DNA of 64,000 bases from Haliotis asinina (lineage: Eukaryota; Mollusca; Gastropoda; Lepetellida; Haliotidae), in contig NC_090291.1 of the NCBI RefSeq assembly GCF_037392515.1, forward strand, positions 19,185,501 through 19,249,500. The letters are read 5' to 3'. Every line of letters begins with the position of its first letter. The first letter of the stretch is position 1. The notes beneath the pieces were generated by a model that was not told the origin of the DNA, did no database searches, and worked only from the letters and a program-made list of their open reading frames with translations. Shown piece by piece: positions 1 to 64,000 of this stretch. The position numbers and the translations under genes were made by a program.

Positions 1-950
1 ACTCGAAATAGTGAAGGAACTGCATTATTTAATTGAATGTTGTCCTTTAGGTCGTAGACTCATCATAGCACTGTCGTTCTTTGGTACATATTGTCCACTG
101 TTCACATGGCTTCCAGTCAGTGCTACCTAATTGATGCGATATTCATTGAAATTTATTTCGTACTTTGTGTTTGATTGTGCATATGATGACCTGTATGAGA
201 TTTAATCATATGTTGAGGATGTCATGTATTATGCAAACCTTTATTCATAGTATTGACTCTTGTTGAGAACTAGTGATCGTCATTTCATTTGATGATGAGT
301 GAGTGAAAATGATTTTACGCCACTTTAAGCAATGTTACAGCGATATTACAGCGGGGGAAAAACCACAATAGTTACAAACTCTTTCAGCATGCGTGGAGGA
401 TTATCTGCGCATATGAGAAAAATGTGATTTGTGTATGACTTCATCTTTGTGGAGTTTATCCTGTGTGTATACGTCACATGGGGATGATATTTTATAAATG
501 AGATTTAATCATATGCTGAGGATGTCAGGTATTTCTTTTTCATCTTTTGTTAAGGATGTTGTATTAATCATATCGTGCATCAGGTGATGTGGAAATGAAA
601 CATATCTGACTTTATTATGTGTGTATACGTCACATGGGGATTTTATCCTGTTTTAGGACATAATATAATTCTAATTTCATCTCGTGTAAAGGAAATTTTA
701 TATAACACGTGTTTGATCATGTGCGGTGGATATGAAACATATACCACTTTATCATGTGTACCACATGTCACATGTAAATGATATTGGGATTTTATCATGT
801 ATTGTAATTTAATGTATTTGTAATTTCATCTCGTGTAAAGGAAATTTTATGTAAGTGATATTCAATGGCATGTATTTTGTACTGTATGTTTTGTTGTGCA
901 TGTGATGAGCAGTATTCGAAATAAGCTATACATGTACTTTTATTTATAGA
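1..950. repeat. 3' flank of gene 1 with degenerate ~150-bp repeats
   Basis: No gene is seen. Phrases recur at about 150-bp steps or multiples: 'taatttcatctcgtgtaaag' near 673 and 821, 'tgtgtatacgtcacatgggg' near 462 and 619, and 'gagatttaatcatatg' near 197 and 502. This looks like an old, diverged tandem repeat. A SINE tail lies inside at about 291-356. Confidence 0.5.
291..356 (-). mobile_element. Tail fragment of tRNA-headed SINE
   Basis: The sequence reads gagtgagtg, then 'ttttacgccactttaagcaa' and a degraded 'cagcgggggaa' block. This is the 3' tail of the tRNA-headed SINE family in reverse orientation; the tRNA-like head is missing. Confidence 0.55.
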
Positions 951-1216
951 CCCGTGGAGGTCCCGGGATAGAATAGGCCTTCAGCAACCCATGCTTGCCA
1001 TAAAAGGTGACTATGCTTGTCGTAAGAGGCGACTAACGGGATCGGGTGGTCAGGTTCGCTGACTTGGTTTACACATGTGATCGGTTCTCATATGCACAGA
1101 TCGGTGTTCATGCTGTTGATCACTGGATTGTTTGGTCCAGACTCGATTATTTACAGACCGTCGCCATATAGATGGAATATTGCTGAGTGTGGCGTAAAAC
1201 TAAACTCACTCACTCA
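951..1216 (+). mobile_element. SINE family 2, nearly full length
   Basis: This copy shows the family layout: cccgtggaggtcc start, 'cgtaagaggcgactaacggg' core, a 'ttgatcactggattg' block, and a tail 'tggaatattgctgagtg', 'ggcgtaaaactaaactcact', ending in ctca repeats. The core contains a partial duplication ('cataaaaggtgactatgctt'). No coding capacity. The same layout recurs at over a dozen sites in this window. Confidence 0.8.
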
Positions 1217-1271
1217 ATCACTTTTATTTATAGCATTGACGTTTACTGCGAACCAGTGATAGTCAGTGATG

Positions 1272-1380
1272 ATGGGTGAGTGAGAATTATTTGACGCCAT
1301 TTTAAGCAATCTACCAGCAATATTACGTCGGGGGACACCAGAAATAGGCTTCACATTGTACCAAAGTGGACAGTCGAATC
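1272..1380 (-). mobile_element. tRNA-headed SINE, head truncated
   Basis: Read on plus it has gagtgag, 'ttgacgccattttaagcaat', 'cgtcgggggacaccagaaat' and 'aggcttcacattgtacc'. The tRNA-like end is lost after about 1360. It lies back to back with the family-2 SINE just before it. Confidence 0.65.
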
Positions 1381-1521
1381 CGTTCTTGTTTGATGAAATG
1401 GAATGTTCCATGGAACGGATCCGTATGTCCAGTGCATTTTGGATTTTACTCGTTTTGGCTGAACTTAACAGAATATGTCAGTGGGTAGTTGAAAACAACG
1501 TCATCTGCACTGAGATATGTG

Positions 1522-1527
1522 TTTATT
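1522..1527 (-). promoter_or_regulatory. Polyadenylation signal of gene 1
   Basis: AATAAA on the minus strand, about 80 bases past the gene 1 stop codon. It is the first canonical hexamer after the stop, so it is the likely 3' end signal. Confidence 0.6.
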
Positions 1528-1606
1528 ATGCTGTACCCTTATCTCATGTCATCAGAAACGTATGACAAATACAATTTACAAGTTTATATTCAAAAGTTGG
1601 CTTTCC

Positions 1607-1786
1607 TCAGATTCCGGGAGACTCCGCCACGACGATCGAATTGTACGAAGAATCGGTCATGAAGCTCACGAAATTTGTAACTCCGGACGTCTGAGTTGAA
1701 CAGTCCGTCACAGAGTTGACCAGACCAACGGTGATATATTCGCCTGTGTAAGCTTCCAGGCAGACCAAAGCTCCACCAGAATCCGT
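1607..1786 (-). CDS. Gene 1 exon 15: trypsin-like C-terminus
   Basis: The acceptor ctgtttgttttcag precedes 59 codons and TGA. It reads TDSGGALVCLEAYTGEY, then VGLVNSVTDC: the GDSGGP block and C-terminal strands of a trypsin fold, with the serine kept and the preceding Gly changed to Thr. It joins exon 14 in phase 0, giving CQTDSGGA. It is separated from exon 14 by a 6.1-kb intron that holds the LINE. Confidence 0.82.
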   Translation of the reverse strand, partial: TDSGGALVCLEAYTGEYITVGLVNSVTDCSTQTSGVTNFVSFMTDSSYNSIVVAESPGI

Positions 1787-4700
1787 CTGAAAACAAACAG
1801 CAATTTACTCTTAACACTTGTCTTTGCAAAATATATGTACAATCTATATATTTATATTTTTTTCAATCTATTTATATAGTCTATATGAATATATGTCATT
1901 GAACAATTACTTATAGCAGGCATAGCTATCAGCAATATACAGCGAAGTTCACCATCGTGTGTTTTGATATCAATTATATATCAAATATGGGTAAGAGTTC
2001 CTCCCGTTCGCATTCACAAATAATATTTATTTATTGATAGATCCTGGAATCATTAACAAAACCTAACATAACAATTATTACTATGGGGCTCAGAAAAAAG
2101 TGTTACATCTGTTAATCTGTAGAAGAAAGAATAAGGAGGAAATGTGTCTCCACAAGCTGATAAAAGTGAAAGTGAAAAACATATATCAACGAGTTTTGAT
2201 ATATTTCGTTTGAGAGAAATCAGAAACGTAATGTTGTCTGTAGCAAGTACATGTGAACAATTGCGTATGAGTACATAAATGATAATGATGGGAGTGGGAA
2301 CGAGTGACATCATTGCGTCATTTAAAACAAACACATTAAAAGAAGTGCTAATATTTATTGTTTTCAATTCTGCCATGCTGAAGTTTCAACATTTCCTGGT
2401 GGTACTTGAAGTAACCTTTCATGCGGGATTCATCAACTGAAACTTTGTCACCTTCAAAAATGACTCATTTGCGGTGGCCATCTTTGTTTACTTCAGTCTC
2501 TAAACCCCGAACAGGTTCGTTACTTAAAGAACAAAGGTTCAGCTAGTGACCTGAAGGACAAACGTCAATTTGTCGGTTGAAGGATAACCATACGTGAACA
2601 AGAGATCTCACATGATGAGGTTAGTTTTAAGGTATGTTATTGTATGATATTCAATGGTCGCGAGGTTACATCCCGAGGGACCAGTGAACAACGTATTTAT
2701 CTTACAGATCACCTCAGTGATGATTTTGAACTGTATGAAACACGGGTATCGGATTATAGTAAGAAGTTGCGAGTTGCCTGCCCCTACTGACAAGACGTGT
2801 GTGTGTACACGCTCTCGCTAAACCACCCGACAAAAGCAAATACCAAAAGCTGTGAGTAACACCTGACAGATCATATTGCTTTATTAAAGTGTTGCCACTT
2901 CAACGTTACCGATGGGGATACCCCTTGACGTTTGGAGAGCGAGAATAGGAACATTCTCACACCCACATGGCACCCGGCAGGTCGGCCATGTCAGCCCGTA
3001 TACCCCGTACACGGAATGGCCGTGGTATGTCGATGTGGGCTATCGGCTCCTGGCTACATATGTGTTGCTTACCTCCATATACAATGCAAGTTTCATTGTC
3101 GTGTTTGTCTGGTCTAATATCTTACTCTCGGGGGATGTTGAACTGAACCCGGGACCCACCGGTAAGACGAGTCATATCAGTGAAAGCGACCTCGAAGCCA
3201 TGAAAAATGACATTTTACAGGAGTTTCGGGCAATGAAGAATGAACTTATGCGTGACATGAGAGACATAAAAACTCAAACTAGGAAACTTAGTAGTACTGT
3301 GGACGACATAAAGCGAAACATACAGGATATTCAAGGGGAACAATCTGTCCTACGTTTAGATATAGAAGCTGTCAGTGACCGTCTGGACAAACTTGAGTGT
3401 AACCCTCCACGTCAGAGTGGATCTGGTCAGCATGATGTGATAGACTTGCTAAAGGAAGTTGAAAAATTAGAACAATACAATAAACGTAACAATGTTTTGC
3501 TATATGGCGTGTCCGAAAAACCTGAAGAAGTTAGCTGGGATTTGAGAGCCTTGTCATGTGAGATTCTGAATGACTGTTTGGACTCGGACAGTGTCCGGCT
3601 GTCTCCAGAGGATATCGCTGAAGCTCACAGGATCGGACGTCGGCCATCACAAACTAAACGTACTAGGCCAATCATAATTAAATTCTTTACCTCGGACTGC
3701 AAAATACGCTCACTTGGTCTCCGTAACGCACTAAGGAGCAAAGGTTATGGGGTCGGCAGTGACCTGACTCACAGACAGAGGAAAATACTTCAAGATCTAC
3801 GATCACAAAACAAACGTGGCTACTTCCGAAACGGCGAACTGGTAGTATCGGAGAGTACGGACACCTCGAATACAGACACAGCCTGCTCCATTGTAGAGAG
3901 CATTCCTCATGTAAACCCACCTCCCACAAATACCTAGGGGTGTGGCCACACCCAGCTACACAGCCGTTCGGCTTTGAACGTAAACAAACAGTTTCTCTTT
4001 TGGAATATCTCCGGTTTCCTCAATAAACTTTCAGATACTTGTTTTACCGATTATATATCTGACTTTGATATTATTGGTCTTCTAGAAACATGGACTATTG
4101 ACTATGATTATGACCATATTTTTCATGAACACATACCCTATAGTATCAATGCCCTTAAAACAGCGATTAGAGGAAGACCGTCAGGAGGTATAACTGTTCT
4201 TGTGAAAAAGTCCCTCAATAATTATGTGAAAACATCTAAAATCACAGAGAATGCTGTATTTTTGTTAATTGACAAGACTGCCTTTTCATTGGATAAAGAT
4301 GTCCTATATGCCAGTGTATACGTAAACCCAAGTGGCTCTACCTGGTATACACACAAACAGATTAAGTGTGGTATCACGCTGTTCTGTAACTCACTTGTTG
4401 AGGTACTTGGATCAAGGAATAAGGATGTGCATGTGATTGTTGGTGGGGACTTCAATGCTCGAACGGGAACACTATGTGATGCCATTGATAATGACATCTC
4501 TGATATCTTGGGGGATGAGTATATGTCGTCGTTTGAGGACAGCGTTAACATCGACAGGTCATCGTGTGATAAAATCATCAACAGTGCTGGTCGTGTCCTG
4601 GTGAATATGTGTGCTGCCCTTAATATGTCCATCTTAAACGGCCGTTGTGGTGCGGATTCTGGTATCGGCGACTTTACGTTTATTAATCAGAGTGGATCAA

Positions 4701-7700
4701 GTGTAATTGATTATATTATTGTATCTAATTGCCTATTTTCATATTGTAAACATTTTGAAGTTGTTTCACGAGCTGACTCAAGCCATCAACCGTTAGCGTG
4801 CTCGTTTCAGTCACGTGACCCTGCTACCGACGACAGTGTTGAAGTAGCACGTGCAAAACGTGTGACGGACCGCTATGTGTGGGACCTGAAGTATCTCCAA
4901 CAGTTCAGGGAGAACCTGTTGTTACCTGCCGTTGTTGACATATTTGAGAAATGTATACTACCTGTTGATGAAATTGATAAGGTTGTTACTCAGTTTACTG
5001 CAGTAATCTGTGAAGCGGCCGGTAGTATGAAGCGCCATAAGAAAACTAGATTTGTACACTCCGAACCATGGTTTGACGCGGAATGTAGGTTCCATAGATC
5101 AGAAAGGGAAAGACTTCTTAAAGTATTTCGTGGTAATAAAACTGATGTTCACTTGAGTAATTATATTAAGGCCCGGAATACCTACACATCAATACTTAGA
5201 AATAAAAGGAAAGCATATTATGACAAAGTGAGCGATAAAATCGCAAGAAGTCTCCATGATAGTAAAGCATTCTGGTCTACTTTAAAAGGGTTGTCCTCCT
5301 CTGCCAATACTCGTTCTCCTAATATAACCATCTGCGAATGGGCTGACCATTTCAAAAACCTGTTTCTTTCCGATGATCAGTCCGAAGTCAGTGTTATGGA
5401 TGAAACTGACTCTGATAACTGTGATGATATGACACGCTTCATTTTAGACTCTCCTATTTCACAGGAGGAGGTTTTCACCGCCATCGAAGGGCTGAAGTGT
5501 GGCAAATCCTCAGGTACTGATTTATTAATTCCAGAATTTTTCAAATACACAACCGATATTTTGGTACCATATCTTGCAGCTCTTTTCAATGCCATGTTTG
5601 AACAGGCTTACTTTCCAGAATCATGGTCGGAGGCTGTCATTGTTCCTTTATATAAGAAAGGTGATATACACTCCCCATCTAACTATAGAGGTATTTCTCT
5701 TCCTAGTGTATTTAGCAAGGTTTATGTGTCTATATTAAACAGGAGATTAACGTATTGGTGTGAAGCATATTGTAAAATTGTAGAGTCACAAGCTGGTTTC
5801 CGCCACGATTACTCCACCATTGATAACATATTTATCCTCCAGTCTATTATCCAGAGGTACCTGAGTAAGCAAAAGGTCAAACTTTACTGTGTATTCGTGG
5901 ATTTTGCAAAGGCATTCGACAGTGTAAGTCGTTTGAAATTATGGTCAGTATTGAAGTCTAGAGGTGTCTCCCCCAAAATGGTTAACTCTGTACAGGCTAT
6001 CTATTCTTCCGTTAAGGCTACCGTAAAATTTGATAATGTGCTATCAGGATTTTTCCCTTGTTCACGTGGTGTTCGTCAGGGCTGCGTCCTAAGCCCTCTG
6101 CTGTTTTCAATTTTTATCAACGAGCTGGCTGTTGAGATAGAACGGTGTTCAGGTCCAGGTATCCAATTACATCCTGATGTTATTCAGATATTTATTCTCC
6201 TCTTTGCGGATGACATCGTACTTATATCTGATTCTATTGGTGGACTACAGAAACGCATCAATGTTTTAGAAACGTTTTGTATAGAATACGGTCTTGAAGT
6301 CAATTTGGATAAGACAAAAGTTGTCGTGTTTCAGAAAGGTGGTATTTTATCAAGACGAGAAAGTTGGTTTTATAATGGTAGGAAGTTGGAAGCTGTAACT
6401 TCATATAAGTATCTTGGTATAACCTTCACGAGGGGCTTGTCTTGGTCTAGTCATTGTTCCAATGCAGCCTTGCAAGGCAAAAAGGCCTTATTTGGTGTCC
6501 TTAAAACAATAAGTAAACTAAGCAATATATCTCTTGAGTTATACTTTAAGATATTTGATAGGAAAATAGCTCCTATTCTGCTGTATGGTGCCGAGGTCTG
6601 GGGATTCTATCAGAATGACTGTATAGAATCGGTACACACATTGGCTTGCAAACGATTTTTAGGCGTCAAGATCTCTACAACTAATAATATAGCTCGTGGT
6701 GAATGTGGGCGGTTTCCCCTATATATTTTAGCATATAAACGGGTTATAAAGTATTGGCTAAAACTATTAGGCATGTCTGAATCTCGTCATCCCAAAAAAT
6801 GTTATCACATGATGCTAATGGCTTTAGATCATAATAGAGTTAATTGGGCGTCGAAGTGTAGAGATCTGCTTTACAGCTTGGGTTTTGGCTTTGTTTGGGA
6901 GCAGCAAACTGTTACTTCCCCTACCTCATTCTTAACTGAATTTGAGAATCGTCTTAAATGTATTCATGAACAGAACTGGTTCAGCTCACTTCAAAATGGC
7001 AGTAAATCTACGTGTTATTCTTATTTTAAAACATCACTGTCTAGAGAGCCATATTTAAATGTGATTAGCATTAAAAAGTTTAGAGTAGCACTCGCGCAGT
7101 TTAGGTGCTTTTCACACCAGTTACGTATTGAAACTGGAAGATATTATAAAATAGATAGAAATGACAGGCTATGTTTACAATGCGAGGAAGGCTATATTGA
7201 GGATGAGTACCACTTTCTCCTCGTGTGTTCCAAATTCAAACAGCTCCGCTTGAACCATTTACCTAAAGCCTTTTGCATCAATCCATGTAAAGCAAAGTTC
7301 AAACTCCTTATGTCATCATTAGACTGTAATCTTATAAATAATTTAGCTAGCTTTATTTATCATGCAATGTATCTAAGATGTTAAAACTACCGATCTATAC
7401 TGTATACACCATGTTTTGTCATACACCATGCAACTTTTGTAGTTATGGGCCGATGGCCTACACTTCTGTAATAAAGAATATATATAGTAAGAAGTACCAG
7501 AGTTAGACAAATATATATTGCCGACAACGACCGACGACAAGAAAAACTTAAAGAGTTATCTCCCATCAATTTGTATCGAAACCCGTACATCACACGTAAC
7601 GCAATTATTGGAGATATAGAATTACTAACACGAAATACCAAATACTTCGCCATTCCAAACGAGTAAAAGAGTAATGATACTCACTTGTAAGCGTGGTAGA

Positions 7701-10700
7701 TTGAAAAATAATACAAGACTTCTCAACCAATTGAAAACCGACATTTCTGTGTGAGGTAAGATAAATATTTGATAACTATAATAAATTTTATTTGGTATAT
7801 CAGACGCCGAGCATAATTCGTCAACAATATAACATACAACAGGCCATTGGCTGCCTGAGATTTTTAACATGACTTAACCTCACCTGGCAACTGACGGCTT
7901 CTGCAGCTGTTCCCGTGGAGCACAGCGTATCTCCGGTGCATGTTGGATCCAGAGTTATCGGCCCTTCTTTGGCAACTTGACTTGTACCTACACACAAAGG
8001 ATAGACTGGCTGTTCATGTGTGTCGGTCTGAATCGCACTTGTTAACTATGCACATACTTCAAAGGTAGGAGTAACTAAGTTATTCAAACGATGAATGTTG
8101 TTAACAAGCAGCGTAAGTTCATACTTCAAAGGTTGGAGTAACTAAGTCATTCAAATGATGAATATTGCTAACATGCAGCATAAGTTCATGCTTAAAAGGT
8201 TGAAGTAACTCTAGTTCAGAAAACAAGAACATCTTGGCAGAATTCGAAATCACGAGACTGTGTGCTATTAAGGTGAAAGGGTTTCACATAAGGGCTTCCA
8301 GAAATCTCAAGTGGATAAGCGGGAACGTTCACAAGCAGTTAGTTTGAGTTTACATGAAAAGCATATTATAATTGTCCATTGATCTGTGTTCATTAGAAGA
8401 TGACACATTTGTACTTACTTCCTGTTTCATCAACACCAAAACCGACCAGTTTACAAGACGATTCATCGATGGTCATCCTATTATTTGGAACGCAGGCAGG
8501 TAGACGACAAACTGGACCCTGAGCGACCGGACTCGTCAAGGTCAACGTGTACACTTCTGGAATGAAGTTTAGGACATATATCGGACCCCAAAATATGACC
8601 CCGATCGGCAGGAAGCCCGCTAGAGATGTTGGACGCTACATTGAAGGTGAAAACCATTGTAACAGGGGTGACAGAGGCTACGGAGCTTAGTCTTATTGTT
8701 GTTACATAATTATTTTGCAAGAGGAGGGCACTTAACCTTCTACGACTTCTAGCTTTTGAGTAATTCTTTTTCCACTACTTCTTCTTTTTCTTCTACTACT
8801 ACTACTACTACTACTACTACTGCTGCTACTACTACTACTAATACTACTACTGCTACAGCTACAGCTACTGTTACTGTTGTTGTTGCTGCTGCTACTACTC
8901 CTACTACTACTACTACAGATCCGGGTTGGAATTTGTCTTCTGTAACCCATACTTGTCGTAAGAGGCGACTAACGGGATGGGGTGGTCAGGCTTGTTGACA
9001 TGGTTGACACATGACATCGTATCCCAATGGCGTGCTCATGTTGTGGATCACTGGATTGTATGGTCCAGACCTCTATTATATACAGAGCACCGCCATATAG
9101 CTGGTATATTATTGACATTGAGGGCGAAACAACTATTGCTGTAGCGATGGTTTGTTGCGACAAACTATTGTAATACCATAGCAAAAGGGTTCTTTTTAAA
9201 GTCATTTCTTAAATGAAAGCATTGTTTATATGAAACAAAAATAAGCTGAAGTAGATTCAGTCTCTTTCAATAACTGACAAGAAACTTGAAACCCAAGTCA
9301 AGTAAACAGTCAAGTTTGTTTAAGGGATAACAGTTGCAGATAACTCTAAATCAAAGTGAACGAATCTGGTGCTGTATATTGCACCGTATATTTGTCAACG
9401 GAAGTCAATCACTGAACTATCGATAGTGACACATACTATCGATGCATCGATAGGTTTTCGTCTCTATCAATTAACTGATATCGGAGACAATTACAAGTTA
9501 TCGATAGTTCGATAGATCATTACATCCCTAATTACTGAGTGCAACAAACCACCCAAACTACTACTGTAAGTGATACTCTTACTACTGAGTCTTGGCATAT
9601 GTATGTGATGAAGAGCGATTTATTTTTCCCTGACCAGTGGCTAAATACTCCTCTGCGCAAGCACGCGCACATAGCTTACCCCCATTTCCTACGGGCAAGA
9701 ACTGACGGTACTGCGGAATTATGAAATCCTGTTGGTCGGCTTCGTTGTCCACGGTTGTGTTGTGCTCTCCAACAACAGCTTTAACGCTGTCATACAACAT
9801 GATTCTAGAAAAAAAGACAAGCATCAAAGATTCAGAGCAGTCATTGTCTGGTATTTGGTCAGCACAAGACCCGCGAAGATTCGGGTTAGAATCGATCTGC
9901 AGTAGCCCGTGCTTGTCGTAAGAGGCGATTTACGGGATCGGGAGGTAAGGCTCGCTGACTTCACTTGACTCATGTCATCGTATCCCAGTTGCGATGCTCA
10001 TGCTATTGATGACTGGATTGTCTGGCCTAGTTTCTGTTATTTAAAGACAGCTGTAAACCTAAACTCACTCACTGCTCAGAACAAATCACCCACTGCTCAG
10101 AACACATGGTTGTTTTCACAAGTTGGTAAAAATATATGTTTGGACATTAACAGTTAGTACACACATTTCTATGTTTTAATGTATTGCATTGTACTTTGTT
10201 GTGCTTAGAGGAACTGGTAAGCAAATAACTGAGGCATCCTGGTGAGTGTACAAAATGACAGCGTATTGAGAAAATTATTACATCACGGCACATCAGCTCA
10301 GAATGCGGGTAAATCCCAAGGTATTGCGGGTCACACGTTTACCACTTCGGTGAAACTGTCGAGAACACGTACCGTTTTGGTCCATTCCCGCATCTAGCAG
10401 GCTCCCAGTTCTAGATGTACTGCAGCCCGGGTAATTCCTGCTGGTTAGGCGCCACGGACGGTGAGTCAGTTAAAATTTACCCCGCTACAGCAGTATTTCA
10501 ACAATATCACAGAGGTGGACACCAGAAATGGGCTTCACACATTGTACACATGTGGGAATCGAAGCCGGGTTTTCGGAGTGGTGAGCGAACGCTTTAACTA
10601 TTAGGCTAGCCCCACCGCCCCTGCACGGTGACAAAGACGAATATTGCATCAATGGAAAACGACTGTTATTCACTCTGAGGAAGTCCGTAAGGACCTGTTC

Positions 10701-13700
10701 TGTATGAGGATGAGCGTTTTCTTTCAAAAAGAGCTGGAGTTAAGGACGTCCCAGTAGGAGAGGTCTGGCGCTATGACCACACAAGGCGACAGTCACGGCC
10801 TCATATGAAAGCCTTCCCACACCATTTGTGCTCCCGCAAAGACACGGCACTTTATCGTAACGTTACTTACGCTTCGAGACCACACTGATCCTGTCATCGA
10901 AGGTGAAGACGGTTGAATCTTGGTGATTCTGATAAGACAGTTTGCAGTCGCCTACACAAGCGCTGTTTGACCCTATGAGGACGTTCTTGAATCACTATAG
11001 GCCCGACCTAAGAACAACGACTGATTCGCTCTTGGAACCTAATCGTATCGCCCGACCCATGGACCTTGGCTGCATCTGTGTGTGTTGACCATCGCCCTGG
11101 AAGGCTACAGAAGGAAACGTCCTTCGCTGGAACTGGGACCATCCCCCTTCCATTTGAACTGCTCTTGGTCTCGGCTTCTTGATGTTTGAGGACCAGTCTT
11201 GGGTTGATCCCAAGTGGTTCACTACCGTTGACGTTGATGTAGCATCTCAATCGCAATGCCTATCATGAGTCCAGTCAATGGAACCTGATTTATTGATTAT
11301 AGAGATACGGTGATCATCGTACCTTCCAGGAATGGTGCATACAAACAGAGCGTTTCTGTACGCGTGGTTTAAATTCTACGCTGTATACATTCCGCTTGCG
11401 TTTCCAAGTATATGCCGTTGTGGTAGGATGGATTGTTAATGCATATAAATATGTCATATTTGGAAGGACTGGTACCACATACAAATGTGTCATATTTACA
11501 GAGATTGTATACATGTATGTGTATGGAGGCAATATTGCAAACGGTTACATGTAAATAACGGAAAACATATTTTTTGTCTCGTTGCAGATAACGTCAACGC
11601 TGAACAAATCGTTTACTTCCGGCTTAAGATATATTGAAAGCTTAGAGCAAAAAGAAACGTAAGTTTCGAAAAAATGAAATCTCATAAACGTAAGCGTTCA
11701 TGTTTATGTCATCTATTTAAAACAAAAATGTCAAAAAGCCAGAGTTGCGTTTCTTTTGTTAAGGAGAGTTGTTGGCGGAGTAAATAAGTCATATTTGGAA
11801 CTTCTCTTCTTACGAGTAAATGGCTATATTTACAGATTGTTTATGCCTGTAAGGCGACATTGCAAACATTCGTAGACATATCACGACACACATTTATTCT
11901 GTTCCGTTGGAGATAACGTCAACGCTGACCTTCCTAGTATACTCACGGGTTAAGATAGCTGTTGGCACAGTCTTTAGACGTTGCTATGGTGTACTCATTG
12001 AGAAGGACTCCTGAGCAGAAGGTTGATGGGAACGTCACTCCACTGAACAACACGAGACCGGGATACTGGCACAGGCCTGTGTTGGTTCCGCCAACTAACC
12101 GCTTCCTGCCCAAGGAGTTGAGCAACGTGTAGAGGCATTCTGCGAACATCACACAAATTGTCATGACGTTCGTACATATGCCATCTTTAAAGAGAGTGAA
12201 TGAGTTAAGTACTAGCAATATTCCATCAATATCATGGCGGGAGACACCGAAATTTGGCATCACACATTGTAGCCATGAGTGGAATCGTACCCGGGTCTTC
12301 GGAGTGACGAGCGGACGCTTTAACCACTAGGCTGTGACGATACTGACGTTGGATTAGGAATTTCACATGGCAGTGCACCACAGTTAGTGAACTACATTTA
12401 AGTGGGTTTAGTTTCATACTCAGCTCCGGTGTTTTGTCATCAGGTTCATGAACCACAAACTTTGGCATACCATGCAACACTGATGTTGTATTCTATGACA
12501 TCCCTAGTCGGGTGGATTGTCGTGCACACAAGTAACAGTTTTGAAATAAAATAATTTATTTTAATCATCCATTGTCAGTCTTCCTGGCGGGGCGGTGGTT
12601 TGGTTGACACATGTCATCTGTTCCCAAACTGAACGATGCTCATGCTTTTGATCGGTGGATTGTCTGGTCCAGACCCGATTATTTATAGACATCATGTCAA
12701 AAAGAGAAGGAAAGAAATCCAAATAGTATATATTTTCATGTATATTCACTGAGTAAATCGCTAAAACGTTGGTGCAAACCATGACAGTTTCGTTTGTTCA
12801 ACGCTATAGAGATTCTACTGTGTGTTAAGGACTTAAAATCGCAATAACCAAAAATACGAAATTATTAAATTGCTAAAATAGCCTTTGAAATTCGCTGTAA
12901 AAGACTAAACAAACCTTATCGACAAAAAGTACTCACTCGGGTCGTTTGGAGTTGTAGCCGATGAAGTGACAGACGTTGTTCCGGAAGTTGTTACGGAGGT
13001 CGTTGCAGACACTGTTGTAACTGATGTAGTGGCTGATGTAGTGGCAGACGTGGTTGCAGATGTCGTCGCTGACGTTGTTGGTGATGTAGTGGCCGATGTT
13101 GTTGGTGATGTGGTTGCCGATGTCGTCGCTGACGTTGTAGCCGAAGTCGTCGCCGAAGTAGTGGCTGATGTTGTTGCTGATGTAGTGGCCGAAGTTGTTG
13201 CAGATGTAGTGGCCGATGTTGTTGCCGATGTCGTCGCTGACGTTGTAGGTGATGTAGTGGCTGATGTTGTTGCCGATGTGGTGGCCGACGTAGTGGCAGA
13301 CGTTGTGGCAGACGTAGTTGCCGATGTTGTAGCAGATGTGGTCGCAGAAGTAGTAGCAGAGGTTGTAGATGATGTTGTGACCGAGGTGGTGGCTGATGTA
13401 GTGGCCGAAGTTGTTGGCGATGTAGTGGCTGACGTTGTGGCGGAAGTTGTTGCAGATGTTGTAGCAGATGTAGTTGCTGATCTGGTAGCTGAAGTTGTGG
13501 CAGATGTAGTGGCTGATGTAGTGGCAGACGTTGTAGCAGATGTAGTTGTAGTTGTAGTGGTCGCTGAAGTAGTGGCCGAAGTTGTTGCCGATGTAGTAGC
13601 TGATGTAGTTGCCGAGGTTGTTGCCGAGGTTGTAGCAGAAGTGGTCACCGAGGTAGTTGCCGATGTGGTTGCAGAAGTAGTGGCAGACGTTGTGGCAGAC

Positions 13701-16700
13701 GTGGTTGCAGATGTCGTCGCTGACGTTGTTGTTGATGTGGTTGCCGATGTTGTCGCTGACGTTGTAGCCGAAGTCGTCGCCGAAGTAGTGGCTGATGTTG
13801 TTGCCGATGTAGTGGCCGAAGTTGTTGGCGATGTAGTGGCCGATGTTGTTGCCGATGTCGTCGCTGACGTTGTAGGTGATGTAGTGGCTGATGTTGTTGC
13901 CGATGTGGTGGCCGACGTAGTGGCAGACGTTGTGGCAGATGTAGTTGCCGATGTTGTAGCAGATGTGGTCGCAGAAGTAGTAGCAGAGGTTGTAGATGAT
14001 GTTGTGACCGAGGTGGTGGCTGATGTAGTGGCCGAAGTTGTTGGCGATGTAGTGGCTGACGTTGTGGCGGAAGTTGTTGCAGATGTTGTAGCAGATGTAG
14101 TTGCTGATGTGGTAGCTGAAGTTGTGGCAGATGTAGAGGCTGATGTAGTGGCAGACGTTGTAGCAGATGTAGTTGTAGTTGTAGTGGTTGCTGAAGTAGT
14201 GGCCGAAGTTGTGGCCGATGTAGTAGCTGATGTAGTTGCCGAGGTTGTTGCCGAGGTTGTAGCAGAAGTGGTCACCGAGGTAGTTGCCGATGTGGTTGCA
14301 GAAGTAGTGGCAGACGTGGTTGCAGATGTCGTCGCTGACGTTGTAGGTGATGTAGTGGCCGATGTTGTTGGTGATGTGGTTGCCGATGTAGTGGCTGAGG
14401 TTGTTGCAGACGTTGTGGCTGATGTTGTTGCCGATGTAGTGGCTGATGTAGTTGCCGAGGTTGTTGCAGAGGTTGTAGCAGAAGTGGTCACCGAGGTAGT
14501 TGCCGATGTGGTTGCAGAAGTAGTGGCAGACGTGGTTGCAGATGTCGTCGCTGACGTTGTAGGTGATGTAGTGGCCGATGTTGTCGCTGACGTTGTAGCC
14601 GAAGTCGTCGCCGAAGTAGTGGCTGATGTTGTTGCCGATGTAGTGGCCGAAGTTGTTGCAGATGTAGTGGCCGATGTTGTTGCCGATGTCGTAGCTGACG
14701 TTGTAGGTGATGTAGTGGCTGATGTTGTTGCCGATGTGGTGGCCGACGTAGTGGCAGACGTTGTGGCAGACGTAGTTGCCGATGTTGTAGCAGATGTGGT
14801 CGCAGAAGTAGTAGCAGAGGTTGTAGATGATGTTGTGACCGAGGTGGTGGCTGATGTAGTGGCCGAAGTTGTTGGCGATGTAGTGGCTGACGTTGTGGCG
14901 GAAGTTGTTGCAGATGTTGTAGCAGATGTAGTTGCTGATGTGGTAGCTGAAGTTGTGGCAGATGTAGTAGCTGATGTAGTTGCCGAGGTTGTTGCCGAGG
15001 TTGTAGCAGAAGTGGTCACCGAGGTAGTTGCCGATGTGGTTGCAGAAGTAGTGGCAGACGTGGTTGCAGATGTCGTCGCTGACGTTGTAGGTGATGTAGT
15101 GGCCGATGTTGTTGATGATGTGGTTGCCGATGTAGTGGCTGAGGTTGTTGCAGAGGTTGTGGCTGATGTTGTTGCCGATGTAGTGGCTGATGTAGTTGCC
15201 GAGGTTGCTGCAGATGTGGTCGCAGAGGTGGTCGCCGAGGTAGTTGCCGATGTGGTTGCAGAAGTAGTGGCAGACGCTGTGGCAGACGTCGTTGCAGAAG
15301 TCGTCGCTGACGTTGTTGGTGATGTAGTGGCCGATGTTGTTGGTGATGTGGTTGCCGATGTAGTGGCTGAGGTTGTTGCAGACGTTGTGGCTGATGTTGT
15401 TGCCGATGTAGTGGCTGATGTAGTTGCCGAGGTTGTTGCAGAGGTTGTAGCAGAAGTGGTCACCGAGGTAGTTGCCGATGTGGTTGCAGAAGTAGTGGCA
15501 GACGTCGTTGCAGATGTCGTCGCTGACGTTGTAGGTGATGTAGTGGCCGATGTCGTCGCTGACGTTGTAGCCGAAGTCGTCGCCGAAGTAGTGGCTGATG
15601 TTGTTGCCGATGTAGTGGCTGATGTAGTTGCCGAGGTTGTTGCAGAGGTTGTAGCAGAAGTGGTCACCGAGGTAGTTGCCGATGTGGTTGCAGAAGTAGT
15701 GGCAGACGTGGTCGCATATGTCGTCGCTGACGTTGTTGGTGATGTAGTGGCCGATGTTGTTGGTGATGTGGTTGCCGATGTCGTCGCTGACGTTGTAGCC
15801 GAAGTCGTCGCCGAAGTAGTGGCTGACGTTGTGGCAGACGTGGTTGCAGATGTCGTCGCTGACGTTGTTGGTGATGTAGTGGCCGATGTCGTCGCTGACG
15901 TTGTAGCCGAAGTCGTCGCCGAAGTAGTGGCTGATGTTGTTGCCGATGTAGTGGCCGAAGTTGTTGCAGATGTAGTGGCCGATGTTGTTGCCGATGTCGT
16001 AGCTGACGTTGTAGGTGATGTAGTGGCTGATGTTGTTGCCGATGTGGTGACCGACGTAGTGGCAGACGTTGTGGCAGACGTAGTTGCCGATGTTGTAGCA
16101 GATGTGGTCGCAGAAGTAGTAGCAGAGGTTGTAGATGATGTTGTGACCGAGGTGGTGGCTGATGTAGTGGCCGAAGTTGTTGGCGATGTAGTGGCTGACG
16201 TTGTGGCGGAAGTTGTTGCAGATGTTGTAGCAGATGTAGTTGCTGATGTGGTAGCTGAAGTTGTGGCAGATGTAGTGGCTGATGTAGTGGCAGACGTTGT
16301 AGCAGATGTAGTTGTAGTGGTCGCTGAAGTAGTGGCCGAAGTTGTTGCCGATGTAGTAGCTGATGTAGTTGCCGAGGTTGTTGCCGAGGTTGTAGCAGAA
16401 GTGGTCACCGAGGTAGTTGCCGATGTGGTTGCAGAAGTAGTGGCAGACGTGGTTGCAGATGTCGTCGCTGACGTTGTAGGTGATGTAGTGGCCGATGTTG
16501 TTGGTGATGTGGTTGCCGATGTAGTGGCTGAGGTTGTTGCAGACGTTGTGGCTGATGTTGTTGCCGATGTAGTGGCTGATGTAGTTGCCGAGGTTGTTGC
16601 AGAGGTTGTAGCAGAAGTGGTCACCGAGGTAGTTGCCGATGTGGTTGCAGAAGTAGTGGCAGACGTTGTGGCAGACGTGGTTGCAGATGTCGTCGCTGAC

Positions 16701-19700
16701 GTTGTAGGTGATGTAGTGGCCGATGTTGTCGCTGACGTTGTAGCCGAAGTCGTCGCCGAAGTAGTGGCTGATGTTGTTGCCGATGTAGTGGCCGAAGTTG
16801 TTGCAGATGTTGTGGCCGATGTTGTTGCCGATGTCGTAGCTGACGTTGTAGGTGATGTAGTGGCTGATGTTGTTGGTGATGTGGTTGCCGATGTCGTCGC
16901 TGACGTTGTAGCCGAAGTCGTCGCCGAAGTAGTGGCTGACGTTGTGGCAGACGTGGTTGCAGATGTCGTCGCTGACGTTGTTGGTGATGTAGTGGCCGAT
17001 GTCGTCGCTGACGTTGTAGCCGAAGTCGTCGCCGAAGTAGTGGCTGATGTTGTTGCCGATGTAGTGGCCGAAGTTGTTGCAGATGTAGTGGCCGATGTTG
17101 TTGCCGATGTCGTAGCTGACGTTGTAGGTGATGTAGTGGCTGATGTTGTTGCCGATGTGGTGGCCGACGTAGTGGCAGACGTTGTGGCAGACGTAGTTGC
17201 CGATGTTGTAGCAGATGTGGTCGCAGAAGTAGTAGCAGAGGTTGTAGATGATGTTGTGACCGAGGTGGTGGCTGATGTAGTGGCCGAAGTTGTTGGCGAT
17301 GTAGTGGCTGACGTTGTGGCGGAAGTTGTTGCAGATGTTGTAGCAGATGTAGTTGCTGATGTGGTAGCTGAAGTTGTGGCAGATGTAGTGACTGATGTAG
17401 TGGCAGACGTTGTAGCAGATGTAGTTGTAGTGGTCGCTGAAGTAGTGGCCGAAGTTGTTGCCGATGTAGTAGCTGATGTAGTTGCCGAGGTTGTTGCCGA
17501 GGTTGTAGCAGAAGTGGTCACCGAGGTAGTTGCCGATGTGGTTGCAGAAGTAGTGGCAGACGTGGTTGCAGATGTCGTCGCTGACGTTGTAGGTGATGTA
17601 GTGGCCGATGTTGTTGGTGATGTGGTTGCCGATGTAGTGGCTGAGGTTGTTGCAGACGTTGTGGCTGATGTTGTTGCCGATGTAGTGGCTGATGTAGTTG
17701 CCGAGGTTGTTGCAGAGGTTGTAGCAGAAGTGGTCACCGAGGTAGTTGCCGATGTGGTTGCAGAAGTAGTGGCAGACGTTGTGGCAGACGTGGTTGCAGA
17801 TGTCGTCGCTGACGTTGTAGGTGATGTAGTGGCCGATGTTGTCGCTGACGTTGTAGCCGAAGTCGTCGCCGAAGTAGTGGCTGATGTTGTTGCCGATGTA
17901 GTGGCCGAAGTTGTTGCAGATGTAGTGGCCGATGTTGTTGCCGATGTCGTAGCTGACGTTGTAGGTGATGTAGTGGCTGATGTTGTTGCCGATGTGGTGG
18001 CCGACGTAGTGGCAGACGTTGTGGCAGACGTAGTTGCCGATGTTGTAGCAGATGTGGTCGCAGAAGTAGTAGCAGAGGTTGTAGATGATGTTGTGACCGA
18101 GGTGGTGGCTGATGTAGTGGCCGAAGTTGTTGGCGATGTAGTGGCTGACGTTGTGGCGGAAGTTGTTGCAGATGTTGTAGCAGATGTAGTTGCTGATGTG
18201 GTAGCTGAAGTTGTGGCCGATGTAGTGGCTGATGTAGTGGCAGACGTTGTAGCAGATGTAGTTGTAGTTGTAGTGGTCGCTGAAGTAGTGGCCGAAGTTG
18301 TTGCCGATGTAGTAGCTGATGTAGTTGCCGAGGTTGTTGCCGAGGTTGTAGCAGAAGTGGTCACCGAGGTAGTTGCCGATGTGGTTGCAGAAGTAGTGGC
18401 AGACGTGGTTGCAGATGTCGTCGCTGACGTTGTAGGTGATGTAGTGGCCGATGTTGTTGGTGATGTGGTTGCCGATGTAGTGGCTGAGGTTGTTGCAGAC
18501 GTTGTGGCTGATGTTGTTGCCGATGTAGTGGCTGATGTAGTTGCCGAGGTTGTTGCAGATGTGGTCGCAGAGGTGGTCGCCGAAGTAGTTGCCGATGTGG
18601 TTGCAGAAGTAGTGGCAGACGCTGTGGCAGACGTCGTTGCAGAAGTCGTCGCTGACGTTGTTGGTGATGTAGTGGCCGATGTTGTTGGTGATGTGGTTGC
18701 CGATGTAGTGGCTGAGGTTGTTGCAGACGTTGTGGCCGATGTTGTTGCCGATGTAGTGGCTGATGTAGTTGCCGAGGTTGTTGCAGAGGTTGTAGCAGAA
18801 GTGGTCACCGAGGTAGTTGCCGATGTGGTTGCAGAAGTAGTGGCAGACGTGGTTGCAGATGTCGTCGCTGACGTTGTAGGTGATGTAGTGGCCGATGTCG
18901 TCGCTGACGTTGTAGCCGAAGTCGTCGCCGAAGTAGTGGCTGATGTTGTTGCCGATGTAGTGGCTGATGTAGTTGCCGAGGTTGTTGCAGAGGTTGTAGC
19001 AGAAGTGGTCACCGAGGTAGTTGCCGATGTGGTTGCAGAAGTAGTGGGAGACGTGGTCGCAGATGTCGTCGCTGACGTTGTTGGTGATGTAGTGGCCGAT
19101 GTTGTTGGTGATGTGGTTGCCGATGTCGTCGCTGACGTTGTAGCCGAAGTCGTCGCCGATGTAGTGGCTGACGTTGTGGCAGACGTGGTTGCAGATGTCG
19201 TCGCTGACGTTGTTGGTGATGTAGTGGCCGATGTCGTCGCTGACGTTGTAGCCGAAGTCGTCGCCGAAGTAGTGGCTGATGTTGTTGCCGATGTAGTGGC
19301 CGAAGTTGTTGCAGATGTAGTGGCCGATGTTGTTGCCGATGTCGTCGCTGACGTTGTAGGTGATGTAGTGGCTGATGTTGTTGCCGATGTGGTGGCCGAC
19401 GTAGTGGCAGACGTTGTGGCAGACGTAGTTGCCGATGTTGTAGCAGATGTGGTCGCAGAAGTAGTAGCAGAGGTTGTAGATGATGTTGTGACCGAGGTGG
19501 TGGCTGATGTAGTGGCCGAAGTTGTTGGCGATGTAGTGGCTGACGTTGTGGCGGAAGTTGTTGCAGATGTTGTAGCAGATGTAGTTGCTGATGTTGTCGC
19601 TGATGTTGTTGCAGACGTTGTGGCTGATGTTGTTGCCGATGTTGTTGCAGATGTTGTGGCAGAAGTGGTCACCGAGGTAGTTGCCGATGTGGTTGCAGAA

Positions 19701-22170
19701 GTAGTGGCAGACGTTGTGGCAGATGTCGTTGCCGATGTCGTCGCTGACGTTGTAGCTGAAGTAGTCGCCGAAGTAGTAGCAGATGTTGTGGCTGATGTAG
19801 TGGCTGAGGTTGTCGCAGATGTAGTTGGAGACGTTGTGGCCGATGTTGTGGCCGATGTTGTAGGAGACGTGGTTGCAGACGTCGTAGCTGACGTTGTCGC
19901 TGACGTAGTGACTGACGTTGTTGGTGATGTTGTAGCAGATGTTGTGGCCGAAGTAGTGGCAGATGTTGTCGCTGATGTAGTTGCCGATGTAGTGGCTGAT
20001 GTTGTAGCTGAAGTAGTCGCCGAAGTAGTAGCAGATGTTGTCGCTGATGTACTGGCCGATGTAGTGGCAGACGTTGTTGCAGAGGCAGTTGCCGATGTTG
20101 TGGCTGAGGTAGTGGCTGACGTTGTGGCAGATGTTGTCGCTGATGTAGTAGCCGATGTAGTGACTGAGGTTGTTGCAGACGTTGTGGCAGACGTGGTTAC
20201 CGATGTCGTCGCTGACGTAGATGATGTAATGACAGATGTTGTTGGTGATGTTGTAGCAGATGTGGTAGGAGAGGTAGTAGCTGATGTCGTTGACGAGGTA
20301 GTGGGTGACGTTGTGGCTGTAATACATACGTATACTCGTTTTCATGTTTTTTGAATGTTCACATTTTCTACTATATATATTGAACATCATTGAAAACGCA
20401 CCACCCCTAAAATTGTGGATTTCTAAGAGCAGAAGTGAGCAATCTATGTAAATTTTACATATTTGTGTAGACCAATGTTTGATAAAGAAAAGAAGCAAAA
20501 AACAATCAAGCAAAACAGTGAAGATTTAATGCAGCTGACAATGAAATAAAGATGGGGTCAAAATGGAAAGTCAGTAGCGTGTATGACCCCCGTTAGCAGC
20601 AACACAAGCTGTGCAACGTCTCCTCATTGAACGGATAAGTCTCTGAATAAAGTCCTGAGGCACTGCATTCCACTCTTGCTGCAAGGCATTGTCGAGTTCC
20701 CCAAGGTTGTTGATCTGCGGACGACGTGCGAGGCGTTGGCCGATGTAATCCCACAAGTGTTCGATGGGTGACAAATCTGGTGACAATGCAGGCCAATGAA
20801 GTAGAGGAATGTTGTTGTTAGCCAGATACTGTATCGAAACACGTGCAGTGTGGGCTCGTGCATTGTCATGTTAAAATGTGTGCAGATCTTGATGCTGGTG
20901 AAAGAAGGGAACGACGTTGTTCTGAAGAATGTTGTCACGGTAGTAAACGGCATTCACTCTGCCACGACAAACAATCAGAGCGGTTCTGTGGTGATAACTT
21001 ATCCCTCCCCACACCATAATGCTTCCTCCACCCCACCGATCGGTTTGCACAACACAATCCTGATGATAACGTTCACCCCGTCGACGCCATACCCGTAGAC
21101 GCCCGTCAGCATTTCGCAAGTGAAAACGCGACTCGTCGGAGAACACCACACCATGCCAACGTCGTAACAACCACACACGATGCTGTTCAGCCCATTGTCG
21201 GCGTTCACGGCGATGCCTGTCAGTCAGGATGGGTCCAACGTAAGGGCGTCGACAACGTAACCCTGCCGCACGGAGACGGCGTCGGACGGTGGAAGCGCTG
21301 ATCAAACCACGTCGACCCTGGACAGCGTTGGCGGTTCTGGCAGCGGGCAAGGTTCGATCCCGAATATGGCGCCGTACAATGTCTCGATCTTGACGAGGGG
21401 TGGTAACACGTGCCTGACCTGGGCGTTGCCGGTCCCTGCTGGTTCCTGTTTGTTGGTATCTGTTAGCAAGCCTCAGAATGGTCGAATGATGACACCCAAA
21501 TCGTCGTGCAATGTTTCTGCTTGAAGCGCCGACCTGCAACATACCCAAGGCCTGTTCTCGTTCCTCTGGTGACAATCTTGGCATGGCGAAAAAACTTTAC
21601 TTACGAAAGTACTGCGAAAATGAGAACGGTTTTGTGCCGAAGGTCATTTATACCCCTGAACAGCATGCTTTCTGCATGCAATTTGTGCCCTTCGTGTGTG
21701 ATGTGCATGAATTTTGTTGTTTTCATGTGATGTGTTCGATGATGTGTTCGAACGATCCGTTTTTTACTGTAGAGCGTTATTTACGATCTAGTGTGTTATT
21801 ATCAAAATTCCCACCATTAATTTTCCATTTCCAAAAGATTCTATTGCCTTATTTCAAAATTTACAGGTGGTGAGTTTTCAATGATGTTCAGTATATATTT
21901 ATGAAATACTATGTATATTGTGTAATAAACCACACTTTTGCCCTGAACAATTACACTGAGAGTACGAGGATCTTTGGGCAAAAGTATACCTTGTTACATT
22001 ATGCATGGACGAAGTGTATTTCTTTTCGAAGGTGCCAAATTGAATACACACTTAAGCTGATCTGGGCAAAATACAAACAAAAGAGACAGTGTCGGGGACC
22101 AGTCCTCGTTGAGGGATACGTACTGTTCTGTGGATGTGTCTGCCCCCTTACTGTTGGAAAAAAGCCAGAC

Positions 22171-22202
<32 letters not shown>

Positions 22203-25200
22203 ACAACAACTGGTTTTAGGCAGTTACTCTGTATCCCTCAAATTACCACAACTGCAAATAGAACATAGAAAATCAGTGATGTGCGTAAGAGGATATGCAG
22301 AAAAGCATGTTTACTCATGAAATCGAGCAAAACAACTGAGTAGCTGCTGAAAAGAATAGACCCGACTATACATGGCAATTAGGTCACTCAGCCAGGTATA
22401 ACGAAGGACCATCGGCTCCTCTGACATGGAGTGCCTACTGGCGTATGGAGTCATCTCAAAGATTTTGTGCTTTTTCATGTGTGTTGAATATGTCTCATTT
22501 ATTGATGAACATCTTACATGTCTTTCTTTAATGAAGTTTACATTAAGATATCTAAAGGGCGGGATGCTTGATACCTATAGAAAAGCATAGTAGTGAATGT
22601 CTCAAAAGTGAAGAAGTGTAGTGAAGATCGACAGGACTGGATATTTCTATACATGTTACGACATGCGTCTACTTCTGTAATTCCCCTGTGGGGTTATTTT
22701 ATCTTAGCTGATATCTCTGTTCCCCAACACGCGAGCGACCGCAGACATCGTCTGTTTTGAGAAGAGCCCTCCTTCCTGTTCTACGTCTGATTTTAAATCG
22801 GTCATTTGTGCCCTTTGTACTACTAATTAGCATAAAGCCATGGTCTATTCCAAATAAGTCCAAAAATTGTTCATTTCTGCACTAATTTCTCCTCAGAAAG
22901 TCCCCTTTTCATGCTTCCTATCTCCCTTCCACTGGAATTGTTGTTAGAGCGAAGATGTTTAACAGATATTTACACTTTCGCATATTAACTACTTAAAAAT
23001 GCAGAGATAAACGTGAAACAAATGCCGGTCATTTCCTTTGCAAATATGTCACTGTTGAAATTTCTTCATCCTTTATCTCAAAGTTTATGCTTAAATTGTG
23101 CTGTAGGTATAGATTAGCGAAGCTTCAAAGTTCAACGGTTCCGCCATTTTCATGTTATGAAATGCGTTTTACCACGCGAGATTGGATTGGTTTGCTACTA
23201 TTGCCACGAGTGTTCTTGTAGGTCACGGAAAGAGGCAAGTAGTTACCAATGGAAGATAACCAGTCACGCATCATGAAACAGATGCAATGCGGGGCGCTGA
23301 ACCTGTCCGTGCGGCTGTTTAATTGTGAGTCGAGCCGATGAAGTCCGTGGATAAAGTTAAACGTAATGCTTCCTTAAGTGATGTTCTCCGAGAGACGCAA
23401 TTGCAAAAAAAGAAACGGGTTGCTGTGGAGTAGTTCAGTCTAAATAAAGCCAGTCGTTACAGTCCACTGCTGAGTCTAACCCTAATAGGAGGTCGCGTCT
23501 GGTAACCTTTGAGACTGAACAATAAAAAATTAGCTTCACTAATCGCGAAAGTGGATTTTCTCATATACCTTTTGAACTTTTACCTCGAAAGAGTTTGTAC
23601 CCGAACGACTCCGAATGCTATTTTCCGTACAATTGCTCCCGAGTGATGCGGATGGAGCAAGGTACAACACCGTGAACTGTGAGTTAACAGTCACTGAAAA
23701 CAGCGTGTTAAACAATATTCAAGGATGTCAGCTTGTGGAAATATTAGCTAATGGTAACCCCAATTCAATCCCAAATCAAGAAGGAGTCCTGAATTCCCTG
23801 CTACAAATGAATTCTCACTCGTACGTTATAGACATTTATGCATTCTCTGATGTGCTATTTATGTCGACCAGGAAATATATTTTCTACTTTCACAGCTGTA
23901 ACGGTTATGAAAACAACGAAAAAAATAATGAAATACACACGTGGTTCTGTTGTCGTAGCAGCGCAGTAAGGTACACACAGCGGGAGAGAACACAAACCTG
24001 TTAAAACAGAAATCAAGACTTTTGTATTCTCAAAAAAACAAAACAAAACAACAACAACAAAAAAAAAACAGAAACAAACCACTTCCATAATCATGTAATA
24101 TACATGCAATCATATTACATTTGTTCTTGTAATTTCAAAATCATTATGCTTTTATACAAACAAATGGCGATAGGGAAGGACATAATTTTCCCTTTTATTC
24201 ATTATGTTTCATCTGCGAGTCAGATGATATTTGAAGTTCATTACGCAGAAATTTACCCAATAAACCTTTTCCATGAGAAATTCCAACTAAATGTTAAGTA
24301 TATGAATCTGGCTTTTCTCTTGAAAATCCTGGTTAGAAATGGTCTTTAGTAACCCGTGCATGCTTGTCGCAAGAGGCGACTAACGGGATTGGTTGGTCAG
24401 ACTAGCTGGCTTGGTTGACATATGTCATCGTATCTAAACTGCGTAGACAGATGCTCATGATGTTGATCACTAGATCGTCTGGTCCAGATTCAACTATTAA
24501 CAGATTGTCGCACAAACAAACAAGCAAACACACAAACAAGCAAACAAACTTCCTAATTCCATGCTTTGAGTGAGTTTAGTTTTACGCCGCTTTTTCGCAA
24601 TATCCCAGCACTATCACGGCGGGGGACACCAGAAAAGGGCTTTATACATTGTACCCATGTGGGGAATCGAACCCGGATTTTCAACGTGACAAGCGAAGTC
24701 TTTTACCACTAGGAGGGTAGTCCCCATATATGGAATCTTGCATCAACATTTCACATAAAATCACCCACCGGGAAGCAGACAGATCGGTGGCACTGTGTTT
24801 GTTGGCGGTGTGTAGGATGTACAGGAGCAGTTTGTGCTGGGGAGGATGTCTTCCATGCATGGGGCACAAGAAGAATCAGCGGGATAGTTTGCCACACAAT
24901 AAGGTTCTGTAAGACAAATAAAGAAATAATTTTCCTCCGTTGGGTTTTACGCCGCTTTTAGCATTGTTTCAGCAATATCACGGCGGGGGCACCAGATGAG
25001 CTTCACACATTGTACCCGTGTGGGGAATCGAACCGGCGTGACAAGTAAACGCGTTAACCGCTAGACTTTCCCACTGCCTAAAGAAAAGGTTATAAGGTTG
25101 ACGAGATTCTTTGAATAATAAAATATTGTTAACTTTTCTCATAGAACGTAACCTTTCAACTCAAACAACGGTGCTTTAACTCACCTCTACGTATGACTTG

Positions 25201-28200
25201 GTTGGGTTAAATGCCGCTTTAAAGAGTTTTACAACTACATGTGTTTGTTTGAACAAGCTCGACATGATGTTGGTGTCAAAGTTTTGGCACGTTGGTGAAA
25301 CTAGGTCTGGTTTGACGCCCGTTTTAGACGTATTCCAACAATATTGCGACGGTGATGACCATCCTGGGTATCAAACCACAAGACAAACCCATCGCCAACC
25401 AACCCAACCAACGAGCGTAGGTCTGGTTCTGGCAAACCATGATTCGGGGTGAAAAAGGATGCGAATCCGCAATTTTATGGGTTTCTAACATTCTGAAGGG
25501 ACACAGCAAATCTCAGACCACTTGACAGCCTCTGACGTTCATAATTATGAAGATGCTACGGAGATGAGTAAAGTTTAAAGGGTAAATCAAAGGTGACATC
25601 ATCTGCTTTCAGCAACGTCTTATGCTTAAATTACCCATACCCCTTGTACAGCAAGTAGCTGCTTCTTCTGTGTCTTTGCATATCTTCTCTATTGTTGTTG
25701 CTGAAGTAGTTGCAGATGTTGTTGCTGATGTTGTCGCTGACGTTGTAGCAGAGGTCGTTGCTGATGTTGTTGCCGACGTTGTAGCTGATGTCGTTGCTGA
25801 TGTTGTCGCCGACGTTGTAACAGAGGTCGTTGCTGACGTTGTAGCAGATGTCGTTGCTGACGTTGTCGCCGACGTTGTAGCTGAGGTCGTTGCCGACGTT
25901 GTAGCTGATGTCGTTGCTGATGTCGATGACGTTGTAGCTGACGTCGTTGCTGATGTTGTCGCTGACGTTGTTGCAGAGGTCGTTGCTGATGTTGTCGCTG
26001 ACGTTGTAGCTGAGGTCGTTGATGAGGTCGTTGCTGACGTCGTAGCAGATGTCGTTGGTGACGTCGTAGAAGAGGTCGTTGCTGATGTTGTAGCAGATGT
26101 CGTTGCTGAGGTTGTTGCTGACGTTGTTGCAGAGGTCGTTGTTGATGTTGTTGCTGACGTTATAGCTGATGTTGCTGATGTTGTCGCTGACGTTGTAGCA
26201 GATGTCGTTGCTGACGTTGTAGCTGATGTCGTTGCTGATGTTGTCGCTGACGTTGTAGCAGAGGTCGTTGCTGACGTCGTAGCAGATGTCGTTGGTGACG
26301 TTGTAGCAGAGGTCGTTGCTGATGTCGTTGGTGACGTCGTAGCAGAGGTCGTTGCTGATGTTGTAGCAGATGTCGTTGCTGAGGTTGTTGCTGACGTTGT
26401 AGCTGATGTAGTTGCTGAGGTTGTTGCTGACGTTGTTGCAGAGGTCGTTGCTGATGTTGTCGCTGACGTTGTTGCAGAGGTCGTTGCCGACGTTGTAGCT
26501 GATGTCGTTGCTGATGTTGTCGCTGACGTTGTAGCTGATGTCGTTTCTGATGTTGTCGCCGACGTTGTTGGAGAGGTCGTTGCTGATGTCGCTGACGTTG
26601 TAGCAGATGTCGTTGCTGATGTTGTTGCTGACGTTGTTGTAGTAGTCGTAGTTTCCGATGTCGTTACACACCACGGCGCGCACATCGGTATGGAACATCT
26701 GTACTCTGCCACAAAAGGACAAGCACCGATAACTGTGTCCACGTAAATGGAATGACAAGCAAGTATTTGCAGAGGAATCTGTCAACTCGAATACTGAGAC
26801 GAATCTCTATAAGATTAAAAGATTAATCAATTATCAATTAAAATCTGCAGATCCTTCTCAATGGAATCGTGACAAAATCTGTACGACAGTTCACCTTGAA
26901 AGTGACCGCTCAAAATATTTAGTTACATTAGTACATAATACATTTTTGATAACTCAAAACACTTCAGATAATACTCAACCCACGTCCCAAGACAAGTCCA
27001 GCTCGAATAGGTTCCATTGTACCGAGCCTTAATGTATTTACTAACATTCGCAATAGTAATGAGCACACTGCGATAATATTTTCACCACGACGTTATTCAC
27101 AGAAACAATGAAAACGTCAATGAGGATAGTTCTACGGATATACAACAGATGCGACTTTTCCGTGCAGATGTTAACACCGTTATCAAGCAAGTCATAAATA
27201 TAGTCTGGTTCATAATTATTGAGAATTTTTCTTCTTACTTTGAGCTATCCTAACACCTCAACTGATTCACTGATACTTAAAACTAAGTTATGGTATAAGG
27301 GAGGTAACTCATCTTGGCCTACTGAGTACAATTAGAGTTACCTCCCCTGAATTTGTAGCAGACGTCATTTTCCTCAGCACTGTCAACAATGTCTGCTGAA
27401 GATAAAAGAAGGTTGATTTTTGAGTTGTGTAATCAAGGAATTGATGATGTAAATACACTGGCAGAGAGAACAGGAACTCCTCTTTCTACCGTGTATAGGA
27501 TTAGGAAGAATTTTAAAGAGGGAAAGGTTTTTGGGCACCAGAAAGGAGCAGGGAGACCCAGAAAATTGGACTTCTCAGATCGCGTCCGGCTGGGAATTTT
27601 AGCGTCTAAAAAGCAAAGGGCAAGCATCTCCAACATCAGGTATGAAATGATAGAAAGGGGATCAACAGTTGTATCAAAATCGACAGTTAGAAGAAATTTG
27701 ATTGATCTTGGATGGGAGAAAAAGACTGGAATTCCTTCTCCTCTCATGAAACAAGAACATAAAGACAGGCGTGTTGAGTGGTGTTTGGCACATGAAAACT
27801 TTGACTGGGAAAATGTGATTTTTACTGATGAAAGCTCAATATGGGTATATCCCGATAATGTGAAAATATGGACAAAGTCTGCGTCAGCACCGTTGTATCG
27901 ACGGCATAAATACAGCCCAAAGTTTCATCTATGGGGAGGGATACCCTTATTAGGAACGACCCCGCTGTGTGTGTTTGAGGGAAATCTGACAAGTCAACGC
28001 TACACTAACATATTAGATAATTTTCTCCTTCCAAGTGCACATGTGTTTTATGGAAATGACTGGATTTTGCAGCAAGATAATGATCCTAAACACACCGCAA
28101 AACATGCCAAGCAGTGGTTTCAGGAGAAAAATGTGACTGCATTACCATTTCCTGCATATAGTCCTGACTTAAATCCCATTGAGAACATTTGGGGGATGAT

Positions 28201-31200
28201 GAAGGAATGTGTGAATCAAAAGGGGTTGACAAAAATTGAAGACATGAAGAGAGAAGTGGTCCGATACTGGGACAGCATAACTCACGAGACACTAACCTCT
28301 CTGATAGGAAGTATGCCTACCCGTCTTAGACTGTGCCGTGAAGCTCAAGGAGACTTGATAAAATATTAAATTGTTACCTACACAACATGAAAAGGTCAGT
28401 TCACTTTCACAATACATTCAGTTTTATCTGATTTGTTCTCGTTTAATAATATGAAATGCTTTAGCTATTCTCAATAATTTTGAACCATACTGTACATCTA
28501 ACAACACTAACATGTCTCTAAACGTCAATATGAGCACCTCGGTTTCTTTAACAAACATGTTTTAAATGTATCTGGGGGAGTGATTACGAACATAATTAAT
28601 TAAGAACATTTATAACGCGCCATTCCAGGCGTTGTAACACTTACACATTATGCTCCTTAAGTACTGGATTGCAAGAATATAAATACATTGATCTGAATTC
28701 TTATTTCTGTTATTTAGATGCAATTGGATGTCAAGTATCAATACATCATTGTCACTTAAATATAAGATCATTAATTCAGTTTTATAAATGTGGGATCATC
28801 TCAACTGAAAATGTGAAACGCTTGAAAGATATTCACAAAACAATGTCACTTTAATGGAACAGTAACCTTTACAAATACCCATTTAAGTAATCATTGGCTG
28901 GAAACAAGACATGGACTCACGAGGGTAGATGACGCATATAGGTGGCATCTCGGGTGGTACATAGTACGTGCAAGAACAGTTGGTGCTTGGAAGCACGTTG
29001 GTCAGGCAGTCCGTGCACGACGCGTCACCTTGGTTTGCCTCACAATACGCAGCTAAAATAAATATTACAAACACATATCATTAATTGCTTCAAACCTTTA
29101 AACATTCGCTGGAAAATATATTGCTTTTATTTTTTCACGCAATTTCCAATTTCCAAATATATTTTCAAATTATTTAAGAGCTTTAATCAAAAATTCACGA
29201 GACAGTTTTCCTCTCGCTGGAAAAAATATACCTTTATTCACTCCTATTCATAGATCAAATAAAGTGCCAATTTCCCAAAGGAATTATTACTGTGTTCACA
29301 TATGCTCAGAATATGATAAGAATATTCTGATGTCATTGTGCAGAAATAATGCCAAACCTAACCTGTGATCTTTATCCGTTTATACTGGAATAAGATTTTC
29401 CATGATGAAAGAAATCCAAACTATCGGGTTTTAAAACTGTGATTAAAATATGTCTATTCCTTCACAGTAGAAATAGGTTCTGGGCACAAAGACACGGTAT
29501 CTACGTTGTAATGGTCATTGTTGGTCAACATGTCCAGAATGAAGTTTTGAACGTGTGTCAATCAAGTCAGCGGGTCTGAGCCCACGATTACTCACGACAA
29601 GCATGAGTTACTGAAGACCAATTCTAACCCGGATCGTCGCTATGTAACTGCGATATTAGTCAACCCAACATACTTCTATCTCACCTCATCACAGTTGATG
29701 GTATGTGATCATGAGCTGGTATGGTATCCTCGAGTGTCATACAATGTCAGGATGGTATGACTTCCAACAGATTAACTTGCAAAGCCCATTCCTCATTTGG
29801 CATAAGACTCTTTTGATCAGTACACTGAAAAGATCCATACCTCTTTGACAGCACGTATCTGCCTCCTCCGTCGTTTTGCATATCTTTGGTATTGGAGTTG
29901 TCTCCGATGTGGTTGCAGATGTGGTTGCTGATGTTGTAGCAGAGGTCGTAGCTGATGTTGTTGCTGATGTTGTAGCAGAGGTTGTTGCTGAGGTTGTTGC
30001 CGACGTTGTAGCAGAGGTCGTTGCTGATGTTGTCGCTGACGTTGTAGAAGACGTCGTTGCTGATGTGGTTGCTGAGGTTGTAGAAGAAGTCGTTGCTGAT
30101 GTTGTCGCTGAAGTTGTGGCAGATGTCGTTGCTGATGTGGTTGCTGACGTTGTAGAAGAAGTCGTTGCTGATGTTGTCGCTGAAGTTGTAGCAGAGGTCG
30201 TTGCTGATGTTGTCGCTGACGTAGCAGATGTCGTAGTGGTAGTAGCACTAGTGCTTGTTGTCTGAGATGTCGTCACACACCACGGCGCGCACATCGGTAT
30301 GGCACACCTATACTCTGCAAGAAAAAAAGTCACAGCTAATAACACAACATCACTCGACTTGAGTACGCAAATATACTCATGGTCAAAACTTTTGCCACCC
30401 GTAACTTTGACGTGTATTTAGTTTAGACGAAATGACAGATTCCAACATCGACAACATTATTTGCTCCAATTAAGGATAATGATATTCAGTATTACCTTTG
30501 TTGCAGGATACATCGAAACGATCTGTATTCACTGGGAGATGACAATACAAAGACCAGTGGATACAAGACTATTTTTGTTCAGGTTCCTCAAAGCGTCTGT
30601 AATGTTACTATATGTCGTAACTAAATAGTGTATCATTGGCTAACGATTGTCGTATCGGGCCCACAGTCGGAATTAAAATGTAAGAAACCGGATTCGTCCC
30701 ATACATAACATTAGACGCTTTAGTAATGTGTTGCGCCACTATGTCCGTGGACAAGGGAGATAATCCGCGAATGTATTCTGCCAGCACGTAGTTTCACTTG
30801 TAACACGTCCATCTGGTTCCATGGTCTGACCAGAGCATCACTCAATGCTGCCAAATACATGGTCATCACGTAATGTCGCCCTTTTGGAACGACCTAGTCG
30901 CTTAATGGGATGATCGAATTTTGTCTCCTCTTATTATTTTTGATTCCCACCCCCCCCCCCCCCCCCCCCCCCCACTAGTTCTGCCATTAACTTTGAGCGC
31001 GATTTGTTGCCTCAGTTCTGACCAATCCGGTTTTTTGTTACGCATTTAGGGAGGAGCCTCCTTCGACGAGGTTACGTATATGTAATCGACGGGAAAGACT
31101 CTGTTTCAATCCACGTAAAGAACCATGAAACACGTTTTGGTCCGATTTCCAAGTGCTTCACGCACAACATGGTCACTTCGCTTGTTTGTTGTTAAAACCA

Positions 31201-34200
31201 AACTCAGCAACATTTCAGCAATATGACATTGCCAGGAGGAGTTGGACCTAATAATCCTGTGATCAACAGCATGAGCACTGGCCATGGCAATTGGAATACA
31301 ATGACAAACTTTAAGTGTCAACCAAGTCACCGAGCCTGTCCACCCGATCCCGTTATTGTTGCCTCTTACAACAAGCATGTCACTGAAGACCAGTCCTCCC
31401 CGAATCTTCACAGGTTGGTAAGTGCTGTGTTATGGTGTGTCTGATCACATGATTTAATCTGCTGACGCACCCATTTTGCAAATATTTGTACGCACACGAG
31501 TTAAAAAGTAAACTACAAATCGATAACGCGTGGTGACACTAATTATCATCATGAGCATACGTATTGTACTGTCACAAAATGTCGACTTTAGTACACCACC
31601 AAGTAAAATCTGACTTACTCTGTCTCCCATACAATCAACTACCAAATATGTATGGTATTTACACAAGAAATGTGAGTTGTTTGTCTAAAGAACATAAATA
31701 AAGGAATCATCAACAAATGTAAACATTCATAACAATTATTTAAAGATCCATTCGACAATATATTGCAGTTGACTCACGAGGGTAGATGACGCATATAGGT
31801 GGCATCTCGGGTGGTACATAGTACGTGCAAGAACAGTTGGTGCTTGGAAGCACGTTGGTCAGGCAGTCCGTGCACGACGCGTCACCTTGGTTTGCCTCAC
31901 AATACGCAGCTAAAATAAATAGGACAAACATAAATCATAAATTGCTTCAAACCTTTAAACATTCGCTTCGGTGGAAACTACATTGCTTGTAGTTTTTCTC
32001 GCAATTTCCAAACATATTTTTAAATTATTTAAGAGCTTTAATCGCATCAAAAATTCACGAGACTGGAAAAAATATACCTTTATTCACTCCTATTCATACA
32101 TCAAATAAAGTGCCAATTTCCCAAAGGAATTATTGCTATGTTAACATATGCTCAGAATATGATAAGAATATTCTGATGTCATATTGCATAAATAATGCCT
32201 AACCTGACGCAAAACAATACATTCTCATTTTGAAGCATGCAGCAGTATTTTAGCTATACGAATCAATCGCGTCTGTGTCGGAAAATCCAATGATTGACAT
32301 TATGAGCATCGAGCTACGCAACTGGGATACGATGACATGTGCTAGTCAGCGAGCCTGACCTCCCGATACTGTTCGCCACCTAACACGTCAAACATCGGTT
32401 GCTGAAGATAATTCTAAACCAGATCGTCAAAGGTAAATGAGTGAGTGAGTTTAGTTTTAAGCCGCACTCAGCAATATTCCAGGTTGGCGGTGGTGTGTGA
32501 ATAATCGAGTCAGGACCAAGAAATTCAGTGATCAACATCATGAGCATCGATCTATGCAATTGGGAACCGATGATATGTGTCAACCAAGTCAGCGAGCCTG
32601 AACACCAGATCCCGCCTCTCACGACAAGCTCAGTCGCCTTCTGTAGCAAGCATGAGTTGCTGAAGGCCTATTCTACCCCGGACCTTCACGGGTCTAAAAA
32701 CACTACAGGTTCCACCATATCTATGTTCCATGTCACCTACGTGTCATGTGTTCAACCATAACCGATATCTTTTCGTCGTAATTATTTTATTTAATCGAAC
32801 ATTTCAGCTGGACATAAAAGTCGCGTTACCTCTTCTGCAGCATACATCAGCTTCCTCATCATTTCTGCATATCTTTGGGAGCGTTGTGGTAGTAGTCGTT
32901 CTTGTTGCCGAAGTCGTCTGAGAGGTTGTCATTGATGTAACAGGTGCATCGGGATTGCTGCAGTTGCATGTAGAGGCAAACAGGTCCTGACAGGCGCCAT
33001 AACGAGCGTCACCAGTTACAGAAAACAGAAACAAAGCGCCACCTGAAATTACAAAATGTCGTGAATTCGTTCAGTATTACACACGGACAACGGATTTTTA
33101 TTCCAACTTCCGATTTTAATGTGTCGGTGAGAGAAAAATTGCTCCTTGTGCTCATATGTATGAATTTAGCAATATATTGCAGTACTATCACAGTGGGGAC
33201 ACCAAAATGGACTTCAAGCACTGTACGCATGTGGGAATCGAACCCGGGTCTTCGAGTGATTTAAGCAGTAATCGTTGTATCTGTGACATTCGAAGCCACA
33301 GTACGAGGGGATATAAAAAGGTGGTGAACCTCACTAAGACAATGATATAAATGCCGCTGTTTTTATGTTCTGTTTTTCTACATATGTTCTGTGAACCTCA
33401 AGCAAATTGGTTTTGCTATGTTCCAGCCTCAAGATCTCCATTAAAGTGCATGACTACCCGGCATGTTTAATGAAAGAGCTTGTTTTGGAGATAATACCCA
33501 TCCCCCTCCAGATGACGTAATCATAAGGGCATAAACTGATTCTAATGTTTTCACCATTCATACATGATGCTAAGGGTCGAGTTTAAATATTGAATGGTCA
33601 CACAAGTGTCAGCTCCCAATGTGCTCAGCTTGAATATCTGGACACAATGTTTTTGAAAGATCAAAACAGGTGTGTCCTTAGAAAACATTTCTTTTCTAAT
33701 TCCTTATGAAGCAATCCACATTTTGGACTGTTGATTGTGCCGGGAATTCATCCAAGACCATACTGAACATATTTCACATGATATCACCTGAAGACATACC
33801 ATTATCCAAGAGGTACCAAGTGACATATCCTTTTCATTTCAACTGTGTTACAAATATGATACTCCAAAGTGTTGTGATGGCTCATATCTCGTGAAGTATA
33901 TTACCCACAAATGTGAAACTTTGGATTTGGCTTTGCTAATAATCCCTTCAGAATCAAAATGGAAACACTGGACATCGAGCATGTCATAAGGCTCACTACT
34001 ATTTGACAGCCCCCTGGAGGTGTCTGTCATGCTTTGGGGTACTCAGCACGCAGTGAATCGTCTCGCATGTTCATGCGACCAAATGTTGCTATATCTTGTG
34101 AGACCCAAGACACAGCAAATTTATAATCAGCTAGTTTTGTAGTTTTCGTCATAATATAAAACAATAACATCATTGCCACTGTGCAAAAACCTACGTTAAA

Positions 34201-35141
34201 CCAAAAATTAAACTGCACACAGGTTAATACTTTCCGTCATGGAAAATATTTATTCAAATGAAGGTGAATAATATATTTTATTTCAATGAAACTAAGGCCA
34301 ATATTGTAGGTGTAATCAGTAAAGTTGTTTTTTTTCCAATATGCTGAAATCATCGTTAAATGAAGTTCTGAGAGCGTGAGTACTTGAGATTGGTTTTACA
34401 CCTCACTCAGGCGTTGCATTTATCGTTTACACCGCACTCAACAATATTCCAGCTATATGGCGGTGGCCCTATTTAAGTAGTCGAGTCTGGACTAGAAAAT
34501 CCAATGATTGATCTGATGAGCGTCAATCTATGCAAAAGGGATTGCGTCAAGTTGCGAACCTGACCACCCGATCCCGTTAGTCGCCTTTTACGACAGGCAG
34601 TGGTTGCTGAAGATCAGTTCTATCAGATCTTCACGAGTCAGTAGAGTTAAGAAACGATTAAAAGAAGACGGTAACCTCTAAGATATTTAAAATAATTAAC
34701 CTCAAGTTCAAAGTCACCAAGCTGACGCTACATAGCTCTTTGCGTTTATCATCCAACTGCGATGCACTCACTTTGGTCCCATACACAGCACGATGGGCAG
34801 TCAGCAGGTGCTTGTGTGGTCGCTGTTGTCGTTGCAGTGCAAGAGCAGTTGACGGAACTGAACGTTGACGCATCACAGTCGGTGCAGAGGGTGCTAGAAA
34901 CACCATCCACAACACACGTGTTATCTGCAACACAGATCAGCCTGTATTTCCCAATCAAAGTCCACGGGTTACATTGCAAATGATGAGAAACACGATGATG
35001 ATGATGATGCTTAAAATATATATCATCAGTCCGTACACTTTAGACTAGAACTGAATCTGTGCCAGTATGTTCAAATACTTATTGCGTTATCTTTATAGTC
35101 CAATAGATTTTATGGTACACATACCTACTGTAAATGAGTAT

Positions 35142-35180
<39 letters not shown>

Positions 35181-36242
35181 TTAAAGACGAATGTAAAATA
35201 TCACAGGGGGTGACTGGTACCCCTGATTTTGTTCATATCCAGCTTGATGGTATTGTTCTTGGATCACTATTAATCATATAGAGTTCCTACTCAAGAGGCC
35301 AGACCATGAAGTGTGTATCGTAAGAAGATACTCACAATTACTGCAACACGACTCATGTTCCGATGTGGACTTGCATGGCAGATCTGCCCTCTTTTCTCTC
35401 CTAAGTACGCCCTTGCTGGTCGACTTATCTTCACAGTACACGCTCAAACTTGGAATTAAGTAAGATGCAGCTGCACAGTCAATAAATACATAGATTAAAG
35501 GGTAGTTATTTCTATATTACAAATGCCAAATTACATTTACAGATAACAGTATATCTGGAACCCTCCAGTTGTGGCACATACGATGTTCTCCACATGAAAA
35601 CTATTGCAACAACAGCAACAATTGAATTCATGATAGAAAACATTTACAGGACATATCATCTTGAAGCTTTTGAACATGTAATATCATATTTTGAATATAT
35701 TGAGAACAAAATTAATACGACATATGATAAGCACAAATACAAGATGGATACTTCATTCAAAATGTATTCAGGAGGTCTGAACGGTTTAAAATTCGCTTTG
35801 GTTAAACTTTAATATTTTCAACTGAAAATCCCAAATGGTACCGCTTAGGCGATTGTCATTTGACTCCAAAAATGGATGGAATGGATTTTCAGTTTCGTTT
35901 GACCATATGCCTATTAAAATGATTCATATCGAAACAACAGAATGGGCTGTTCATAAAACGCAGGATGATTTGAATAAACACTCACCACTTAACTACGAAC
36001 CAAAACGCAGTATTATTCATTTTCGACATATGGGTGTGTTCAATACAACTTAATTTAAAGATAACAGGAATAAGTAGCATGGTCACTCAGTTGTACAATT
36101 GTACTGTTCTTTTCTTCCTTCAAACAGATAACACTGTCGCAATGGCAAGCACAACAGTGTACATACCACAACTCAGGGAGAAGCCCTGTGTAGAAACACA
36201 GAGACTCAAGGCAATGAGAAGAAACAGGATAATTGACTTCAT
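1607..36242 (-). CDS. Gene 1: giant secreted mucin-like pseudoprotease, 15 exons
   Basis: The span holds a 15-exon gene rebuilt from splice sites and phase. Exons add to 10,605 nt, 3,535 codons with stop. Order in the protein: signal peptide (1-25); Cys-rich module pairs A/B (26-839), with Thr/Ser-rich inserts in the later A modules; a TTS(A/P/V) repeat domain (840-3299); a trypsin-like fold (3300-3534) starting with a zymogen-like RKRLVGG site. Catalytic His is replaced (SKDC) and the Asp strand reads QVYTLTLTSP, while the DSGG serine motif remains, so proteolysis is unlikely. Secretion and heavy O-glycosylation are inferred from composition. Fourteen junctions keep frame, most of them phase 1. 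No transcript was available; one unseen or mis-set exon is possible. Function unknown. Confidence 0.78.
1787..2767. other. Gene 1 intron 14, part before the LINE
   Basis: AT-rich intron with no gene. The part from about 2640 to 2767 matches a dispersed repeat also seen near 43940-44060 and 58440-58550 ('gggtatcgga' followed by 'gaagttgcgag' here). The LINE has split this copy. Confidence 0.6.
2755..2767 (+). repeat. LINE target-site duplication, left copy
   Basis: tatagtaagaagt, repeated exactly at 7483-7495 on the other side of the retrotransposon. It marks the insertion site. Confidence 0.7.
2912..3937 (+). CDS. LINE ORF1 protein with 2A-like sequence
   Basis: 341 codons from ATG to TAG. 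Residues 44-72 are hydrophobic, followed by GDVELNPGP at 74-82 (DNA 3131-3157), a match to the ribosome-skipping 2A motif; skipping would separate residues 1-81 from the rest. Residues 90-165 are rich in K, E, D and heptad-like leucines (coiled coil). About 175-320 resembles the RNA-binding region of L1-like ORF1 proteins (YNKRNNVLLYGVSE, then EAHRIGR). The likely role is RNA chaperone in the retrotransposition particle. The 2A activity is inferred from motif only. Confidence 0.8.
   Translation: MGIPLDVWRARIGTFSHPHGTRQVGHVSPYTPYTEWPWYVDVGYRLLATYVLLTSIYNASFIVVFVWSNILLSGDVELNPGPTGKTSHISESDLEAMKNDILQEFRAMKNELMRDMRDIKTQTRKLSSTVDDIKRNIQDIQGEQSVLRLDIEAVSDRLDKLECNPPRQSGSGQHDVIDLLKEVEKLEQYNKRNNVLLYGVSEKPEEVSWDLRALSCEILNDCLDSDSVRLSPEDIAEAHRIGRRPSQTKRTRPIIIKFFTSDCKIRSLGLRNALRSKGYGVGSDLTHRQRKILQDLRSQNKRGYFRNGELVVSESTDTSNTDTACSIVESIPHVNPPPTNT
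3938..3973 (+). promoter_or_regulatory. Structured ORF1/ORF2 junction after the ORF1 stop
   Basis: Directly after TAG (3935-3937) lies the perfect palindrome GGGTGTGGCCACACCC (3938-3953), able to form a 6-bp stem with a GGCC loop. A second hairpin AGCCGTTCGGCT follows at 3962-3973. ORF2 continues in the same frame as ORF1 and this stretch has no ATG. Stop readthrough or stop-coupled reinitiation is inferred. Confidence 0.6.
3938..7384 (+). CDS. LINE ORF2: AP endonuclease and reverse transcriptase
   Basis: The frame is open from the codon after the ORF1 stop, with no ATG before the endonuclease begins (FLFWNISGF). Numbering from 3974: catalytic-type LLETW near 36-40, GGDFNAR near 157, VIDYIIVS and SHQP near 243-270, which together mark an APE-like endonuclease. 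The RT follows, with FADD at 744-747 (DNA 6203-6214). A C-terminal CLQC...H...C motif lies near 1067-1085. It nicks target DNA and reverse transcribes element RNA. Intact, about 1,136 residues. Start mode is uncertain. Confidence 0.87.
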   Translation, partial: GCGHTQLHSRSALNVNKQFLFWNISGFLNKLSDTCFTDYISDFDIIGLLETWTIDYDYDHIFHEHIPYSINALKTAIRGRPSGGITVLVKKSLNNYVKTSKITENAVFLLIDKTAFSLDKDVLYASVYVNPSGSTWYTHKQIKCGITLFCNSLVEVLGSRNKDVHVIVGGDFNARTGTLCDAIDNDISDILGDEYMSSFEDSVNIDRSSCDKIINSAGRVLVNMCAALNMSILNGRCGADSGIGDFTFINQSGSSVIDYIIVSNCLFSYCKHFEVVSRADSSHQPLACSFQSRDPATDDSVEVARAKRVTDRYVWDLKYLQQFRENLLLPAVVDIFEKCILPVDEIDKVVTQFTAVICEAAGSMKRHKKTRFVHSEPWFDAECRFHRSERERLLKVFRGNKTDVHLSNYIKARNTYTSILRNKRKAYYDKVSDKIARSLHDSKAFWSTLKGLSSSANTRSPNITICEWADHFKNLFLSDDQSEVSVMDETDSDNCDDMTRFILDSPISQEEVFTAIEGLKCGKSSGTDLLIPEFFKYTTDILVPYLAALFNAMFEQAYFPESWSEAVIVPLYKKGDIHSPSNYRGISLPSVFSKVYVSILNRRLTYWCEAYCKIVESQAGFRHDYSTIDNIFILQSIIQRYLSKQKVKLYCVFVDFAKAFDSVSRLKLWSVLKSRGVSPKMVNSVQAIYSSVKATVKFDNVLSGFFPCSRGVRQGCVLSPLLFSIFINELAVEIERCSGPGIQLHPDVIQIFILLFADDIVLISDSIGGLQKRINVLETFCIEYGLEVNLDKTKVVVFQKGGILSRRESWFYNGRKLEAVTSYKYLGITFTRGLSWSSHCSNAALQGKKALFGVLKTISKLSNISLELYFKIFDRKIAPILLYGAEVWGFYQNDCIESVHTLACKRFLGVKISTTNNIARGECGRFPLYILAYKRVIKYWLKLLGMSESRHPKKCYHMMLMALDHNRVNWASKCRDLLYSLGFGFVWEQQTVTSPTSFLTEFENRLKCIHEQNWFSSLQNGSKSTCYSYFKTSLSREPYLNVISIKKFRVALAQFRCFSHQLRIETGRYYKIDRNDRLCLQCEEGYIEDEYHFLLVCSKFKQLRLNHLPKAFCINPCKAKFKLLMSSLDCNLINNLASFIYHAMYLRC
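7483..7495 (+). repeat. LINE target-site duplication, right copy
   Basis: tatagtaagaagt, identical to 2755-2767. Confidence 0.7.
7496..7883. other. Gene 1 intron 14, part after the LINE
   Basis: It continues the dispersed repeat interrupted at 2767. The stretch with gagttatctccc (7553-7564) and 'attactaacacgaaatacca' matches 44100-44260. No gene seen. Confidence 0.55.
7884..7987 (-). CDS. Gene 1 exon 14: protease domain
   Basis: The acceptor ttgtgtgtag and donor CAG|gtgagg bound 104 nt. Two bases complete a Ser codon, then 34 codons run from TSQVAKEGPITLDP to AVSCQ. The final CQ is the Cys normally just before GDSGG. Phase matches exon 13 (1 nt left) and exon 15 (phase 0). Confidence 0.8.
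8041..8215. repeat. 67-bp tandem repeat, about 2.5 copies
   Basis: Units begin at 8053, 8120 and 8187 (catacttcaaagg, catacttcaaagg, catgcttaaaagg), with diverged bodies around 'agtaactaagt' and 'gatgaat'. It lies in gene 1 intron 13. Confidence 0.75.
8419..8556 (-). CDS. Gene 1 exon 13: protease domain, Asp strand lost
   Basis: Acceptor ttcattccag, donor GGAA|gtaagt. It encodes VYTLTLTSPVAQGPVCRL to CKLVGFGVDETG. It aligns with exon 5 of genes 2 and 3 (PVTVTLDSP, CPGIACV, CQVAAGG). In trypsins this strand holds the catalytic Asp (D-I-A-L-L); here the position reads Q or V. CKLVGFG matches the usual C-x-V-x-G-W-G. 138 nt, phases 1 and 1. Confidence 0.8.
8770..8920. repeat. Imperfect (CTA)n microsatellite
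   Basis: About 150 bp of ctt/cta/ctg triplets. It runs directly into a SINE at its right end and explains the Thr-only and Ser-only readings in this stretch. Confidence 0.85.
8917..9112 (+). mobile_element. SINE family 2, 5'-shortened
   Basis: It begins at agatccgggttgg, contains 'cgtaagaggcgactaacggg', and stops at 'gccatatagctggtatatt'; the ctca tail is lost. Confidence 0.75.
9417..9525. repeat. Cluster of ATCGATAG palindromic motifs
   Basis: ctatcgatag, ctatcgatgcatcgatag and atcgatagttcgatag lie within 110 bp, followed by 'cattacatcccta'. This could be the end of a small hAT-like non-autonomous element. No second end was found. Confidence 0.4.
9866..10071 (+). mobile_element. SINE family 2, nearly full length
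   Basis: It runs from 'gacccgcgaagattcgggtt' to 'cctaaactcactcact', with a degraded core (cgtaagaggcgatttacggg) and a worn 3' part (ctgttatttaaagac). Confidence 0.75.
10462..10622 (-). mobile_element. tRNA-headed SINE, nearly full length
   Basis: On the minus strand it starts with gggcggtggggctagcctaa (A-box-like) and carries a B-box region altered to 'cccggcttcgattcccac', then the body 'ttctggtgtccac' and a tail toward 10462. Typical of an RNA polymerase III retroposon. Confidence 0.75.
10871..10962 (-). CDS. Gene 1 exon 12: protease domain
   Basis: 92 nt from acceptor gggtcaaacag to donor AAGC|gtaagt. One base completes a Pro codon, then ACVGDCKLSYQNHQDS to DRISVVSK. It sits where trypsins have the loops between the His and Asp strands. 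Upstream stops in this frame and the phase needed by exon 11 (2 nt left) together fix the acceptor. Less certain than its neighbours because it is short. Confidence 0.68.
10963..11946. other. Gene 1 intron 11
   Basis: No exon is supported. Two overlapping minus-strand frames around 10995-11256 are open but show no family resemblance and no fitting splice phase. Confidence 0.5.
11947..12139 (-). CDS. Gene 1 exon 11: start of protease domain, His replaced
   Basis: Acceptor gtgatgttcgcag, donor CCC|gtgagt, 193 nt. It encodes CLYTLLNSLGRKRLVGG, then CQYPGLVLF, FCSGVLLN and ATSKDCANSY. RKRLVGG corresponds to the zymogen cleavage site (R|IVGG), the paired Cys to the His-loop disulfide, and SKDC to AAHC, so the catalytic His is Asp here. 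The split codon with exon 10 (A + AA, Lys) fits exactly. Confidence 0.83.
12196..12338 (-). mobile_element. tRNA-headed SINE
   Basis: The minus-strand head has 'cctagtggttaaagcgtccg' and 'gacccgggtacgattcc' (B-box-like); the tail 'gctagtacttaactcattca' is worn. The head end abuts gene 1 intron sequence. Confidence 0.75.
12599..12690 (+). mobile_element. SINE family 2, internal fragment
   Basis: Only the middle part is present: 'tttggttgacacatgtcatc', 'gatgctcatgcttttgatcg', 'gtctggtccagacccgatta'. Confidence 0.7.
12937..20316 (-). CDS. Gene 1 exon 10: 7.4-kb TTS(A/P/V) mucin repeat exon
   Basis: A single 7,380-nt exon from acceptor cgtatgtattacag to donor CCGA|gtgagt, open for 2,459 codons. 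The protein is almost only Thr-Thr-Ser plus one variable residue (mostly Ala, also Pro, Val, rare Ser), a 12-bp period, with a few poly-Thr runs. Two bases at its start complete an Ala codon with exon 9, and one base is left for exon 11, so the whole array is in frame. Such Thr/Ser arrays are usual substrates of mucin-type O-glycosylation. Length may vary between alleles or be mis-assembled. Confidence 0.85.
12990..20316 (-). repeat. 12-bp coding tandem array with higher-order blocks
   Basis: About 600 units of a 12-bp repeat. Higher-order blocks recur: the marker gtagatgatg plus 'gttgtgaccgaggtggtgg' (plus strand) begins at 13365, 13992, 14823, 16131, 17244, 18081 and 19476, with spacings of 627-1395 bp and near-identical surroundings. 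The part above about 19600 is more diverged. This points to block duplication of long segments, not only slippage. Confidence 0.85.
20376..21895 (-). mobile_element. Tc1-like DNA transposon, one stop from intact
   Basis: About 1.5 kb bounded by inverted repeats at 20376-20405 and 21866-21895 (30 bp, two mismatches: 'gaacatcattgaaaac', 'caccacc'), with TA at both ends. It carries a transposase on the minus strand. It inserted in gene 1 intron 9, leaving only 59 bp to the exon 10 acceptor. Confidence 0.85.
20571..21584 (-). pseudogene. Tc1-like transposase with one premature stop
   Basis: A 338-codon frame starting MPRLSPEEREQALGML. It has a paired-like helix-turn-helix N-terminus (RRFGCHHSTILRLANRY), then FSDESRF, QxDNA-type HDNARAH and SPIEHLWD. 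Spacing of the last two acidic residues is DD34E, the Tc1 pattern. It cuts and pastes the element at TA sites. One in-frame TAA at 20871-20873 sits just before the second catalytic Asp; the rest stays open to the end. Relatives normally have Gln there, so a single transition explains it. Confidence 0.85.
24330..24510 (+). mobile_element. SINE family 2
   Basis: It reads 'gtaacccgtgcatgcttgtc', 'aagaggcgactaacgggatt', 'gttgatcactagatcgtctg', then breaks off into a caaacaaac simple repeat in place of its normal tail. Confidence 0.75.
24570..24722 (-). mobile_element. tRNA-headed SINE, full length
   Basis: Tail gagtgagtttagttttacgc, 'cggcgggggacaccagaaaa' body, then 'ggggaatcgaacccggattt' B box and 'cttttaccactaggagggta' A-box region, ending 47 bp from the exon 9 donor. 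Confidence 0.82.
24769..24906 (-). CDS. Gene 1 exon 9: Cys-rich module B4
   Basis: Acceptor tttgtcttacag, donor CCCG|gtgggt, 138 nt. It encodes PYCVANYPADSSC, CMEDILPSTNCSCT and PPICLLP. It matches the other B modules (YC-x-AN, SC-x-x-C, LPSTNCSCT, PPIC). The one base left (G) joins CC of exon 10 to give Ala, leading straight into the TTS repeats. Confidence 0.8.
24935..25076 (-). mobile_element. tRNA-headed SINE, shortened head
   Basis: It shows 'ttgggttttacgccgctttt', 'cacggcgggggcaccagatg' and 'gtggggaatcgaaccggcgt'; several bases of the B-box region are deleted. Confidence 0.78.
25190..25400 (-). mobile_element. Degenerate tail fragments of the tRNA-headed SINE
   Basis: Two weak partial matches: 'ggttgggttaaatgccgctt' and 'ggtttgacgcccgttttag...ccaacaatattgcgacggtgatgacc'. 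Heads are not recognisable. Confidence 0.4.
25641..26705 (-). CDS. Gene 1 exon 8: module A4 with a long TTSATTS insert
   Basis: Acceptor ccttttgtggcag, donor AGGG|gtatgg, 1,065 nt. It starts YRCSIPMCAPWCVTTS, continues for about 320 residues of TTSA-type repeats, and ends KICKDTEEAATCCTRG. Both Cys ends match exon 6. The repeat looks inserted in the middle of an older Cys module. Phase 1 at both ends, so it can be duplicated or skipped without a frameshift. Confidence 0.82.
27201..28492 (+). mobile_element. Intact Tc1-like DNA transposon
   Basis: 1,292 bp with TA on both sides (27199-27200, 28493-28494). Inverted repeats of 26 bp lie at 27201-27226 and 28467-28492 (few mismatches; shared 'attattgagaat'). 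An inner inverted pair gaggtaactc / gagttacctc (27301-27310, 27335-27344) precedes the gene. Confidence 0.88.
27389..28369 (+). CDS. Tc1-like transposase, intact
   Basis: 326 codons, ATG to TAA. N-terminal helix-turn-helix (TPLSTVYRIRKNF) with a GRPRK hinge near residues 55-60, a second DNA-binding helix set to about 110, then the DDE domain: FTDES, QQDNDPKHTA and DLNPIENIWG. Spacing of the last two acidic residues is 34, the Tc1 signature. It excises and inserts the element at TA. No stop or frameshift, so it could still be active. It runs antisense to gene 1 within intron 7. Confidence 0.9.
   Translation: MSAEDKRRLIFELCNQGIDDVNTLAERTGTPLSTVYRIRKNFKEGKVFGHQKGAGRPRKLDFSDRVRLGILASKKQRASISNIRYEMIERGSTVVSKSTVRRNLIDLGWEKKTGIPSPLMKQEHKDRRVEWCLAHENFDWENVIFTDESSIWVYPDNVKIWTKSASAPLYRRHKYSPKFHLWGGIPLLGTTPLCVFEGNLTSQRYTNILDNFLLPSAHVFYGNDWILQQDNDPKHTAKHAKQWFQEKNVTALPFPAYSPDLNPIENIWGMMKECVNQKGLTKIEDMKREVVRYWDSITHETLTSLIGSMPTRLRLCREAQGDLIKY
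28921..29052 (-). CDS. Gene 1 exon 7: Cys-rich module B3
   Basis: Acceptor tttattttag, donor CCTC|gtgagt. It encodes AYCEANQGDASCTDC, then LPSTNCSCTYYVPP and ICVIYP. The 132 bases are identical to exon 5 (31778-31909), and similarity extends into the flanking introns for several hundred bases, so this is a recent duplication or gene conversion. Confidence 0.82.
29053..29840. other. Gene 1 intron 6
   Basis: The first about 340 bases match the intron after exon 5 (31910-32200), part of the duplicated block. A worn SINE-like stretch near 29550-29640 was seen. No gene. Confidence 0.55.
29841..30314 (-). CDS. Gene 1 exon 6: module A3 with a TTS insert
   Basis: Acceptor ttttcttgcag, donor AGAG|gtatgg, 474 nt. 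YRCAIPMCAPWCVTTS opens it, about 115 residues of TTSA/TTSS repeats follow, and it closes KICKTTEEADTCCQRG. Same layout as exon 8 but with a repeat one third as long. Confidence 0.82.
30950..30973. repeat. Poly-C run (C24)
   Basis: 24 consecutive C on plus, so G24 on the transcribed strand of gene 1. Its true length may be misread in sequencing. Confidence 0.9.
31205..31412 (-). mobile_element. SINE family 2, reversed, diverged
   Basis: On plus: 'tgtgatcaacagcatgagca', 'cgatcccgttattgttgcct', 'cactgaagaccagtcctccc'. The tail end is worn. Confidence 0.65.
31778..31909 (-). CDS. Gene 1 exon 5: Cys-rich module B2
   Basis: Identical over all 132 bases to exon 7. Same acceptor and donor contexts; phases 1 and 1. 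It joins exon 4 through a split Ala codon. Confidence 0.82.
32262..32425 (-). mobile_element. SINE family 2, reversed, partial
   Basis: On plus: 'aatccaatgattgacattat', 'agtcagcgagcctgacctcc', 'ggttgctgaagataattcta'. The part with the ctca tail is missing. Confidence 0.65.
32436..32693 (-). mobile_element. SINE family 2, reversed, full length
   Basis: On plus it runs from 'gagtgagtgagtttagtttt' through 'cagtgatcaacatcatgagc' to 'cccggaccttcacgggtc'. It is among the most complete copies, and ends 137 bp from the exon 4 donor. Confidence 0.8.
32830..33042 (-). CDS. Gene 1 exon 4: module A2 with a short TTS stretch
   Basis: Acceptor tttgtaatttcag, donor AGAG|gtaacg, 213 nt. It encodes GALFLFSVTGDARYGACQDL, then TCNCSNPDAP, about 20 residues of TTSQTTSATR type, and KICRNDEEADVCCRRG. 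The C-terminal half matches exons 6 and 8; the N-terminal half differs. The tiny Thr/Ser part may show the starting point of the later expansions. Confidence 0.8.
33164..33262 (-). mobile_element. tRNA-headed SINE fragment
   Basis: On plus: 'tttagcaatatattgcagta', 'cagtggggacaccaaaatgg' and 'gtgggaatcgaacccgggtc' (intact B box). The A-box end is lost. Confidence 0.7.
34400..34640 (-). mobile_element. SINE family 2, reversed
   Basis: On plus: 'acaccgcactcaacaatatt', 'cgagtctggactagaaaatc', 'acccgatcccgttagtcgcc', 'agatcttcacgagtc'. Nearly full length. Confidence 0.75.
34772..34924 (-). CDS. Gene 1 exon 3: Cys-rich module B1
   Basis: Acceptor tctgtgttgcag, donor CAAA|gtgagt, 153 nt. It encodes NTCVVDGVSSTLCTDC, FSSVNCSCTATTTATTQ and DCPSCCVWDQ. 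It keeps the C-T-D-C and N-C-S-C-T signatures of the B modules, but is the most diverged and has its own Thr-rich patch. Confidence 0.8.
35139..35181. repeat. (ATTT)n microsatellite
   Basis: About 10 atttattt units in gene 1 intron 2. Confidence 0.9.
35336..35470 (-). CDS. Gene 1 exon 2: module A1 with furin-like site
   Basis: Acceptor ttgactgtgcag, donor AATT|gtgagt, 135 nt. It encodes ASYLIPSLSVYCEDKSTSKG, then VLRREKRADLPCKSTSEHES and CCSN. The CK-x-x-x-E-x-x-CC end matches the A modules, but there is no Thr/Ser insert. RREKR is a furin-type cleavage motif and could release a propeptide. The acceptor was chosen for its pyrimidine tract and phase. Confidence 0.75.
35471..36166. other. Gene 1 intron 1
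   Basis: AT-rich, about 700 bp; nothing recognised. Two short plus-strand frames here have no family features. Confidence 0.6.
36167..36242 (-). CDS. Gene 1 exon 1: signal peptide
   Basis: ATG at 36242 down to donor TGTG|gtatgt. MKSIILFLLIALSLCVSTQ is a typical secretory signal, followed by GFSLSC. One base left joins exon 2 (G + CT, Ala). The ATG is the first after the TATA box and the signal peptide fits it. Confidence 0.82.
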
Positions 36243-36290
36243 GACGCCGGAGAGGATGTCTTCTTACACAACCGATCATCAACCAAGTGT

Positions 36291-36300
36291 CTTATATATA
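36291..36300 (-). promoter_or_regulatory. TATA box of gene 1
   Basis: TATATATAAG on the minus strand, 58 bases upstream of the ATG. Confidence 0.65.
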
Positions 36301-36905
36301 CCTCTGGACGCCAGAAAATACCCACCTGCCCTCTAATCAATTGTGTTGCCTTTTACTTACGTTTATATTTGTGAAAAAACACGTCTTTGTTTTTACCGAA
36401 GTCCTTGTTTTTGCAGGAAGTTCCTAGCCAAAGAGCCAGCTGCTCTGACCTAAGGAATACAGGGACTGTCACAACAAAAATATTGCTCAGGTGTTGGAGA
36501 ATGTTCATGAAGATAAATTTTGACAGGATCAATATGGATCGAATGTACTGATGAAGTACAGGTCAAGAGAGACAGACAAGCAATGATGAGATCTACCTAT
36601 TCAGCGGCAGAACCTAACTTCGGATTCCCCTAAAACGTTGTCCTGGTCATTTGGGCAATCGAATCTGCTCCTTTAAGGCCTTAATCATTTGGCTAATCTA
36701 ACCCAACTGCAGCTGTAACATGACTTATATGTAATGTTATGATAACTGTAGAATGGTCATTATAAAACATTGTTAAATTATTATTAAACATTGTCCATGT
36801 TTGTGCAATACTATATTTATGAAACGGGTGAAGCGTTTGGAATCTAACAAGCGAAAGCGAGATACCATTCACGTGTTTCATAAATATGTTATAGAGAGAG
36901 AATTT

Positions 36906-36968
36906 TTAAAGGTCACATGCAAAGCGAAAGATAACTTTGCAGACAGATTCTGATAGCTTTCGGTATGG
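36906..36968 (+). repeat. Dispersed repeat shared with 53113-53176
   Basis: 'aaaggtcacatgcaaagcga' and 'ctttgcagacagattctgat' plus agctttcggta recur almost unchanged at 53117. Identity of the element unknown. Confidence 0.65.
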
Positions 36969-37466
36969 ACCTACCGAAACTAATCCTGAAAAATGCAAAT
37001 CAACTTGTACAGTTGAAAAATGTCGTGATAAAACCCCCCCGCGAAATCGGAGTTCTAATGATTCACTAATTTCACCCCAGTGCTGGGGTAAAAGTGGTTT
37101 CAACAGATGTGCTGCGCAGCGTCGTAGCGCATGCGCAGTGATTAGGTTCGCGCGGCTTAAACCCGGAAGGCGACTCGTAAAAACACAGCAAGTGATGCGT
37201 GCAAGCAAAACTCCATCGTTAAGTGAAACTTGTCCGTGGAACTAGCAGGTTCAAATGCTTATATGGTTTAGCTTGTCATTGATAGATACTGTCTCAAACG
37301 TATCTTGAAGAGAAGGGATGGAAACAAGGGTAGAAATGTTGTGAGAAGCACGTGCAATCGAGAGGGAATTGTTTCAGCCATTCATTGGTGTTTGTGAACT
37401 AATAATGTTGGTTACATATCAGTGCTTTTATAATTGGTTCGCTTTTCAGTGGAAATGAAAATATAT

Positions 37467-37772
37467 GAAGGCCGGGCGGGACAACTTAGGAATGGCCAGC
37501 GAGTCTGGTAATGAAAGAAAAAAAAATCTGCCAGAAATTTCTGCAGGAAAAAAAAATTCTGCCAGAAATTTCTGTAGAAATAAAAAATTCTGCCAGAAAT
37601 TTCTGCAGAAATGCATTTTCAGAGCCAATTTGTGAGCTTATTAACACGTGAACACACTGACACATGAACTTTTCGTGTTCATCTCCTCGAGATCTTTCCA
37701 ATGATATAAAATATGTCTTTGTAGCTTGCTCCCTTCTGTGTGTCAAGTTAGGACTCGCTGGCCTTTATGTAT
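37467..37772. mobile_element. Small inverted-repeat element (MITE-like)
   Basis: An exact 12-bp inverted pair ggccagcgagtc (37494-37505) / gactcgctggcc (37752-37763), with looser matches outward (aaggcc...aactta). Inside lie three copies of a ~34-bp unit built on 'ctgccagaaatttctgcag'. No coding frame. The call is tentative. Confidence 0.4.
37525..37615. repeat. 34-bp tandem repeat, 3 copies
   Basis: 'tctgccagaaatttctgcag', 'tctgccagaaatttctgtag', 'tctgccagaaatttctgcag', each followed by an a-rich spacer. Each unit holds the palindrome cagaaatttctg. Confidence 0.85.
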
Positions 37773-38224
37773 AGTTATTATATCAAAACTTTCACATAAT
37801 GATCAATTTGCTATTTTAGTATTAAAATGTTTACTTATTAGTAACTATAATTAATATTATTGTGATAAGACTCATGCATAATTATTATTACAAAGTGAGG
37901 GGACAGGGGTTGGGGGCAACACATTTTTCTGGCTGGTATGCAAATAAATGAAATTTCCCGTTTTCCCAGATTCAATTTCTGTTAAAATCTTCCATCTATC
38001 TGGTACCATTGTATAGATACAAATTAGAGCAATTTATTTGTCTGTGCAAGACCAGTTAAACTTCATATAAAAAGTTTCAGTCCAGAATGCAGACCCAGCG
38101 TCACAATTTCCTAGAAATCATTTTTAGAACAAGGCGGCATGTGTACCTATACAAAACTACTAGATATTTGTATGGTGCCGATATCCAGTTGGTGCAACTG
38201 CTCAAGGGCGCATTGTATTTTTTG

Positions 38225-38675
38225 TCGATCATTGAATGTCCATCGAAACGGCACATGATATGTTCAATCTCAACTCCCTGGGGTTCATACAACTCTTGCA
38301 GCCTACCAGGCGCACCGAGTTAATGTTGCTTTCCCATCCTTATGAGGCACCCATTCACAGCTGGGTGGACTGGGACACACAGTCACCGTACTTTGTCCAT
38401 CTTTACTGGACGTTGCTGTGCCCACAACGAGGTGTTTGTACGTATTCGTGTGGCCACCATCTGGTCATCTACCAACGGATTCGTGGGTTCTTTTAAGTGC
38501 ACAGGGTTGTGTACTACACACTAGGGGTTGTGAAAACACTGAAAGAGTGTGCACACAAAGTTGACTCCAAGGTTTTTTACACCCGGTCACAGGTGGACAC
38601 GATCCCGGCACCTCCAGGTTCGCTGGATTAGTAGCCTGGCGCCTTAGACAGCTCGCTCACCGCGCCCACCTGAGG
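38225..38675 (-). mobile_element. tRNA-Leu-like SINE or tRNA-derived repeat
   Basis: The minus strand near 38668 begins gggcgcggtgagcgagctgt, then 'ctaaggcgccaggctactaa' and a B-box-like gggatcgtgtcc: the start of a class II tRNA-Leu shape, without a full cloverleaf. A non-coding body follows on the same strand. A third SINE family is likely. Confidence 0.5.
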
Positions 38676-39368
38676 TGAATAATTTATATTTCCTACTGTT
38701 TATGTTCTTCTATACGTTGGTATACGTGCACTATAATTCATTTTATCTGTCAGATTGGATGAGATTATATTCATAAATAAAGATTTTGTAGTATTTCTAC
38801 TTTCAAAACAGGATTTTCTCAGAAGAAAAACTATCATAGGTTATGCGTATTTGCACGTGCACTGTGGATTTAGCTCAAGTGGGTTTTGGGGAACTTTTAG
38901 TATGCTATGCTGGAAGGTCCATAGAATATATAAGCCAAGTTTCGTTTCTTCATCTATTTTATTGACTGGCTTATAATGTTTCACTTCCAGTTCCATACCA
39001 AATGCTCATAAGTGCTTTGACCACTATTTCATGCCCAACTCCTAAGGCAATGCCTGTTATTGTTGGATTGATTTCAGTTGGACTGTAGCTCTCATAACCA
39101 CGACTTGAATGTTTTCCATTACACCAGTGAAAGGTCACCGTTGCTCCTACAGAGTGAGAGCTAGAGAAACAAAAGCGATATTCCCCCAGCAGTAACTAAA
39201 AGTCACCCAGCACGTCCATCTAATTACTGTCTGTTTGTGTCAAAATCACAGTTATAAGCATCCCTCCTAGAACACTGCAGCCTTGTTTCGTTGACTTTTC
39301 TAGTATGTTGTCTGAGAAGCAAGTGAAATTGAATTGAACAAAACATTCAAAAGTCTGAAAGAATCTGT

Positions 39369-39374
39369 TTTATT
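39369..39374 (-). promoter_or_regulatory. Polyadenylation signal of gene 2
   Basis: AATAAA on minus, about 50 bases after the stop. The matching place in gene 3 reads AGTAAA. Confidence 0.6.
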
Positions 39375-39422
39375 TTCATTGTCGTATCACGGTGAGACTT
39401 CAGGTTTCAAAGAAAACCATCT

Positions 39423-39590
39423 TCATCCCAGTTGCACGGATGGTTTGGCTGCCAAGACCCGGACAGAGGCTTCTTCAAGATTATAGAATCCAACGACTGA
39501 ACCTATCTTGCATTCCCTATTCTCGACTTGACCAATGACCACCTGTTCACCTGTGGTCAGTGGACAAACGATCGGTGCACCCATGTCGCC
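39423..39590 (-). CDS. Gene 2 exon 7: C-terminus, serine replaced by Met
   Basis: Acceptor tatatttcag, 55 codons and TGA. GDMGAPIVCPLTTGEQVV stands in place of GDSGGPLVC; then CKIGSVVGFYN and a C-terminal strand. Phase 0 from exon 6. Confidence 0.83.
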   Translation of the reverse strand, partial: GDMGAPIVCPLTTGEQVVIGQVENRECKIGSVVGFYNLEEASVRVLAAKPSVQLG

Positions 39591-42500
39591 CTGAAATATA
39601 AGTACCACTTCTTTAGTTCTTTTACAAAAATGGATACAATGGATGATCTAAACCAATCTTAAATGTAGTGAATGAGTGACTGAGATTACTTTTACGTCAC
39701 AATCATCACGGTTCCAGCTATATGGCAGCGATCTGTAATTAATCGAGTCTGGACCAGACAATCCAGTGATGGTTGACATTACCTGACAGGTAGATCCAGT
39801 AGTAGGGAAGAAACAGTTGTACGTCTGACTGTCTCCAAAGATAGTAGTTTCTGACGAGGCCTGAATGAAGGCCGGACATTGGGCAGTTGGCTGGAGACTC
39901 GGAATGTCCAGGTACTCGAACTTGCTCCCACCGTTTGTGTCTGTAATATGAACAGTCGTGCTGTTATACCTCCACTCTTATCATCAAGATATAGGAAGGC
40001 ACGTCCAGAGATTTGGTCTAAAACTAGTTCTCTCAAACAGCCAAACATCTGATGTAATTTCATATACTCGAAGTTGGTGCCACCGATTTGGTCTGAAAAC
40101 AGGACCTTTCACACAGCTAAACCTTCACACAGAAACATCGATCTGGTCTGAAACTATATCTCTCAAACGGCCAAATCTACACTTGTAGGTGATGACAAGG
40201 AGGAAAGAGATTTTTCATTTTCAGACTTGCTACTTATTTTAAACATTGCATTGGCTGGGTATGTTTGTTTCAGGGTCCACCCATGAGTATCCGGGGTAGA
40301 ATAGGTCTTCACCAACCCATGCTTGTAGAGAACAACAAGACTAACGGGTCGGCTGGTCAGACTCGCTAACTTGGTTGACGCATGTCATCGGGTCCCAGAT
40401 GTGCAGATCGATGCTCATGCTGTTGATCACTGGATTATCTGGTCCAGATTCGATTATTTACAAACCGCCGCCTGTAACTGAAAAATTGCTGAGTGAAACT
40501 TAACTCACTCATTCATAGTTTCAGGGTCTGTATGACAGTCTATGATGGACGGTTACTCACTGTTGTTACTGGAATAGCCACCAGCAGCAACTTGGCACTG
40601 GTCCAAGAGGATATCATTAACCATTGCAGCGGTATAGACACAGGCTATTCCCGGACAGCTACCAGCAGAAATGGGCGAGTCTAAAGTAACCGTGACTGGT
40701 CCTCCAACAGTGGTAGTGGCGGGGACTGAAATTTGAAACATACATTAGCTTTCAAGAACATACTCATCCGACGGTAGATCATAAATCTACCCGACTGTGG
40801 AACCTCGGATATGTGCATGCACCTGATATATGAGTATCAAACTTGGGGCGTCGGTCTGAAAAGGTGACTTAGTCAAACGAGCCCCGTCCTACAGCAAATT
40901 GGTACCCGATAAATGAGATGGATTGTAGATCCCTCCAGTGTTTATAAAATGTTAATACATCGCAATTCAAATATATCTTGATCTGAGCATTAATATTTGA
41001 GTGTGTGGATCGGTTGGTTGGTGGGTTGGTGGGTGAGCTAAGCATTTTTGGCTATTCCTCAGGCCAGAAATGTACCCATGTGAGGATTCCATAGTATGAT
41101 TATTATAACAACGTAATGTCACGTAAAACAAGCAACAAACGCACACGCTCACATACGTACACGCACATTTGTTTAATAGGACGATTTCAGTCTGCATTCA
41201 AAGGCATATCTTGATAATAATAATTCACAATTGTCGGTGTCCTCTGCTGTGACATCGCTGAAAGATTGTTGAAACCCTACTCACCCGAGAAAACCTGAAA
41301 GTGAAAAATAGTGAAACCTTTCGAAAAGGAGGGTGGATGTGCCTAATGAATATGGTGTTCACTCTTGTAAAACATTGATTGATTGGTTAACTGATTGATT
41401 GATTGATTGATTGATTAGCTTTCAAGAACACCCTCTTCCGATGGTAGATCATAAATGTACCCGATTGTGGAACCAAGGCTATATACATGCACCCGATACA
41501 CAGGTATCACATTTGAAAACTTGAGTTTGTCAAATGATCCCTATCCTACCCGTCGATTGATTGATTAATCGATCGATTGATTGGTCACTGAAAGCAGCGT
41601 AAAATTTCACTTAGTCAAATGACAATCTCCATTCTGACTCGACGGACCGTTGGACAGTTTTACACATCCGTCTGGCTCTACTAATCTAAGAGACTAAGAG
41701 ACTCTCTGGTCTAATTACTAAACGTCCAGAGCACTGTGTTTCAGTTTCAGATAAGAGCTGTCAGAGAGTCTGGATTATTTTTCAAATGTCCACTGTTTGG
41801 TGGATCTCACCTTGCAAATTCGAGGCAACGGTCGTTCCATCTTGGGCAATAACGCTGAAACAGAAAATGAATGAGTGAGTCAGTGCGTTGGCAAGTTATC
41901 GAGTTTAGTTTTACACCGCACTCAGCAATGCTCTATGGCATTGTTATGCCTGTGCGTTTTATTCCCGTGAAGATCTTGGATAGAAATGGACTTCAGCTGC
42001 CAATGCTTGTCGTAAGAGGCGACTAACAGAATCGGGTGATGTGGATCGCTGATTTGCCTGATACATGTATTCGTGTTCCAAATGTATAGTTGGATGATCA
42101 TGCTGTTGATCACTGGATAGTTTGATCCAGAGTCTTTTGACTTCCATGTATCTTTCAAATCGTAATTTAAGTCAAGTGTCTCGTCTCTAACGTTATATAC
42201 ATCTCCATTATTGATCCAGTAACTGGTTTAAACAGCGTTCCAATCCCCGAAGAGAATGAAGTAATCTGATCCTCATTCCCCCATACATTTATTAGTTTCT
42301 ACAATTGATATTGTTTTGGACTTTAAGTATTTATAATTGTAAGCCAAAAGTCACTATGTTCTGTAATCTGATTGGTTGAAAAACATCATCAAATGGTATT
42401 TGATTCCCGGAAACTTCAAGACTATTCGCCGCGTATTAACACGTAGAAACATCGCAAACAATTGTTTTGTTGTGTCATCAACAGTGGCGACGTCATTCAA

Positions 42501-45500
42501 GTCATATTGTGACGTAAAGTTAGAGTAGCGTCACAAATGAGCAACTCCAGATGCCGCCATGGGAACAGGCTGAAACGGCCAGCAGATGACACTTCACTGC
42601 TGTACTCGGACTCGATGTAAACACGCGTAGACAGTAAAATCCTTTGGTTTACCTTATTGTTTACAATGTCGATAGACATCATGTGTCCTTCCAGAGGTTT
42701 CAAATGAAATATTCCCGTGCTTCAAATACCCAGTAATACCTTGAAATTAGTCAACACATGATGTTTATCTCCTAAGTAAGTAAATATGCCTACCTATTTT
42801 AACATCTATTGCTTTGTAATTAACGATTGGTTCAAAATGATCTATTTTCATAACAAATTCAAAATTATCGCTGAAAAGAATAGATGTCCCCCAAGCAATC
42901 GATTTATGCGAACTAAAATAGAATTCTGATAACCTCATGTTTGTTCCTGTTGGTAAAATGCACGTGATGTAAACAATACATGGAAGATTTTTTATTTTAA
43001 GAAATCGAAATACCTGTTTTCGTTTGAAGTTATTATTAAGGCCTTTACAATTCATAGATAAAATTCTATTACACTCCGATGTCATCGTTATTTACATAAT
43101 GTACATTGCACGGGTATAAACATTGATGCGTAACTGGTTGTAATCACACGGCTTCGAATCTCTGTTTGGATAATAATTTCCAAAAATATAAATCTAGACG
43201 TTTGCAATCGTATAATGCTTTTAGATGCTATAATTTACATATATTTCAAATTTGGACGAAATCGGCGAAGAAATGGATTTTTTTGGGAATTCTACCGCTA
43301 CACATTGTACCGATGTGTGGAATCGATCCCGGGGCTTTAGCAGGACGAAGAAAGTTAGGCTAACCACTAAGCTACCCATCGCCCCTCAAAGACGTAGGCC
43401 ACTGGAAACCTCTGTTCTGGTACAAAAAAGGATCTGTAACCCTGTACAGGAAATTAGGAGGAATGAATAGGGTTTTACGGCGCTTTCAACAATAGTCCAT
43501 CAATACCACCTCGAGGGACACCAGAAATAGGCGTGACACACTGTATCCATGTGGGAAATAGAACCCAGATCTTTCAAGTGACTCTTTAATCACCAGACTA
43601 ATACAACAGCGAAGGGTGCGCATAATTTTTCTTTACTTACTTGCCCCCGTTTGCGAACAACGCGCAGTTGGCTGGTATCGACACTGTCGTAGCAGACGTG
43701 ATGACACCCGTGCAAGGGACCTTCTGAGTACTGCTGACAATAGAAACAAGGCCTGGGAACTGGTCACAGCTGGTGATGGCAGTACCGCTAAGTAACCTCG
43801 TCGACAGTGAAGTCGTGGATGTTGTTGGACAGACTGTCAACGTAAAGGAGCGTCTTAAAAATAATTTGCCGCATTAAAATACGTCATCTGTGTATAATTA
43901 CCTATGCATATATTAACAAACATAAACAAACATAGAGGGTACATCAACCCATGGGAGAGCGGAACCAGTAGAGGTCGTATTTATCATACCTTACACCTCA
44001 ATGTTTTGAACTGTTTGAAGAACGGGTATCGGATCATGATAAGGAGTAATTACCCAATACCAGAGTTTTAGGTTACATAGAATCGAGCAGACAAGAAAAC
44101 TATTTTAGAGTTATCTCCCTTCCATCGATATGCATTCGCAAAATATCGGTAATTTCCGTATATCATACGCGACTCAGTTATACGAGATAAAAAATTACTA
44201 ACACGAAGTACCAAATGAATTACCACAGTCCGGCATTCATAGCGAGTGACAAAGAAAATGTGAAATAACAGAAGAGCGCTCAGCCAGTCAGTGGATGAGT
44301 CACACTTGCTGTGTAGAATGAAAACGACAGTGGAATATATTCAACACATGATGTTGGTCTGCTCACTGACGAGCATCAGCCATATACACCGACTCCCCTC
44401 CGCCTAAACTGTTGTATGACCCAAATTAAAAAACCCACAAAAAAACAAAACAAAAAAAACAAGAAACCTACAGCTTTGAATCGGTGTAGTTGTGGTGGTG
44501 GTTGTAGTTGTGGTGGTTGTAGTCGTGGTAGTTGTTGTAGGAGTCGTCGTCGTTGTAGTTGTTGTAGTGGTTGTTGTTGTAGCAGTAGTAGTTGTAGCAG
44601 TAGTAGTTGTAGCAGTAGTAGTTGTTGCTGCAGTGGTAACAGGTGTGCTACAATCGCCTGGAAATGATGGACACTTGCACGCCCATAAACACGAATACCA
44701 AGAACGTCTTCGACGATAGGAGAAAAGTCCGGGATAGTTGTACCTCATGTAATAGTGATATCGCACATCTGGAAAATATGAAGAAAACAGCATTGCTACA
44801 TAAATCATTCAGAGAATACAGATCGTCTCCCCCAAGTAAGATAATTTTGTGTGGTCTGCGATTTTTAGGTTATTCGTATATTTGGCCAGGTCAAAATCCA
44901 TAATTCCGTGTTGTGAGATGGTCCTTTATGAAATTGCAAGAGAAAACTATGACAGAAAATATGCACCAAAGGTGGTTTAAGAAAAAGGGAATGGTTATTC
45001 ACTGAAGATGTATTTGATGCGGCTTGGTAGGTGTGCTTTAGATCCTATAGTCGGTTGGCTCAAAAGCGGACCCATGAATTGCAGTCTAGCTCGAAAACTA
45101 ATAAGCATATTTTAACATGTTCAGTGAAACGCTGATGATAATCAGAACATCACACCAACTCTGTGGGGTTTTTGCAGAATATTTTTCCTTAAAATGAAAA
45201 AGTTGTTTAACAAACTATCATAAAATACTGACACAGTTCACTATGTTTTACGAGGGAGGAGTGCAGTGAAAGGGACAGCCAGGTGTGCAAGCATGGAGAC
45301 AGCACAGCTAAATGAATAAATAGCTTTCTCGGCACTTGTGCATGTACTGCTCGAACAGTATCGAATCAGTCGTTGGATGTTTTGTTGTGGAATCTTTCTC
45401 CATTCCTCCTGCAGCATGTGGAAAAACTGTTGAAGATTCTGTGGTCGATTACGACGTCGACGTACTCGTCTATCGATCTTATCTCAAGAGTGTTCGACTG

Positions 45501-48500
45501 GGTTTAGGGCCGAGGATCTGGAGGGCCAGGGAAGGGTATTGGTGTTGGTATTGGCCAGGTAGTCCATGGTGGCACGTGCTGTCTTGGGCCTGGACTTGTC
45601 CTGTTGGAAGAGCTGCCGTCAACAAGGTGAAGGACGTGCGGACGGGGAATCTGGTCGATGTATCGATTGGCCTTGGACAAGCACAAGTTCCGATCAGCGG
45701 GTGTATGAGATCTAACCCAACACCAAGACAATTTCTCCAAAGAATCTGTCCACCTGTCTGATGTAGCTAGGAGCAAAACGTTCATGATGTCGCGTGAAGA
45801 GAACGGGATTCATCGCTAAACCATATGCGCCTCCAGTTTGCAAGGTTCCATGGCAGCACCGCGTTACACCATCTCACTCGTTGACGTCGTTGTAGTCGTG
45901 TCTAGGAGGAGGCAACTTTTGGATGTTTGGCACGTATCCCTACTTCTCGGGGACGGTTCCTGATTGTCTGGTCGGACACTCTTCGGGCTCCAAACTGTTC
46001 CTGTGCTGTGTCCCTGGCGGTACGATGGCGGTCACGTGGGTGGGTTACCTGGAAATCGATCCCAGAAACGAGGTATTGTGCTGGGATGAAAGTTGAAGAT
46101 CCTTGCCACCTCACTCTTTGATTCGTCAGCTTGCAATCGTCCAATTGTCTGAGGTCGGTCGGCAGAGGTGAGACGTCCCATTTTTGTGTACATTACTTGC
46201 AAATATCGTGGATGAAATTGTGAGATTCATTTGGGTCTTTTATTGTCATATGCTGTACTCATGCTTTGCACATGAGAAACAATCAATGTGCCTGATATTG
46301 ATTGTTTCTCATTCGTGCTGCATGACCTCCACGCACATCATAACAATCCTGATTGATAAAACCGTTCAAAATCATTTTTGTTTGCGTTTGGTCAAGCACG
46401 ATCTTCTAAAACATTCGAGAAACAATGTGCAAACCTAAAACAATGTTTGAGTTTATATGTATGTACAAAATTGTAAACATAATTCTTTAATTTCATTTTG
46501 CGTTTCTTTTTGAAGAGTGTACATAATCTATTTTAGAGACATGTGGAGTGATATTATGCCTTTAAAAGTAATGATGAATGCGATTACTGGCGGTGAGTTC
46601 CTCTTTAGATAATCTATAAACATTTCATCGTTAAAGGTAATGAAATGCCGGGGATACTGTGGACAACTGATCAGTAAACTGGCACTAAATGGGTACCTGG
46701 TATCAGTGGAATCATGTTTGAAAACCTGTAGTGAATATACATGAAACAGAGGTTTGTCATTGGCTATAAAATGTAGGACCATGGATGCAAACTGACCCTT
46801 TAATACGCGTGTGGTCGATGAGCTTGAGTTGACTAAAGATGAAGAATTATTTCTTGATAATTTCAAAACCTGAGATTTGTAAAAACTAGATTTACTAAAC
46901 GTGTAAATGTTAGCACGATGCATTCACAGTACTGTAACACATCAGTTAATTAAGGTGATAAACATATGTAAACGTGATGTAAAATTGTTAGAATTGATAG
47001 AAACGTTTGACTCCACATGATCGAAAATTTTCTGCATACATGTTTTGAACAAATTAACAAATTTGAAATAACCCAACATATTTCTGTAAAGCTTAATATC
47101 GGTAAAACACGGAACCTTGCCATATACACTACACTTACATTTAACGTTGAAAAAGGGTCACAAGTAAATATATTTGGCCGATGTAATTAAACCTGAAATG
47201 ACAACTTCAATGATAGATATTTTGCCACCGTTTTTGGAACATTTGTTCATAAGATTCAAGCGAGAATGTATCCTTAATTATAGAAATGTCTCCATGCATC
47301 AATCTCTTACGATCATGTCTGTAACTGAAGGCTATAGATTAGGAAACACATGGGACCGTTAGTGAACTCATGAAATTGTCAGGGAAGACATGAAATCATT
47401 GGGTTACACACCAAACCGTTAAGAAACACCAGAAAATTGTTAGGGAACACATAGGAACGCTAGTAAACACTTGGGAACCGCGAGGGATCACAAGGAAACC
47501 GCTAGGGAACACATGGAATCCGTTAGTCAACACGAGAGAACCGTTAAGATATGGAACCGTTTAGGAACACATGGGAACTGTTAGCATATGGAACCGTTAG
47601 GGAACAAAATGGAACCGCTAGGGAACACGAAACAATCGATAAGGAACAACAGGAAATCACTAAGATATGGACCCGTTAAGGAACACAAGGCTTGAGAACA
47701 TGGAATCGCTAGGGAACCTATGAAATCGCCAGGCAACATAATGGAATCGTTAGGGAACAAAAGGGACCGTTCGGGAACAAAAGGAACCTTTAGGGAACAC
47801 AAGCGAACAGTTAGAGAACACAGCGATTCGGACAGGGCATACAAGGGAACAATTTCCCACCATCTAATGCCAATTTTCCTCTTTCTTATGATCTTAATTT
47901 TCGTTGCAAATGACGTTCAAGGTCGTAGCGAATATTTCGAGAAGATGCAGCTTGCTTTGTCCCATGTGACAGAATCTCTGAACATTATTTAAATGTTGAC
48001 ATGCAATGAACAGTTGAATGAATATATTGTAAAACAGCTTGTATACCGGCGTACAGTGTTACATCAGCGTAAAATCTTGACAGTGTCCGCAAGGTACATC
48101 CACAACCCGTTAACAAGTGTGACTAGTTTTCAATCAGTTAAACTAATAAGGCCATCTGTAAGTCATGATCAGCTGTTATAGCAAAACTGTTATAACATTA
48201 TATAACATTATATGACTAACGATGTTATCGAATATTCAATAGTAAAATAGATAAATACTCGCACATATAAAAGGGATTCACGTATTCCACCTATTTGGTC
48301 AGTGGAACCCGGACTTTCGGCATGACGAGCAGACACTTTGTCCACTGGGCTACTATACCCCTACTCTGAAATACACAACTGGAACAAATAAACATTCATT
48401 CCCTCAACTTGGTCTATATACATGACAGCAGGTACTTGTTTTACGTACAGCTTGATCTGGAGTATTGGCAGCTACCGATGTTGTTGTTGCAACACAACCC

Positions 48501-48695
48501 TGTTACGTCCGTATAGCCAGAACTGATGAACTGGTCAGGTCGTCTTCCCCAACCTACTATGGAGTTGGACCACCCAAAATGCCTGTTTTGAGTTGTGGAA
48601 CTCGCTTTTTGGACTATCGCCTCCTTCTCGCTTTGCGACAAGGCAGTTGCTGCAGCAACCAGCCCAAGAACGACCAACAATAGAAGACTCTTCAT
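39423..48695 (-). CDS. Gene 2: secreted pseudoprotease with Thr-rich linker, 7 exons
   Basis: Seven exons, 1,296 nt, about 431 residues, all junctions in phase. Layout: signal peptide and short Cys head (exon 1), a YRRRR/Cys patch and Thr-rich linker (exon 2), trypsin-like domain (exons 3-7). Catalytic positions are all changed: His site reads IPANC, the Asp strand PVTVTLDSP, the Ser site QGDMGAP. Cysteine framework and strand pattern of the fold remain, which argues for a folded non-enzymatic domain. Neighbours: gene 1 downstream, its partial copy gene 3 upstream. Binding or structural role is inferred only. Confidence 0.78.
39680..39777 (-). mobile_element. SINE family 2, tail fragment
   Basis: Between exons 6 and 7; the same fragment sits at 53698-53792 in gene 3, so the insertion predates the duplication. 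Confidence 0.65.
39783..39940 (-). CDS. Gene 2 exon 6: protease domain
   Basis: Acceptor tgttcatattacag, donor CAG|gtaatg, 158 nt. It encodes TNGGSKFEYLDIPSLQPTAQ, then CPAFIQASSETTIFGDSQ and NCFFPTTGSTCQ. The L-x-x-x-x-x-C strand and the final Cys before GDMGAP fit trypsins. Confidence 0.82.
40270..40516 (+). mobile_element. SINE family 2 inserted after the duplication
   Basis: 'caccaacccatgcttgtaga' to 'aacttaactcactcattcat'. The matching intron of gene 3 (55130-55170) runs straight from 'tatgtttgtttca' into shared sequence, so this copy is an insertion specific to gene 2. Confidence 0.75.
40561..40725 (-). CDS. Gene 2 exon 5: protease domain
   Basis: Acceptor tttcaaatttcag, donor AACA|gtgagt, 165 nt. 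PATTTVGGPVTVTLDSPIS, CPGIACVYTAAMVND, CQVAAGGYSSNN. It differs from gene 3 exon 5 by very few bases. Confidence 0.83.
40726..41810. other. Gene 2 intron 4
   Basis: Its first 220 bases nearly match gene 3 (55349-55550). It has a gattgattgattgatt simple repeat near 41385-41420. No gene. Confidence 0.6.
41811..41854 (-). CDS. Gene 2 exon 4: 44-nt micro-exon
   Basis: Acceptor ttttctgtttcag, donor CAAG|gtgaga. It encodes VIAQDGTTVASNLQ between split codons. The same micro-exon with both splice sites is kept at 57774-57817, which supports it. Confidence 0.8.
41866..42135 (+). mobile_element. Composite SINE fragments
   Basis: A reversed tail (gagtttagttttacaccgca) at about 41895-41930 abuts a forward family-2 copy ('tcccgtgaagatcttggata', 'cgtaagaggcgactaacaga', 'ttgatcactggatagtttga') at 41953-42135. 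Confidence 0.65.
42765..43085 (-). mobile_element. L1-type LINE endonuclease fragment
   Basis: A 106-codon minus frame reads SMNCKGLNNNFKRKQVF, then SSHKSIAWGTSILFSDNFEF. This resembles the N-terminal APE endonuclease of L1-like elements (S-W-N-V-R-G-L-N; the GTSILF block). The key ETH-type motif is lost (YITCILPTGT), and no RT follows. It lies in gene 2 intron 3. Confidence 0.6.
43280..43388 (-). mobile_element. tRNA-headed SINE, partial
   Basis: On plus 'ctacacattgtaccgatgtg', 'gaatcgatcccggggcttta' and 'gctaaccactaagctaccca'. The tail is missing. Confidence 0.7.
43462..43606 (-). mobile_element. tRNA-headed SINE
   Basis: On plus 'gaatagggttttacggcgct', 'cgagggacaccagaaatagg', 'gggaaatagaacccagatct', 'ttaatcaccagactaat'. 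The head is worn; it ends 35 bp before the exon 3 donor. Confidence 0.72.
43641..43853 (-). CDS. Gene 2 exon 3: protease domain start, His replaced
   Basis: Acceptor aaattatttttaag, donor GGCAA|gtaagt, 213 nt. RSFTLTVCPTTSTTSLSTRL, LSGTAITSCDQFPGLVSIV, CTGVITSATT, IPANCALFANGG. STRLLSG replaces the R|IVGG activation site, and the His of AAHC is Asn. Confidence 0.8.
43935..44270 (+). repeat. Dispersed ~330-bp repeat with gagttatctccctt
   Basis: Shared with 2640-2767 plus 7496-7700 (split by the LINE) and with 58440-58760. The centre carries gagttatctccctt at 44108-44121. Identity unknown. Confidence 0.6.
44468..44768 (-). CDS. Gene 2 exon 2: Cys patch and Thr-rich linker
   Basis: Acceptor catattttccag, donor TGTAG|gtttct, 301 nt. 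VRYHYYMRYNYPGLFSYRRR, then WACKCPSFPGDCSTP, followed by about 55 residues of mostly Thr with some Ala, and TPIQSC. The last Cys would pair as in chymotrypsin N-terminal peptides. The gtttct donor was preferred to gtaggt because only it keeps phase with exon 3. Confidence 0.72.
45330..46175 (-). pseudogene. Tc1-like transposase remnant
   Basis: On minus, broken frames show, in order, ARRVSDQTIRNRPREVGIRA, then IWFSDESRS, YLANTNT..WPSRSSALNPVEHS. FSDES and NPVEHS match the DDE region of Tc1-like transposases. Several frameshifts and stops. Inverted repeats were not identified. Confidence 0.7.
46528..46923 (-). pseudogene. hAT-like transposase fragment
   Basis: A 131-codon frame includes FASMVLHFIANDKPLFHVYS, then LQVFKHDSTDTRYPFS. 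This resembles the hAT/ZBED stretch 'lAkfI..d..Pf.vVe...F..l...l.P.Y..ps'. No DDE residues or dimerisation block seen. A related, more decayed piece is at about 59690-59880. Confidence 0.45.
47336..47823. repeat. ~21-bp minisatellite (gttagggaacacatggaacc)
   Basis: About 23 diverged units around 'accgttagggaacacatgg', some with deletions (gatatgg). Intronic in gene 2. Confidence 0.85.
48290..48362 (-). mobile_element. tRNA-headed SINE, head fragment
   Basis: On plus 'gtggaacccggactttcggc', 'atgacgagcagacactttgt', 'ccactgggctactataccc'. A matching shorter remnant is at 63458-63487 in gene 3, so it predates the duplication. Confidence 0.65.
48449..48695 (-). CDS. Gene 2 exon 1: signal peptide and Cys head
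   Basis: ATG at 48695; MKSLLLLVVLGLVAAATALS is a signal peptide. TDVTGLCCNNNIGSCQYSRS closes the exon at donor AGCT|gtacgt. Without splicing the frame would end two codons later (84 residues), so a small secreted peptide is the alternative. Phase agreement with exon 2, and the same donor in gene 3, favour splicing. Confidence 0.75.
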
Positions 48696-48741
48696 CGTTG
48701 TGCTGCGCTCATGAAAGTAGTCGTACCAAAGTCATGCGACA

Positions 48742-48748
48742 TTTTATA
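48742..48748 (-). promoter_or_regulatory. TATA box of gene 2
   Basis: TATAAAA, 53 bases upstream of the ATG. Downstream, 'ggtacgactac' and 'gcagcacaacg' just before the ATG are shared with gene 3. Confidence 0.7.
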
Positions 48749-49007
48749 CGACTTAATGCAGAGGATCGGCATGTGAAATAGGCGCCTGGTTATACAATCA
48801 ACCTGAGTTGCAGATGTTGGTCAATATTTGCACCACATGCATATATCCATAAAATGATTAGAAGATTTCAGTTACATGTTGGTTGTGTAAACAAATGTCA
48901 CAATACATATTGTTAAAAATATGTCTTTTATTTAACAAAGATATATTTACACGTCTGTTCTTTAGTGAATGCGATATATTTACGAAAAATGGGGATGTTG
49001 TTTGTAA

Positions 49008-49145
49008 GAGCTCCGGCACAATGGTCAGCTTAGTGGTGAAAGTGTTCGCTCGTTACGTCGAAGACACGGGTTCGATTCACTTCATGTTTACAATGTGTGA
49101 AACTCATCTTTGGTTTTCCCCGACGTGCAATTTTTTGGGAATGTT
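49008..49145 (+). mobile_element. tRNA-headed SINE in forward orientation
   Basis: The only clear plus-strand copy: 'atggtcagcttagtggtgaa' (A box), 'acacgggttcgattcac' (B box), then 'caatgtgtgaaactcatctt'. The tail is lost. Confidence 0.75.
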
Positions 49146-49514
49146 GCCAAAGACAGCGTGAGACCACACTGATTTGCTCCATCCTTCGTAGAAAGCGGCC
49201 TAAGCATTTTACTTTAAATAGCTACGGCTTTTTCACTGGATCGAAGATTCGAACTTTCGGAATCGAGGTAGGGTCCAAACATACAAATTTCCTGTTCTGT
49301 GGTCAGTTATTCATCCTTTATTAGATAAGCAGGCATAACGTTCCTTCCAGAAGTATGACGTCTTGCTTAAGTTCAATGCGTATAAATGCGGAGCTTCAAA
49401 CAAAATCACATTCAGTCTGCCCCCGAGTTTCACTCAGTTACACTCGAGGTCAATCCAGAGAGAATACAGACATCAGGCACTGTTCATAAGTGCTTACTGG
49501 GACAGAAGTTCAAA

Positions 49515-49640
49515 CTGTGGGCTTCAGCAACCCATGCTTCCCAGAAATGTTGACTATGCTTGTCGCAAGATGTCATGAAAGGTATTGGGTGGTCAGGCTC
49601 GCTGACTTGATTGACACATGTCATCTGTTCCTCAAACTAT
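49515..49640 (+). mobile_element. SINE family 2, 5' half
   Basis: 'cttcagcaacccatgcttcc', 'ggtggtcaggctcgctgact', 'tgacacatgtcatctgttcc'; ends before the 'ttgatcactgg' block. Confidence 0.7.
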
Positions 49641-50099
49641 GGACCAAACATAGTCAGTGATATTCTTTTAATGCAAAAGTATGCGATCAGTGGAAATACA
49701 TGGAGTTGTATATCGTATCACACAGACACAAGAAGATATGACAATGCCATCACGCTGGTGAAACCCTCGAGACAATGGATTTAAACAGAAATCAGCTGGC
49801 ACTTCGCAGGATTGTTCCCAGATTCTGCGAATTCTTCAATCAATTCAATTACTTTTCACACATGTAGCAACAATGAAAATGTCAGTTTTAGCTATTACTC
49901 TTTCATTTATGCTTGCCTCGTAATGGATTTGCAAACTGAATAAGAGGATTTGATTTGTGTCTCAGGTACGCACAGGTATGACAACTGACGCTATAGTTTG
50001 ACGCTAAATTTACAGGAACATTCAGAGTATTCATCGTGACTAATTCTACTAGTGTCGTGATTCACTTGGATTCACTTTCCAACACTATAGCTGCGCTAT

Positions 50100-50490
50100 A
50101 TCTAAAGACCATTGTACGCTGTAGGTAAACTGCAAATTTAGCCATAGAACACTATACACTGTGACTAAACTGTACGCTACAGCCACAGAACACTGTACAC
50201 TATAGGTAAACTGTATGTTATGGTCAAAGAACACTGTGCACTATATCTATAGACATAGAATATTGTACACTATGGATAAACTGGATGCTACAGCAATAGC
50301 AAACTACTATAACTTACCTGTACGCCATAGGACACTGTGCGCTATAGCTAAACTGTATGTAACGGCCATAGAACATAGCTAATCTGTATGCTATAGCCAC
50401 AGAACACTATGCTATAGCTAAACTGTATGTTACTGCCATAGAACACTGTACGCTATAGCTACACTGTACGCTATAGCCATAGAACACAGC
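50100..50490. repeat. ~44-bp minisatellite (gctatagctaaactgtatg)
   Basis: About nine diverged units of 'gctatagctaaactgtatg' plus 'gccatagaacactgtac'. Each carries the short palindrome ctatag. Intergenic. Confidence 0.85.
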
Positions 50491-53112
50491 TGCTCTATAT
50501 TAGACAACACGTTACAATGGACATAAATAAATATTTTGGGGGTAGCTGTGACTTGGTTTAGAAAAAGAAAAATGTCTCCTGATATGTTTCTGTTCGGAAA
50601 GATTTTGGAACTTTTCATCACGACTTGGATAGGGGTGATTCTCTTTGACCCTCATGTCCTCCTTTCAGGATTTCAAATGTTAATAATGAATTTACCATTG
50701 TAAAAAAAAATACACAACGTAAATAGCAGTGAGCGTAAATAAGTAACGTACAGGTAAGGCAATCAGCGTTCATTGTAAAATGCTGTTGCTATCACAAACG
50801 TGGCTGACATGGTTGTAAGTCAAGGGTATCTATACAGTATATTTTATCGTGGCTTGTTTCCACCCTCATCCAAGGACGTTTTGGCCTGACAAATGAAGCT
50901 GGGAGCACTTCGGATTCAACTGAGGATATCAATTTCCATTTCTTTTGATGATACCACAGTTTTACTCATTTTCTTGAATCTACTTCGCAACGTTCGGGGC
51001 AGGTCCTCTATTGAAATCGCTTCTGTGTTCTTAAGTAGTGTTTGCCTGCGAGTGCATGTTGCCATGTCTGTGATTATTTTGTGTACGTTTGTGTATTCTC
51101 AATCTAATGTTCCTATTTGGCAGCGTATTTCCCCCAGTGGAATAAACTATTACCTGTTTTCCCACTGTAGCCATGAAGATGGCTCCAGCTACCAATGCAC
51201 AATGGAGATATGCATTTCCCAAGAAAAATATTGTCGTAACTGGGATTTGGGTGTTAGTAAACCCTCTTACCAGTTACCTGTTACGATGGCCGTTCTTCAT
51301 TATTCGGGGTGCTGCCAGCTGTGGTGGCGTACTCTCTTGGTCAGTCCGGGCTGCTACATCTAGGAATGAGTGGTCTGACGACCGGGTAGGACAAGCTCTT
51401 TACTGGTCAATCGGGATGTGAACGTTCTGCTAACTCTTCAACCCGCACCGCACCTCGCACACGTTTTAATGCTGACGGTATCTTTTTAAGGTGTTCGAGC
51501 CTGCTCCACCCTTATCACATGGCCCTCTACAATCTCTCCGATTCGTTAGAAGGTACATCATTCCCTGGTCTCATGTCGTACCTCGTGATTGGAAATCTCC
51601 CTTAATTCTAATCAGTAACTCAGCTATAATTGCTACTTGACGAATCTATTCGGTTCTTTTGCTTGACATTTATTCCCTTTTTCCATCCCTTAATCTGTTA
51701 CCCAGTAGTAATAGCATCGGTGCTATGCCGAACTAACCGCAAATCTCAATGGTGGATGATTGTATGATTCGTTTCTTGTGTACGAATGCAATTTTCACCT
51801 TATACAACATGCTTACCGTGTAACTTGTACTATCAAAGTGGTATTTAATACCTTACGTATTCTGATATCATTCTGAATTAAGAAATATCATTACTTCCTG
51901 TTACGATGTAGTAATGTAGTAGTAGCGGTGCATTCGTCTTTGGCATTGATTTGTACTAAGGACTAACTACGAATATTTGCGGTCGTTTCATAAACATAAT
52001 CCGTGTGACAGCATAAAGAGTTCCACAGCTCTGTCGACATACTGAGATTTTGTCAATGTAACAATGCATAGTGAATGTGGCAAGTGACAGGAGCATTGAA
52101 TAGACTTGATCGCACTGTCCCTTTTGACCGATGAACATTCATGGGCAACCTGAAATCGGTGCAGGGACCATCCAATTCCATTTTAAAAGCAGTTAACATC
52201 ATGTTCACAGGTGGATCCAAAGTGGGGTGCAGGTGTGCGCAAACCCCCTTTTGTTCCCTCATGATGAATGCCAACGAAGGAATGACTGTGTTATAAGGGG
52301 CGAACAGTCCATACCTGATGTGATTTGAAGTAATCACGTTGCATGCCACCTTCATTGCGAACTGGAGTAAATTACCCGTTTTGGAATTCACTATGTAGAT
52401 ATTTATTTCACCGACTTTTCGCTGCTTTAATTAAACTATGTTATACATTCATTGAATTGTTTGTACATTCAACCTAATCATTTTCATAGCCGGTTTAGGC
52501 ATGACAGAGTATGTTTCAGAGATTTTAATCATCCAGACGCCATTTTGTTTATATATCATGCAGTAGGTAGCTATCTTGAAATTAAAATAAAATTTTGTAC
52601 ATTTAACATGGCAGTACGACAAATCTGTTGTACGCTTCTCCTTAGAATATTACAGTCTGATGTACGCCACTTTGTAGCTGCGAATACCGTGCCAGCGGGC
52701 AAGGAATAACACTGCTACATAGATGCGTACATCAAATCTATTACCCTCGAGAGAAGCATACAACTTACATAATCTTACCTCACACATTAATGTCGCTTTC
52801 TGATTGGTTACGCGCTATTCTATTAATTTTAATGTACCCCGCTTACAGGCGATGTATTATTTTCAATGTACACAGCTGGTAATTCCGAACTCATGGTTCA
52901 TGGTAGTACCACTGAATCACGCATGAAGCACGGAAATTACCGATTTTTTGCGATTGAAAATCGATGGAAGGCAGATAACTCTGTTTACGTTGTGTCGTCT
53001 GCAAAATGGCGATTCGCCTCGCATTCAACAGAAGTGCTTCAAACAGTTCAAAATTAAAATTTAGGTGTTCGGTAAGATAAATACGTTGTTCACTGAGAGA
53101 GAGGGGGAAAAA

Positions 53113-53176
53113 ATTAAAGGTCACATGCAAAAGCAAAAGACAACTTTGCAGACAGATTCTGATAGCTTTCGGTATT
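53113..53176 (+). repeat. Dispersed repeat shared with 36906-36968
   Basis: 'aaaggtcacatgcaaaagca', 'ctttgcagacagattctgat', agctttcggta. Both copies lie downstream of a gene of this family. Confidence 0.65.
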
Positions 53177-53461
53177 TTCGCTATTGTTATTTCACCACAG
53201 AGAACCAAAGGTCATCCAGCTGATCATGGTCTGTTTGCAACCATAACCTGAGGTAAACTTATATGTTGCTAAATTTACAACTTGCCCCTGTAGGATAGGC
53301 CAGACACATTGGCGTATCCCACACAGAACACTACAGTCTTATTACGTTGACTCTGGGATGGATTGTGTTTGACAAAATCAAAAACCAGTTGGAATCTGTT
53401 AAAGTTTTACTTTCATTGTCATATGAGAATATGGAACTTCAGGTTTCAAAGAATGTCATCT

Positions 53462-53620
53462 TCATCCGAGCGGAACATGTATTACAGGTGCCAGGACCCG
53501 GACAGAAGCTTCTTCAATATTATAGAATCCAACAATTGAACCCATCGTGCATTCGTTGTTCCCCACTTGACCAATGACCACCTTTTCACCAGTGGTTAGT
53601 GGACAAACGATTGGTGCACC
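53462..53620 (-). CDS. Gene 3 exon 7: active-site triplet missing
   Basis: Acceptor atatttcag is followed directly by GGTGCACCA: GAPIVCPLTTGEKVVIGQV to stop. Compared with gene 2 the nine bases for Gly-Asp-Met are gone, so the junction reads CQ-GAPIVC. Confidence 0.78.
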   Translation of the reverse strand, partial: GAPIVCPLTTGEKVVIGQVGNNECTMGSIVGFYNIEEASVRVLAPVIHVPLG

Positions 53621-53697
53621 CTGAAATATCAACATCCTCTTCGTCAGTTCTTTTACAAAAATGGATACAATGGATGACCTAAACCCATCTTAAATTT

Positions 53698-53792
53698 AGT
53701 GAACGAGTGACTGAGATTACTTTTACGCCGCACTCAGTAATAATCCAGCGATCTGTGAATAATCGAGTCTGTACCAGACAATCCAGTGATGG
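53698..53792 (-). mobile_element. SINE family 2, tail fragment (duplicated)
   Basis: Counterpart of 39680-39777; 'acttttacgccgcactcagt' is better preserved here. Confidence 0.65.
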
Positions 53793-53801
53793 TTACAATA
53801 C

Positions 53802-53953
53802 CTGACAGGTAAATCCAGTGGGAAAGAAGAAACAGTTGTACGTCTGACTGTCTCGAAAGAAAGCTCTTTGTGACGAGGCCTGAATGAATGCCTTACATTG
53901 GACAGTTGGCTGGAGACTCGGAATGTCCAGGTACTCGCTCCCACCGCTTACGC
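53802..53953 (-). CDS. Gene 3 exon 6
   Basis: Acceptor tgttcattttacag, donor CAG|gtattg, 152 nt. VSGGSEYLDIPSLQPTVQ, CKAFIQASSQRAFFRDSQ, NCFFFPTGFTCQ. Two codons shorter than in gene 2 but in phase. Confidence 0.78.
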
Positions 53954-54059
53954 CTGTAAAATGAACACTCGTGTAGTCATACCTCAACTCTTATCATCAA
54001 CATATAGGAAGCCATGAGAACACATGGTATGGATTTACAACTTCTTTAATGTTTACAGC

Positions 54060-54100
54060 ACGACGATTCTGGGCTACGTCTTGCCCCTTCATCAGGTGAA
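54060..54100 (-). ncRNA. Degenerate hammerhead-like motif
   Basis: The minus strand reads CTGATGA, a stem-forming GGGGC...GCCC pair, then GAAT where the active ribozyme core has GAAA, and cGTC. Such motifs are known in Penelope-like retroelements. It lies about 290 bases downstream of the GIY-YIG fragment on the same strand. Cleavage activity is doubtful. Confidence 0.4.
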
Positions 54101-54383
54101 TAACATAGTATGGTGATGAGCAAAATTATATAGTATGTATAAGCCAGTGTGATAGTACTTACAGATGAGATGTACAGAGATCAACTAAGTGTTGATATAC
54201 AGGATGTACTGAGTGTTTATACAGCTAGAAGGATAGGATTAACTTAATAGGATGATTGGAAGCCAGTTATGAAGACAATGATAGGAAAACACATGGTGGG
54301 ATAGAAGCCACTTATGTAAACAATATTAGGAAAAACACATTAAGGCATGTACAGTGATAGTGGGAAAACAAAGAGATACATGT

Positions 54384-54770
54384 TCATTGATGTCTATATT
54401 CTGTGCACCACGCATTTGGTAGGAAGACACCCTGATCTCTGTTAATTTCCGGTATGGAGCCGTAGTTCCAGATGGTCTCCGTCAGTTTCCTTTTTCGCCA
54501 GTTGTTGATGTTGACGGCCAAAAGGTCAGTGTCCTCCCAATTTATGGTGACCGGGATTTTCGATGGCATGTTCTGATAGTGTTTTTGACCTTTGTGCTCT
54601 TTGATGCGAATGCACCGGGGTCTGCCTGTTTCACCTATGTAGCTGCTGTGACATGAACATTTCACTTGGTATACACACCCTCTTGGGCTTGGGTTAGTTT
54701 GGCTGCTACCATTACCACTTTCTCTTAGTAAAGACTTTAAGGGGTATCTGAAATTACTCGTTAGGTCCAC
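54384..54770 (-). pseudogene. Penelope-like element GIY-YIG endonuclease fragment
   Basis: A 128-codon minus frame: GCVYQVKCSCHSSYIGETGR, then IRIKEHKGQ, and near the end IPEINRDQGVFLPNAW. VYQV...SYIGETGR..RIKEH is the GIY-YIG nuclease pattern (Tyr, Tyr, Arg) found at the C-terminus of Penelope-like reverse transcriptases. The RT is absent upstream, so this is a 5'-truncated copy. It lies in gene 3 intron 5. Confidence 0.75.
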
Positions 54771-55183
54771 ATATGACAGTAATTCTTACAAATTGTTCAC
54801 TTTCTGCAGCATTTGTAACATACGTTTTATTTGGGATTACACTTTCTTATTCTAGTATCTTTCTTATTCTTATTCTGGAGTTGAGTCCCATCCAGGATTC
54901 GAAACCCCACCCTCAGAGTCAGACACCTAATTGCCTGCAGCATTTACGCCTAATACAAGACTGGTAATGAATACGGTTTTACATCTGGTCTCTGGAATAA
55001 AAAAAATACAGAAAAAAAAATATTCTAAAATATATGCATAAACTATGATAGAAAGGAGGAGGGAGATTTTTCTTTTTTTCAGAAACTGTGGTAGTGTAGA
55101 CCTGCCACTTATTCTAAACTTGCAAGGGATGGATATGTTTGTTTCAAAATCCGTATGACAGTCTATGATGGACGGTTACTCAC

Positions 55184-55348
55184 TGTTGTTACTGGAGTAG
55201 CCACCAGCAGCAACTTGGCACTGGTCCAAGAGGATATCATTAGCCATTGCAGCGGTATAGACACAGGCTATTCCCGGACAGCTACCAGCAGAAATGGGCG
55301 AGTCTAAAGTAACCGTGACTGGTCCTCCAACAGTGGTAGTGGCGGGGA
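55184..55348 (-). CDS. Gene 3 exon 5
   Basis: 165 nt, nearly identical to gene 2 exon 5 (Val to Ala in AAMAND). Splice sites and flanking introns also match closely, more so than the other exons, which suggests recent gene conversion. Confidence 0.8.
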
Positions 55349-56053
55349 CTGAAATTTGAAACATACATTAGCTTTCAAGAACACACTTACCCGACGGTAG
55401 ATCATAAATCTACCCGACTGTGGAACCACGGATACGTGCATGCACCCGATATACGAGTATCAAACTTGGGGCGTCGGTCTGAAAAGGTGACTTAGTCAAA
55501 TGAGCCTCGTCCTACAGAAAATTGGTACCCGATTATGAGGCTGATGTTAGGGCATCCATATTTAGTGTGTTTCTTATGGCTTGACTGTTCAAAAAATGGG
55601 CGGGTGGGTGGGCGAAGATAACAAAACAAAAAGTAAAATAAAATAAAACCCAATCCTCTCCAGTGCTAGTAAAGCCCCAGTTTTCTGTATCAATGTGTAT
55701 GTTCACTGGTAGGGAACTTGGTTACAGTGAGAACGAAGTCTATGTGATTTTCCCGACAGAAACTTTATGATTTCTGACAGTCTTTGTGATTTTGTTACTC
55801 TCTTTGCAATAATAAGATGAACTGGTAATTATGGCTTTAGTTTGTGGTATTAAAGACTATACTTTTCCTAATCAACAAATAACAGCATCTTGCCACTTTA
55901 TAATTTACTTAAATAAATATTGCAATATCATAAATATAGTTTTTATCATAATATGCAGTGAAAGCTATTTCAATGATAAAGATGAGTAAAACATCAGGAT
56001 TATGAACCCTCGAAAAAATATATATTCATAACGAATTACGCCAGTCGCCCAAA

Positions 56054-56216
56054 TGAGTGAGTGAGTGAGTGAATGAGTTTTACGCAGCTTTTAGCAATAT
56101 TCCAGCAATATCACGGCAGAAAATGGGCTTCACACATTGTACCCATGTTGGGAATCGAACGCGGGTCTTCGGCGTGACGAGCGAACGCTTTAACCTCTAG
56201 GCTACCCCACCGTCCT
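56054..56216 (-). mobile_element. tRNA-headed SINE, full length
   Basis: The best-preserved copy. Minus strand: 'acggtggggtagcctagagg' (A box), 'cgttcgctcgtcacgccgaa', 'gacccgcgttcgattcccaa' (B box), then 'gggtacaatgtgtgaagccc', and the tail ending in ctcactcactc. Confidence 0.87.
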
Positions 56217-57324
56217 CGCCCAAATGAACAAATCATAAGATACGATGGTTTCTTTATTATTTCTAGTTAAAATTTGTGTGCATCATGTACAGTTCTAGTC
56301 TATAAACATTTTAATGAGTGATTGCAAGTCATTACCTCTCGAAGTGGAACATGGAACAGATGAGAGACGACATATGAATATTTTATAAAAAGCTTAAATC
56401 TTAGATATTCAGATGATCAGCTACAATAATGGAAACGTCAAATTCCGATTTATGAAAATGATTTTAGAAATTGCCTCCCCTCAATTCCATTTTTGGGATT
56501 GTGAAGTATCTGACCAGGAATAAATTTTGCGTTACATCCATTTCAAAATCACAAATCTGCTGTCACTATAGAGCTATTCAGTGTTTTAGATATGTACCTC
56601 TTAAACAGCACATGCTTCTTAATAGTGGATAAAAAATGGTGACTTTGCATTATTCAATTTTTTTTTCAAATATATCAATTCATCGATCATAAGGAAGTTA
56701 TGAAACTTTTCATTTATAACCTTACATGATTATGAAGGATTTCAGAGTCATATTGCTATATTCGTTCATGAAGGAACATAGCCTTGAGTTAAACGTGGAA
56801 TTAATTCCCTTATAAGGTTGATTTTGGACGTCTGCAGGACATTTATTGTACATTAATTACCTTCGCTTACAGATGCTATATTTACAAACCATAACGTTTC
56901 TGTCACAAAAAAACCCCCCAAAGACTCCACTCTCACTGTAAGCAAGTTCCAAACCAGTGGTACAGGATAATGTGGAGTTGACCGTCACATTTTGAGCCGC
57001 TCTCGTCACTCTTAACATTGTCAGATCGTAAATATCGGTGGATGCCAATCCTAAATTGTGACAGGGAGTAAAGATGCAAGAATTGCTTCCACTTAAATAC
57101 CGGCTAAAAAGTTCGTTTGTCGTTTTCGATTTTCGGTGAAACTTGATGCATTTTAAACTCAGTTTTCTTTTTCAGTGGGGGTGTACAATGGGTGAGTGAA
57201 TGAGTGAGTGAGTCATTTTGTCATGTTCCTCAGGCCCGAAATGTCCTACTAACTACCTGGCTACACCATGAAGTCCATTTGACTACAGCTTTTCAAACAG
57301 CTTGACAGATGATTGATAGATTGA

Positions 57325-57535
57325 TTGATCTTTAACGCTGCAATACTCCAGCTAAATGACGCCGAGTGTTCCAGAGAACCCAGTGATCAATATCATGAGC
57401 ATCGTTCTATGCATTTGATATGGTATGCCCAAGTCAGCAAGATTGACCACGCGATTCCTTTAGTCGCCTCTGACAAAAAATGGGTTGCTGAAGACCAATT
57501 CGGGAGTCCATTTCTGGTGTCCCCCGTAGTGATAT
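57325..57535 (-). mobile_element. SINE family 2, reversed
   Basis: On plus 'atcaatatcatgagcatcgt', 'gattcctttagtcgcctctg', 'gggttgctgaagaccaattc'. The end joins tRNA-SINE-like 'tctggtgtcccccgtagtga', so two fragments may be fused. Confidence 0.65.
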
Positions 57536-57773
57536 CGCTGAAAGCAGCGTAACGCCTCAAGCATTCAAATGACAATCTCCATTCTGACTCGACTGAATGA
57601 TGGACAGTGTTACACAAGCGACACCACAAAACATACCTGGTTCTGCTAATCTAAGCAAAAGACTCCCTGGTCTAATTACTACACAGCCAGTGCACCAGGT
57701 CTCATATACAGATAAGAGCTGTCATAGAGTCAGTCTCGGATTATTTCTTAGAAGTCCACTTGCTGGATCTCAC

Positions 57774-57817
57774 CTTGCAAATTCGCGGCAACCACCATTC
57801 CATCTTGGGCAATAACG
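57774..57817 (-). CDS. Gene 3 exon 4: micro-exon
   Basis: 44 nt, VIAQDGMVVAANLQ between split codons, with both splice sites kept. Confidence 0.78.
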
Positions 57818-57831
57818 CTGAAACAGAAAAT

Positions 57832-58080
57832 GTGTGAGTGAGTGAGCGAGTTTAGTTATGCACCGCACTCAGCAATATTCCAGTTATATGACGGCGAGCT
57901 GTAAATAACTGAGTCTGGACCAGATAACCCAGATGTCAACAGATCTTCGGAACTGAGATACAATGACATGTGTCCGCTAAGTCAGCAAGCCTGACTGAGA
58001 TACAATGACATGTGTCCGCTAAGTCAGCAAGCCTGACCCTCCGAAGCCGCTGGTTGCCTCTTACGACGAACATGAATGAT
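57832..58080 (-). mobile_element. SINE family 2, reversed, with inner duplication
   Basis: On plus 'gcaccgcactcagcaatatt' through 'ggttgcctcttacgacgaac'. A ~41-bp piece ('gagatacaatgacatgtgtc' plus 'cgctaagtcagcaagcctga') is repeated in tandem at 57954-58036. Confidence 0.75.
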
Positions 58081-58138
58081 TAAACCACTGGACTAATATA
58101 CAACAGTAAGGGTGTGCAACAATGTGTTTCGTTCTTAC

Positions 58139-58347
58139 TTGGCTTCATTTGCGAGCAACGCGCAGTTGGCTGGTATCGACAGTGTCGTAGCAGACGTGAT
58201 GACACCCCTGCAAATGGTCATATTTTCGTGCTGGGCACTGACAATAGAAACAAGACCCGGAAACTGGTGATGGCGATACCGTTAAGTGACCTCGTCGACG
58301 ATGAAGTCGTGGCCGTTGTTGGACAGACTGTCAACGTAAAGGAGCGT
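58139..58347 (-). pseudogene. Gene 3 exon 3: frameshifted
   Basis: Starts like gene 2 (RSFTLTVCPTTATTSSSTRS), then loses ten bases covering the Ser-Cys-Asp codons (ATCACC to AGTTTCC), so the frame shifts and meets TGA at 'aaaatatga'. The downstream part still encodes GVITSATTLSIPANCALLAN in the original frame. 209 nt against 213 in gene 2. Confidence 0.8.
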
Positions 58348-58439
58348 CTTAAAATTTATCTGCGGCATTAAAATAACGCCTTTGCATAATTAGCTATGCT
58401 CACCTTAACCATCATAAACAAACTTAGAGGGTATTATCA

Positions 58440-58760
58440 ACTCATGGGTCCCGAGGAACCAGTGAAGATCGTTTTTATCTCACCGTAAACCACAATGCAA
58501 ATTTTGAACTGTTGGAAACATAATAATAATAAGGAGTACCGCAGTTAGGTAATTAGCCAATACCAGATTTTCAGATGACTTAGAATCTAGTAGACAAGAA
58601 AAAACAAAGTTACAGTTACCTCCCTTCCATCAATTTGCATTCGCAAAACATCGGTAAGTTCCGAACATCACACGTTAGTCAAACATTCCATATAAAGAAT
58701 AACCAATAGGAAGAACCAAAAGAAATCGGCATTCCAAGGGGTTGACATAGAAAATGTTGA
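58440..58760 (+). repeat. Dispersed ~320-bp repeat, duplicate of 43935-44270
   Basis: Same order of blocks, with agttacctccctt at 58614-58626. Carried along by the gene duplication. Confidence 0.6.
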
Positions 58761-58993
58761 TTAGTAGAAGAGCTCTCACTTTATCAGTGCATGAGTCATA
58801 CTTTCTATGAGTGAAAATCACGACAAATGTTCAATACAAACGATCGATCTGCTCAAGTGGACTTTAATGACGTGCATCAGCCATGCCAGCGAGCCTGACC
58901 ACAGATTACACTTCGCTTCTCACGAAACCATGGAGTTCTGCAGATCAGTGCTCTGTATGTTTAGGGTTCAAATGTATGTCACAAATAAGACAC

Positions 58994-59165
58994 CTACATT
59001 TTTTGATCGGGGTAGTTGTGCTGGTTGCAGTAGTCGTACTTGTTGTAGATGTCGTCGTTGTAGAAGGTGTAGTAGCAGGTGTAGATATGCTACAATCGCC
59101 TGGATTGGATTTACATTTGCACGCAGTATATCCTTGTTGATAGCGTCTGTAGAAAAAGTTGTAAT
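58994..59165 (-). CDS. Gene 3 exon 2: Cys patch and short Thr-rich linker
   Basis: Acceptor ttttttcag, donor TGTAG|gtgtct, 172 nt. YNFFYRRYQQGYTACKC, SNPGDCSISTPATTPSTT, then about 15 Thr/Ser residues and TPIKKC. The linker is less than half as long as in gene 2; this is the shortest form of the expanding region. Confidence 0.72.
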
Positions 59166-61204
59166 CTGAAAAAATAACCAGCGAAGAAAACTTTATTGAT
59201 GTATAACTTATTTAGAGAATTATCGGCGAGAGTTACGTGTACTCTCCCAAGGAGGCTAATTTTGTGTTTGCTGAGAGTTTGTATATATTTGGTCAGGTTT
59301 AATCCGTAATGACTTGATGCAGCATGATCCTGTTTATAAAACTGCAAAACAAAAAGTAGAATATGACAGAAAATATACACCAGGAGCCTGAAGGTGGTTC
59401 AGCGTTAAAAAAAACCAGAAACGGTTATAAACTTGAGATGTATTTGGTATGGTTTCATGGATGTGTTTCAAAACGTTTTCAGTTAAATATTATTTTCAAG
59501 TATATGCCTAAGGAAAGGTTTCAGTTATCATCCAGCTGTCACATGATACCTAAATAGAGGACAGCAACTTCTATCATCGCTTTATTACATACTTCTTCGC
59601 TAACAGTGAAAGCAATCCTTTACCCGCAGAACTGTACTTACCAAAGAACATAAATCGCTTTACAGGTGACGACCTTCAAGTGAAACATCGCTGACACTGT
59701 TATCAGTGAGTTGGCACTAGATGGGTACCCGGTAGTAACAATGATTACAAACAGCCAGCGGATATACATGATGCCCGAACATGAAATAGAGGATTGTTAT
59801 ATTAACCGCAGATCTATGAAGCAAACTGATTTCCTCAATCAGGTTTATCACTGTTGTCGATAGCTGACCGTGAGGATGTTTTCCAAAGAATAATAGACCT
59901 CTATGGATCTCAGATGAGCTGTGCAGTTGTGTGCATTTGAGCCTTTTATTTCACTGAAAATTCAGCCACCATTACAAACTTCAAGCGTCCTGAAGCCAAC
60001 CTCCTGAGAGTTATCTCCCTATTCCCTGCGGCCCGCTCACAAATGCTTTACTGAACGTACACACTGTACTGTGCCTATTACCATCTTTCACAGAAAATAC
60101 AAACAGACCTACCTACCAGCATATAGAGGATAAGATTCTTTCGCAACATTAAAGCATATGAACTAAGAACACAAGACAAAGTGTATACACGAATTAAAGA
60201 ATTAAAGGAATTGTCCTGGCTCAAGAGAAAAGAAAAACGAAACAAACCAACTTCCCAATGATCTCCAGACAGCCTGGAAAAGGGAGCCTGTGGAGGTACC
60301 CAAGGACCTTATGCAGTATTGAGCAGATACAGGTGTGTGTCTCGAATCAAGTACATCACAAAATCAAACTATACTGAACCGCAAACGAAACGCAAGTCAG
60401 ATGCCAGAGTTATAATAAAACCCTGTGCTTTTGACAGAATATGCATGAAAACAGGCACATATTGACAATCAACACTCACTGCATGACTACTGGGACATGT
60501 CAGGTGATATGGTTAATAAATTGCCGTGACAAAAGGTATAGGAATTCCCGTATCAACCAGCAAAATGTAACTCAAATCTAAAATATTCAATATCATGTAT
60601 TGAGCAGACAAACAGCAAGATACAACAAATCACAATAGAGGTTTCTTGTACAGTGTAATTGAATCAAATCTAAAGGGATTGGTCACAAATATTATATCAA
60701 CTGACCAAAGTCTTGGTTTTCAGTGAGAAACAGTTGTAAAGAGACTAGAAACAGAAACAGATTACTAAATCTTTCATAGCGAGCTTTCTTGAATGTTGGC
60801 CAAGGTTGGCGAAGAGGCAGACGGACGTAGATAGACCGAATGCTGACACAACTCCTGTATTACTCTGACTGTAAGTCGATGTGTGTGTCGTCAGCACAAC
60901 AACCAACCTTGTATATAAACCGATTCTTGAGCATTCCAGCGAAGTATGAAACTTTCGCGAATGGCCTTGTGTTTACCAACAGCCAAAACACACCAAAGGG
61001 GGGCAACTCTAAAGTGTCACCTTTAGCACGAAAACACTATTACAGATGATGCGACATGTGACCCATCACTCAAAACTCTAAAACATTGTGACCTAATAAT
61101 AACTATCACTTAATCAATAACAATACAAATTACAGAAAATACACTCTCGTAACACAGGCAATGCTGGGAAACATTGTTGTTTTACTTTGCACTGAAGACA
61201 AAAT

Positions 61205-62205
61205 CGAACTTGATCCAAGAAGTCAGTGGCGCGTATGTCCACCTCATGCAGTCACTTCAGCTGTGCACTGCCTAAACGTGGACTGAATTAGACGGTTGAC
61301 AAAGGCCCTAGGGTTAGCTGCAGATGGATTTCTGCTGCACTTGTCGGACGTGGCCGGACTTCATTCAATCGTCTCTGCAGTTCGTCCCCAAAATAGTCGA
61401 TCGGGTTTAAAACGGGACTGACAGCAGGCCATGGCAGTAGTCCGATGTATCAGCGTGGGTCCGGCATGATCATGCTGGAAATGTGTTGCTGGTGTGGGAC
61501 AAAAAATGGCACCACCTGGGGTCGCCTTTGGTACATGTAACGTTGGACATTGACTCCATATCCCCGACCTGACCCAACATTCTGGAAGAAAAAATGGCTC
61601 TAACCTCTGATTCAGGCCAATCTCTGCCCATACCGTAAAGAGCGGACCTCCCCATGCATTAACTTTCATTACGCTTTCGTCAGCAAAGCGTCCACCTCGC
61701 CTTCGCCATATTCAAACTCAGTTGTCAGTCTGAGAAATACAGAACCGACTTTCATCAGAAAACGATACCAGTCTCCACTGTTGATGACGCCAGTGTCGAT
61801 ACAACTCAGCCGACTGAAGACTATTCTCACGATGTCTCGGTGTATGGATAGGACGTCGAACTGGACGATGACAACGGAGGTGGAATGCTCCGAGTCAGGG
61901 CCGAACTGTTCTCCGCATATTGCTTCGTTGGGACGTCCAATAGTCAGTCGGGCAGACTCGTTGGCAGATAAGAATGGATCCCCGATGTGCGAAAGTTCAG
62001 TCTGTCGATCTCGCCGGGTTGTGGTTCTCTGACGTCCAGGACGTTGGCGGTCAGTAGTGGTCTTGGCAGCACCTAAACGTTCCTGAAGACGGTAGATGGT
62101 CGTTACGTGCACATGGAATGCAGTGGCAGCATCTGCAAATCGGCCTATGGCTTGTTCCCTCCGTTGCGTCGTTAACGTTCTTGGTAGCCTGATTTCGGGG
62201 CATAT
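61205..62205 (-). pseudogene. Tc1-like transposase remnant
   Basis: Minus strand, several broken frames. HVTTIYRLQERLGAAKTTTD is the N-terminal helix-turn-helix with hinge GRQRTTTRRD; a shifted frame gives FSDESRF-like residues near 61755; then FQHDHAG (second Asp) near 61480 and LNPI-like sequence near 61400. At least three frameshifts or stops. A different subfamily from the element at 20376. Confidence 0.7.
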
Positions 62206-62910
62206 TCATATCCCTATGACAAAATGCGCATCATGATTTTCATGGAAAGCTTCTGCAACCATATCCCACGGGCAATTCCACTGCTGTGTTTTGGCGATGG
62301 ACAATAGCCAAGAAAAATCAGAACCGAAACATTCAAAAACTGGTTTTTTTTGCACACCCAAATAAACCAGTGTGTAGTTACACAGCAATATTTAAGTAAA
62401 AAACAATGTTCTGTCGAATATTTGTTCATTTTAAAAAATCTGCGTTTTTTATGCGGTTCCTTGTATTATTACAGTTTCTAGTATATAGAACAAAGTCATA
62501 AGTGTAAAACAAGTTAAAAAGATTATCATTATTAATCATAGTATTAATGATAAGCATGTACTAGTAGCCCTCTGACTAATAGTATATATCTAGTATTAAA
62601 ACGTATATACGGTGCAAGTACATACATCTTGAATAGAGATATTATGTCTTGTAATTTTAAAGGATATCAGGAATAATCATCATGTTTATGACATGCATGA
62701 ATTAGCAGTATTATGAATAATATCATAAATAATATATATCATATATCATATATCATATCATTGAGAAAATAATAATAGGTAACAATCCCTGTCTTGAACA
62801 AATGCATGATTTTCTACGATTAAGGAGAATATTTCATGAATACTCATCATATATACAGGATATGCAGGAATTAACATCAGTATGAATGATACCACATGTC
62901 TATGCTGAAA

Positions 62911-63152
62911 AGACCCGTGAAGGTCCGCGTTAGAATAATGGCCCTCAGTAATCGATGCTTGTCGTAAGAGGCGACTAACGGGATCGGGTGGTCAGGCTCG
63001 CTCACTTTGTTGGCACATGTCATCGGTTCCCATTTGACTAGTTTAACAGGATCGGGTGGTCAGGCTCGTTGACTTGGTTGGCACATGTCATCGGTTCCCA
63101 GCTCATGCTGTTGATCACTGGATTGTCTAGTCCAGACACGACTCTTAATGAC
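62911..63152 (+). mobile_element. SINE family 2 with duplicated core
   Basis: 'gacccgtgaaggtccgcgtt', 'cgtaagaggcgactaacggg'. The block 'ggatcgggtggtcaggctcg' to 'catgtcatcggttccca' occurs twice (62979-63031 and 63050-63100). Confidence 0.8.
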
Positions 63153-63591
63153 AGTTGTCATACAGCTGTCATATTTATGGAATATTACGAAGTGCGCAGC
63201 AATCCGTATACCGTCACATATTGTTACACCAAATCTTAACAACACACGCAAGGTTCATTCACGACCTCTGAATAAGTATTACCATCTAGATAGTCTTTAA
63301 TCGGGTAATCTAATGAACTCCCCTATGTGTCAACTGTTAGTAACTATCGTAGTATACCATGTAGCTAACAATGTTATCGAATACTCAATAGACACATAGA
63401 TAAAAACCCGCTCATATATTATCCGTATACACCGTTAAAGGGATTTACAAATTCCACGGAACCCGGTTTTCGGCATGACGAGCTTTGGTCACGATGCTTC
63501 TACAATACCACTACATGGAAAGACGAAAATATAAACTTTCAGTCCCTATACCTGTTCAATTTATATGAGAACAAGAACTTGTTTTACGTAC

Positions 63592-63748
63592 ATCCTGATG
63601 CGACGTATCTGCAGCTACCGACCATGTTAATGCAGCACAGCCCTGTGTCGTCCGTATACGGCAACGTGTTATGCGTGCTGATAGGAATGTAACTCGCTTC
63701 AACTGCAGCCTCAAGCCCCAGGACGACCAACAATAGTAGACACTTCAT
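63592..63748 (-). CDS. Gene 3 exon 1: signal peptide and Cys head
   Basis: ATG at 63748. MKCLLLLVVLGLEAAVEASY is a signal peptide, and TDDTGLCCINMVGSCRYVAS aligns with gene 2 (TGLCC-x-N-x-x-GSC-x-Y). Donor GGAT|gtacgt. The region between signal and Cys head is 30 residues shorter than in gene 2. Confidence 0.75.
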
Positions 63749-63792
63749 CGTTGTGCTGCGTTCCTGGACGTAGTCGTACCCAAGTCATCCAG

Positions 63793-63800
63793 CTTATATA
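63793..63800 (-). promoter_or_regulatory. TATA box of gene 3
   Basis: TATATAAG, 52 bases upstream of the ATG. The leader between it and the ATG is almost the same as in gene 2. Confidence 0.7.
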
Positions 63801-64000
63801 CGGCTTAATATAGGGAATAAACATATGAAAAACACGCCTGGTTATACAGCCAACTCATTGTTCTCCCAGGTTTTGCCCAATTAATTGTTTTTTTATAATG
63901 AGCCAATACTATCATGCAATGAAATGCACGAAGACACTGGAATTACATTTTACAGTGCGTAATGTCATCTTCACATTACTTGATTATTTTATGTTATATT

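What the first reader, a model, noticed from the sequence alone, without database searches (positions are those of the whole stretch)
1607..36242. A 15-exon giant mucin-pseudoprotease gene
Seen: 15 exons whose splice sites and phases all agree, giving about 3,534 residues with signal peptide, four Cys-module pairs, a 2,459-codon TTS repeat and a trypsin-like end. Known: mucins and trypsin folds are separate families. Inference: this is a secreted gel-forming or coating protein carrying a dead protease as binding or assembly domain. I know of no described family with this layout, but could not search.
Basis: partly seen in the sequence, partly recalled or inferred. Interest (0 to 1): 0.88.

Follow-up and report, generated by a model that had tools for sequence, protein, structure and literature searches.

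The report
Mucin genes ending in dead trypsin
This animal chromosome carries a row of related genes, each predicted to encode a secreted, threonine-rich slime-type protein that ends in a trypsin that can probably no longer cut, and the gene in this window is one of the two giants of the row.

Summary
On the minus strand, 36242 to 1607, 15 exons with GT-AG splice sites and matching phases encode 3,519 residues: signal peptide, four pairs of Cys modules, a 2,460-codon TTSA repeat exon and an S1 trypsin domain (Pfam 46.9 bits). The triad is broken: His57 to Asp, Asp102 to Glu, Ser195 kept. The repeat is coding: between neighbouring units 72.5% of third codon positions differ, but only 6.7% and 2.9% of first and second.

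At least eight copies lie in about 173 kb on one strand. A sister gene has a 4,356-codon repeat; two smaller copies lie in this window. All eight lost His57 and Asp102; seven lost Ser195. The seven aligned copies keep 11 cysteine columns (a twelfth in five), Arg15 and Asp194. dN/dS on the dead domain is 0.17 and 0.27 in two pairs. Active trypsin genes lie about 0.3 Mb away.

Best reading: secreted mucins whose dead trypsin is a disulfide-held, cleavage-switchable binding or assembly end. Expression, tissue and species are unknown.

The parts
36167..36242 (-). Gene 1 exon 1: ATG and signal peptide (MKSIILFLLIALSLCVSTQG...); TATATATAA about 50-58 bases upstream of the ATG
34772..34924 (-). Gene 1 exon 2: Cys module A1, class 1-1
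32830..33042 (-). Gene 1 exon 3: module B1 (short T-rich stretch, KIC...CC tail)
31778..31909 (-). Gene 1 exon 4: module A2
29841..30314 (-). Gene 1 exon 5: module B2 with TTSA repeats
28921..29052 (-). Gene 1 exon 6: module A3, same protein sequence as A2 (452-base block 89% identical to the A2 region)
25641..26705 (-). Gene 1 exon 7: module B3 with a longer TTSA array
24769..24906 (-). Gene 1 exon 8: module A4
23941..23997 (-). Gene 1 exon 9: head of module B4 (GLCSLPLCVPYCAATTTEP)
12937..20316 (-). Gene 1 exon 10: giant Thr/Ser/Ala exon, 2,460 codons, 596 TTSx units, no stop
11947..12139 (-). Gene 1 exon 11: propeptide Cys, KR|LVGG activation site, Cys42, TSKDC (His57 replaced by Asp)
9680..9804 (-). 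Gene 1 exon 12: trypsin GEHN segment
8419..8556 (-). Gene 1 exon 13: Asp102 replaced by Glu (GEVYTL), Cys122, Cys136
7884..7987 (-). Gene 1 exon 14: Cys168, Cys182, Cys191
1607..1786 (-). Gene 1 exon 15: TDSGG (Ser195 and Asp194 kept), Cys201, Cys220, stop
39423..48695 (-). Gene 2: complete small paralogue, 7 exons (48695-48449, 44768-44472, 43833-43641, 41854-41811, 40725-40561, 39940-39783, 39590-39423), 423 residues; triad Asn/Gly/Met
53465..63748 (-). Gene 3: decayed paralogue. Signal peptide at 63748, short T-rich exon near 59070, trypsin pieces 58328-58147, 55349-55185, 53981-53802, 53620-53465; frames disagree in the first trypsin exon and the Asp194-Ser195 segment is absent

Best explanation
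Shown from sequence: the window lies in a tandem family of at least eight genes, each with a Thr-rich mucin-like exon upstream of an S1-type trypsin domain that has lost its catalytic triad. Gene 1 and its left neighbour are enlarged, with pairs of class 1-1 Cys-module exons and TTSA repeats of 2,460 and 4,356 codons. The repeat reading frame (both giants) and the dead domain (two pairs of small copies) show purifying selection. Inferred: the family arose when a trypsin gene of the local cluster gained upstream mucin and Cys-module exons and then lost catalysis. Inferred mechanism: the protein is secreted and densely O-glycosylated. Another protease can still nick it at the kept Arg15|Leu/Ile/Met16 site. 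The new N-terminus pairs with the kept Asp194 and reorders the domain, while the Cys1-Cys122 bridge holds the mucin on. The dead trypsin then works, as in hepatocyte growth factor, as a switchable binding surface, here one that links or anchors a mucus or coat polymer whose Cys modules cross-link it. The confidence is for the whole statement; I would put the gene and family part at about 0.93 and the switch mechanism at about 0.4.
For: The gene model is consistent in splice sites and phases. Wobble test: gene 1 differences between neighbouring 12-base units are 6.7/2.9/72.5% at codon positions 1/2/3, 1,616 synonymous to 221 other, against 12:24 for random single changes of the consensus unit; g0 6.6/1.5/70.7%, 2,812:327. 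Same layout in neighbours: the T-rich scan found a stretch upstream of the trypsin exons in 7 of 8 copies, and in gene 3 a shorter one is seen by eye. Trypsin intron phases of genes 1 and 2 are identical. Triad 57/102/195: g0 Q/E/V, g1 D/E/S, g2 N/G/M, g4 N/G/F, g5 N/G/F, g6 N/G/A, g7 N/G/N (alignment of 7); g3, left out of it, reads N/G/absent. In one search, 11 Cys columns are Cys in 7 of 7; Cys182 is in one column in 5 of 7, g0 and g1 having a Cys a few residues off. Arg15 7 of 7, Asp194 7 of 7. dN/dS 0.27 (g4-g5, 217 codons) and 0.17 (g2-g4, 220 codons). Profile links: g2-type to active trypsins 92.8%, E 3.8e-7; g0/g1 to active 96.7%, 4.1e-10; g0/g1 to g2-type 96.3%, 1.5e-9. Nearby L032 and L033 keep H/D/S, and L033 shares the two extra cysteines. 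Their last intron is phase 0 right before GDSGG, as in gene 1, and they have a phase-1 intron within two or three codons of residue 102. Tree: the 7 dead rows are split from 4 active rows with 100/100 support.
Against: There is no transcript, protein or tissue evidence. The two-chain switch is inferred from kept residues only; residue 16 is Leu or Met, not Ile, in g0, g1, g2, g4 and g5. The smaller members are so divergent that Pfam does not call them trypsin (g2 12 bits, below cut-off; g4 and g6 no trypsin match; g5 and g7 not scanned), so their fold rests on profile comparison and cysteine positions. Gene 3 is decayed, and the last exon of g0 is out of frame by one base after FDVGG, so some copies are dying. 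In the tree two active rows sit on long branches that meet, and four forks are open. No vWD, CK or other known mucin assembly domain was found in the two module pieces scanned. The selection estimate on the dead domain is from two pairs of small copies, not from gene 1; the g0-g1 comparison is not usable.
Confidence: 0.6

Rival explanations
1. Immune or protease-network role: the dead trypsins are decoys or cofactors in a protease cascade, like insect serine protease homologues or the inactivated trypsin paralogues of scabies mites, and the mucin part only holds them in a surface layer.
For: Multi-copy tandem family with varied residues at position 195 (V, S, M, F, F, A, N), on a chromosome with active trypsin genes about 0.3 Mb away. 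Pseudoproteases as cofactors or decoys, and the scabies mite paralogues, are named in passages of PMC13194640.
Against: No CLIP or other cascade domain in the pieces scanned. The repeats of 2,460 and 4,356 codons are under strong selection to stay TTSA, more than a tether needs.
Confidence: 0.22
2. The mucin exons and the trypsin exons of gene 1 are two neighbouring genes, joined by mistake.
For: No transcripts were seen. In gene 1 the open frame upstream of exon 11 holds in-frame ATGs (MTICVMFAECLYTLLNSLGRKR), which could start a separate protein; g6 also has one ATG five codons before its first trypsin Cys.
Against: A T-rich exon precedes trypsin exons in all 8 copies, on one strand. In gene 2 the T-rich exon is about 640 bases from the first trypsin exon, phases agree, and the only signal peptide I saw is upstream of both. 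In 5 of the 7 copies checked the frame upstream of the first trypsin exon has no ATG before a stop.
Confidence: 0.07
3. The trypsin end is a decaying passenger with no function; only the mucin part matters.
For: Gene 3 has a frame break and a lost Asp194-Ser195 segment, and g0 is out of frame in its last exon.
Against: dN/dS 0.17 and 0.27 on the dead domain in two pairs; 11 Cys columns, Arg15 and Asp194 in 7 of 7 aligned copies.
Confidence: 0.09
4. An antifreeze-type glycoprotein: Thr/Ala-rich repeats grown on a trypsin gene, as in Antarctic fish, with the trypsin end a leftover of birth.
For: Formal likeness to the chimeric afgp/tlp genes, in one of which about 6.5 kb of Thr-Ala-Ala repeats without linkers stands in a locus with trypsinogen genes (passages of PMC10256766).
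Against: The repeat is TTSA, not TAA. Cys modules and signal peptide exons are present, and the dead domain is under selection.
Confidence: 0.03

Closest known systems
Hepatocyte growth factor / macrophage-stimulating protein (S1 pseudoprotease ligands; passages of PMC13194640)
   Same: Dead S1 domain with a zymogen-type cleavage site. There, cutting to a two-chain form switches on binding through the pseudo-active site. The disulfide link of the chains is recalled; the equivalent Cys1 and Cys122 are kept here.
   Different: They carry kringle and PAN domains, not mucin repeats (recalled); none was found here.
Chimeric afgp/tlp genes of notothenioid fish (passages of PMC10256766)
   Same: Long Thr-rich repeat exon joined to a trypsinogen-type gene, in a locus with trypsinogen genes.
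   Different: Thr-Ala-Ala against Thr-Thr-Ser-Ala. One chimera is reported in P. georgianus (a pseudogene) and three in D. mawsoni (one apparently complete), regarded as intermediates; here at least 8 copies with Cys modules and a dead domain under selection.
Limpet pedal-mucus protein P-vulgata_8 (passages of PMC7333891)
   Same: A protease domain lacking its catalytic motif (HEXXH) joined to tandem SPTT repeats, in animal mucus.
   Different: Metalloprotease (adamalysin) and nine repeats in an incomplete sequence; not a trypsin.
Insect SP22D / Tequila / Apis SP23 (passages of PMC1761132)
   Same: Trypsin domain in a long modular protein; [quoted passage not shown]
   Different: Chitin-binding, SRCR and LDLR-A domains. 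That paper lists them as proteases (SP, not SPH), so I take the triad as intact.
Gel-forming mucins (MUC2, MUC5AC type; recalled)
   Same: One giant repeat exon of Thr/Ser codons with Cys-rich modules beside it.
   Different: vWD, C8, TIL and CK assembly domains not found in the pieces scanned; a dead trypsin sits at the C-terminus instead.

Membership tests
S1A trypsin family (PF00089), fold | Sequence match above the curated cut-off | tested here: met
   Gene 1 46.9 bits against 20.6; g0 26.4 bits. Not met for g2 (12 bits), g4 and g6 (none); these are linked by profile comparison. g5 and g7 were not scanned.
S1A trypsin family, active peptidase | His57, Asp102, Ser195 | tested here: not met
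   0 of 8 copies keep His57 or Asp102; 1 of 8 keeps Ser195.
S1A zymogen switch (HGF-like) | Arg15 cleavage site, hydrophobic residue 16, Asp194, Cys1 and Cys122 | tested here: met
   7 of 7 aligned copies (residues only). That cleavage and pairing happen is not testable here.
HGF / plasminogen-related factors | Kringle and PAN domains | tested here: not met
   No such match in the two composite N-terminal pieces of gene 1 scanned; A4, B4 and the small copies' N-termini were not scanned.
Mucins in the broad sense | Secreted, tandem Thr/Ser repeats in one large exon | tested here: met
   Signal peptide by eye, 596 TTSx units, coding wobble pattern. Glycosylation itself not testable.
Gel-forming mucins | vWD / C8 / TIL / cystine-knot assembly domains | tested here: not met
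   None in the Pfam scan of two module pieces.
Insect SP22D / Tequila group | Chitin-binding, SRCR and LDLR-A domains with active trypsin | tested here: not met
Notothenioid afgp/tlp chimera | Thr-Ala-Ala repeats in a trypsinogen-like gene | tested here: not met
   Repeat is TTSA, TTSP, TTSV; paper passages.
CLIP-domain serine protease homologues | CLIP domain before a dead S1 domain | tested here: not met
   No CLIP match in the pieces scanned.

The most novel reading that the evidence does not exclude
A new class of animal mucin in which a dead trypsin replaces the usual vWD/cystine-knot ends as the assembly device. Secreted soluble, it is set or anchored when a protease, perhaps of the neighbouring active cluster, nicks it at Arg15, so the slime is switched on by proteolysis while the chains stay joined by disulfide. 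The class was born from a trypsin gene, convergent with the origin of fish antifreeze glycoproteins.
Probability: 0.27. Interest if true: 0.86.

Novelty: new variant of a known kind. Interest (0 to 1): 0.7.

Why it matters
It shows a gene family, not one odd gene, that joins mucin repeats to a dead protease kept under selection. It offers a small complete member (gene 2, 423 residues) for structure and binding tests. It may be a second, independent case of Thr-rich repeats growing on trypsin genes. It also raises a testable idea: mucus assembly controlled by cutting a pseudoprotease.

Tried and rejected
Rejected: coding on the plus strand of the repeat. The plus DVVA frame is open, but adjacent-unit changes are 1,431 synonymous to 440 other, against 1,616 to 221 in the minus TTSA frame; I looked for flanking exons on the minus strand only. 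Rejected: openness of the exon as evidence by itself, because two of the three minus frames and one plus frame are open through it.

Led nowhere: protein database search with the gene 1 trypsin domain, 663 candidates, none at E 0.001. A control with a transposase of the window found 963 of 1,441 candidates, the best 120 listed, three of them named from a sponge and rotifers. So the database holds some animal DNA, but genes with introns would be missed; one search is weak negative evidence. Solved structures: 21 distinct sequences with E at most 0.001, best plasminogen 1.7e-6. Paper searches aimed at such a layout, with the listings that I saw: 5 of 5; 3 of 3; 11 of 12; 15 of 520; 13 of 13; repeat string, 8 of 8, no protein paper on this repeat; 15 of 95; 6 of 1,061. 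None listed describes it; the long lists were seen only in part. PMC6626399 and PMC6003135 were read by passages; these do not describe it. PMC16512 is not held, so nothing of it was seen. Species was not identified: the COX1 search did not complete. The only answered whole-genome search with gene 1's trypsin gave 8 matches, all in gene 1 or g0. It missed g2 to g7, which are there, so its silence elsewhere says little. The same search with gene 2 did not complete.

I raised the two-genes rival from 0.06 to 0.07 for it and left the other odds. It also showed small errors at exon joins of the active rows (below).

Full report
WHERE IT LIES. Base skew shifts sharply at 13-20 kb, where the TTSA array lies. 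The species could not be tested. Tc1-type and LINE elements are present; that it is an animal follows from gene structure and genome size, that it is a mollusc is my guess only.

THE GENE. On the minus strand I rebuilt 15 exons: 36242-36167, 34924-34772, 33042-32830, 31909-31778, 30314-29841, 29052-28921, 26705-25641, 24906-24769, 23997-23941, 20316-12937, 12139-11947, 9804-9680, 8556-8419, 7987-7884, 1786-1607. All introns are GT-AG. The product is 3,519 residues, about 330 kDa before sugars, pI 4.2.

THE MODULES. A modules follow C-x(6-9)-C-x2-C-x(8-10)-C-x-C. B modules have a Cys head, a T-rich middle and a KIC...CC tail. B4 is split by an intron between its head (exon 9) and the giant repeat (exon 10), and lacks the tail. 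A2 and A3 have the same protein sequence, and a 452-base block around them is 89% identical. Since exons 2 to 10 are class 1-1, cassettes can be duplicated without breaking frame. In two composite pieces scanned, no Pfam family reached its cut-off (best MUCL1 14.8 bits against 35, New_glue 13.7 against 31).

THE REPEAT IS CODING. Exon 10 holds 1,230 Thr, 620 Ser, 519 Ala, 54 Pro and 31 Val. Comparing each base with the one 12 bases on, 6.7% of first, 2.9% of second and 72.5% of third codon positions differ; codon changes are 1,616 synonymous and 221 not. Random single changes in the consensus unit would be 12 to 24. No mutation bias that I know has such a period. The same holds in exon 7 (198:28) and in the sister gene (2,812:327). 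The plus strand reads DVVA with wobble in the same places, but with more replacements (1,431:440), so the minus strand is preferred on this test and settled by splice sites and modules.

THE TRYPSIN IS DEAD. The five C-terminal exons form an S1 domain. Aligned with four active trypsins of the same genome, His57 is Asp, Asp102 is Glu, and Ser195 is kept in TDSGG.

THE FAMILY. Tblastn of these exons over 294 kb of the chromosome (C12:19115501-19409500) showed that the window is part of an array, all on one strand, from about 19.146 to 19.319 Mb. g0, left of the window, repeats the layout: an A1-like and three A modules, B modules, a T-rich open stretch of 4,356 codons, five trypsin exons. g2 is complete with 7 exons and 423 residues, and its trypsin introns have the same phases as in gene 1. 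g3 looks decayed. g4 to g7 lie to the right of the window. Counting all eight, His57 and Asp102 are lost in 8 of 8 and Ser195 in 7 of 8. Seven copies were aligned, g3 being left out for its frame break. In 11 columns all seven have Cys; for Cys182 five agree, and g0 and g1 have a Cys a few residues off. These cover the five standard bridges and an extra pair near residues 25 and 116 (pairing inferred). Arg15 and Asp194 are kept in 7 of 7. The extra pair is also in L033, an active trypsin gene about 0.3 Mb away on the same chromosome. In L033 and L032 the last intron is phase 0 right before GDSGG, as in gene 1, and a phase-1 intron lies within two or three codons of residue 102, where gene 1 has its own phase-1 intron. 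Signal peptides were seen by eye in g1, g2, g3 and g4; the other four were not searched systematically.

SELECTION. For the dead domain, g4-g5 give dN 0.115 and dS 0.423 (0.27), and g2-g4 give 0.319 and 1.87 (0.17; dS near saturation); g2-g5 was saturated and the g0-g1 row was flawed. Against this, g3 and the last exon of g0 are out of frame, so not all copies are sound.

ARE THE SMALL ONES TRYPSINS? Pfam alone would miss them (g2, g4, g6 scanned). Profile comparison supports it: g2-type to active trypsins E 3.8e-7, to g0/g1 1.5e-9; g0/g1 to active 4.1e-10, and the triad positions fall in register. A tree splits the 7 dead rows from 4 active rows with 100/100, though two active rows have long branches and four forks are open.

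IS IT ONE GENE? In 8 of 8 copies a T-rich exon stands before the trypsin exons. In 5 of 7 copies checked no ATG lies in the frame upstream of the first trypsin exon. In gene 1 there are in-frame ATGs there, so a separate start cannot be excluded from sequence.

HOW IT LIKELY WORKS. Kept: a cleavable Arg15, a hydrophobic residue 16, Asp194, and Cys1 and Cys122 to hold the parts together. Lost: catalysis. In HGF such a domain, once cut, is part of a two-chain ligand that binds through its pseudo-active site (passages of PMC13194640). I infer a switchable binding or linking end on a mucin. Shown: anatomy, loss of the triad, selection in the pairs tested. Inferred: O-glycosylation, cross-linking by Cys modules, cleavage, partner.

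KNOWN OR NEW. Three precedents each share one aspect: the fish afgp/tlp chimera (repeat plus trypsin gene), the limpet adamalysin lacking HEXXH with SPTT repeats, and insect modular trypsins. None has this layout. None of the papers listed describes a tandem family of mucins with a dead trypsin, as far as titles, abstract starts and the passages read show, but several lists were capped (15 of 520, 15 of 95, 6 of 1,061). That library lacks most subscription journals and database annotations, so predicted orthologues may be listed somewhere as 'mucin-like'.

Noticed in passing
C12:19145765-19178100 (L009-L012), left of the window: Sister gene g0 with an uninterrupted 4,356-codon Thr/Ser/Ala stretch (about 13 kb), longer than the one in the finding; its last exon reads FDVGG and is then out of frame by one base.
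   Followed up: yes
window 39423-48695 and 53465-63748, minus strand: Two more genes of the same layout in the window itself, one complete (gene 2) and one decayed (gene 3).
   Followed up: yes
L014-L019, window scale 75300-133742: Four further small copies (g4 to g7) with position 195 as Phe, Phe, Ala and Asn.
   Followed up: partly
window scale 204192-204377 and 215365-215538 (C12 about 19.39-19.40 Mb): More trypsin-like first exons with Met or Val at position 57 (ILTSAMCA, ILTSAVCA) and a cysteine near residue 25; perhaps a second group of dead trypsins without mucin parts.
   Followed up: no
L032, L033 (C12:19545400-19549200, 19486000-19489300): Trypsin genes with intact H/D/S on the same chromosome, possibly kin of the ancestor.
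   Followed up: partly
window 2888-7384, plus strand: LINE with a 2A-like DVELNPGP motif (recalled) in its first frame and an RT frame of 1,148 residues, inside intron 14 of gene 1.
   Followed up: partly
window 27359-28369, plus strand: Apparently intact Tc1-type transposase; a database protein is 90% identical over its whole length.
   Followed up: partly
window 20874-21596, minus strand: Second Tc1-type transposase fragment upstream of the giant exon, in intron 9, which splits module B4.
   Followed up: partly
window 12137-12180 region, minus strand: In-frame ATGs in the open frame just before exon 11 of gene 1 (MTICVMFAECLYTLL...), a possible alternative start.
   Followed up: partly
window 47413-47820: Degenerate tandem repeats (GGAACCGTTAGGGAACAA type) between exons 1 and 2 of gene 2.
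   Followed up: no
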